A DNA stretch of 34,528 nucleotides from Porphyromonadaceae bacterium (GTDB lineage Bacteria > Bacteroidota > Bacteroidia > Bacteroidales > Porphyromonadaceae), in contig JAUMYQ010000014.1 in assembly GCA_030528555.1 (NCBI GenBank), positions 1-34,528 on the forward strand, given 5' to 3'. A model generated the notes under the pieces. It saw only the letters and a program-made list of their open reading frames with translations, was not told the DNA's origin and did not search any database. The position numbers were made by a program, and so were the translations under genes. This document shows, piece by piece, positions 1 through 34,528 of the stretch. Each line of letters begins with the position of its first letter. Position 1 is the first letter of the stretch.

Positions 1-41
1 AGGTTATCCGTCGTAAGTCTGGTAAGTCAGCTGGTAAGTAA
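1..41 (+). CDS. rplF: Ribosomal protein uL6 (L6), 3' end only
   Basis: Only the last 12 codons and the stop (TAA at 39-41) are present, read in frame from base 3. They give a basic tail, [12 protein letters not shown], which is the usual ending of Bacteroidota L6. L6 is a large-subunit protein near the factor-binding site. Its position 20 bp before rplR matches the standard spc-operon order, which supports the call despite the short sequence. The gene is cut by the window edge, not broken. Confidence 0.85.
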
Positions 42-61
42 GCTCAAAAACTCAAATAATC

Positions 62-406
62 ATGATTAAGAAAGAAAATAGAAGACTAAAGATTAAGGCG
101 CGCATCCGCGGTAAGGTAAGCGGAACGGCAGAGCGTCCACGCCTAACAGTTTTCCGTAGTAATAAGCAGATCTATGCACAGGTGATCGACGACGAGGCTG
201 GCCATACGCTAGCAAGCGCATCATCTCTCAAGCTTGAGGCTACGGGAACGAAGAAGGAGATTGCTGCTCTAGTAGGCACAGAGGTGGCTAAGGCTGCTAT
301 CGCTGCTGGTGTAGAGTCTGTAGTGTTTGACCGTAATGGGTATCTCTATCACGGTCGTGTAAAGGAACTGGCTGAAGCTGCTCGTGCCGCAGGTCTTAAA
401 TTTTAA
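62..406 (+). CDS. rplR: 50S ribosomal protein uL18 (L18)
   Basis: The 114-aa product binds 5S rRNA in the central protuberance of the large subunit. It has the basic N-terminus ([16 protein letters not shown]), the [20 protein letters not shown] core and the C-terminal [20 protein letters not shown] helix typical of bacterial L18, at full length. It lies between rplF and rpsE in the spc operon, with a 6-bp gap to rpsE, so it is almost certainly co-transcribed. No purine-rich ribosome-binding site is obvious, as is usual in Bacteroidota. Confidence 0.98.
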
Positions 407-412
407 TCGCAC

Positions 413-931
413 ATGGCAAGAATAGAAAATCGCGTTAAGTCTACTAATGACTTAGAACTAAAGGATAGATTGGTTGCCATCAACCGCGTAACTAAGGTGA
501 CGAAGGGTGGACGTACGTTCACGTTTTCGGCTATCGTAGTGGTTGGTAACGAAGATGGCGTAGTAGGTTGGGGGCTCGGTAAGGCTGGCGAAGTAACCGC
601 TGCCATCGCCAAGGGCGTAGAGGCTGCTAAGAAGAACCTAGTGCGTGTGCCTGTGCACAAGGGTACTATCCCTCACGAGCAGAGTGCATCTTTCGGTGGC
701 GCACGCGTATTCCTCAAGCCTGCTAGTGCGGGTACTGGAGTGAAGGCCGGTGGTGCTATGCGTGCTGTGCTTGAGAGCGTAGGTGTACACGATGTGCTTG
801 CCAAGAGCAAGGGATCGTCTAACCCTCACAACCTTGTGAAGGCCACGATTGAGGCACTTAGCGAAATGCGTGATCCGCTGACAGTGGCTCGCCACCGTGG
901 TGTATCGGTAGAGAAGGTGTTTAAGGGTTAG
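413..931 (+). CDS. rpsE: 30S ribosomal protein uS5 (S5)
   Basis: The 172-aa small-subunit protein contributes to decoding accuracy and the mRNA entry helicase region. The N-terminal double-stranded-RNA-binding-like domain (residues about 17-80, with the [19 protein letters not shown] stretch) and the C-terminal S5 domain with [15 protein letters not shown] are both complete. The length is normal. It sits between rplR and rpmD in the spc order. A purine-rich stretch (AGGAAAGGAG) lies between its stop and rpmD, one of few places here that resembles a Shine-Dalgarno sequence. Confidence 0.98.
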
Positions 932-958
932 TAACTTATTAGGAAAGGAGATCAAACA

Positions 959-1135
959 ATGGCAAAGATTAAGATCCAACAGGTTCGCAGCCGCATCAAG
1001 TGTCCTAAGGTACAGAAGCTGACGCTCAATGCACTTGGCCTTAAGAAGATGAACCAGATCGTAGAGCACGAAGCTACCCCCCAGATCCTTGGGATGATAA
1101 ACGCTGTGAAGCATCTAGTTCGTGTCGTAGAATAA
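959..1135 (+). CDS. rpmD: 50S ribosomal protein uL30 (L30)
   Basis: This short gene encodes 58 aa starting MAKIKIQQVRSRIKCPKVQK and ending HLVRVVE, the single-domain bacterial L30 fold. The ATG at 959 follows AGGAAAGGAG by 8 bases, which fixes the start. It fills the gap between rpsE and rplO exactly where L30 is expected in the spc operon. The protein binds 23S rRNA near domain II and is non-essential in some bacteria. Assignment rests on sequence and position together. Confidence 0.95.
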   Translation: MAKIKIQQVRSRIKCPKVQKLTLNALGLKKMNQIVEHEATPQILGMINAVKHLVRVVE

Positions 1136-1159
1136 TAACGCTAAAGAAAAACTTCAGAT

Positions 1160-1606
1160 ATGAATCTATCAAGTTTGAAGCCTGCTGAGGGCTCTATCAA
1201 GACGCGTAAGAGAATTGGTCGCGGACCAGGCTCTGGTATGGGTGGCACGTCTACGCGTGGTCACAAGGGTGCTAAGAGCCGTTCTGGTTACTCCAAGAAG
1301 GTTGGCTTCGAGGGTGGTCAGATGCCTATCCAGCGTCGTTTGCCTAAGTTCGGCTTTAAGAATATCAATCGTGTTGAGTACTCTCCCATCAACCTCTCTA
1401 CCCTTCAGGAGCTAGCAGAGCGCAAGGGGCTTCAGGTTATTGGTAAGGAAGAGCTAGCTGAGGCTGGGCTTATCTCTGCAAAGAAGCTTATCAAGATCCT
1501 TGGTAATGGAGAGCTAAAGGCTAAGTTGGAAGTTAAGGCAGATGCTTTCTCTAAGAGCGCCGAGGCTGCAATCATTGCAGCTGGTGGCTCTGTTGTAAAA
1601 CTCTAG
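1160..1606 (+). CDS. rplO: 50S ribosomal protein uL15 (L15)
   Basis: The 148-aa protein has the long Gly/Arg/Lys-rich N-terminal extension (GRGPGSGMGGTSTRGHKGAKSR, around residues 21-42, threading into 23S rRNA) and the globular C-terminal L15 domain that ends GGSVVKL. The length is normal. It lies immediately upstream of secY with a 4-bp gap, the classic rplO-secY coupling, so ribosome supply and translocon synthesis are linked. Nothing unusual is visible. Confidence 0.98.
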   Translation: MNLSSLKPAEGSIKTRKRIGRGPGSGMGGTSTRGHKGAKSRSGYSKKVGFEGGQMPIQRRLPKFGFKNINRVEYSPINLSTLQELAERKGLQVIGKEELAEAGLISAKKLIKILGNGELKAKLEVKADAFSKSAEAAIIAAGGSVVKL

Positions 1607-1610
1607 TCTT

Positions 1611-2948
1611 ATGCGGTTCATCGAGACATTAAAAAACATCTGGGCGGTTGAGGAATTGCGCAAGCGAATCCTCACCACAGTGTTTTTTGTGATCATATAT
1701 CGGTTGGGGTCTTTCGTAGTCCTCCCCGGTATTGACCCTGCTACGCTGACGGCACTGAAGTCACAGACTTCGTCGGGTCTGCTAGCTTTGATGGACATGT
1801 TCTCGGGAGGTGCATTCTCCAACGCCTCTATCTTTGCTCTCGGTATTATGCCTTACATCTCGGCTTCGATCGTGATGCAGTTGGCTGGTATCGTTGTACC
1901 TTCTATGCAGAAGCTACAGCGTGATGAGAGCGGACGTAAGAAGATCGAGCAGTGGACGCGCTACTTAACGGTGCTCATACTTCTTATCCAAGGACCTACA
2001 TATCTCATCAACCTAAATATGCAGTTGCATGCGGTGGGCGCATCGCTGCCAGCTGGTATTTGGTTCTCTGTGTATGCTACTCTCATTATGGCTGCAGGAA
2101 GCATGTTTGTGCTTTGGCTTGGTGAGCGTATTACGGATAAAGGGCTTGGCAATGGGGTGTCGCTTATAATTATGATTGGTATCATCGCTCGTCTGCCTCA
2201 CTCTTTTATGGCCGAGATAAGCTCTCGTTTGAGTGCCTCGGCTGGAGGGATGGTGATGCTGCTCTTCGAGATTGTTTTCCTGCTCTTCGTGATCGCTGGA
2301 GCTATTATGCTCGTGCAGGGCGCACGCCGTGTGCCCGTGCAGTATGCCAAGCGCATTGTGGGTAACAAGCAGTATGGTGGCGCACGCCAGTACATCCCTC
2401 TGAAGGTGAACTCAGCCAATGTGATGCCTATTATCTTTGCTCAGGCCATTATGTTCATCCCGGTGTCTGTGCTAGGACTTACAGAGTGGGGGCGCAACAG
2501 TGCTTTTGTTAGTGCTATGAGCAATATGACCGGTGTTTGGTACAATGTTATTTTCGCTCTTTTGATTATAGCATTTACCTACCTCTATACGGCTATTACG
2601 ATTAACCCCGTCAATATGGCCAAGGATCTCAAGCAGAATGGAGGCTTCATCCCAGGCATTAAGCCAGGTAAGCCTACAGAGAGCTTCCTTTCTACTATTA
2701 TGGAGCGCATCACTCTGCCAGGGGCTTTATTCCTTGCACTTGTGGCTGTACTGCCTGCTTTTGCTCAGCTACTAGGCATTCAGCCAGAGTTTGCGCAGTT
2801 CTTCGGTGGTACATCCCTTATCATCTTGGTGGGTGTAGTGCTAGATACTCTGCAGCAGGTTGAGAGCCATCTGCTTATGCGTCACTATGACGGTCTCTTG
2901 AAGACTGGTCGTATCAAGGGAAGAACAGGCTCTGTGTCTGCTTACTAA
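1611..2948 (+). CDS. secY: Protein translocase channel subunit SecY
   Basis: The 445-aa inner-membrane protein is the pore of the Sec translocon and works with SecE, SecG and SecA. About ten hydrophobic segments can be seen. The plug and hinge region near the N-terminus (FSGGAFSNASIFALGIMPYI) and the conserved loop FIPGIKPGKPTESFL, with the C-terminal tail DTLQQVESHLLMRHYDGLL, are hallmarks of bacterial SecY. The length is close to the E. coli protein. It starts 4 bp after rplO, and map follows 4 bp after its stop, so translational coupling is likely. Confidence 0.98.
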   Translation: MRFIETLKNIWAVEELRKRILTTVFFVIIYRLGSFVVLPGIDPATLTALKSQTSSGLLALMDMFSGGAFSNASIFALGIMPYISASIVMQLAGIVVPSMQKLQRDESGRKKIEQWTRYLTVLILLIQGPTYLINLNMQLHAVGASLPAGIWFSVYATLIMAAGSMFVLWLGERITDKGLGNGVSLIIMIGIIARLPHSFMAEISSRLSASAGGMVMLLFEIVFLLFVIAGAIMLVQGARRVPVQYAKRIVGNKQYGGARQYIPLKVNSANVMPIIFAQAIMFIPVSVLGLTEWGRNSAFVSAMSNMTGVWYNVIFALLIIAFTYLYTAITINPVNMAKDLKQNGGFIPGIKPGKPTESFLSTIMERITLPGALFLALVAVLPAFAQLLGIQPEFAQFFGGTSLIILVGVVLDTLQQVESHLLMRHYDGLLKTGRIKGRTGSVSAY

Positions 2949-2952
2949 GGCG

Positions 2953-3738
2953 ATGATTTACTTAAAGACGGACGAGGAGATCGAGCTGATGCGTGCTGCT
3001 AACCTGCTGGTTGGGCGTACGCTTGCTGAGGTGGCAAAGCTCATTGCTCCAGGGGTGACGACACGGCAGCTGGATAAGCGTGCCGAGGAGTTTATTCGGG
3101 ATAATGGGGCTACGCCTGCATTCCTTGGCTATCACGGTTTCCCGGGCAGTCTATGTACTTCTGTCAATGACCATGTAGTCCACGGCATCCCCTCTGACAA
3201 GGTGGTACTGCGTGATGGTGACATCGTTTCGGTAGACTGCGGTACGAAGCTCGCTGGTTATACGGGCGACTCTGCCTATACCTTTGCCGTGGGTGAGGTG
3301 GCCGAAGATGTGCTGTCTTTGCTTCGTACTACCAAGGAGTCGCTCTACATCGGTATAGAGCAGGCGGTGAGCGGTAGGCGCGTGGGCGACATCGGGGTAG
3401 CTGTGCAGCAGTACTGCGAGCAGCGAGGCTTCCACGTGGTGCGTGACCTCGTAGGGCATGGTATCGGGCAGAATATGCACGAAGCCCCCGAGGTGCCAAA
3501 CTATGGCAAGCGTGGCACAGGTGTAGAGCTGCGCAAGGGTATGTGTATCTGTATTGAGCCTATGATCAATATGGGGTCGAAAAACGTTGTTTTTGACCGT
3601 GACGGTTGGACGGTGCGTACCAAGACTGGTCGCCCCTCGGCGCACTTCGAGCATTGTGTGGCTATCCGTGAGGGCAAGGCAGATATACTCTCTTCGTTTG
3701 AGTTTGTAAGTGAAGCATTAGGAGCAAGAGAATTTTAA
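2953..3738 (+). CDS. map: Methionine aminopeptidase, type I
   Basis: The 261-aa cytosolic metalloenzyme removes the initiator methionine from nascent proteins. All five metal ligands are present: D95 (VDCGT), D106 (TGDSAYT), H169 ([10 protein letters not shown]), E202 (CIEPMIN) and E233 (FEHCVAI). The active-site histidine H78 is in VVHGIP. The protein lacks the N-terminal zinc extension, as expected for class Ia. It lies between secY and infA, a frequent arrangement outside the gamma-proteobacteria, and probably belongs to the same transcript. Confidence 0.98.
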
Positions 3739-3748
3739 GAAAAAGACT

Positions 3749-3967
3749 ATGGCCAAGCAAGCTGCAATAGAGCTAGACGGAGTGATCCTTGAAGCCTTGT
3801 CCAACGCTATGTTTAAGGTGGAGCTAGAGAATGGTCACCTCATTACTGCCCATATCTCGGGCAAGATGAGGATGCACTACATCAAGATCCTCCCAGGAGA
3901 TAAGGTTAAGGTGGAGATGTCTCCCTATGACCTAACCAAGGGCAGAATATCATTTAGGTACAAATAA
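3749..3967 (+). CDS. infA: Translation initiation factor IF-1
   Basis: The 72-aa single S1/OB-fold protein occupies the ribosomal A site during initiation together with IF-2 and IF-3. Diagnostic segments are the [20 protein letters not shown] strand pair, [19 protein letters not shown] and the C-terminal [11 protein letters not shown]. It is full length. It starts 10 bp after map and is followed 11 bp later by rpmJ, matching the map-infA-rpmJ cluster of many bacteria. Confidence 0.98.
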
Positions 3968-3978
3968 CAATTATAGAT

Positions 3979-4095
3979 ATGAAAGTAAGAGCATCTTTGA
4001 AGAAGCGCACCCCAGACTGTAAGATCGTACGTCGGAAGGGTCGCTTGTACGTGATCAACAAGAAGAACCCTAAGTTCAAGCAGCGTCAGGGTTAG
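3979..4095 (+). CDS. rpmJ: 50S ribosomal protein bL36 (L36)
   Basis: This 38-aa gene starts [20 protein letters not shown] and ends PKFKQRQG, the complete L36 sequence. Zinc-binding L36 has a C-C-C-H ribbon; here only one cysteine (C14) remains, so this is a non-zinc form. It sits in the fixed infA-rpmJ-rpsM order. Loss of the zinc site removes a zinc requirement from the ribosome; whether a second zinc-containing paralogue exists elsewhere cannot be seen. Confidence 0.96.
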
Positions 4096-4127
4096 TAAAT
4101 CGTCATTACACAAATTAAAAGATAAGT

Positions 4128-4508
4128 ATGGCTATAAGAATTGTCGGCGTTGACCTGCCACAAAACAAACGAGGAGAAATTGCCTTGACCTACATTTTCG
4201 GCATTGGCCGTAGTAGTGCTGCCAAGATTCTTGATCAGGCAGGTGTAGATCGCAACATTAAGGTAAAGGATTGGACGGACGATCAAGCGGCTGCGATCCG
4301 TGAGACCATTGGTGCTGGCTATAAGGTGGAGGGTGATCTTCGTAGTGAGATCTCATTGAACATCAAGCGTCTGATGGATATCGGTTGCTACCGTGGCGTA
4401 CGCCACCGTATCGGCTTGCCACTACGTGGTCAGAGCACGAAAAATAATGCTCGTACACGCAAGGGTAAGAAGAAGACAGTTGCAAATAAGAAGAAGGCTA
4501 CTAAGTAA
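4128..4508 (+). CDS. rpsM: 30S ribosomal protein uS13 (S13)
   Basis: The 126-aa small-subunit head protein contacts the P-site tRNA and the intersubunit bridge. It shows the helix-two-turn-helix core ([20 protein letters not shown]), the conserved [19 protein letters not shown] segment and a lysine-rich tail ([15 protein letters not shown]) that reaches the decoding site. The length is normal. It begins the alpha-operon part of the cluster and is 13 bp upstream of rpsK. Confidence 0.98.
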
Positions 4509-4521
4509 TAATTAGGTTAAT

Positions 4522-4908
4522 ATGGCTAAGAAAACAGTAACAAAGAAGAAGGTAGTACGCGTAGACGCAGTGGGCCAGGCTCACATCCACTCTTCTTTCA
4601 ACAACATCATCATATCTCTTGCCAACAGCGATGGTCAGGTGATCAGCTGGTCTAGTGCAGGTAAGATGGGTTTCCGTAGCTCTAAGAAGAACACGCCTTA
4701 TGCTGCTCAGATGGCAGCACAGGACTGTGCTAAGGTTGCTTACGACCTAGGGCTTCGTAAGGTTAAGGTGTACGTCAAGGGTCCAGGTAACGGACGTGAG
4801 TCTGCTATCCGTACGATCCACGGTGCTGGCATCGAGGTGCTGGAGATCATCGACGTAACGCCAATGCCACACAACGGCTGCCGTCCTCCAAAGAGAAGAA
4901 AGGTGTAA
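4522..4908 (+). CDS. rpsK: 30S ribosomal protein uS11 (S11)
   Basis: The 128-aa platform protein helps form the mRNA exit region with S7 and S18. The sequence carries [18 protein letters not shown], the [20 protein letters not shown] segment, the [19 protein letters not shown] loop and the C-terminal [16 protein letters not shown], all standard for S11. It is complete and normal. A 222-bp non-coding stretch follows before rpsD, much longer than the other gaps in this operon. Confidence 0.98.
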
Positions 4909-5130
4909 TTCACACGAGGCTCAGACGTATTATATCATTCATTTTGCAACCAAGTAAATAGGCTCAAGGTCAAGACGCTGCCGATACCAAGCTGGAGATA
5001 TGGTAATTTTAGATTGGCTATACTTTCATATCCTCTCCTCATATCCGATCGCGGCTGCACCACTCCACGCCGAGGTAGCGTAATATACGGAGTCTAGAAT
5101 CTTGGATGCGCTAAACAAAAACGAATAACA
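4909..5130 (+). promoter_or_regulatory. Long rpsK-rpsD intercistronic region, candidate S4 control leader
   Basis: There are 222 bases without a plausible gene inside an otherwise tightly packed operon. Inverted repeats can be seen: GATATG (about 4996-5001) with CATATC (about 5027-5032), and TAGCG (5076-5080) with CGCTA (5109-5113), the latter closing just before the rpsD start. S4 is a primary 16S rRNA binder that represses its own operon in several phyla, so an S4-binding leader is a reasonable inference. No covariation could be tested. It could instead hold a secondary promoter or an RNA processing site. Confidence 0.45.
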
Positions 5131-5736
5131 ATGGCAAGATATACAGGCCCAAAATCGAAGATTGCACGTAAGCTGGGTGCGCCCATCTTTGGTGCTGATA
5201 AGGTGCTGACGAAGAAGAATTATCCTCCTGGACAGCACGGAAACAACCGCCGTCGTAAGACGAGCGAATATGGTATTCAGCTCAAGGAAAAGCAGAAGGC
5301 TAAGTACACCTATGGCGTGCTTGAGAAGCAGTTCCGCAATCTCTTTGACAAGGCTCAGCGTACTAAGGGCGTAACTGGTGAGGTGCTCCTCCAGCTTCTA
5401 GAGAGTCGTTTGGACAACGTGGTATTCCGCCTCGGTTTGGCTCGCAGCCGTGCTGGTGCTCGTCAGCTCGTGTCGCATCGTCACATCGTAGTAGATGACC
5501 AAGTAGTAAATATCCCTTCGTATACCCTCAAGCCTGGTCAGGTAGTTGGTGTACGTGAGCGTAGCAAGAGCCTCGAGGTGATTGAAACCTCACTCACTGG
5601 TTTCAGCCACAGCAAGTATCCTTGGCTAGAGTGGGATGCGGCATCTAAGAGCGGTAAGTTCCTTCATACGCCCGAGCGTGCTGATATTCCAGAAGAAATT
5701 AAGGAGCAGTTGATCGTAGAATTGTATTCTAAGTAA
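5131..5736 (+). CDS. rpsD: 30S ribosomal protein uS4 (S4)
   Basis: The 201-aa primary 16S rRNA-binding protein nucleates 30S assembly. The N-terminus ([20 protein letters not shown]) lacks the zinc-binding cysteines, so this is the non-zinc form. The S4 RNA-binding domain spans about residues 92-155, with [20 protein letters not shown] and [16 protein letters not shown]. The C-terminus [15 protein letters not shown] is typical. It lies between the long leader and rpoA (20-bp gap). S4 is often the autogenous repressor of the alpha operon. Confidence 0.98.
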
Positions 5737-5756
5737 TCTTAATCCTAGATATTCAC

Positions 5757-6755
5757 ATGGCAATATTAGCATTTCAGAAGCCCGAAAATGTAATCATGAT
5801 GGAGGCGACGGACTCTTACGCTAAGTTTGAGTTTCGCCCCCTAGAGCCAGGCTATGCCACCACTATTGGCAATGCTCTGCGTCGTATTCTCCTTTCTTCA
5901 CTCGAAGGCTATGCCGTTTCGGCCATCAGGATCGAAGGCGTAAATCATGAATTTGCTACTATTCCGGGTGTGTTGGAGGATGTTACTAATATCATTCTTA
6001 ACCTAAAGCAAGTTCGTTTCAAGCCCACTGTTAAGGACGCTACGGAGGAAACTATCTCGCTCGTTATTTCTGGTCGTGACAAGTTTCGCGCTGGCGATAT
6101 GAACGAGAAGCTCTCCTCGTTTCAAGTACTTAACCCTGACCTCGTGATTTGCAGCATTGATGAGGCTTATAGCTTCTCGATCGACATTGTAGTAAACAAG
6201 GGGCGTGGCTATGTCTCGGCGGATGAAAAGTATGCCGCTCAGCAAATGGAGCTTCAGATGATACCTATTGACTCGACCTATACGCCTATCCGCAAGGTTG
6301 AGTTCCATGATGAGATGTATCGTGTAGAGCAGAAGACGGACTACGAAAAGCTACTCCTTGAGATTACCACCGATGGCAGCATTCATCCTCAGCAGGCACT
6401 CAAGGAGGCGGCTCATATTCTGATCGATCACTTCCGCCTATTCTCCGATGAGAACATTGAGACGGAGAGCGTTAAGCCCATCGTAGTGTTGGAGGAGTTT
6501 GATGCCGAGACGCAGCAGCTTCGCGAGCTACTTAGAGAGGAGCTTACGGCCTTTGACCTTTCGGTTCGTGCCATTAACTGCTTGCATGCAGCTGAGGTGA
6601 CGACTTTGGGTCAACTAGTGGGGTATCAGAGAACCGAGCTGATGAAGTTCCGCAACTTTGGTAAGAAGTCTCTTACCGAGCTGGATGAGCTACTTGAGCG
6701 TTTGAATCTAGAGTTCGGAATGGATGTTAGTAAGTATAAACTAGATAAAGAGTAA
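5757..6755 (+). CDS. rpoA: DNA-directed RNA polymerase alpha subunit
   Basis: The 332-aa subunit dimerises to start RNA polymerase assembly and uses its C-terminal domain to contact activators and UP elements. The N-terminal domain (about residues 1-235) has [20 protein letters not shown] and [15 protein letters not shown] flexible linker leads to the C-terminal domain (about 255-320) with the helix-hairpin-helix [13 protein letters not shown] and [16 protein letters not shown]. The domains and length are complete. It is followed 8 bp later by rplQ. Confidence 0.98.
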
Positions 6756-6763
6756 GTAAACAG

Positions 6764-7234
6764 ATGAGACATAATAAGAAATTCAACCACCTGGGGCGTA
6801 AGAAGGCTCATCGTGAGGCAATGCTCTCAAACATGGCCACTTCGCTGATCATGCATAAGCGCATCTTCACTACGCTTGCCAAGGCTAAGGCCTTGCGTGT
6901 GTATGTAGAGCCAATGCTCACTCGTGCCAAAGAAGACACAACGCACGCGCGCCGTGTTGTCTTTGCCGAGCTACAAAACAAGTATGCCATCAAAGAGCTT
7001 TTTGGCCCTGTAGCTGCTAAGATCTCAGACCGTCCAGGCGGATATACGCGTATCCTCAAGACGGGGCATCGTCTTGGTGACAATGCTGCGATGTGCTTCA
7101 TCGAGCTGGTAGACTTCAATGAAAATATGCTCAAGGGTGAAGAGAAGAAGGCTACTAAGACGCGCCGTTCTCGTCGCTCTTCGGGCAAAGCCAAGGAAGA
7201 GGCTAATGCTGTAGAGGCGACTTCTGCCGAATAA
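6764..7234 (+). CDS. rplQ: 50S ribosomal protein bL17 (L17), with C-terminal extension
   Basis: The first ~115 residues are the standard L17 fold ([57 protein letters not shown]). L17 lies near the peptide exit tunnel. The total of 156 aa exceeds the 127 aa of E. coli because of a charged tail rich in Lys, Arg, Glu and Ala ([20 protein letters not shown]), a common feature in Bacteroidota. It is the last gene of the operon; a strong hairpin starts 29 bp downstream. Confidence 0.97.
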
Positions 7235-7262
7235 TTTTTCTTCAAAAGATACTTGGGTTGTG

Positions 7263-7291
7263 AGGGCTGCTGGGATTTTCCCGGTAGCCCT
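7263..7291 (+). terminator. Terminator hairpin of the ribosomal (alpha) operon
   Basis: A 13-bp stem pairs AGGGCTGCTGGGA (7263-7275) with TCCCGGTAGCCCT (7279-7291) around a 3-base TTT loop, with two G-U pairs. There is no long T run after it (TGCGTATTTCTC follows), so it is not a textbook intrinsic terminator. Its position just after rplQ makes transcription termination or 3'-end protection the likely role. Confidence 0.75.
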
Positions 7292-7630
7292 TGCGTATTT
7301 CTCATAGGTGTATCCCTCTACTTCTAGTTTGTAGGCGAAGCTGCTGGTCATTTGTGCTAGGCCTTTGGAGGCGGGGGCTATGCATCTCTAGATTTCTTTG
7401 CTTGGGAAGACGAGGAAAAGTATCGGGAGCCCACCCCAGAATATCCTCGAAGATTTCTTGAAGCTTGCGAGTATTTATTGTCGTTTCTGCGTCTTTGGAC
7501 AAAGCTGGGAGTATCTGGGAGGGAGCTTATGGGAGGCTTTATGTACTCGTTGGCCAGCGAAGCAGTGTGAGCTTCGGTCGGCGATCTAGGCTATGTCTCT
7601 ATGATGACCCTACGAAAGCGAGAGTAGACG
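7292..7630. other. Gene-free spacer between rplQ terminator and sulfatase promoter
   Basis: About 340 bases hold no convincing gene. Short open frames exist on both strands, but none shows a recognisable domain or start context. No copy of the 22-bp-phased element is present here, unlike the other three long gaps of the window. I see no tRNA, no inverted repeat longer than about 6 bp and no insertion-sequence remnant. Confidence 0.6.
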
Positions 7631-7638
7631 TATCTTTG
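7631..7638 (+). promoter_or_regulatory. Bacteroidota -7 promoter element for the sulfatase gene
   Basis: TATCTTTG matches the Bacteroidota sigma-ABfr -7 consensus TAnnTTTG at every fixed position. No TTTG is seen at the expected -33 position, so only half the promoter is clear. Transcription would start near 7645, which suits the ATG at 7664 better than the one at 7652. Confidence 0.6.
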
Positions 7639-7663
7639 TACACTACGTAACATGCTGATCCAT

Positions 7664-9202
7664 ATGTCTTACAAAATTATTCTACCCTTAATGTTGCTAC
7701 CTGAGGCTCTAGGAGCTCAAGGTGCAGCTCGTCCCAATGTTGTCCTTATCTATGCCGATGATCTGGGCGTAGGCGATCTCTCGTGCTATGGTGCCATTGA
7801 GATACGAACGCCACATATAGATAGTCTGAGTGCCGAGGGCATTCGCTTTACCAGTGCTTATGCTCCAGCAGCTACTAGTACACCCTCACGCTATGGTATG
7901 CTCACTGGCGAATACGCTTGGCGTAGAGCAGGCACCGATGTAGCTGCAGGAGATGCTGCGATGATTATCCGCCCTGAGCGATATACGCTGGCCGATATGT
8001 TTCGCAATACTGGCTACCGTACGGCTGTTGTGGGGAAATGGCATCTAGGCTTGGGAGACAAGACGGGGCAGCAAGACTGGAATGCTCCCCTATCGTGCGA
8101 CCCTCGTGATATAGGTTTCGACTACAGCTATATTATGGCGGCCACTGCCGATCGTGTGCCTTGTGTCTTCATCGAAGACGGATGTGTAGTAGATTGGGAC
8201 CTTGAGCATCCGATAGAGGTGAGCTATACTGCCCCATTCGAGGGAGAACCTCTCGGGGCTACGCACCCCGAGAGGCTGACCAAGCTCAAGCATAGTCATG
8301 GGCATGATATGGCTATAGTCAACGGCATTGGACGTATTGGCTATATGCGTGGCGGAGGTAGCGCGCTTTGGCGTGATGAGGATATTGCGGACTCGATAGT
8401 GCGCAAGGGAACCGAGTTTATTGAGCGTAATAGAGATCGCCCCTTCTTCCTGTATCTAGCTCCCAACGATGTCCATGTGCCGCGATATCCTCACGAGAGA
8501 TTTCGAGGTAAGAGTAAGCTTGGCCTTCGGGGTGAGGCTATTCTTCAGCTGGACTGGACGGTGGGGCAGGTCGTTAGTACGTTGCGTAGGCTTGGGCTGA
8601 TGGAGCGTACCATCATCGTTATCTCTAGCGATAATGGAGCGGTTGTGGATGATGGTTATCTTGATGAGGCGAAGGAGCGGCTCGGGGCACACCGTCCCTC
8701 TCTCGGGTTACGGAGCTACAAGTACAGTGCTTTTGAGGGTGGTAGCCGTGTGCCAGCCATTGTGTATTGGGCGGGACATGCTGGGCGTGGACAGGTTTCC
8801 AATGAAATTGTTAGCCAAATCGACTGGCTGGCTACGTTTGCCACGCTTATTGGAGCGAAGCTCCCCAAGGGTATAGATATAGCTCCCGATAGTAGGAGCG
8901 ATGTAGGAGCTTGGCTCTTGGGGCTGAGGACGACTCGTCCCTATGTAATCACTCAGGCGGCCGATAAAACTCTTGCCGTGCGTTTAGGGAGGTGGAAGTA
9001 TATTGAGCCGAGCCAGGGACCGCAATTCATCCCCTGGGGCCCCGACCCTGCTATCGAGACTGGATATGCTCCCAAGGGGCAGCTCTATGATCTCGAGCTA
9101 GACCCCAGCGAGCGGACTAATCTCGTAGAGAAATACCCCCAAGTGGCGGTAAGTCTCGCTACTATTCTTCTCCAAGAGCGAGATAAGCCTGTAGGCGAAT
9201 AG
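7664..9202 (+). CDS. Exported Ser-type sulfatase (alkaline-phosphatase superfamily)
   Basis: The 512-aa product hydrolyses a sulfate ester, most likely on a glycan or mucin. The maturation motif is S72-T-P-S-R76, so the catalytic formylglycine comes from serine, which needs an anaerobic radical-SAM maturase (anSME); none is in the window. Metal and sulfate residues are D32-D33 (YADDLGVGD), K125 and H127 (GKWHLG), H271 (DVHVP) and D323-N324 (SSDNGA). A signal peptide (MSYKIILPLMLLPEALGAQG) indicates export. The start at 7664 is preferred over the in-frame ATG at 7652 because of the promoter position and cleaner signal peptide. The gene stands alone. Substrate subclass cannot be read from sequence alone. 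Confidence 0.9.
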   Translation: MSYKIILPLMLLPEALGAQGAARPNVVLIYADDLGVGDLSCYGAIEIRTPHIDSLSAEGIRFTSAYAPAATSTPSRYGMLTGEYAWRRAGTDVAAGDAAMIIRPERYTLADMFRNTGYRTAVVGKWHLGLGDKTGQQDWNAPLSCDPRDIGFDYSYIMAATADRVPCVFIEDGCVVDWDLEHPIEVSYTAPFEGEPLGATHPERLTKLKHSHGHDMAIVNGIGRIGYMRGGGSALWRDEDIADSIVRKGTEFIERNRDRPFFLYLAPNDVHVPRYPHERFRGKSKLGLRGEAILQLDWTVGQVVSTLRRLGLMERTIIVISSDNGAVVDDGYLDEAKERLGAHRPSLGLRSYKYSAFEGGSRVPAIVYWAGHAGRGQVSNEIVSQIDWLATFATLIGAKLPKGIDIAPDSRSDVGAWLLGLRTTRPYVITQAADKTLAVRLGRWKYIEPSQGPQFIPWGPDPAIETGYAPKGQLYDLELDPSERTNLVEKYPQVAVSLATILLQERDKPVGE

Positions 9203-9351
9203 ATTGTATTGAGTTGACCCTAAACGATGGGATGGATAGGAGAGCCGATGAAGGCTGGGTAAGGTGAGGTCATGTTGAGACTTGGTTGGAGCCGTAATAA
9301 AGAGCTTCTATTTTGCTTGTGTCTAGCTTGTTACAAGGGTACCCCATTTTT
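9203..9351. other. Gene-free spacer after the sulfatase gene
   Basis: There are 149 bases without a gene between the sulfatase stop and phased element copy 1. Two short palindromes lie next to each other near the end, CTTGTTACAAG and GGGTACCC (about 9328-9344). No classical terminator for the sulfatase transcript is seen before the element, so the element itself may end transcription. Confidence 0.5.
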
Positions 9352-9445
9352 GAAAAAAAAGATCGGGAACTTTTGAAAATTTCTTCCCGATCTTTTTTCG
9401 AAAAGTTCGGGAACATTTTTTTCGGAGTTCCCGAAGATTTTTTCG
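9352..9445 (+). repeat. 22-bp-phased palindromic-core element, copy 1 (4 cores)
   Basis: Four 9-bp cores start at 9362 (ATCGGGAAC), 9384 (TTCCCGATC), 9406 (TTCGGGAAC) and 9428 (TTCCCGAAG), exactly 22 bp apart and alternating in orientation. AAAAAAGATCGGGAA (9355-9369) is perfectly complementary to TTCCCGATCTTTTTT (9384-9398). TTCGGGAAC (9406-9414) pairs with GTTCCCGAA (9427-9435). The result is two hairpins, the first bounded by A and T tracts that suit termination from either side. The 18-bp ends match as inverted repeats at 13 of 18 positions. CATTT occurs 2 bp outside each end (9345-9349, 9448-9452). At 94 bp it is one 22-bp unit shorter than copies 2 and 3. Confidence 0.9.
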
Positions 9446-9599
9446 TTCATTTGAGAGTGTTTCTAATTTGCTCAAAGACAGTTTGATATAAATTTCTTGA
9501 AGAGGATAGAGGGTTTGTTGCTTCGATGGTGGCCATTGGGGCTGCTGGACGTAAACTTTTGTCCTTTAATTGTCGAGGAGCTAAGTTGGTCTTTTATAC
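9446..9599. other. Gene-free spacer between element copy 1 and the DUF5686 promoter
   Basis: About 150 A/T-rich bases carry no open frame with support. Together with the element and the spacer before it, this makes a 431-bp gap between two genes on the same strand. Nothing further is recognised apart from the promoter element that follows. Confidence 0.5.
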
Positions 9600-9607
9600 T
9601 ATCTTTG
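9600..9607 (+). promoter_or_regulatory. -7 promoter element for the DUF5686 operon
   Basis: TATCTTTG is a full match to TAnnTTTG and is identical to the elements before the sulfatase gene and rpsL. It lies 26 bp before the ATG at 9634, leaving a leader of about 20 bases. A TTTG sits too far upstream (9558-9561) to be a normal -33 element. Confidence 0.6.
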
Positions 9608-9633
9608 GGCCGAATTATAGCTAAGAATAAGCA

Positions 9634-12270
9634 ATGACAATCGGTATTCGATCAGATATAATACGCTGCTTACGTCCGTTCGCCATTACGTTCCTCATAT
9701 TTCTGGGGGTATCTCAGGGGGCTGGCCTTCGTGCTCAGACGCTTCAGGGACGGCTCATCGATGCTGCGACGAAAGAGGGTATTCCTCTTGGGACGGTAGT
9801 GCTAGGTGGCCCTATCAAGGGTATTGGCACATCGTGCGACCTTGACGGCAATTTTACTCTATCTATTCCTCGAGAGGCCATCCGAAATAGGCGCGTCACG
9901 CTGCATCTCTCCTCCATCGGCTACGAGGCGAGAGACTATGTTTGGGTGCAGGATAGCCCCTCTCAGCTCGGTACAATTGCCCTCAAAGAAGCCTCCAATG
10001 AGTTGGACCCTGTGGTGGTACGCCCTACCAAAGAGCGATATCGTAGGAAGAATAACCCTGCTGTGATGCTCATCGAGCGGGCTATTGCTGTCAAGGATAG
10101 TAATCAACTTAAGCAGTTTGCCGACTATTCTTTTCAGGAGTACGAAAAGATACTGTTCTCCCAGGTTGGGGTGACCAAAGGGAAGAAGTACTTTGGCCTC
10201 TCGGCCAGTGTAGCGGATGTGTACAAAGACACCTCCACCCTCGTGGGGACGCATACGATGCCTCTCTCTCTGCGTGAGAAGCAGACCATATATGCAGCTC
10301 GTGGAGGGACCAAGCTAGAGCCCGTCATTACGGGTCGACGCATCCATGGTATCGAGGAGGCCATAGATGAGGGGACGGTGACCAATGGTATCGAGGAGCT
10401 GATAGGTGGCGATATAGATGTGTATGCCAATAATATCAAGTTGCTGATGACTGAGTTTCCCAGCCCGATGAATAGGCATTGGGCGACCTCTTTCTATAAA
10501 TACTACATCAAGGACACGGTAGATTATCAAGGAGCACCTTGCTTCCTGATGCACTTTCGTCCGATGAACCCTCGAAATGTAGGGCTTATGGGCCATGTTT
10601 GGATAGATACCGTACAGCTCTCTTTGCGCCATGTAGAGATGGAGATGCCGAGGCTGGCAGGTATCAACTGGGTGACGAAGATGACGATGGGCGTAGATTT
10701 TGCCCCAATGCCTACGCCAAAGGGAGAGTTTTGGCTGCCAACGAAGAAGAGCCTGGCGATGATCGTCAAGCCAAGCGACCTCTTTGCTCAGGGAGTGGAG
10801 GTGCAGGTCGAGCGCGAGCTACATAGTTACCGCTTCGGTCCCGAAGCTCTGCGAGCCGAATATCTCGACCCTCGTGTGCTGCTTCCTGAGGATGAGCGTG
10901 AGGGTGCTATGGTGGACCGAGCTGGTACTTATGGTATTGTGGATCGTCCCTCTCCCCTCTCCCTCAAAGAGCAAAAGGCGGTGGACTTCCGTACCTATAT
11001 ATATAAGCACAAGGGTTTTCAGCTCGTCACCTCGCTTGGTCGGCTATTTGCTACGGGCTATCTGCCCGTACCCTTCGATTTGCAGAGGAAGGAGCGCGTC
11101 AAACTTGACCTTGGCCCTTATGAGACCATGGTGGGCTACAATGCTGTCGAGGGTTGGAGGTTTCGCTTCGGGGCGATGACGACTGCCAACCTCATGCAGC
11201 ATGTTTTTCTAGAGGGATATGCAGGCTATGCCTTAGGGGATCAAAAGTGGAAGTACTACGGCAAGCTGACCTTTACTCCTCGTAAGTGCGTCTACCAAGT
11301 GAGCGAGGGGCCACGCAACAACCTCTCTCTTATGGCTACGCGTGAGGTATTTAACCCCGATGAAGAGAAGAGCTGGATGTTTAAGGACGATATCACCTCC
11401 TTCCTTGGGAGCTTCCAAAATCGTATGCGTTACTATGGCGATAAGTATCGTGTGGAGTATGAGCGAGACTGGAGCAGTACGTTCTCCACGAGTGTTTGGG
11501 CCGAGTATTTACGCAAGCGAGGGGCTGGCGATCTGCACTTCTATCAGTACGACAGCCACCTTCAGCCCTATGAGATCGACTATGTAGATCAGGCTCACAT
11601 TGGGGCGGAGCTGTCTTGGATTTTTGGCAGAGCCAGACTGCGCACAGTGCGTGAGGGTAAAGGATTAGACCTCACACGCTATCGCCCCAAGCTCGAGGCT
11701 ACCGTCAGGGTCTACCCCAAGGGTGTGCTGGGCAATCCGACGACTTATGCCCTTACCTCGGCATCGTATAGCCAGCGTTTGCAGCTCTCCATCTGGGGGC
11801 GTCTTGATGCGGAGCTGGAGGCTGGGGCTGTGTGGGGCGATGCGCCACAGACCTCGCTCTTCAACCCCAACGCCTCATCGGGCTGGGTGCTGCGTAACCG
11901 TACTTTTCAGACCCTGCGTCCGCTGGAGTATGTGGCGGACAAATATTTACGTTTTCAGGGTACGTACCACATGCGTGGGCTGATACTCAATCGTATTCCC
12001 CTCATCAAGCATATGCGTCTGAGGGAGGTGCTTAGTCTGCATGGCTATTGGGGGCACATCTCCGAGCGCAATAGACTGCCTCGCGAGGGGATGCCCTATT
12101 TACCTTCGACTTCGATCCCGATGGCTGGTAGGCTGCACCTCGAGGTTGGGGCAGGGATAGACAATATTTTCAACCTCTTTCGGGTAGAGTATTTCTACCG
12201 CCTGACAGATCCTCATATCCCTGCATCAGATAGGCACGCTGTGCGCATCCGTACGAGCGTAACGTTCTAG
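9634..12270 (+). CDS. DUF5686 / carboxypeptidase-regulatory-like outer-membrane protein
   Basis: The 878-aa protein has a signal peptide (hydrophobic FAITFLIFLGVSQGAG, cleavage probably after A34). A CarboxypepD_reg-like beta-sandwich follows (about residues 37-117, from LQGRLIDAATKEGIPLGTVV). The long remainder is the DUF5686 region, rich in aromatic, alternating strands. The protein ends in phenylalanine (RTSVTF), as outer-membrane beta-barrels do. The same N-terminal domain occurs on SusC-type receptors, but no TonB plug is visible, so this is not a typical receptor. Its function is not established; a cell-envelope role is inferred. It is followed 4 bp later by the methyltransferase gene, so the two share a transcript. 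Confidence 0.88.
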   Translation: MTIGIRSDIIRCLRPFAITFLIFLGVSQGAGLRAQTLQGRLIDAATKEGIPLGTVVLGGPIKGIGTSCDLDGNFTLSIPREAIRNRRVTLHLSSIGYEARDYVWVQDSPSQLGTIALKEASNELDPVVVRPTKERYRRKNNPAVMLIERAIAVKDSNQLKQFADYSFQEYEKILFSQVGVTKGKKYFGLSASVADVYKDTSTLVGTHTMPLSLREKQTIYAARGGTKLEPVITGRRIHGIEEAIDEGTVTNGIEELIGGDIDVYANNIKLLMTEFPSPMNRHWATSFYKYYIKDTVDYQGAPCFLMHFRPMNPRNVGLMGHVWIDTVQLSLRHVEMEMPRLAGINWVTKMTMGVDFAPMPTPKGEFWLPTKKSLAMIVKPSDLFAQGVEVQVERELHSYRFGPEALRAEYLDPRVLLPEDEREGAMVDRAGTYGIVDRPSPLSLKEQKAVDFRTYIYKHKGFQLVTSLGRLFATGYLPVPFDLQRKERVKLDLGPYETMVGYNAVEGWRFRFGAMTTANLMQHVFLEGYAGYALGDQKWKYYGKLTFTPRKCVYQVSEGPRNNLSLMATREVFNPDEEKSWMFKDDITSFLGSFQNRMRYYGDKYRVEYERDWSSTFSTSVWAEYLRKRGAGDLHFYQYDSHLQPYEIDYVDQAHIGAELSWIFGRARLRTVREGKGLDLTRYRPKLEATVRVYPKGVLGNPTTYALTSASYSQRLQLSIWGRLDAELEAGAVWGDAPQTSLFNPNASSGWVLRNRTFQTLRPLEYVADKYLRFQGTYHMRGLILNRIPLIKHMRLREVLSLHGYWGHISERNRLPREGMPYLPSTSIPMAGRLHLEVGAGIDNIFNLFRVEYFYRLTDPHIPASDRHAVRIRTSVTF

Positions 12271-12274
12271 ACCT

Positions 12275-12937
12275 ATGTCTCTACCCCTAAGTGCTACGCA
12301 CGATGAGCTGCTAGAGAGCTATATCCTTGCGCATACCTCGCCCGAGAGCGACCTAAGGCGAGAGATAGACCGCGCTGCACATGTGCGCCTCATTCGTCCC
12401 CGAATGCTTTCGGGGCATTTACAGGGTAATCTGTTGCGCATGATCGTGCAGATGACAGGGGCGAGCCGTGTGCTCGAGTTAGGTACCTACACGGGCTATG
12501 CTGCCCACTGTATGGCCGAGGCACTTCCTGAGAGTGGCGTGGTACATACTGTGGAGTGCGATGATGAGATGGAGGACTTCATTCGTCATTACATAGACCA
12601 ATCGCCTCATGGATATAAGATGCGTCTGCATATAGGTGACGCTCTGGAGATAGTGCCCCCACTCGTCAAGAGCGAGGTCTTTGATCTTGTCTACATTGAT
12701 GCCAACAAACGGCAGTATCCAGACTATTATCGTCTTATTGTCCCCCACCTCAGGAGTGGTGCCCTTATTCTTGCAGACAATACTCTTTGGGATGGCAAGG
12801 TGGTGCAGCCCGTTCGCCAGAGCGATATACAGACAAGGCGCATCCTGGAGTTTAACCAAATGGTACAGGAAGACCCCAGGGTGGATAACCTTATTTTGCC
12901 TCTAAGAGATGGGCTTAGCCTGATACGAATAAAATAG
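12275..12937 (+). CDS. SAM-dependent O-methyltransferase (caffeoyl-CoA OMT-like family)
   Basis: The 220-aa cytosolic protein has a Rossmann methyltransferase fold. Motif I is LELGTYTGY (67-75), the acidic SAM-ribose region is VECDDEME (93-100), and the metal-binding positions of this family are D142 (YIDANKRQ) and D168-N169 (LADNTLWDG). Such enzymes transfer methyl groups to vicinal hydroxyls with a divalent metal; bacterial members are often promiscuous or tRNA-modifying (TrmR-like), and the substrate here is unknown. The gene starts 4 bp after the DUF5686 gene, and a new promoter follows, so it ends that transcription unit. Confidence 0.9.
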   Translation: MSLPLSATHDELLESYILAHTSPESDLRREIDRAAHVRLIRPRMLSGHLQGNLLRMIVQMTGASRVLELGTYTGYAAHCMAEALPESGVVHTVECDDEMEDFIRHYIDQSPHGYKMRLHIGDALEIVPPLVKSEVFDLVYIDANKRQYPDYYRLIVPHLRSGALILADNTLWDGKVVQPVRQSDIQTRRILEFNQMVQEDPRVDNLILPLRDGLSLIRIK

Positions 12938-12938
12938 T

Positions 12939-12946
12939 TATATTTG
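12939..12946 (+). promoter_or_regulatory. -7 promoter element for the sppA operon
   Basis: TATATTTG fits TAnnTTTG exactly and begins 2 bases after the methyltransferase stop. GTCTC-TGA-GAGAC (12946-12958) overlaps its last base, and TCTCGA/TCGAGA (12989-12994 and 13005-13010) lies further into the 95-base leader. These inverted repeats may be leader hairpins or operators; both are short and could be chance. Confidence 0.5.
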
Positions 12947-13041
12947 TCTCTGAGAGACTAGCACATAGCATGAGATATGTTTGCTTTCTCTCGAATTGAG
13001 ATTGTCGAGATTATCTACTGAAACTATCGAACGCTTAGCCT

Positions 13042-14844
13042 ATGAAGAGCTTCTTGAAAATGCTGTTGGCTTCCATCTTGGGCGTAGTAGCAGGTATGGG
13101 TTGCTTACTGTTTATCCTAGTGCCTATACTTATAGCCAGTGTAGCAGCTCTATTTGCCCCCAATAATCAGCCTCTGACCTCCATAGAGAGCAATACTGTG
13201 CTCAAGGTAGACCTCTCGACAATCTCGGAGGTTGTGGAGGAGAACCCTTTTCAGCGCTTCTTGGGTGGTGAGAGCAAGACCCCCGTGTCGTTGAGTAATG
13301 CTTTGCGTGCTATACGTAAGGCCAAGAATAACCCCAACGTGGTAGGTATCTACCTCTCGGTAGAGCATATGTCAGCAGGGATGGCTTCGGTAGATGAGGT
13401 GCGAGAGGCGATTGACGACTTCAAACAGTCAGGCAAGTTTGTCGTGGCCTATGCCGATACCTATGGCCAGAAAGATTATTATCTCTCTACGGTTGCCGAC
13501 CATGTGCTGCTCAATCCCGTCGGTGAGGTTGCCCTGGTGGGGATTGCCTCGACGAACCTGATGTTTAAGGGGCTACTCGATAACTTGGGCGTTAAGTCTG
13601 AGGTCTTCAAAGTGGGAACGTACAAGGCCGCAGTAGAGCCTTTCGTCCTTCAGCATATTAGTGAAGCCAATCGCGAGCAGATAGAGAGCTATATTGGGGG
13701 GCTGTGGGGTAGTATGACGCATGCCATTGCCCAGGCAAGGGGTATCTCCCCCGAGGTCCTTGATAGTATGGTCAGCCAGGGGATAGCCTTCGATACCTCC
13801 GAGCGTATGCGAGAGGTGGGGCTTGTAGACTCGCTCATCTATCGTAGTGATGTGGGCGAGTTCGTTGCTGACCTCATTGACCCTGAGCTAAGCCAGAAGG
13901 ACCTGCGGATGGTTACGCTCAGCGATATGCTTGGCGTTCCTTCCAATCATGAGCCAAGCGGTAGGGATATCATTGCTGTCCTTACGCTCGAGGGGGAGAT
14001 TATGCCCGAGGAGTATACGCAGTTTGGCCCATCGACACAGGTCATTGGCTATAGTTATGTGGATAAGATCAAGGAGCTTGCCGAGGATGATGCCGTCAAG
14101 GCTGTGGTGCTACGCATCAACTCGCCTGGAGGTAGTGCCTTTATTTCTGAACAAATCTATGAGGCCGTGCGTCAGCTAAGTGCCCAGAAGCCCGTAGTAA
14201 CGTCTATGGGCGATGTGGTGGCCTCGGGAGGCTATTACATCGCCTCGGCTAGTAATTATATTGTCTCGGGGAGAAATACGCTCACTGGCTCCATCGGCAT
14301 CTTCGGCCTGCTGCAGAATGCTACCGAACTGGCTCGTAGAGCTGGGGTGACGCTTGATGTGGTCAAGACCAATAAGTATGCCGATTATGGCTCGATGAGT
14401 ATGCTCCTCCAGCCCATTGGCCCCGAGCAGCGGGCACAGATACAGAGGCAAGTCGAGAGAGGTTACGACATCTTCCTCAGCCGAGTAGCGCAGGGGCGTG
14501 GAATGACTGACGAGCAGGTAGATGCTGTTGGTCAGGGGCGCGTGTGGCTCGGAGCTAGAGCCCTGGAGCTTGGACTGGTCGATGAGCTTGGTGGCCTGCA
14601 GACGGCCATCGCTAAGGCTGCCGAGCTGGCAAATCTTGCCGACTATAGCATTGATCATGGAACAACGGTGCAGAACGTCCTGGAGCAACTTCTGGAGCAG
14701 TCGACCTCTACTGGTGAGTTTGTAGCAGGTTTGCGCTATCTCTTCCTCTCTCCTACGGAGCAGCAGCTTCTCAGGCTCCTTGAGCGGCATAGTACGCCTT
14801 TCGATCTCAAGGCGCGTCTCCCATACGAGATTAATCCTTACTAG
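13042..14844 (+). CDS. sppA: Signal peptide peptidase SppA, 67K type
   Basis: The 600-aa membrane-anchored serine protease degrades cleaved signal peptides. The N-terminal segment (about residues 5-37) is a membrane anchor. Both halves of the tandem ClpP-like fold are present, as in the long E. coli form. The catalytic dyad is split between halves: K195 in VGTYKAAVEPF and S395 in VVASGGYY, matching Lys209/Ser409 of E. coli. The conserved INSPGGSAF precedes the serine. It heads a cluster with lpxK 24 bp downstream, an association I recall from other Bacteroidales. Confidence 0.95.
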   Translation: MKSFLKMLLASILGVVAGMGCLLFILVPILIASVAALFAPNNQPLTSIESNTVLKVDLSTISEVVEENPFQRFLGGESKTPVSLSNALRAIRKAKNNPNVVGIYLSVEHMSAGMASVDEVREAIDDFKQSGKFVVAYADTYGQKDYYLSTVADHVLLNPVGEVALVGIASTNLMFKGLLDNLGVKSEVFKVGTYKAAVEPFVLQHISEANREQIESYIGGLWGSMTHAIAQARGISPEVLDSMVSQGIAFDTSERMREVGLVDSLIYRSDVGEFVADLIDPELSQKDLRMVTLSDMLGVPSNHEPSGRDIIAVLTLEGEIMPEEYTQFGPSTQVIGYSYVDKIKELAEDDAVKAVVLRINSPGGSAFISEQIYEAVRQLSAQKPVVTSMGDVVASGGYYIASASNYIVSGRNTLTGSIGIFGLLQNATELARRAGVTLDVVKTNKYADYGSMSMLLQPIGPEQRAQIQRQVERGYDIFLSRVAQGRGMTDEQVDAVGQGRVWLGARALELGLVDELGGLQTAIAKAAELANLADYSIDHGTTVQNVLEQLLEQSTSTGEFVAGLRYLFLSPTEQQLLRLLERHSTPFDLKARLPYEINPY

Positions 14845-14868
14845 TGGGTCTGGTTGCCCTAGACACCG

Positions 14869-15963
14869 ATGCCTCAGATCAGTCACCTATCTCCAAAATG
14901 TTTTTATCCCCTAGGTTGTCTCTACGGCTGGGGCGTGCGTTTGCGCAACTTTTGCTTCGACCAGGGTTGGCTCAGGAGTAGGAGCTATCCCATTCCAGTC
15001 ATCTGCGTGGGCAACATTACTGCTGGAGGTACTGGTAAGACCCCTCATGTGGAGTATCTCCTCACGTTATTGGGCGAACGCTATCGGATGGCTGTGCTTA
15101 CTCGTGGCTATGGGCGTAGGACCAAAGGGCTGGTTGTAGCCGAGGCTTCTTCGTCTGTCGAGGAAGTGGGTGATGAGCCCAGGCAGATTAAGCGCAAGTA
15201 CCCTCATGTAATGGTGATAGTAGATGGCAATCGTTGCCGTGCTATGGACTACCTGATGGGGCTATCCGAGGCAGAGAGACCACAGGTGGTTGTTATGGAC
15301 GATGGGTTTCAGCACCGCTATATCCGTCCGAGCTATAGCATTGTACTGGTAGACGCTACGCAACCTGTGTGGGAGGAGAGGTTACTTCCTTGTGGACATC
15401 TGCGCGAGCCTCTCACGGCACTTGACCGCGCCGACTGCGTTATCGCTACGAAGTGCCCAACCGATATGCCACCCATCGGACAGCGTATTATCAAGCGCAG
15501 CCTCAAGCTGTTTCCGCATCAGCGCATTTACTTCTCTCGCATCAAGTATCAGCCACTACGCCCCCTCATAGGTTTATTGACTGAGGGGGTAGGGTTAGAG
15601 GCCTCTCCTCCACCGCAGCCAGGCGCGCCGGTGATACAGCTTACAGGCATAGCCAACCCCGAGCCCTTGGAGGCTTATCTGGGCAAGCAGTATCGGGTTA
15701 TAGACAAGTGGGTGTATCGGGACCACTATCCTTTCGCCCCCTCCGATGTTCGGCAGTGGAGCGAGCAGGCTCGAGATTTATCCAAGGACTGCGCCAGCTG
15801 GACCGTGGTCTGTACAGAAAAGGATGCTATGCGCTTGCTCGATATAGCATCTACCATCCCCCAAGAACTCCTTACACGTATTTATTATCTCCCTATTAGT
15901 ATCCAAATATTGGACAAGGAGAAGGATTTCATCCACCTTATTGGCCGATTGGCAGGAGGCTAA
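14869..15963 (+). CDS. lpxK: Tetraacyldisaccharide 4'-kinase (lipid A biosynthesis)
   Basis: The 364-aa inner-membrane-associated kinase phosphorylates the 4' position of the lipid A disaccharide precursor. The P-loop is GNITAGGTGKTPHVEYL (about 49-65), followed by TRGYGRRTKG and the catalytic and metal region VVMDDGFQHRY (about 142-152). The N-terminus carries the short amphipathic, membrane-associating helix typical of LpxK. The length is normal for the phylum. No other lipid A gene is in the window. It lies between sppA (24 bp) and the thiL-like gene (27 bp). Confidence 0.95.
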   Translation: MPQISHLSPKCFYPLGCLYGWGVRLRNFCFDQGWLRSRSYPIPVICVGNITAGGTGKTPHVEYLLTLLGERYRMAVLTRGYGRRTKGLVVAEASSSVEEVGDEPRQIKRKYPHVMVIVDGNRCRAMDYLMGLSEAERPQVVVMDDGFQHRYIRPSYSIVLVDATQPVWEERLLPCGHLREPLTALDRADCVIATKCPTDMPPIGQRIIKRSLKLFPHQRIYFSRIKYQPLRPLIGLLTEGVGLEASPPPQPGAPVIQLTGIANPEPLEAYLGKQYRVIDKWVYRDHYPFAPSDVRQWSEQARDLSKDCASWTVVCTEKDAMRLLDIASTIPQELLTRIYYLPISIQILDKEKDFIHLIGRLAGG

Positions 15964-15990
15964 TAGTACGTCCCCATCTCTCGATAGATT

Positions 15991-17031
15991 ATGACTAAGC
16001 AACGAACCGAAATAGCAAGTCTCGGCAAATTTGCCCTTCTGGATCGCCTGGCCGAGGCATTCTCTCTAGAGCATGATAGCTCGCTTATGGCTCATAGGGA
16101 CGATGCCACTGTCGTGGCCTATGCTGCTGGGCTCCGTACCGTAGCTGCCAGCAAGCTCTACCTCGAGGGTATCCACTTCGACTTGACCTACACTCCTTTG
16201 CGACATCTTGGCTATAAGGCTGTGGTAGGGGCTGTGGCGAATGTCTGTGCTATGAATGCACGCCCACGGCAGCTTATGGTTAATCTTGGGGTCTCGGGGC
16301 GATTTGCTCTAGAGGATCTTGAGGAGCTCTATGCAGGGATGCGACTTGCGTGCCAAAAGTATCATGTAGATCTTGTGAGCAACGATGTTACCTCGAGCCT
16401 TACGGGGCTTGCTATTGGCCTTAGCGTTTTGGGTGAGGCTGAGGAGCAGGAGCTGGCTCTCCGCTCGGGAGCCAAGCCCACCGACCTGATTTGCTGTACA
16501 GGTGACCTCGGCTCGGCCTATATGGGGCTACAGCTTTTGGAGCGAGAGAAGCGTGTCTTTGCTGGTCAGACGGGCGATTTTGACCCCGATTTCGCTGGTC
16601 ATGAGTATATTCTAGAGCGTCAGCTACGCCCAGATCTGCCCCTGGGGGTGCTAGGTAACCTTGCGGCCAAGGGCGTTCGCCCCACGAGCCTTACCGTCCT
16701 CTCGGATGGGTTGGCTAGCCAGCTGCTACACCTTTGCAAACAGAGCTCGGTAGGCGTGCGCATATACGAGGAGCGCTTGCCAATAGACTACGAGACGGCC
16801 AAGATGGCCGAAGAGCTCAATATGAACCTCCTCTCGGTTGCCTTGAGCGGTGGTGAGGACTATGAGTTCGTTTTCACTATACCCTTGGGGCAGATGGACC
16901 AGGTTAAAGACATTGATGGTATCCGCTTCATTGGTCATGTCACCTCATCTGACCTCGGGGCATGCATTGTGGGGCGTGACGGCACGGAGATAGAGCTCAG
17001 AGACCAAGGCTGGGTAGCCCAGAGCAATTAG
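15991..17031 (+). CDS. thiL: ThiL-like (thiamine-monophosphate kinase / AIR-synthase-related) protein
   Basis: The 346-aa protein has the PurM-like two-domain fold of ThiL, which makes thiamine diphosphate from thiamine monophosphate and ATP. Recognisable elements are RDDATVV (36-42), LEGIHFDLTYTP (58-69), NDVTSSLTG (131-139), LSDGL (237-241) and SGGEDYEFVF (286-295). Two positions that are normally metal-binding aspartates appear changed: K55, where the usual motif is TDxxxEGVHF, and N84 in ANVCAMNA, where SDxxAMxA is usual. The assignment to the family is firm, but the activity is less certain. No other thiamine gene is near. Bacteroidales clusters I recall often have a purine nucleoside phosphorylase between lpxK and thiL; it is absent here. 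Confidence 0.8.
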   Translation: MTKQRTEIASLGKFALLDRLAEAFSLEHDSSLMAHRDDATVVAYAAGLRTVAASKLYLEGIHFDLTYTPLRHLGYKAVVGAVANVCAMNARPRQLMVNLGVSGRFALEDLEELYAGMRLACQKYHVDLVSNDVTSSLTGLAIGLSVLGEAEEQELALRSGAKPTDLICCTGDLGSAYMGLQLLEREKRVFAGQTGDFDPDFAGHEYILERQLRPDLPLGVLGNLAAKGVRPTSLTVLSDGLASQLLHLCKQSSVGVRIYEERLPIDYETAKMAEELNMNLLSVALSGGEDYEFVFTIPLGQMDQVKDIDGIRFIGHVTSSDLGACIVGRDGTEIELRDQGWVAQSN

Positions 17032-17059
17032 ACCACAGAGACATCGAGCTATAGCGATT

Positions 17060-17410
17060 ATGCTTACGGGACGAAGACATCACCTCCAACACTCTCCTGC
17101 ATGGCGAGAGCGGTATGCCCTCGGGTTTTTGCTGCTCTTCGTCTCATTGTGGGGCGGTATGCTCGTCCATAGCTACACACACCGCGAGCTCGCTCCTGCC
17201 TTTCACCAGCATGTGGAGGGCGAGGAGCCTCACGACGAAGAGAACTGCTCGGTCTGTCATATAGCTTTGCCTACGCTCTACTCGGGCGTTGTCTGCTACA
17301 CGCTTCCTCGGCAGACCATTTATCGACCAATATACCATGTAGAGGGGGCTGAGGCTCCTATCTTACGCTCCCCTACCCTGCGCCATGGCAGGGGACCACC
17401 CCAAGCTTAA
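17060..17410 (+). CDS. Small His/Cys-rich single-pass membrane protein
   Basis: The 116-aa product has one clear membrane segment (about 19-37, YALGFLLLFVSLWGGMLVH). A histidine-rich stretch follows (H37, H41, H49, H51, H58), then a C63-x-x-C66-H67 motif (ENCSVCHIAL). The C-terminus ends RGPPQA. The layout resembles small proteins of the DUF2946 kind found next to metal or TonB-linked uptake genes; this is a resemblance, not a confirmed match. CxxCH could also bind haem covalently, but a lone motif in such a short protein makes metal binding more likely. It starts 28 bp after the thiL-like gene and precedes a histidine-motif lipoprotein. Confidence 0.6.
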   Translation: MLTGRRHHLQHSPAWRERYALGFLLLFVSLWGGMLVHSYTHRELAPAFHQHVEGEEPHDEENCSVCHIALPTLYSGVVCYTLPRQTIYRPIYHVEGAEAPILRSPTLRHGRGPPQA

Positions 17411-17494
17411 CTATACAATCGTCAGAGTGCGTACTTTTTCTTGTCCTACAGACTATTGCGACAAGCGAATGCCTTTGGCTGCATCCCCTACCCC

Positions 17495-17527
17495 TTTGGT
17501 ATGGTGTGCTCGGAGCAAAATTTGCTC
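17495..17527 (+). promoter_or_regulatory. Promoter with overlapping 15-bp palindrome before the lipoprotein gene
   Basis: A -33-like TTTG (17495-17498) is followed after 18 bp by AAAATTTG (17517-17524), a degenerate -7 element. The -7 lies inside a perfect inverted repeat GAGCAAA-A-TTTGCTC (17513-17527). A dimeric repressor bound there would block the promoter. The identity of the regulator is unknown. The ATG follows 33 bp after the palindrome. Confidence 0.5.
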
Positions 17528-17560
17528 ATCTTACATGATCACTTAACTAAACAAAGCACA

Positions 17561-19309
17561 ATGAAGAAACAATTCATGACGCTCGCTCTGTCTATGATCG
17601 GAGCGATCGGGCTGCTTGCCTCGTGCGGTAACGACGAGCCAGTGAAGCCCACCGATGAAACAAAGAACAAACTACACGAAGCGCCCTTTGCGGCTACCTA
17701 TACTCTAGCCGAGGCAGAGCTATCTAGCCCCGAGGTGTTTGATCAAAATCCTACTCTGCAGAATGCCAAGCCTACAGGCTCGGTCCAGAAGATCAACTTT
17801 ATTCTTACTGAGGACAAGGGCTGGCATATTCCAGAGAGCAGTCCCTCCAAGGCGTTTAAGGTAAAGACCATGCAGGATAGCCCTAATACGGTCTATATCC
17901 TCTCTATCGAATATTTCAATGCTAAGGGAGAGCCGATGAATGATCAGTTTATCGACAATGGGCAGGACAAGATACACCAGCACTTCTTCTCCTACTATGA
18001 CAAGAGAGGCCTCATTGTGAAGGACAAAGAAAAGCTTCCTCACGACTATCGCTATGCCGACACCACACCGTGGAATAGCACGATGGGGGCCCATACAGGG
18101 GACCGAAACCCTATTGGTTTCAAGGGGCTGATCCGTTTCTTAGGAGAGAAGTCGTTCCTTTTGAATGCCGATCTGGTACATGCTTTCGAGACGAAGTACG
18201 AGCCAGATGGCTCTACGAGTCCTTTCTACGCTCCTAGCTCTGGGCTTAGAGGTAAGAGTGACCAAGACGTGTCTGTCAAGCTTCCTATAGAGATAGGTCA
18301 AGAGGAGGGTGGTAATGCTGGCGACAACACTGGTGATAACCCCAATAATGGTGGTGCAGAGATACCTTCTCCCACGCCAACGCCCTCTGACCCATTGGAT
18401 GATAAGCTAGCTGAGGGAGAGTTTGGTAAGCTTAATATTACCAAGGCAGTCAAGATGGTTATCAAGCTATACGAGGGTCACTTGCATGAGCCCGATAACT
18501 ATCATCATGTGTCAGGCCCAGTCATGCCCACGCCCAACCTTCGTATGGAGCAAGAGATGGTACTTCTCTATAAAGATGGCGTATGGCGCTCGGCAGAGAA
18601 TACTACCTATGCCGTAGTGGAAACTAAGGACGAGGATGATGAGGTCGTGCTCTCTCGTGGACCCAAGACCTTACATCTAGATCGCTTGTTTTTCAAAGGC
18701 TCGAAAGTTTTTAAAGGGCTTCCGAACCCTGTCTATGGTTGCTGGATAGAGTACTACGATGCCGAGAATAAGAAGATCAACACCGAGTTTGTTGCCCCTG
18801 GGGCTTATCAGCACTTCTTTACCCTCACCGAGGTAGAAGCTCTTGCTAAGCCAAAATTGGAGAAGAGCCAGACATCCGAGCTGATGATCTATAAGTACAA
18901 AGACACTACGCCTTGGGATAAGTCTGCCTATAAACGCAAGGCGAAGTATACCGCCGAGCCTCTGGGACTAAAGGGGTACTTCAACTTCATCTCTACAGGC
19001 TTCAAGGCGCGCCTCAATATTGAGCTGCGTAAGGGAGGCTCTGCAACACCCTACCACGAGCCAAATGATGGAGAAGTTATGCTCAAGGTAAGTATTCCAG
19101 TCTATGTTCCCTATCGGGTTAATGAGGTTGAGAGTTTTGCTAGCTTAGAACCAGGAGATACTTGGGATAATCTTTCGGAAGAGCAGAAAGCTATGGCGGA
19201 CCTACTCATCAGTATGCTTAATATCTCTGGTCGAGAAGAGCTGGTTACGAGCTTAATCTACCTCTACAACGGAGATAGAGGTAGAGAAAAGGATGGTATT
19301 TGGTTCTAA
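17561..19309 (+). CDS. Surface-type lipoprotein with two related His-motif domains
   Basis: The 582-aa protein starts at MKKQFMTLALSM; an in-frame ATG 120 bases upstream is rejected because this start gives a proper lipoprotein signal (lipobox L-A-S-C22). Acidic residues after C22 (GNDE) suit surface export. Two related domains are joined by a Gly/Asn/Pro-rich linker (about 247-282). Shared landmarks are QHFF (140-143 and 417-420), DTTPW (167-171 and 448-452) and GxKGxxxF further on. Domain 2 begins with a histidine cluster, YEGHLH (304-309) and YHH (314-316), that domain 1 lacks. I do not recognise a named family. Metal or haem-related binding is an inference from the histidines and the neighbouring His/Cys membrane protein. 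Confidence 0.8.
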   Translation: MKKQFMTLALSMIGAIGLLASCGNDEPVKPTDETKNKLHEAPFAATYTLAEAELSSPEVFDQNPTLQNAKPTGSVQKINFILTEDKGWHIPESSPSKAFKVKTMQDSPNTVYILSIEYFNAKGEPMNDQFIDNGQDKIHQHFFSYYDKRGLIVKDKEKLPHDYRYADTTPWNSTMGAHTGDRNPIGFKGLIRFLGEKSFLLNADLVHAFETKYEPDGSTSPFYAPSSGLRGKSDQDVSVKLPIEIGQEEGGNAGDNTGDNPNNGGAEIPSPTPTPSDPLDDKLAEGEFGKLNITKAVKMVIKLYEGHLHEPDNYHHVSGPVMPTPNLRMEQEMVLLYKDGVWRSAENTTYAVVETKDEDDEVVLSRGPKTLHLDRLFFKGSKVFKGLPNPVYGCWIEYYDAENKKINTEFVAPGAYQHFFTLTEVEALAKPKLEKSQTSELMIYKYKDTTPWDKSAYKRKAKYTAEPLGLKGYFNFISTGFKARLNIELRKGGSATPYHEPNDGEVMLKVSIPVYVPYRVNEVESFASLEPGDTWDNLSEEQKAMADLLISMLNISGREELVTSLIYLYNGDRGREKDGIWF

Positions 19310-19352
19310 TGTGTCTAATCTGAAAGCTTAGAAATCTTATTAATAATAGTCA

Positions 19353-19384
19353 GGGGCTTGGGGATATTTCTCCAAGCCCCTTTT
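19353..19384 (+). terminator. Intrinsic terminator after the lipoprotein gene
   Basis: GGGGCTTGGGG (19353-19363) pairs with CTCCAAGCCCC (19370-19380), an 11-bp stem with one G-U pair and a 6-base ATATTT loop, followed by TTTT. It is the most textbook intrinsic terminator in the window and ends the lipoprotein transcript 44 bp after the stop codon. Confidence 0.92.
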
Positions 19385-19470
19385 GTGTCTTGCTTCACCC
19401 TTTGTAACCTTTAGGTTTGTCATCAAAGAACGAAGTTCTCCTACCCTACTCCAAGGAGCTCTAGAGATGC

Positions 19471-19586
19471 CAAAAAAATGCTCGGGAAAACTCAAAAAAA
19501 TGTTCCCGAACTTTTTTCTCAGAGTTCCCGAACTTTTTCCAAAAAGATCGGGAAGAAATTTTTGAAAGTTCCCGAAGTTTTTTTTG
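19471..19586 (-). repeat. 22-bp-phased palindromic-core element, copy 2 (5 cores, inverted)
   Basis: On the + strand, cores start at 19480 (GCTCGGGAA), 19502 and 19524 (GTTCCCGAA), 19546 (GATCGGGAA) and 19568 (GTTCCCGAA), every one 22 bp apart. Read on the - strand the order and spacers match copy 3: over the first four units plus the fifth core, 93 of 97 positions agree, and units 2 and 3 are identical. The ends CAAAAAAATGCTCGGGAA (19471-19488) and TTCCCGAAGTTTTTTTTG (19569-19586) are inverted repeats at 15 of 18 positions. AGATG flanks the element at 19465-19469 and 19589-19593. The lipoprotein gene already has its own terminator upstream, so ending that transcript is not this copy's only possible role. 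Confidence 0.92.
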
Positions 19587-19778
19587 AAAGATGGGGGTAT
19601 CTCTTAAGTGTCCTATAATGAGTGTATTATGAATTCTTGTTGGTTCGAGGGTTCTATGGGTCTTTTGTGGTTGATTTTATCACGCCGGTCCTTCGAATGA
19701 GTAGGCCAAAATACAATTCAGAGATAGCGAATTAAGGCGCTCAGATCTAGCTCGTTCTGACCAATGATGGAATTTTTG
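19587..19778. other. Gene-free spacer between element copy 2 and the GT5-like gene promoter
   Basis: About 190 A/T-rich bases carry no supported open frame or recognisable RNA. With the terminator and the element this forms a 527-bp gap. I see no remnant of a transposase or of a neighbouring gene. Confidence 0.5.
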
Positions 19779-19786
19779 TAATTTTG
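19779..19786 (+). promoter_or_regulatory. -7 promoter element for the GT5-like/DUF4270 operon
   Basis: TAATTTTG matches TAnnTTTG. TTCTG about 20 bp upstream (near 19755) is a weak -33 candidate. The ATG is at 19837, giving a leader of roughly 45 bases. Confidence 0.55.
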
Positions 19787-19836
19787 CTCCGAACTATACA
19801 TATGGTTTATTAGTGGTGTAATCAAGTTATACATAG

Positions 19837-20640
19837 ATGAAGTCGAAGCGAGTATTATATATATCTCAGGAGGTCGTGCCGTACCTGCCCGAGTCGGAAG
19901 TGGCCAATAAATCCAGATACCTGCCACAGTACATTCAAGAGCGTGGCAATGAGGTCCGCTTATTCATGCCACGCTATGGAGTGGTCAATGAGCGACGGAA
20001 TCAGCTTCACGAGGTCAAGCGTCTCTCGGGTATCAATATGATTATTAACAATCAGGATCATCCGCTCGTTATCAAGGTTGCCTCTATCCAGTCTGCTCGC
20101 ATGCAGGTGTACTTTATCGACAATGATGACTTTTTTAAGCGCAAATCTCTTTTTGGTTATGACTCCAAACGAGGTAACGACAATGATGAGCGCTCTATCT
20201 TCTTCGTTCGAGGTGCGCTCGAGACGGTCAAGAAGTTACGCTGGATACCCGATGTGATTCACTGCCATGGCTGGTTCTCCGTTTTAGCTATGGTCTACCT
20301 CAAAAAGGTTTATCACGATGACCCTTGCCTCAAGAAGGCCAAGCTCATCTATTCGGTCTATGACGATGCCGAGCTGGTGGATATGCCTGAGACGCTTTTT
20401 GAGAAACTTAAGTTCGATGGTATCAAGGGAGCTTCTGTCGCTATGATGGATGTTCAGACAGACTATAAGGCACTCATGAAGCTTGCCATACATCATGCTC
20501 ACGCCGTAGTGCAGGGTAGCGAGCAGATAGACCCCGAGATACTGGAGTATATCCAGGGCAACACGAAGTACTTCCTCCCTTATCAGGGTGCGGAGGACTA
20601 TGCTGATGCCTACAATGAGTTTTATGATAAAGTAGTATGA
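19837..20640 (+). CDS. Half-length starch/glycogen synthase-like (GT5 N-terminal domain) protein
   Basis: The 267-aa protein corresponds only to the N-terminal Rossmann domain of GT5 glycogen synthases: VLYISQEVVPYLPE at the start, GNEVRLFMPRYG (37-48) and the DVIHCHGWFSVL motif (139-150). The C-terminal nucleotide-sugar-binding domain is missing. The ADP-glucose contact motif KTGGL is replaced by PESEV (18-22). It is therefore unlikely to be a working glycogen synthase. Comparable half-length proteins labelled glycogen synthase occur widely in Bacteroidales. The stop overlaps the next start as ATGA, so translation is coupled to the DUF4270 lipoprotein gene. Confidence 0.85.
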   Translation: MKSKRVLYISQEVVPYLPESEVANKSRYLPQYIQERGNEVRLFMPRYGVVNERRNQLHEVKRLSGINMIINNQDHPLVIKVASIQSARMQVYFIDNDDFFKRKSLFGYDSKRGNDNDERSIFFVRGALETVKKLRWIPDVIHCHGWFSVLAMVYLKKVYHDDPCLKKAKLIYSVYDDAELVDMPETLFEKLKFDGIKGASVAMMDVQTDYKALMKLAIHHAHAVVQGSEQIDPEILEYIQGNTKYFLPYQGAEDYADAYNEFYDKVV

Positions 20641-22037
20641 AGGCAATCATAGCTAAGCTCCTGGGGCTTGCTGGCAGTTTGATGCTGCTCTCTGGCTGCT
20701 CCGAAGGGGAGGCGCTCTCTCGTATCGGGGAGAGTATCCAAGCTCCTGAGGATAAGGTCGAGAGCCAGCTGCATCGCTTGCACTTTGAAGCCTCTACCGT
20801 CCGTGCTTCTAAGGTCCATACCTCTGGTAGTACGACTAGTCTTTTGGGACGTATTGCCGATCCCGTGTATGGCGACTTCTCGGCCGAGTTTGTTAGCCAG
20901 GTGCGCTCGGGGCGTGGCTTTCGGTTTCTGCATGAGCCGATAGGAGGTAAAATAGACTCTGTGCGTCTTATCCTCACTAGCCCTAGGCTAGAGGGCAACG
21001 AGAATGCCCTGATGAAGATAGGTGTATATGAGATTAAGGGGATTGAGCACTCCGACCTGGAGAGTAGCGAGAGCCTGGATCATCTGCGCCAATCTGCGCA
21101 GCTCTTGGGGCAGGTGGCGGGTAACGTCAAGCAGTACAGCAGCACTAAGCGCGTGTCGGAGCACGATGTTGTTCGGCTCATTACGCTGCCACTAGATTTA
21201 GGCGTGGGTGAGCGCATCTATCGAGCAAGTAAGGAGCATCCCGAGTATTTCCAGACGCAGCGCAGCTTTCAGGACAAAGTGCTGGGAGGCCTGCTCATCA
21301 CACCGCTCGCAGGTAGTGGTGCTGTGGTGCAGGTGACGGGTATCGAGCTGTCCATCTACTATACTTACCTCAATGCCTCGGGCGAGAAGAAGGTAGGGCG
21401 AGAGCGATTTATCGACACCAAGCAGACGGTGCACCTCAGAGGTCTGAGCAATACTTATATAGACAATTTGCTTGCTCCCAGCGATCGATACCTTTATATC
21501 AAGCAGCCTGCTGGTGTGGTGGCAGCATTTACCCTCGGGGCGGATCAGCTTACTCGCCTTCTGGATGGACGTAAGGATGTGAAGATAGGCACGGGCTGGG
21601 CATTGGCGGATGCACAGTTTTACCTCACTGTAGACAAGCCCGATGACATGCTCCTCAACCCTCCAGCCTATATGATGCTCATGCCCAAAGACTCTGTGGC
21701 GACATTCTTCCACAAGCAGCAAACTGAGCGTACCAGAGCAGCCACGAGCTATTTGTCCTCGCACTATACGGTGGAGACGCGTTACTATAACTTCTCCAAC
21801 ATCTCGCGCCTGATAGCCGAGCACCTCAAGCGACATGCACGCTATGAGGCTGGCGCATGGCGCGTGACGGCTCCTCTCGAGCTGCGCATGCTGCCTGTGG
21901 AGCGTACGGTAGATATAGTAGGGGAGAACAACGTGGTGACGACCAGTATCGACGAATATCTCTTCCCTAGCTTCGTGCGTATCGACAAGACCAAGGGGCT
22001 AGAGATTGAGGTGATATCATCTCTACTGAGCCGATAG
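20637..22037 (+). CDS. DUF4270-family lipoprotein
   Basis: The 466-aa protein has a lipoprotein signal (MKAIIAKLLGLAGSLMLLSG, then C21 in L-S-G-C) and a long beta-rich region typical of DUF4270, with segments such as GRIADPVYGDFSAEFVSQ, SVRLILTSP and KIGVYEIKG. The function of the family is not established; location in the outer or inner membrane facing the periplasm is inferred. It is coupled by a 4-bp ATGA overlap to the GT5-like gene, an association seen across Bacteroidales, which hints that the two act together. A strong hairpin follows the gene. Confidence 0.85.
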   Translation: MKAIIAKLLGLAGSLMLLSGCSEGEALSRIGESIQAPEDKVESQLHRLHFEASTVRASKVHTSGSTTSLLGRIADPVYGDFSAEFVSQVRSGRGFRFLHEPIGGKIDSVRLILTSPRLEGNENALMKIGVYEIKGIEHSDLESSESLDHLRQSAQLLGQVAGNVKQYSSTKRVSEHDVVRLITLPLDLGVGERIYRASKEHPEYFQTQRSFQDKVLGGLLITPLAGSGAVVQVTGIELSIYYTYLNASGEKKVGRERFIDTKQTVHLRGLSNTYIDNLLAPSDRYLYIKQPAGVVAAFTLGADQLTRLLDGRKDVKIGTGWALADAQFYLTVDKPDDMLLNPPAYMMLMPKDSVATFFHKQQTERTRAATSYLSSHYTVETRYYNFSNISRLIAEHLKRHARYEAGAWRVTAPLELRMLPVERTVDIVGENNVVTTSIDEYLFPSFVRIDKTKGLEIEVISSLLSR

Positions 22038-22061
22038 GCTGATGAGGGGTAACGATCTATA

Positions 22062-22105
22062 AGGGTGTGTCTGAGGTAGCAAGAGACTACCTAACGGCGC
22101 ACCCT
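22062..22105 (+). terminator. Two-part hairpin ending the GT5-like/DUF4270 operon
   Basis: The outer stem AGGGTGTGTC (22062-22071) pairs with GGCGCACCCT (22096-22105), with two G-U pairs. The inner stem AGGTAG (22074-22079) pairs with CTACCT (22087-22092) around a 7-base loop. Downstream is ATCCTTTGG, so the U run is poor. It probably ends transcription 24 bp after the stop, although a regulatory role in the leader of the next gene is possible. Confidence 0.65.
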
Positions 22106-22117
22106 ATCCTTTGGGGC

Positions 22118-22126
22118 TAACCTTTG
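22118..22126 (+). promoter_or_regulatory. Probable -7 promoter element for the MFS-ABC operon
   Basis: TAACCTTTG is one base longer than the TAnnTTTG consensus. It lies just after the hairpin and 33 bp before the ATG at 22160, the right place for a promoter of the permease gene. No good -33 element is visible. Confidence 0.35.
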
Positions 22127-22159
22127 TACAATAAAACTAAAGATCTAAGGGAAACGAAT

Positions 22160-23392
22160 ATGAGCAATCTGCGACTACGACTAACGCTTCTCAACTTTTT
22201 GCAGTTCGCCGTTTGGGGCTGCTACCTTATCTCGCTCGGAGGCTATTTGATGAGTTCTCTCGGCTATTCGGGGCTAGAGGTGGGGGCCATGTATGGGACG
22301 ATGGGCATCGCCTCGCTCTTTATGCCAGCACTAGTGGGTATTATAGCCGACAAGTATGTCAATGCCGAGCGCCTACTTGCACTCTGCCACATGCTCAGCG
22401 CTGCCTTTCTTGTAGGTATGTCGATGACGGCAGACTACGGGACGGCCTATTTGCTCTTCCTCGGGGCGAATTTATTCTATATGCCAACCATCGCTTTGAC
22501 CAATACGATTTGCTATAGTCTGATGTCTCGCAGTCGGTTGGATATCGCCTCTACCTTCCCCAAGATACGAGTGTGGGGTACGGTGGGCTTCATTGCTGCC
22601 ATGTGGACGGTGGGGTTGTGTGGTTGGGCAGCTTCGCCAGTGCAGCTCTATGTCTCGGCAGTGCTTAGTTTGGTGCTCTCGGTGCTCGCCATTACGCTAC
22701 CACCATCTCCCCCCAGTCGTTCGGAGGGTAAGAAGAGCCTCTCTTCGATGCTCGGCCTAGACGCTTTGGTGCTGTTTAAGAACTACAATATGAGCATTTT
22801 CTTCGTCTTCTCGATGCTCCTGGGTGCTGCCCTGCAGATTACTAATACATTTGGAACTCCTTTCCTCTCCAGCTTCTCGGCGGAGTATGCCGATAGCCTA
22901 GCGGTGCGCTATCCGACCATTCTACTATCACTCTCGCAGATCTCCGAGACGCTTTTTATTCTCTCGATACCTTTCTTTCTCAATCGCTTCGGTATCAAGA
23001 TGGTCATGCTCATGAGTATGCTGGCGTGGGTGCTACGCTTCGGTCTTTTCGGTATTGGCAATCCTGGGGATGGCTTCGTCTTCCTCGTCCTGTCGATGAT
23101 CGTATATGGGATGGCCTTTGACTTCTTCAACGTGTCGGGCTCGATGTTCGTAGACCGTGAGGTAGACCCAAGCATGCGTGGCTCAGCTCAAGGGCTGTTC
23201 ATGATGATGACCAATGGCGTGGGGGCTATTCTTGGTGGGCTTGGCAGTGGCTATGTGGTGGACTTCTTTAAGAACGGGATGGGGCAGACCGAGTGGAGCC
23301 CAGTATGGTTCACCTTTGCGAGCTATGCCCTCATCATCATGCTGCTCTTTGCAGTGCTATTCCGCTACAAAGAGCCTCGTGCTACGAGCTAA
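22160..23392 (+). CDS. MFS transporter, nucleoside:H+ symporter-like
   Basis: The 410-aa inner-membrane protein has about twelve hydrophobic segments. The opening LRLTLLNFLQFAVWGCYLIS resembles NupG/XapB-type nucleoside permeases common in Bacteroidota, so import of nucleosides with protons is the likely role. The start at 22160 (MSNLRLRLTL) is chosen over an in-frame ATG at 22124, which would add a polar tail and overlap the probable -7 element. The ABC exporter gene follows 3 bp after its stop. Confidence 0.85.
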   Translation: MSNLRLRLTLLNFLQFAVWGCYLISLGGYLMSSLGYSGLEVGAMYGTMGIASLFMPALVGIIADKYVNAERLLALCHMLSAAFLVGMSMTADYGTAYLLFLGANLFYMPTIALTNTICYSLMSRSRLDIASTFPKIRVWGTVGFIAAMWTVGLCGWAASPVQLYVSAVLSLVLSVLAITLPPSPPSRSEGKKSLSSMLGLDALVLFKNYNMSIFFVFSMLLGAALQITNTFGTPFLSSFSAEYADSLAVRYPTILLSLSQISETLFILSIPFFLNRFGIKMVMLMSMLAWVLRFGLFGIGNPGDGFVFLVLSMIVYGMAFDFFNVSGSMFVDREVDPSMRGSAQGLFMMMTNGVGAILGGLGSGYVVDFFKNGMGQTEWSPVWFTFASYALIIMLLFAVLFRYKEPRATS

Positions 23393-23395
23393 ACG

Positions 23396-25252
23396 ATGAG
23401 GGACCTCTACAGGCTCATACGCCACTATCTACCACCATATCGGTGGTATCTCGTCCTGAGCATCGTTGCCAATATCTTCAGTGCACTGCTCAATCTGGTG
23501 GCATTCTCCCTCGTTATGCCCATTTTGCGCATCCTTTTTCGCATCGAAGATCGGGTGGAGAGCCTCGTGCCTTTGGAGGGTATTTCGTTGACTTCTCCCA
23601 GTGCCTGGGGCGAGCTGGGGGCGGCTTTGAACAACAACTTCGCCTATTACGTTGGTGAGGTGATGGATCTATATGGTCCATCCGATACGCTCATTCTTTT
23701 GGGGGCATATCTCGTGCTGATGACGGCCCTCAAAGTTGGGGCCACCTACCTTGGCCTCTTTTGTATGATCCCGATACGTACGGGTATTGTGCGCGATATG
23801 CGTCTAGAGCTATATCGGAAAGTTCTGACCCTGCCTCTCGGCTTTTTCAGTGACGAGCGCAAGGGCGATGTGCTGGCGCGTATTTCGGGCGATGTGTCGG
23901 AAGTGGAGCATTCGATTATGAGTTCGCTTGATCTCATCCTTAAGAACCCTATCCTCATCATTACCTACCTCGGGACAATGCTCCTTATTAGTTGGCAGCT
24001 GACTCTCTTCGTCTTTGTCTTATTGCCTATCGCTGGGCTTGTGATGGGTCGGGTGGGGAAGGCTCTCAAACGTGACAGCCTCGAGGTCCAGACGCAGTGG
24101 GGCGATGTGCTGAGCATGATAGAGGAGACGCTGGGGGGACTGCGTATCGTCAAGGCGTTTACGAGCGAGGCATATATGAATACCCGATTTGCCACAGCTA
24201 CGGCTCGCTTCCGCTCCGCTGTGACGGCACTCTTTCGTAGACAACAGTTGGCGCACCCGATGAGCGAACTCCTTGGTACCGCTACTATCGCCGTTGTGTT
24301 GTGGTACGGTGGTCGGCTTATCTTAGAGGGTAGGGGAGATATTGATGCCTCTACGTTCATCTATTACCTTGTTATCTTCTACAGCCTCATCAATCCGCTC
24401 AAGGATTTGAGTAAAGGTGTCTACGCCATTCGCAAGGGGATGGGGTCTATGATGCGCATAGATAGGATACTTTCGGCCGAGAGCAGCATCCGAGAGGTTG
24501 CCGAGCCTCGGGCGATAACCTTCGATGAGGCAATTGAGCTACGCGGTGTATCGTTTCGTTATGCCCAGGAGTGGGTGCTACGTGATGTGAATCTCACCAT
24601 TCGCAAGGGGCAGACTGTAGCCCTCGTGGGGCAGAGTGGCTCGGGTAAGAGTACCCTCGTGGACCTCATTCCCCGATTTTATGACCCTACTGAGGGGAGT
24701 ATCCTCATCGATGGGGTGGATATTCGGCAGGTCGCTCTCACCGATTTGCGGCGGTTAATGGGCAATGTCAATCAGGACCCCATCCTTTTTAACGATACTA
24801 TCTTCAATAATATCGCCTTTGGTGAGGAAGGAGCTAGCCTGGCTGCCGTGCAGCATGCAGCCGATATTGCTCACGTGAGTGAATTTGTGGACCAAATGCC
24901 CGAGGGCTACGAGGCGAATATCGGTGACCGTGGCTCTAAGCTTTCGGGAGGCCAAAGGCAAAGGCTTAGCATTGCCCGAGCTATCTTCAAAAATCCTCCT
25001 ATACTCATTCTCGATGAGGCGACCTCTGCGCTTGATACCACAAGCGAACGTCTGGTACAGAATGCACTTGATGCCTTGATGCATGACCGTACGACTATCA
25101 TTATTGCTCACCGTCTCTCGACCATCATTGGGGCGGACCTTATCTGTGTACTGCATGAGGGGCGTCTCGTTGAGTGTGGGCGACATGAGGAGTTGCTTGC
25201 CCTTGGAGGACATTATGCACGCCTACATCAGTTGCAGCATGCTGAGGGATAA
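23396..25252 (+). CDS. ABC exporter, fused permease-ATPase (MsbA/lipid-type)
   Basis: The 618-aa half-transporter has a six-helix membrane domain (about 15-320) and a C-terminal ATPase. Catalytic motifs are complete: Walker A GQSGSGKST (412-420), signature LSGGQRQR (516-523), Walker B ILILDEATSALD (from 536) with catalytic E541, and switch histidine H572 (IIIAHRLST). The family includes lipid A flippases and drug or peptide exporters. Its membership of the lpxK-containing neighbourhood would fit a lipid substrate, but lpxK is 8 kb away in another transcript, so the substrate is open. It works as a homodimer unless a partner exists elsewhere. Confidence 0.93.
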   Translation: MRDLYRLIRHYLPPYRWYLVLSIVANIFSALLNLVAFSLVMPILRILFRIEDRVESLVPLEGISLTSPSAWGELGAALNNNFAYYVGEVMDLYGPSDTLILLGAYLVLMTALKVGATYLGLFCMIPIRTGIVRDMRLELYRKVLTLPLGFFSDERKGDVLARISGDVSEVEHSIMSSLDLILKNPILIITYLGTMLLISWQLTLFVFVLLPIAGLVMGRVGKALKRDSLEVQTQWGDVLSMIEETLGGLRIVKAFTSEAYMNTRFATATARFRSAVTALFRRQQLAHPMSELLGTATIAVVLWYGGRLILEGRGDIDASTFIYYLVIFYSLINPLKDLSKGVYAIRKGMGSMMRIDRILSAESSIREVAEPRAITFDEAIELRGVSFRYAQEWVLRDVNLTIRKGQTVALVGQSGSGKSTLVDLIPRFYDPTEGSILIDGVDIRQVALTDLRRLMGNVNQDPILFNDTIFNNIAFGEEGASLAAVQHAADIAHVSEFVDQMPEGYEANIGDRGSKLSGGQRQRLSIARAIFKNPPILILDEATSALDTTSERLVQNALDALMHDRTTIIIAHRLSTIIGADLICVLHEGRLVECGRHEELLALGGHYARLHQLQHAEG

Positions 25253-25281
25253 GGCTTGGTATGCGCAAAATATAAATCACT

Positions 25282-25731
25282 ATGACAACCAATACTATAG
25301 AGCAAGCCGTAGACCTTGGGCAGCTTGGGGCACATATGCCCTGGACGGAGGTGTTTGCAGATCTCAAGTATCCGATGCCCTACCCAGAGGTGGTGATGGC
25401 TGGCGAGCTGGCCTATGCTCAGTTTACCCAAATGAATAGTTTGCTCATGATGCTCTCTTGGGAGGGCGATAGCAGAGCAAGCTACACGCTTACGCCCCTT
25501 GCTGGAGGCGAGGGCATGGAAGTGCCTAATCAGGTTTATCGCCTCATGGTAGACGTGAGGCTCGATGGCTACAACGAGGCTTGGGCTACGCTTGGTATTA
25601 CAGAGCTTCAGTTGCTAGGGTATGTACAGCAGGCCGTGGCTGCCTGGGCCATGCACAAGCAGTGGGGCTCCACTGCTGTGCGCTCGGTTCGTATCGACGA
25701 GACAAGCTGGACGGTAATGCCCACTCCATAA
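25282..25731 (+). CDS. Uncharacterised 149-aa protein
   Basis: I do not recognise this protein. It has no signal peptide, no membrane segment and no cysteines. It is acidic to neutral, with several Trp, Tyr and Met residues (MPWTEVFADLKYPMPYPE near the N-terminus) and a likely mixed alpha/beta fold (YRLMVDVRLDGYNEAWATLG, LLGYVQQAVAAWAMHKQWG). It lies 29 bp after the ABC exporter gene and 54 bp before the Crp/Fnr gene on the same strand, so it is probably co-transcribed with one or both. Codon use looks like its neighbours, which supports a real gene. Confidence 0.7.
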   Translation: MTTNTIEQAVDLGQLGAHMPWTEVFADLKYPMPYPEVVMAGELAYAQFTQMNSLLMMLSWEGDSRASYTLTPLAGGEGMEVPNQVYRLMVDVRLDGYNEAWATLGITELQLLGYVQQAVAAWAMHKQWGSTAVRSVRIDETSWTVMPTP

Positions 25732-25785
25732 GCCTTACGCTGCAAGATTAATGTCTCGGCCCCTCGTAGGATTAACCCAGCACGT

Positions 25786-26478
25786 ATGGAAGAGCTCGAC
25801 CTAGCTTTGCAGAGCCTGCATCTGTGGTGCTTGATCTCCGATGAAGAGGAGCGGAAGCTGCTGCGTCAAGGCTCTAGCTTGGAGATCCTGACTTCGGGCG
25901 AGCGGATCTTTTCTGAGGGCGACTCGATGGGGAATCTCTGCTATCTGTGCTCGGGTCAGGTGGTGATGAGCCGATCGGGAGTAAATGGGCGCAGTCACAT
26001 CACGCGCCTTGTACGCTCGGGACAGTTCTTTGGCATTCGTCCCTACTTTGCAGGTAAGTCTGCCCAAAGTACGGCAACGGTCTTCGGGCAGGAGGCTGCT
26101 CTCTTACGTATTTGTACTACCGCTATAGGGACATTGCTCGAGCGTAATACACGCATTTGTCGCTATTTCCTTGAGACACTATCGACCGAGCTGGAGCGGA
26201 TAGAGGAACGGATGATAACGCTTACTCAGAAGCATATCCGTGGTCGTCTGGCCGATACCCTCCTTTCGCTGGCCAAGCACTATGGCTATGAGGCGGACGG
26301 CATTACACTCTCGATTTATCTCAGTCGCAGAGACCTTGGTACGCTCAGCAATATGACCACGAGCAACGTTATCCGTACGCTGTCGCTTTTTGCCTCGGAG
26401 CGCATTGTCTCTCTCGAGGGGAGGCGCATACGTATTATTAACTCCAATGAGCTAGAGCGGATTAGTCGCATAGGTTAG
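25786..26478 (+). CDS. Crp/Fnr-family transcription regulator
   Basis: The 230-aa regulator has an N-terminal cyclic-nucleotide-binding-like beta-roll (about 15-130, LTSGERIFSEGDSMGNLCYL), a long dimerisation helix and a C-terminal winged helix (about 150-225) with the recognition helix near LGTLSNMTTSNVIRTLSLF. The cAMP-contact pattern of true Crp is not evident. Cysteines are few and not arranged as an Fnr iron-sulfur site. The effector is therefore unknown. nhaA follows 57 bp downstream, so it could control nhaA or the upstream transporters. Confidence 0.9.
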   Translation: MEELDLALQSLHLWCLISDEEERKLLRQGSSLEILTSGERIFSEGDSMGNLCYLCSGQVVMSRSGVNGRSHITRLVRSGQFFGIRPYFAGKSAQSTATVFGQEAALLRICTTAIGTLLERNTRICRYFLETLSTELERIEERMITLTQKHIRGRLADTLLSLAKHYGYEADGITLSIYLSRRDLGTLSNMTTSNVIRTLSLFASERIVSLEGRRIRIINSNELERISRIG

Positions 26479-26535
26479 ATGGGAAGTCTCGATTTACTAA
26501 TCGTATACATCAATTTCAAATTATAGATTTCGCTT

Positions 26536-27888
26536 ATGAGTAAACTCAATCAAATGCTATCTCCGCTTCGTAAAATCTCCATTCCGAAGCCGAATGCGTC
26601 TGTACTTCTTTTCCTAGCTGCTCTTGCCGCAGTGGCTATAGCCAACTCTTCCCTCTCGGAGGCCTATATGGCACTGTTAAACTTCCCCTATGAGGTCAAG
26701 ATCTTTGGCTATGAGATTTTTCAACATCACGGTCAGACGATGACCTTTGCTCAGTTTGTCAACGATGGGCTCATGGCCATTTTCTTCTTTGTTGTTGGGC
26801 TGGAGATCAAGCAGGAGATGACGGTGGGGGAGCTATCTTCGGTCAAGAAGTCCATCCTACCCGTGATAGCAGCCTTGGGAGGGATAATAATCCCTGTGCT
26901 GCTATTCTGGCTTATCTCACCAGAGGGTGACGCTATGCGTGGCATGGCTATCCCGATGGCAACGGATATTGCTTTTGCTCTTGCTCTACTGGGTGCGCTT
27001 GGCAGGCATGTACCACCTTCGTTTCGTGTCTTCTTGATGGCTTTAGCCGTAGCGGACGACATTGGTGGTATCATTATCATCGCCCTATTTTACAGTACGC
27101 ACGTGGCTTGGGCTCCTCTCATTGTAGCCCTTGGTGTGGTACTGCTCGTGGCCTTCATCGGTAAGCTTGGTATGCGCAGTTCGCTATTTTACTATGCTGT
27201 TTTCCTTATAGTCTGGCTACTCTTCTTGCAGTCTGGTGTACATACGACTATTGCGGGTGTGCTTGTGGCCTTGGCGATGCCCCTGACGACGAGGGTACGC
27301 CCCGAGGATCTTCAGCTGCGTATGCGAGAAGAGTTTACTCAGCTCAATCCCAGTGCGCACAAAGAGGCTCGTGGTGCATTGGTGCTCTCACACGAGCAGC
27401 TCAATGTCACGAGTGAGCTGCGCCGTACGCTCAGTTATACTGTTAGCCCAGTACAGACGATGGAGCATGCCCTCTCGCCTATTGTGAGCTACTTCATCCT
27501 TCCCGTGTTTGCTTTCGTCAATGCAGGAGTGTCTTTTGATGGCATCTCGTCCGATGGTCTGCTCGGTCTACCTTTGGCTATCTTCTGCGGGTTGTTTTTG
27601 GGTAAAACGATTGGCATTAGTCTCTTTACTTGGGCTGCTGTCAAGCTTGGTATCAGCCCATGGCCCAAGAGTATGACATCACAGACGCTTGTCCCTCTGG
27701 CTATGTTTGGTGGTATTGGCTTCACTGTGTCTCTCTTCATCGCGAGCTTGTCGTATGGCGTTGGGATGGAGGAACTACTCAATCAAGCTAAGCTTGGTAT
27801 ATTCGCTGGGACGATCATCTCAGGTCTTGCTGGCTATCTGTTTCTAGGGCGTATGCTTAGGTCTTGCGGTATCTCTAGCGAAGACTAA
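26536..27888 (+). CDS. nhaA: Na+/H+ antiporter NhaA
   Basis: The 450-aa inner-membrane antiporter exports sodium in exchange for protons. The ion-binding pair D174-D175 (VADDIGGI) matches Asp163-Asp164 of E. coli. FVNDGLMAIFFFVVGLEIKQE near the N-terminus and the glycine-rich FGGIGFTVSLFIASL near the end are also typical. It exceeds the 388-aa E. coli protein because of a longer cytoplasmic loop (about 255-305, from TTRVRPEDLQLRMREEFTQL), a feature I recall from other Bacteroidota NhaA. It is the last gene before the ribosomal operon head. Confidence 0.95.
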   Translation: MSKLNQMLSPLRKISIPKPNASVLLFLAALAAVAIANSSLSEAYMALLNFPYEVKIFGYEIFQHHGQTMTFAQFVNDGLMAIFFFVVGLEIKQEMTVGELSSVKKSILPVIAALGGIIIPVLLFWLISPEGDAMRGMAIPMATDIAFALALLGALGRHVPPSFRVFLMALAVADDIGGIIIIALFYSTHVAWAPLIVALGVVLLVAFIGKLGMRSSLFYYAVFLIVWLLFLQSGVHTTIAGVLVALAMPLTTRVRPEDLQLRMREEFTQLNPSAHKEARGALVLSHEQLNVTSELRRTLSYTVSPVQTMEHALSPIVSYFILPVFAFVNAGVSFDGISSDGLLGLPLAIFCGLFLGKTIGISLFTWAAVKLGISPWPKSMTSQTLVPLAMFGGIGFTVSLFIASLSYGVGMEELLNQAKLGIFAGTIISGLAGYLFLGRMLRSCGISSED

Positions 27889-28200
27889 GATAGCTTGATA
27901 GCTGCTCCCCTCTACTCGTTTTCTTCTCTGAGGGAAGGGGATGCTTATGAGGCCTTCGTTGAAGGCTATCGGGGCTGTGTCGGAGATTGTCTCTGGCGCA
28001 GCCTTGTTGATTTTGTCACTTATGTCCCTTTGAGTATAGAGTATCGAGAGAGAGCCTTCGTAAGGCCATGAGGTGGTCTCAATCAAATTGTGTCCTACTT
28101 CGGGGTGGCCATATAGAACTTCATCCTCTCCATTCTGGTGGTTTACAGCCTTTGATGAGAGGTTTTCTAATAGTCTTATAATTAAATGATTAAGTAATCT
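27844..28200 (-). pseudogene. Possible degenerate coding remnant on the minus strand
   Basis: A frame of about 118 codons is open from 28200 down to a stop at 27844-27846, inside the end of nhaA. It has no ATG (only a TTG at 28084-28086). The translation looks protein-like in part, with GHPEVGHNLIETTSWPYEG and INKAAPETISDTAPIAF. Its beginning runs on into phased element copy 3, which is itself open in this frame. It may be the tail of a gene cut off by insertion of the element, or chance. I do not recognise the family. Confidence 0.22.
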
Positions 28201-28210
28201 CTGGGATTGG
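27889..28210. other. Spacer downstream of nhaA without a + strand gene
   Basis: This is the first part of a 669-bp gap between nhaA and rpsL. It has no clear terminator hairpin for nhaA and no + strand gene. The only coding-like signal is the minus-strand frame listed separately. The base composition becomes A/T-rich towards the phased element at 28211. Confidence 0.5.
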
Positions 28211-28326
28211 CCAAAAAATCTTCGGGAACTTTTGAAAATTTCTTCCCGATCTTTTTGGAAAAAGTTCGGGAACTCTGAGAAAAAAGTTCGGGAACATTTT
28301 TTCGAGTATTCCCGAGCATTTTTTTG
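28211..28326 (+). repeat. 22-bp-phased palindromic-core element, copy 3 (5 cores)
   Basis: Cores start at 28221 (TTCGGGAAC), 28243 (TTCCCGATC), 28265 and 28287 (TTCGGGAAC) and 28309 (TTCCCGAGC), each exactly 22 bp apart. The 13-bp spacers are A/T-rich and conserved with copy 2. The ends CCAAAAAATCTTCGGGAA (28211-28228) and TTCCCGAGCATTTTTTTG (28309-28326) are inverted repeats at 15 of 18 positions. Core 4 and core 5 can pair as a 9-bp stem with one G-U pair, flanked by an A tract and a T tract. CTCTGG occurs on both sides (28199-28204 and 28330-28335). It lies 323 bp after nhaA and about 140 bp before the rpsL -7 element. Confidence 0.92.
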
Positions 28327-28442
28327 CTCCTCTGGAGGTGTCGTTTGTATGATGGAGAGCGCTCCTCAGACCTTCGTCTGTGCCGTGCCTGATTCTCCAC
28401 AGATTGGATAGGGGAGGAGGGGTGTTTTCTTGGCGTAACGCC

Positions 28443-28472
28443 TTGCTATTTCGGGAAATATGCGTATCTTTG
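28443..28472 (+). promoter_or_regulatory. Promoter of the str-S10 ribosomal operon, with an embedded TTCGGGAA core
   Basis: A -33-like TTG (28443-28445) and a perfect -7 TATCTTTG (28465-28472) are separated by 19 bp, the best complete promoter in the window. Transcription would start near 28479, leaving a leader of about 80 bases before rpsL. The spacer contains TTCGGGAAA (28450-28458), matching 8 of 9 bases of the core repeated in the phased element 124 bp upstream. It may be a binding site or a coincidence. Confidence 0.75.
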
Positions 28473-28557
28473 CAGGCCGGGTAGAGTGTGCTTTGCTCAC
28501 TGTATTCGCATGTTTTATAGAGCTAACTAACAGTGTTATAATATTTTATAAATTAAG

Positions 28558-28968
28558 ATGCCTACAATTCAACAATTGGTTAGAAAGGGCCGTGAGACAA
28601 TCGTGGAGAAGGGTAAGAGCCCAGCTCTCGATTCCTGCCCTCAGCGTCGTGGCGTTTGTGTGCGTGTGTACACGACTACGCCAAAGAAGCCAAACTCTGC
28701 TATGCGCAAGGTGGCGCGTGTGCGTTTGACAAACTCTAAGGAGGTGAATGCCTATATTCCAGGTGAGGGGCACAACCTGCAAGAGCACAGCATCGTGCTA
28801 GTGCGTGGTGGTCGTGTGAAGGACCTTCCTGGGGTGCGCTATCATATCGTGCGTGGTACGCTCGATACGGCTGGTGTGAATGGTCGTACGCAGCGTCGTT
28901 CTAAGTATGGTGCTAAGCGTCCTAAGCCAGGGCAAGCAGCTGCGCCAGCTAAGGGCAAGAAGAAGTAA
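28558..28968 (+). CDS. rpsL: 30S ribosomal protein uS12 (S12)
   Basis: The 136-aa decoding-centre protein shows the conserved loops [17 protein letters not shown] and [13 protein letters not shown]. The streptomycin-resistance positions K43 and K88 are both wild-type lysine, so no rpsL-based resistance is predicted. A short Lys/Ala/Pro tail ([12 protein letters not shown]) extends the C-terminus. It is the first gene of the str operon, after the best promoter in the window. A 186-bp structured gap separates it from rpsG. Confidence 0.98.
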
Positions 28969-29154
28969 AGCTTCGCCAGTTAGGGGTTGGACCCCAAGCT
29001 ACAAGCGGTGTGGCCGCTAGTAAATTAAATAGGATTTTAGAACCAGTTTGAGTTCGTTGGCAAGAGGCTAAATGGGTTGAGTAAATGCTCAAGCGTGAGC
29101 GTTGAAGACGAAATAGGCAAGCAACCAAACGACAAACGAAATTTTGACTAAACA
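28969..29154 (+). promoter_or_regulatory. Structured rpsL-rpsG intercistronic region, candidate S7 control site
   Basis: The 186-base gap holds three hairpins. GGGGT (28983-28987) pairs with ACCCC (28991-28995) and is enclosed by AGCTT (28969-28973) with AAGCT (28996-29000). AGCGG (29004-29008) pairs with CCGCT (29014-29018). GCTCA (29087-29091) pairs with TGAGC (29096-29100). In E. coli, S7 represses the str operon by binding the rpsL-rpsG gap, so position and structure suggest the same here. No S7-site consensus was checked. Confidence 0.5.
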
Positions 29155-29631
29155 ATGAGAAAAGCAAAGCCCAAAAAGAGACAGGTGCTACCTGATCCCG
29201 TATTTGGTGATGTGAAGGTGACTAAGTTCGTTAATCACCTGATGTATGATGGCAAGAAGAGTATAGCTTTCGATATCTTCTATACTGCTCTCAAGATCGT
29301 AGAGGGTAAGACGCAGCAGGAAGACAAGACTGCGCTAGAGGTGTGGAAGGCAGCCCTGGATAACATTACGCCCCAGGTGGAGGTGAAGAGCCGCCGTATC
29401 GGTGGAGCTACGTACCAGGTGCCTACGGAGATTCGTGCTGAGCGTAAGGAGTCTGTGTCAATGAAGAACCTTATCCTCTTCGCTCGCAAGCGTGGCGGTA
29501 AGACTATGGCCGATAAGCTCGCAGCAGAGATTATGGATGCTTACAATAGCCAGGGTGCAGCTTTCAAGCGTAAGGAAGATATGCACCGTATGGCAGAGGC
29601 TAATCGTGCGTTTGCTCACTTCAGATTCTAA
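29155..29631 (+). CDS. rpsG: 30S ribosomal protein uS7 (S7)
   Basis: The 158-aa primary binder of the 3' domain of 16S rRNA nucleates head assembly and touches the E-site tRNA. It begins [20 protein letters not shown] and has [20 protein letters not shown] and [19 protein letters not shown]; the C-terminal helix [18 protein letters not shown] is intact. The length is normal. It is followed 16 bp later by fusA. S7 is the known autogenous regulator of this operon in E. coli, which makes the structured gap just upstream notable. Confidence 0.98.
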
Positions 29632-29647
29632 TACCGTAGACGACACA

Positions 29648-31771
29648 ATGGCAAACGATAAACATCTAGAGCTTACCAGAAATATTGGTATCTCTGCGCA
29701 CATTGACGCGGGTAAGACGACGACATCTGAGCGTATCCTCTTCTATACAGGTCTAACTCACAAGATAGGTGAGGTGCATGATGGTGGTGCTACTATGGAC
29801 TGGATGGAGCAGGAGCAGGAGCGAGGTATTACTATTACGTCAGCAGCGACTACGACATTCTGGAATTATAACGATACGAAGTATAAGATCAATTTGATAG
29901 ATACCCCAGGGCACGTAGACTTTACTGTGGAGGTAGAGCGTTCGCTGCGTATCCTTGATGGTGTGATTGCTACGTACTGTTCTGTGGGTGGTGTGCAGCC
30001 TCAGAGTGAGACGGTGTGGCGCCAGGCTACGAAATATGGTGTGCCCCGTATTTGCTATGTAAACAAGATGGACCGCTCAGGTGCTAACTTCCTTGAGGTG
30101 GTACGTCAGATACGTGTGGTGCTTGGTGCTAATCCTGTGCCCATTCAAATTCCTATTGGTCAGGAAGAGAAGTTTCAGGGTGTGGTAGACCTTGTGACGA
30201 TGAAGGGCCTTGTTTGGGATGGAGACGAGCAGGGTCAGGACTATCGCGTTACTGATATTCCTGCAGAGGTTCTAGCTGAAGCCGAGGAGTGGCGTGAGAA
30301 GATGCTTGAGGCACTTGCCGAATGCGATGATGTGCTGATGGAGAAGTTCTTCGAGGATCCGTCAACGATTACGGAAGATGAAATCCGCGTAGCTCTGCGC
30401 AAGGGTACGATCGATATGAAGATCAATCCCGTTCTTTGCGGTTCTTCGTTCAAGAATAAGGGCGTGCAGCCATTGCTTGACGCTGTTTGCTCTTACCTTC
30501 CTAGTCCGATGGACTACCCTGTTGTTAAGGGTACCAGCCCAGATGATGAGAATGAGGTTATTGAGCGTGAGGTTAGTCCAGAGGCTCCTCTTACGGCTCT
30601 TGCATTTAAGATCGCTACAGACCCCTATGTAGGTCGTCTGTGCTTCTTCCGTGTATATTCTGGTGAGCTGCATGCAGGCTCTTATGTATTCAACTCGCGC
30701 AGCGGTAAGAAGGAGCGTATCTCACGTCTCTTCCAGATGCACTCCAATAAGCAGAATCCTATGGAAGTAATCGGTACTGGTGATATCGGTGCCGGTGTAG
30801 GCTTCAAGGATATTCGTACGGGTGACACGCTCTGTGACGAGAACCACCCCATCACGCTCGAGTCTATGACATTCCCCGACCCTGTGATCGGTATCGCTGT
30901 AGAGCCTAAGACGCAGAAGGACCTCGACAAGATGAGCGTTGGTCTAGCTAAGCTAGCCGAAGAAGACCCAACCTTCCGTGTACAGACCAACGAAGACACT
31001 GGTCAGACGGTGATCAGCGGTATGGGTGAGCTTCACCTAGAGATCATTATTGACCGTCTCAAGCGCGAGTTTAAGGTAGAGGCTAACCAAGGTAAGCCAC
31101 AGGTGTCTTACAAGGAAGCCATCACGAAGCCAGTGGAGCTGCGTGAGGTGTACAAGAAGCAGACTGGTGGTCGTGGTAAGTTCGCCGATATTATCGTGCG
31201 CATCGAGCCAGCCGACGAAGACTTCGAGGGCGAGCTGCAGTTCGTCGATGAGGTGAAGGGTGGTAACGTGCCTAAGGAGTTCATCCCATCTGTACAGAAA
31301 GGTTTCCAGAATGCTATGAAAAACGGTGTGCTCGCTGGCTATGCCCTAGACAAGCTTAAGGTTACACTCATTGATGGAAGCTTCCACCCTGTGGACTCTG
31401 ACCAGCTGTCATTTGAGATCGTAGCTCGTGAGGCCTTCAAGAGTGCTTGCGCACAGGCTGGTCCCGTGCTACTCGAGCCTATCATGCACCTCGAGGTAGA
31501 GACGCCAGACGACTACATCGGAGCTGTGATCGGTGACCTCAACAAGCGTCGTGGTCTGCCCGAGGGACAGGATGCTACGCCAGGTGGTGCTACGCTCGTT
31601 AAGGCTAAGGTGCCCCTCTCGGAGATGTTCGGCTATGTAACGCAGCTGCGTACGATTACTTCGGGTCGTGCTACGAACTCTATGACCTTCTCGCACTATG
31701 CAGAGGTGGCCAGCGGTATCGCTCGTACAGTCCTAGAGGAAGTAGGTGGTCGTGTAGATTTGATTAAGTAG
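29648..31771 (+). CDS. fusA: Elongation factor G
   Basis: The 707-aa GTPase drives ribosomal translocation and, with RRF, recycling. Motifs are G1 AHIDAGKTT (17-25), switch [10 protein letters not shown]3 DTPGH and G4 NKMD; domains II-V follow to GGRVDLIK. The start at 29648 ([15 protein letters not shown]) is preferred; an in-frame ATG 156 bases upstream would run back through the end of rpsG and add a tail unlike EF-G. Location between rpsG and rpsJ marks it as the canonical str-operon copy, not the second EF-G paralogue that many Bacteroidota carry. tuf does not follow. Confidence 0.98.
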
Positions 31772-31792
31772 TAAACACCTAGTACTAAATAT

Positions 31793-32098
31793 ATGAGCCA
31801 AAAGATTAGAATCAAGTTGAAGTCTTACGATCACATGCTCGTGGATAAGTCTGCCGAGAAGATCGTAAAGACTGTGAAGGCTACAGGTGCTGTGGTGAGT
31901 GGTCCAATTCCACTCCCCACGCACAAGCGCATCTTCACGGTGAACCGCTCAACATTCGTAAACAAGAAGTCTCGTGAGCAGTTTGAGCTAAGCTCACACA
32001 AGAGACTCATCGACATCCACAACTCAAACGCAAGCACTGTGGATGCGCTGATGAAGCTCGAGCTTCCCAGCGGTGTAGAGGTAGAGATCAAAGCGTAA
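31793..32098 (+). CDS. rpsJ: 30S ribosomal protein uS10 (S10)
   Basis: The 101-aa head protein starts [20 protein letters not shown] and contains [17 protein letters not shown] and the [21 protein letters not shown]-terminal region. S10 also takes part in NusB-linked transcription antitermination. It begins 21 bp after fusA, so the str and S10 parts form one transcript here, without an obvious separate S10 leader. Confidence 0.98.
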
Positions 32099-32131
32099 AA
32101 CGAGAGTTTGTTTTAATAATTAGAAACTGAA

Positions 32132-32752
32132 ATGCCAGGTTTGTTAGGAAAAAAAATCGGAATGACATCCGTTTTCAGTGCCGAGGGAAAGAATCTTCCA
32201 TGCACTGTTATCGAAGTAGGTCCTTGCGTGGTGACGCAGATCAAGACCTTGGAGAAAGATGGCTACGAGGCGCTACAGCTCGGTTTCTCTGATGCAAAGG
32301 AGAAGAATACGAGCAAGCCCCTACAGGGTCACTTTGCCAAGGCTGGTACGAGCCCCAAGAGACACTTGGCCGAGTTCAAAGGTTTTGATTGTGCAAAGTA
32401 CAATCTAGGCGATGTGATTGATGTGACATTCTTTGAGGGTAGCGTCTTTGTAGACGTTGTTGGTACTTCAAAGGGTAAGGGATTCCAGGGCGTAGTGAAG
32501 CGTCATGGTTTCGGTGGTGTAGGTCAGGCTACCCACGGTCAGCACAATCGTCTTCGTGCTCCCGGTTCGGTAGGTGCGTGTTCGTATCCTGCCAAGGTGT
32601 TTAAGGGAACACGTATGGCCGGTCAGACAGGTAATGAGCGTGTAACGGTTCAGAACCTCGAAGTGATTAAGGTAATGCCCGAGCATAACCTCCTTCTCGT
32701 CAAGGGTAGTGTGCCAGGCGCAAAAGGTTCAATCGTCGTAATCGAAAAGTAA
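32132..32752 (+). CDS. rplC: 50S ribosomal protein uL3 (L3)
   Basis: The 206-aa early-assembly protein reaches the peptidyl-transferase centre. It begins [20 protein letters not shown] and includes the central [20 protein letters not shown] loop, [16 protein letters not shown] and the [17 protein letters not shown] segment. It is complete. Its stop codon is directly followed by the rplD start (no intervening base), indicating translational coupling. Confidence 0.98.
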
Positions 32753-33382
32753 ATGGAACTAAGTGTATTAAACATAAAGGGTGAAGATACTGGTCGTAAG
32801 ATCGTTCTCGATGATGCTGTATTCGGCATCGAACCCAATGATCACGCTATTTACTTGGATGTAAAGCAGTATCTTGCTAACCAACGTCAGGGTACCCACA
32901 AGTCTAAGGAGCGTAGTGAAATCTCTGGTAGTACGCGCAAGCTCATCCGTCAGAAGGGTGGCGGTGGCGCACGTCGTGGTGATATCAACTCTCCTCTGCT
33001 TGTAGGTGGTGGTCGTGTATTCGGTCCTACGCCTCGCAACTACAGCTTCAAGCTCAACAAGAAGCTCAAGGGTGTGGCGCGCCGCTCGGCTCTGACACAC
33101 AAGCTAGCCGCTGGTGCTATTACGGTGGTTGAAAACTTCGACTTCGAAGCTCCAAAGACAAAGAACTTCGTTGAGCTAACCAAGGCTCTGAAGGTAGAAG
33201 GACAGAAGGCTCTGTTTGTAGCTGACGTGATCAGCGAAAACGTTGCGCTCTCTGCTCGCAATATTCCTTCGGCTCTGCTGCTCAGCGCACGCCAGCTCAG
33301 CACGTATGCAGTGCTTAACTGCAAGCAGCTGATCCTGACGGAGGCTTCTGTGGCTGTGATTAACGAACAATTCAAGGCATAA
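32753..33382 (+). CDS. rplD: 50S ribosomal protein uL4 (L4)
   Basis: The 209-aa protein lines the peptide exit tunnel with its extended loop ([20 protein letters not shown] region, about residues 62-81, with [19 protein letters not shown] after it). The N-terminal [20 protein letters not shown] and C-terminal helices are normal. L4 is the autogenous regulator of the S10 operon in E. coli; no equivalent leader is seen here upstream of rpsJ. It begins immediately after the rplC stop. Confidence 0.97.
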
Positions 33383-33399
33383 TTAACAAGGTATCCATC

Positions 33400-33693
33400 A
33401 TGAGAATTATCATCAAGCCGATCATTACGGAGAAAATGAGTGCTATCACGGAGAAGATGCCTGAGCGTTACGCTTTCCGCGTTGCTCCTGATGCCAACAA
33501 GATTGAGATTAAGAAGGCTATCGAAGCTATGTATAATGTAAAGGTCGAGAGTGTAAACACGATGAATTATAGCGGTAAGCGTAAGGCTCGCTATACGAAG
33601 AGTGGTTTGCTACGTGGCAAGGTGGCTGCGTTCAAGAAGGCAGTGGTTACACTTCAGAAGGGTCAGACTATCGACTTTTACGCAAATATCTAA
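33400..33693 (+). CDS. rplW: 50S ribosomal protein uL23 (L23)
   Basis: The 97-aa protein sits at the tunnel exit and is a docking point for trigger factor and SRP. It starts MRIIIKPIITEKMSAITEKM and contains KIEIKKAIEAMYNVKVESVN and the tail VVTLQKGQTIDFYANI. The length is normal. It lies between rplD (17-bp gap) and rplB (8-bp gap), in the standard S10 order. Confidence 0.97.
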   Translation: MRIIIKPIITEKMSAITEKMPERYAFRVAPDANKIEIKKAIEAMYNVKVESVNTMNYSGKRKARYTKSGLLRGKVAAFKKAVVTLQKGQTIDFYANI

Positions 33694-33701
33694 ACTGAAC
33701 A

Positions 33702-34526
33702 ATGGCTATACGTAAACTAAAGCCCACAACGCCGGGGCAGAGACACAAGATTATTGGTGCGTTTGATACCATCACGACAAGCACACCAGAGAAGTCTCTC
33801 GTAGTAGGTAAGAAGAAGACAGGTGGACGTAACAACACTGGTAAGATGACTATGCGCTATATCGGTGGCGGTCACAAGCAGAAACTTCGTCTTATCGACT
33901 TCAAGAGAAGTAAAGATGGCATTCCTGCGACAGTTAAGAGCATCGAGTACGACCCCAATCGTACGGCTCGCATCGCCCTACTATACTATGTAGACGGTGC
34001 TAAGGCTTACATCCTTGCTCCTGATGGCTTGCAGGTTGGTCAGACTGTGATGTCTGGCGCAGATGCTCAGCCCGAGGTGGGTAACTGCCTTCCTCTAGCT
34101 AATATCCCAGTTGGTTCTATCATCCACAATATCGAGCTGCGCCCTGGTCAAGGTGCCAAGATGGTACGCTCGGCAGGTGTATTTGCTCAGCTGACTTCAC
34201 GTGAAGGAACGTATGTTGTGATTAAGATGCCTTCGGGCGAAACTCGCCGTATCCTCTCTGCTTGTAAGGCTACCATCGGTAGCGTAAGCAACAGCGACCA
34301 CGCTCTCGAGCGTAGCGGTAAGGCAGGTCGCTCACGTTGGCTTGGTCGTCGTCCTCACAACCGAGGTGTAGTAATGAACCCAGTCGATCACCCCATGGGT
34401 GGTGGTGAAGGTCGCGCCTCTGGAGGACACCCACGCTCTCGTAAGGGCCTATACGCTAAGGGTCTGAAGACGCGTGCTCCGAAGAAGCATTCTTCTAAGT
34501 ACATCATCGAAAGACGTAAGAAGTAA
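33702..34526 (+). CDS. rplB: 50S ribosomal protein uL2 (L2)
   Basis: The 274-aa protein is complete, with its stop just two bases before the window ends. It binds 23S rRNA near the peptidyl-transferase centre. It shows [20 protein letters not shown] near the N-terminus and the conserved C-terminal region with [17 protein letters not shown], which includes the conserved histidine near the active centre. The next gene in this operon should be rpsS, outside the window. Confidence 0.98.
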
Positions 34527-34528
34527 TT

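What the first reader, a model, noticed from the sequence alone, without database searches (positions are those of the whole stretch)
9352..28326. Three intergenic arrays with 9-bp cores phased at exactly 22 bp
Fourteen cores (4, 5 and 5) occur at 9362, 9384, 9406, 9428; 19480, 19502, 19524, 19546, 19568; and 28221, 28243, 28265, 28287, 28309. Every step is 22 bp, even though the cores flip between TTCGGGAAC and its reverse-complement form. A spacing this strict suggests selection or a copying mechanism that works in whole units. Twenty-two bp is close to two DNA turns, so all cores would face the same side of the helix, which suits a protein that binds cooperatively. Copy 2 is inverted relative to copies 1 and 3. 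I know of no named element with this structure; P. gingivalis tandem-repeat MITEs (BrickBuilt) are the nearest analogy I recall.
Basis: partly seen in the sequence, partly recalled or inferred. Interest (0 to 1): 0.8.

Follow-up and report, generated by a model that had tools for sequence, protein, structure and literature searches.

The report
Evenly phased DNA arrays near promoters
Short, nearly palindromic DNA words repeated at exactly 22 base pairs sit upstream of genes about 120 times in this bacterium, and related bacteria carry arrays of quite different words at nearly the same two-helical-turn step, which suggests a little-known class of landing pads for a DNA-binding protein.

Summary
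Observation confirmed: 14 cores in three intergenic arrays, all 11 within-array steps 22 bp although cores flip. They belong to a dispersed element with about 120 copies in this draft genome (merged by hand); 306 of 312 steps in 90 copies are 22 bp. No Rfam, plasmid or phage match; no RAYT gene in this genome.

Larger result: a period-agnostic survey of 1,183 kb from 23 genomes of the same family found 68 tandem loci, 63 with period 21-23 or 42-46 bp; 348 kb from other families gave 5 loci, 1 at 23. Forty representative units form 26 sequence groups and are enriched for dyad symmetry. The published 23-nt BrickBuilt repeat of P. gingivalis is one of them. Sampled arrays avoid convergent gene pairs. 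In this genome they lie a preferred 150-166 bp from Bacteroidetes -7 boxes and are more evenly spaced than chance; the second species shows no such promoter peak. Positions are not shared between two species.

Best reading: mobile, promoter-side arrays of operator-like sites for a cooperatively binding dimeric protein. Binder and function are not shown.

The parts
9354..9443 (+). array 1: four cores at 22-bp steps (centres 9365.5, 9387.5, 9409.5, 9431.5)
9316..9352 (-). flank module on the left of array 1, of the type seen beside the four-core copies (reads, outward, AAATGGGGT...TTA)
   Evidence: consensus; coordinates read
19471..19584 (-). array 2: five cores at 22-bp steps, inverted relative to arrays 1 and 3
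19590..19629 (-). flank module on the right of array 2 (GATGGGGGTATCTCTTAAG...GTATTA)
28213..28326 (+). array 3: five cores at 22-bp steps; used as query for the family
28168..28192 (+). flank module on the left of array 3 (TAAT...CTTAT...GATTA)
9600..9607 (+). TAnnTTTG (-7 type) box 168 bp from the last core of array 1, before the gene at 9634
19779..19786 (+). TAnnTTTG box 207 bp from the last core of array 2 (outside the preferred distance), before the gene at 19837
28465..28472 (+). TAnnTTTG box 152 bp from the last core of array 3, before rpsL
9634..12270 (+). gene downstream of array 1 (DUF5686 with a carboxypeptidase-regulatory-like domain)
19837..20640 (+). gene downstream of array 2 (starch synthase catalytic domain)
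28558..28968 (+). gene downstream of array 3 (ribosomal protein S12, rpsL)

Best explanation
The arrays are dispersed, promoter-side clusters of operator-like sites. Each unit is a near-dyad core, so one dimer could bind per unit in either orientation; the two-turn step puts neighbouring dimers on the same face of the helix, so that they bind cooperatively as a short nucleoprotein patch upstream of promoters. The arrays spread and turn over by copying to new intergenic places in each species, so positions and core words are lineage-specific while the geometry is kept. Shown here: copy number, phase, family-wide 21-23 bp period on unlike sequences, dyad excess, avoidance of convergent gene pairs, preferred promoter distance and even genomic spacing in this genome. 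Inferred: the protein, its dimeric and cooperative binding, mobility, and the effect (modulating or insulating neighbouring promoters, or holding supercoil domains).
For: Steps: 306 of 312 at 22 bp in 90 copies, whatever the core orientation. Survey of 23 family genomes: 63 of 68 tandem loci at 21-23 or 42-46 bp; shuffles 0; other families 1 of 5. Unlike units: 40 representatives in 26 groups. In G012 a 16-bp core repeats at 22 bp while neighbouring 6-bp linkers are no more alike than random ones (0.38 vs 0.45, 41 pairs). Dyad symmetry: 6 of 6 pairs in 14 of 79 unit consensuses vs 1.6% of shuffles, at least 5 in 43 of 79 vs 22%. Isolated cores are at about 0.1 per kb near arrays (25 in 254 kb), so the word is kept in arrays, not singly. 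Context: 4 of 69 sampled intergenic arrays between convergent genes vs 19% of intergenic bases (P 0.0017); G000 24 divergent vs 9 convergent, G016 23 vs 2. Promoter distance in G000: 32 of 72 boxes within one 25-bp window, permutations mean 13.4, maximum 22 of 5,000. Spacing in G000: CV 0.57 vs 0.95 (sd 0.09), 1 of 88 intervals under 4.4 kb vs 27 (uniform) or 23 (intergenic-site null) expected.
Against: No binding protein was found or sought by homology. G016 shows no clear promoter-distance peak. Array-linked genes are not shared between G000 and G016 (8 of 167 flanking proteins hit any of 94), which argues against fixed regulation of particular genes. G012 arrays can lie 1.6-2.9 kb apart (L198), so even spacing is not general. 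36 of 79 unit consensuses score below 5 of 6 dyad pairs. Divergent pairs are not significantly enriched in the unbiased sample (22 of 69, P 0.12). No arrays at 21-23 bp were seen in the samples of G003, G028, G030 and G031 (G028 has 44-bp ones).
Confidence: 0.5

Rival explanations
1. Selfish MITE or minisatellite without host function: a BrickBuilt-like element spreads through a foreign transposase, and its internal tandem units expand and contract. Intergenic placement reflects only tolerance, and the step is inherited.
For: About 120 near-identical copies; degenerate inverted flank modules on both sides in G000; positions not shared with G016; copy number differs widely between species; BrickBuilt in P. 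gingivalis has TIRs, 4-bp target duplications and empty sites (PMC4596501, sections read, passages).
Against: It does not explain why unlike units in many genomes keep 21-23 bp, nor the tight array-to-promoter distance with otherwise unrelated sequence between, nor the even spacing. No target duplication or empty site was shown for this element. G016 arrays have no conserved flanks.
Confidence: 0.3
2. Wrapping or supercoil sites for gyrase, HU or another architectural protein that reads helical phasing and bendability more than sequence, comparable to gyrase at BIME-2 in E. coli.
For: Geometry is conserved while sequence is not; even spacing of about 13 kb in G000; promoter-side placement; E. 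coli gyrase motif has phased 10-bp G/C variation and BIME-2 hold gyrase sites (PMC6379681, passages).
Against: The E. coli motif has a one-turn period and gyrase sites there lie downstream of active operons, not upstream of promoters. It does not explain dyad symmetry or the near-invariant core words within a genome.
Confidence: 0.12
3. RNA element: the array is transcribed and folds as a long hairpin, acting as terminator or processing site.
For: The G000 copy folds as one hairpin pairing core 1 with 5 and 2 with 4 (z -3.6 and -4.7 on the two strands).
Against: 0 of 41 predicted pairs show a change on both sides among 22 copies. In G016 units mostly run head to tail (126 same-orientation vs 11 opposite-orientation steps at 22 bp), so they cannot form that hairpin. 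Arrays avoid convergent pairs, where terminators are expected. No Rfam match.
Confidence: 0.04
4. REP/BIME-type repeats spread by a RAYT (Y1) transposase.
For: Palindromic units, intergenic, many copies, lineage-specific words.
Against: Y1_Tnp (PF01797) matches in only 7 of 38 family genomes and in none of G000, G016, G025 and G027, which bear many arrays. Strict two-turn phasing is not a REP property as I recall it.
Confidence: 0.02

Closest known systems
BrickBuilt minisatellite/MITE of Porphyromonas gingivalis (PMC4596501)
   Same: Same genus; intergenic; tandem units without extra spacers; period 23 nt, close to two helical turns; found in my sample of G025 (L247, L248), where two of three consensuses have 6 of 6 dyad pairs; units gained and lost whole.
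   Different: Unit AGAYCATARTATCCTCTCRTRTG and TIR GAGACCTTTGCA do not resemble this element; 19 copies against about 120; leader and tail segments up to 285 and 318 nt; the paper does not use the word palindrome (0 occurrences in the text held) and reports no promoter distance in what I read.
BIME/REP elements of E. coli
   Same: Clusters of palindromic intergenic units in many copies; candidates for chromosome organisation.
   Different: No RAYT here, constant two-turn step, promoter side rather than operon 3' side (the latter recalled).
Plasmid iterons and operator clusters such as lambda OR (recalled, no call)
   Same: Direct or dyad sites at about two helical turns, bound cooperatively.
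   Different: Those are single loci; here about 120 chromosomal loci, no known cognate protein, no plasmid or phage match.
Gyrase sites in BIME-2 (PMC6379681, passages)
   Same: Phased composition, intergenic, possible domain role.
   Different: One-turn period and downstream of operons there; sequence-specific cores here.

Membership tests
BrickBuilt (strict sense) | 23-nt unit AGAYCATARTATCCTCTCRTRTG | tested here: not met
   Unit here is 22 bp with TTCSSSGAA core
BrickBuilt (strict sense) | TIR like ISPg1/ISPg9 (GAGACCTTTGCA) | tested here: not met
   Flank consensus shows no such end; compared by eye
Two-turn phased array class (named here; includes BrickBuilt) | tandem intergenic units at 21-23 bp | tested here: met
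   class
Two-turn phased array class (named here; includes BrickBuilt) | dyad-symmetric core | tested here: met
   G000 cores are TTCC/CGAA dyads bar the centre; excess across the class, but 36 of 79 score below 5 of 6
MITE | terminal inverted repeats | tested here: inconclusive
   Degenerate similar modules on both sides (about 0.3-0.5 bit per position); no sharp ends
MITE | target-site duplication or empty site | not testable with these tools
   One genome per species; no strain pair
REP/RAYT | Y1 transposase in the genome | tested here: not met
   PF01797: none in G000, 7 of 38 family genomes
Structured RNA / terminator | covarying stem | tested here: not met
   0 of 41 pairs with both sides changed
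Structured RNA (Rfam) | match above gathering score | tested here: not met
   0 matches in the window
Gyrase / architectural site | enzyme cleavage or binding in vivo | not testable with these tools
   needs cleavage mapping or ChIP

The most novel reading that the evidence does not exclude
Porphyromonadaceae carry a family-wide chromosomal system of two-turn phased operator arrays, read by a fast-diverging set of dimeric DNA-binding proteins, that attaches to promoters of arbitrary genes at a set distance and divides the chromosome at fairly even intervals. Its core words change from species to species like dialects while the geometry stays fixed, and BrickBuilt is one dialect.
Probability: 0.3. 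Interest if true: 0.92.

Novelty: new variant of a known kind. Interest (0 to 1): 0.75.

Why it matters
If right, a repeat known as a curiosity of one pathogen is one case of a rule that runs through a bacterial family: geometry conserved, sequence free. That makes an old question testable, namely whether dispersed bacterial repeats are selfish or serve promoters and chromosome structure, because the rule predicts a protein, a face of the helix, a promoter distance and a spacing along the chromosome. It also shows a practical point: short-read assemblies of these genomes break in the arrays.

Tried and rejected
RNA hairpin or terminator: the fold is real for the G000 copy but unsupported by covariation and absent from the head-to-tail arrays of G016. 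REP/RAYT: rejected for this genome. Phage or plasmid origin: blastn of one copy found nothing in the plasmid and phage collections and one exact 35-base pattern found nothing in viral contigs; low-complexity filtering may hide matches. Conserved regulation of orthologous genes between G000 and G016: 8 of 167 flanking proteins had any hit among 94, and only two pairs (75% and 78% identity, L027/L153 and L081/L153) look like plain orthologues; about 10 would be shared by chance if each genome has some 1,600 genes, which is my estimate. A second dyad at the flank modules in register with the array: palindromy 0.30-0.35 against a background of 0.25, not peaked at the expected centre, dropped. A GATTTTGA-like word at 100-104 bp: 25 of 99 gene-start sides against 13 of 69 gene-end sides within 80-150 bp, too weak to use. 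Helical phase of the promoter distance: best of five periods tried was 11.0 (n 59, Rayleigh P about 0.0009), suggestive only. First patterns with A/T tracts used a 'control' that itself has a 22-bp period, so its hits in other genomes were arrays in another register, which one search then listed; the period-agnostic survey replaced these. Literature: searches gave no paper on such arrays beyond BrickBuilt; only open-licence papers are held.

Full report
1. Observation. The three arrays are as described. Measured from symmetry centres, all 11 within-array steps are 22.0 bp, copy 2 is the inverted copy of copy 3 (114 nt, 96%) and copy 1 is a four-core variant. Of 14 cores, 7 are exact 9-mers in one orientation and 7 are variants. 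The window has no Rfam match at gathering score and no tRNA.

2. A dispersed element. In the window's own draft genome (G000, 1.78 Mb, 42 contigs, 85.6% complete) a DNA search with copy 3 scored 40 places, all at 87-100% identity on the matching strand, and a sequence-only profile (R1) listed 150 or more matches counting both strands, with the list cut. Merging these by hand gives about 120 places (110 on the 22 contigs used plus about a dozen on contigs with one place); pieces at contig ends may be halves of one array. In 90 fetched copies 306 of 312 steps under 60 bp are 22 bp (21: 3, 23: 1, 44: 1, 45: 1). By exact 7-mers the copies have 5 (41), 4 (41), 3 (5) or 6 (3) cores; some counts are lowered by contig ends or a degenerate last core. 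Because copies are near-identical, the equal step within this species is mostly inheritance.

3. Same geometry, other words. The profile searched in 100 genomes (own included) matched 20 at E 0.01 or better, but apart from G000 only G016, of the same genus, has a clear set (39 matches, best 7e-10; the others 1-2 borderline matches). G016 arrays use another word, GTTCCGAGAGA between A and T tracts, in mostly head-to-tail units (steps of 22: 126 same orientation, 11 opposite; 137 of 173 steps found by a loose pattern are 22). Patterns then found arrays in G019, G025, G011, G010, G005, G022, G027, G026 and G028 and, with gaps free from 0 to 12, in G012, G033 and others; the best lag was 22 or 44 in all 18 loci kept.

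4. Unbiased survey. To avoid patterns that presuppose 22 bp, I took 60 stretches (1,183 kb; 20 from G012, 40 from 22 other family genomes) and scored every lag from 10 to 60. At the strict setting 68 loci remained after 4 microsatellites were set aside: 47 at 21-23, 16 at 42-46, 5 elsewhere (14, 18, 24, 40, 50); shuffles gave 0. Twenty stretches from 20 other families of the order (348 kb) gave 5 loci (15, 15, 23, 39, 57), 3 microsatellites set aside. At two looser settings the family gave 71 and 72 at 21-23 of 94 and 97, the other families 1 of 8 and 3 of 12. Arrays at 21-23 bp were found in 19 of the 23 sampled family genomes, but the two of G002 are 7-bp repeats; G003, G028, G030 and G031 had none, G028 having 44-bp arrays that alternate two words. 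The period tends to be a genome's own: 23 in G014, G015, G021 and G025, 21 in G017 and G024, 22 in most others. Forty representative units fall into 26 groups at 68% cyclic identity, where shuffles reach 64% at the 99th percentile; two groups look like short-unit repeats, and G000, G016 and one G012 unit group together.

5. Symmetry and linkers. In 79 arrays (3 from other families) the unit consensus has 6 of 6 dyad pairs in 14 (1.6% of shuffles) and at least 5 in 43 (22% of shuffles). In G012 the 16-bp frame TGA-N10-TCA occurs 134 times in 400 kb with pair distances 22 (35), 44 (23), 66 (12), 88 (1) and only five others up to 100 bp; neighbouring 6-bp linkers are no more alike than random pairs (0.38 against 0.45; 41 pairs). 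Some G012 arrays look like copies of one four-unit element, seen in the printed rows and not tested.

6. BrickBuilt. G025 is a single 2,354,886-bp contig, which I recall as the size of P. gingivalis ATCC 33277, and its sampled 23-bp arrays carry the published BrickBuilt unit. I read the abstract, passages and two sections of PMC4596501. Two of the three sampled arrays show 6 of 6 dyad pairs. G025 also has 22-bp arrays with TTTATATATAAA.

7. Gene context. Gene calls here are my own ORF and codon scores, not annotation. G000: of 90 loci 51 tandem, 24 divergent, 9 convergent, 6 at edges, 1 overlapping an ORF; G016: of 51 loci 23, 23, 2, with 1 edge, 2 without a recognised array and 4 overlaps. 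In the unbiased sample 76 arrays were 43 tandem, 22 divergent, 4 convergent, 4 edge, 3 in genes, while intergenic bases are 56, 25 and 19%: convergent pairs are avoided (P 0.0017), divergent not significantly enriched (P 0.12).

8. Promoter distance in G000. A TAnnTTTG box lies 120-200 bp from the outermost core on 51 of 99 sides facing a gene start and 2 of 69 facing a gene end; the second figure is partly expected, since promoters face starts. The sharper test keeps each array-to-start and box-to-start distance but permutes them: 32 of 72 boxes fall in one 25-bp window, permutations average 13.4 and never pass 22 in 5,000. Sequence between array and box is otherwise unrelated, so the promoter is not part of the copied element. 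In the window the three boxes lie 168, 207 and 152 bp away. G016 shows no clear peak.

9. Spacing along the genome. 88 intervals in G000 average 13.2 kb with CV 0.57 (uniform null 0.95, sd 0.09, lowest of 2,000 0.67); 1 is under 4.4 kb against 27 expected, lowest 13, or 23, lowest 10, when only intergenic sites with the window's own gaps are allowed. No second array appeared in 271 kb around 90 arrays. G016 gave CV 0.63 from an incomplete list. G012 arrays can be close together (L198), so this is not general.

10. Turnover. Flanking genes are not shared: 8 of 167 G000 proteins hit any of 94 G016 proteins. G000 copies have weakly conserved, similar modules on both sides; G016 copies do not. I read this as spread by copying in each lineage, but showed no empty site or target duplication.

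11. Mechanism and judgement. The conserved thing is geometry: dyad cores, one per two helical turns, in clusters, beside promoters. That fits a dimeric protein binding cooperatively on one face better than an RNA element, RAYT repeats or a minisatellite without function, but no binder is known. The selfish-element reading remains the strongest rival and the two can both be true. Searches of open-licence papers found nothing on the family-wide pattern.

Noticed in passing
G000 contig ends (e.g. C11:1-102, C25:1-83, C19:1-77, C33:33119-33192): At least 19 of 84 contig ends of the draft genome lie inside an array (two more counted rest on assumed contig lengths), so short-read assembly breaks at these repeats.
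   Followed up: partly
L187, L195 (G028): Arrays that alternate two unrelated core words, each 22 bp, giving a 44-bp period.
   Followed up: partly
L180, L190 (G025, P. gingivalis by recalled size): 22-bp arrays with core TTTATATATAAA exist beside BrickBuilt; G010 has the same word.
   Followed up: no
L222 (G004), L205 (G012), L185/L193 (G027): The word CGTGCGCACG (or close variants) recurs in arrays of three genomes of two genera.
   Followed up: no
window 28448-28458: A lone TTTCGGGAAAT core overlaps the rpsL promoter just before its -7 box; isolated cores are otherwise at background (25 in 254 kb).
   Followed up: partly
L122, L124, L135, L149, L155 (G016): A second word, close to GATACGTATC, often sits near the end of G016 arrays (by eye).
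   Followed up: no
L256 (G002); L231:1-191 (G013): A 7-bp microsatellite of CTAACCT type and a 40-bp tandem repeat at a contig start.
   Followed up: no
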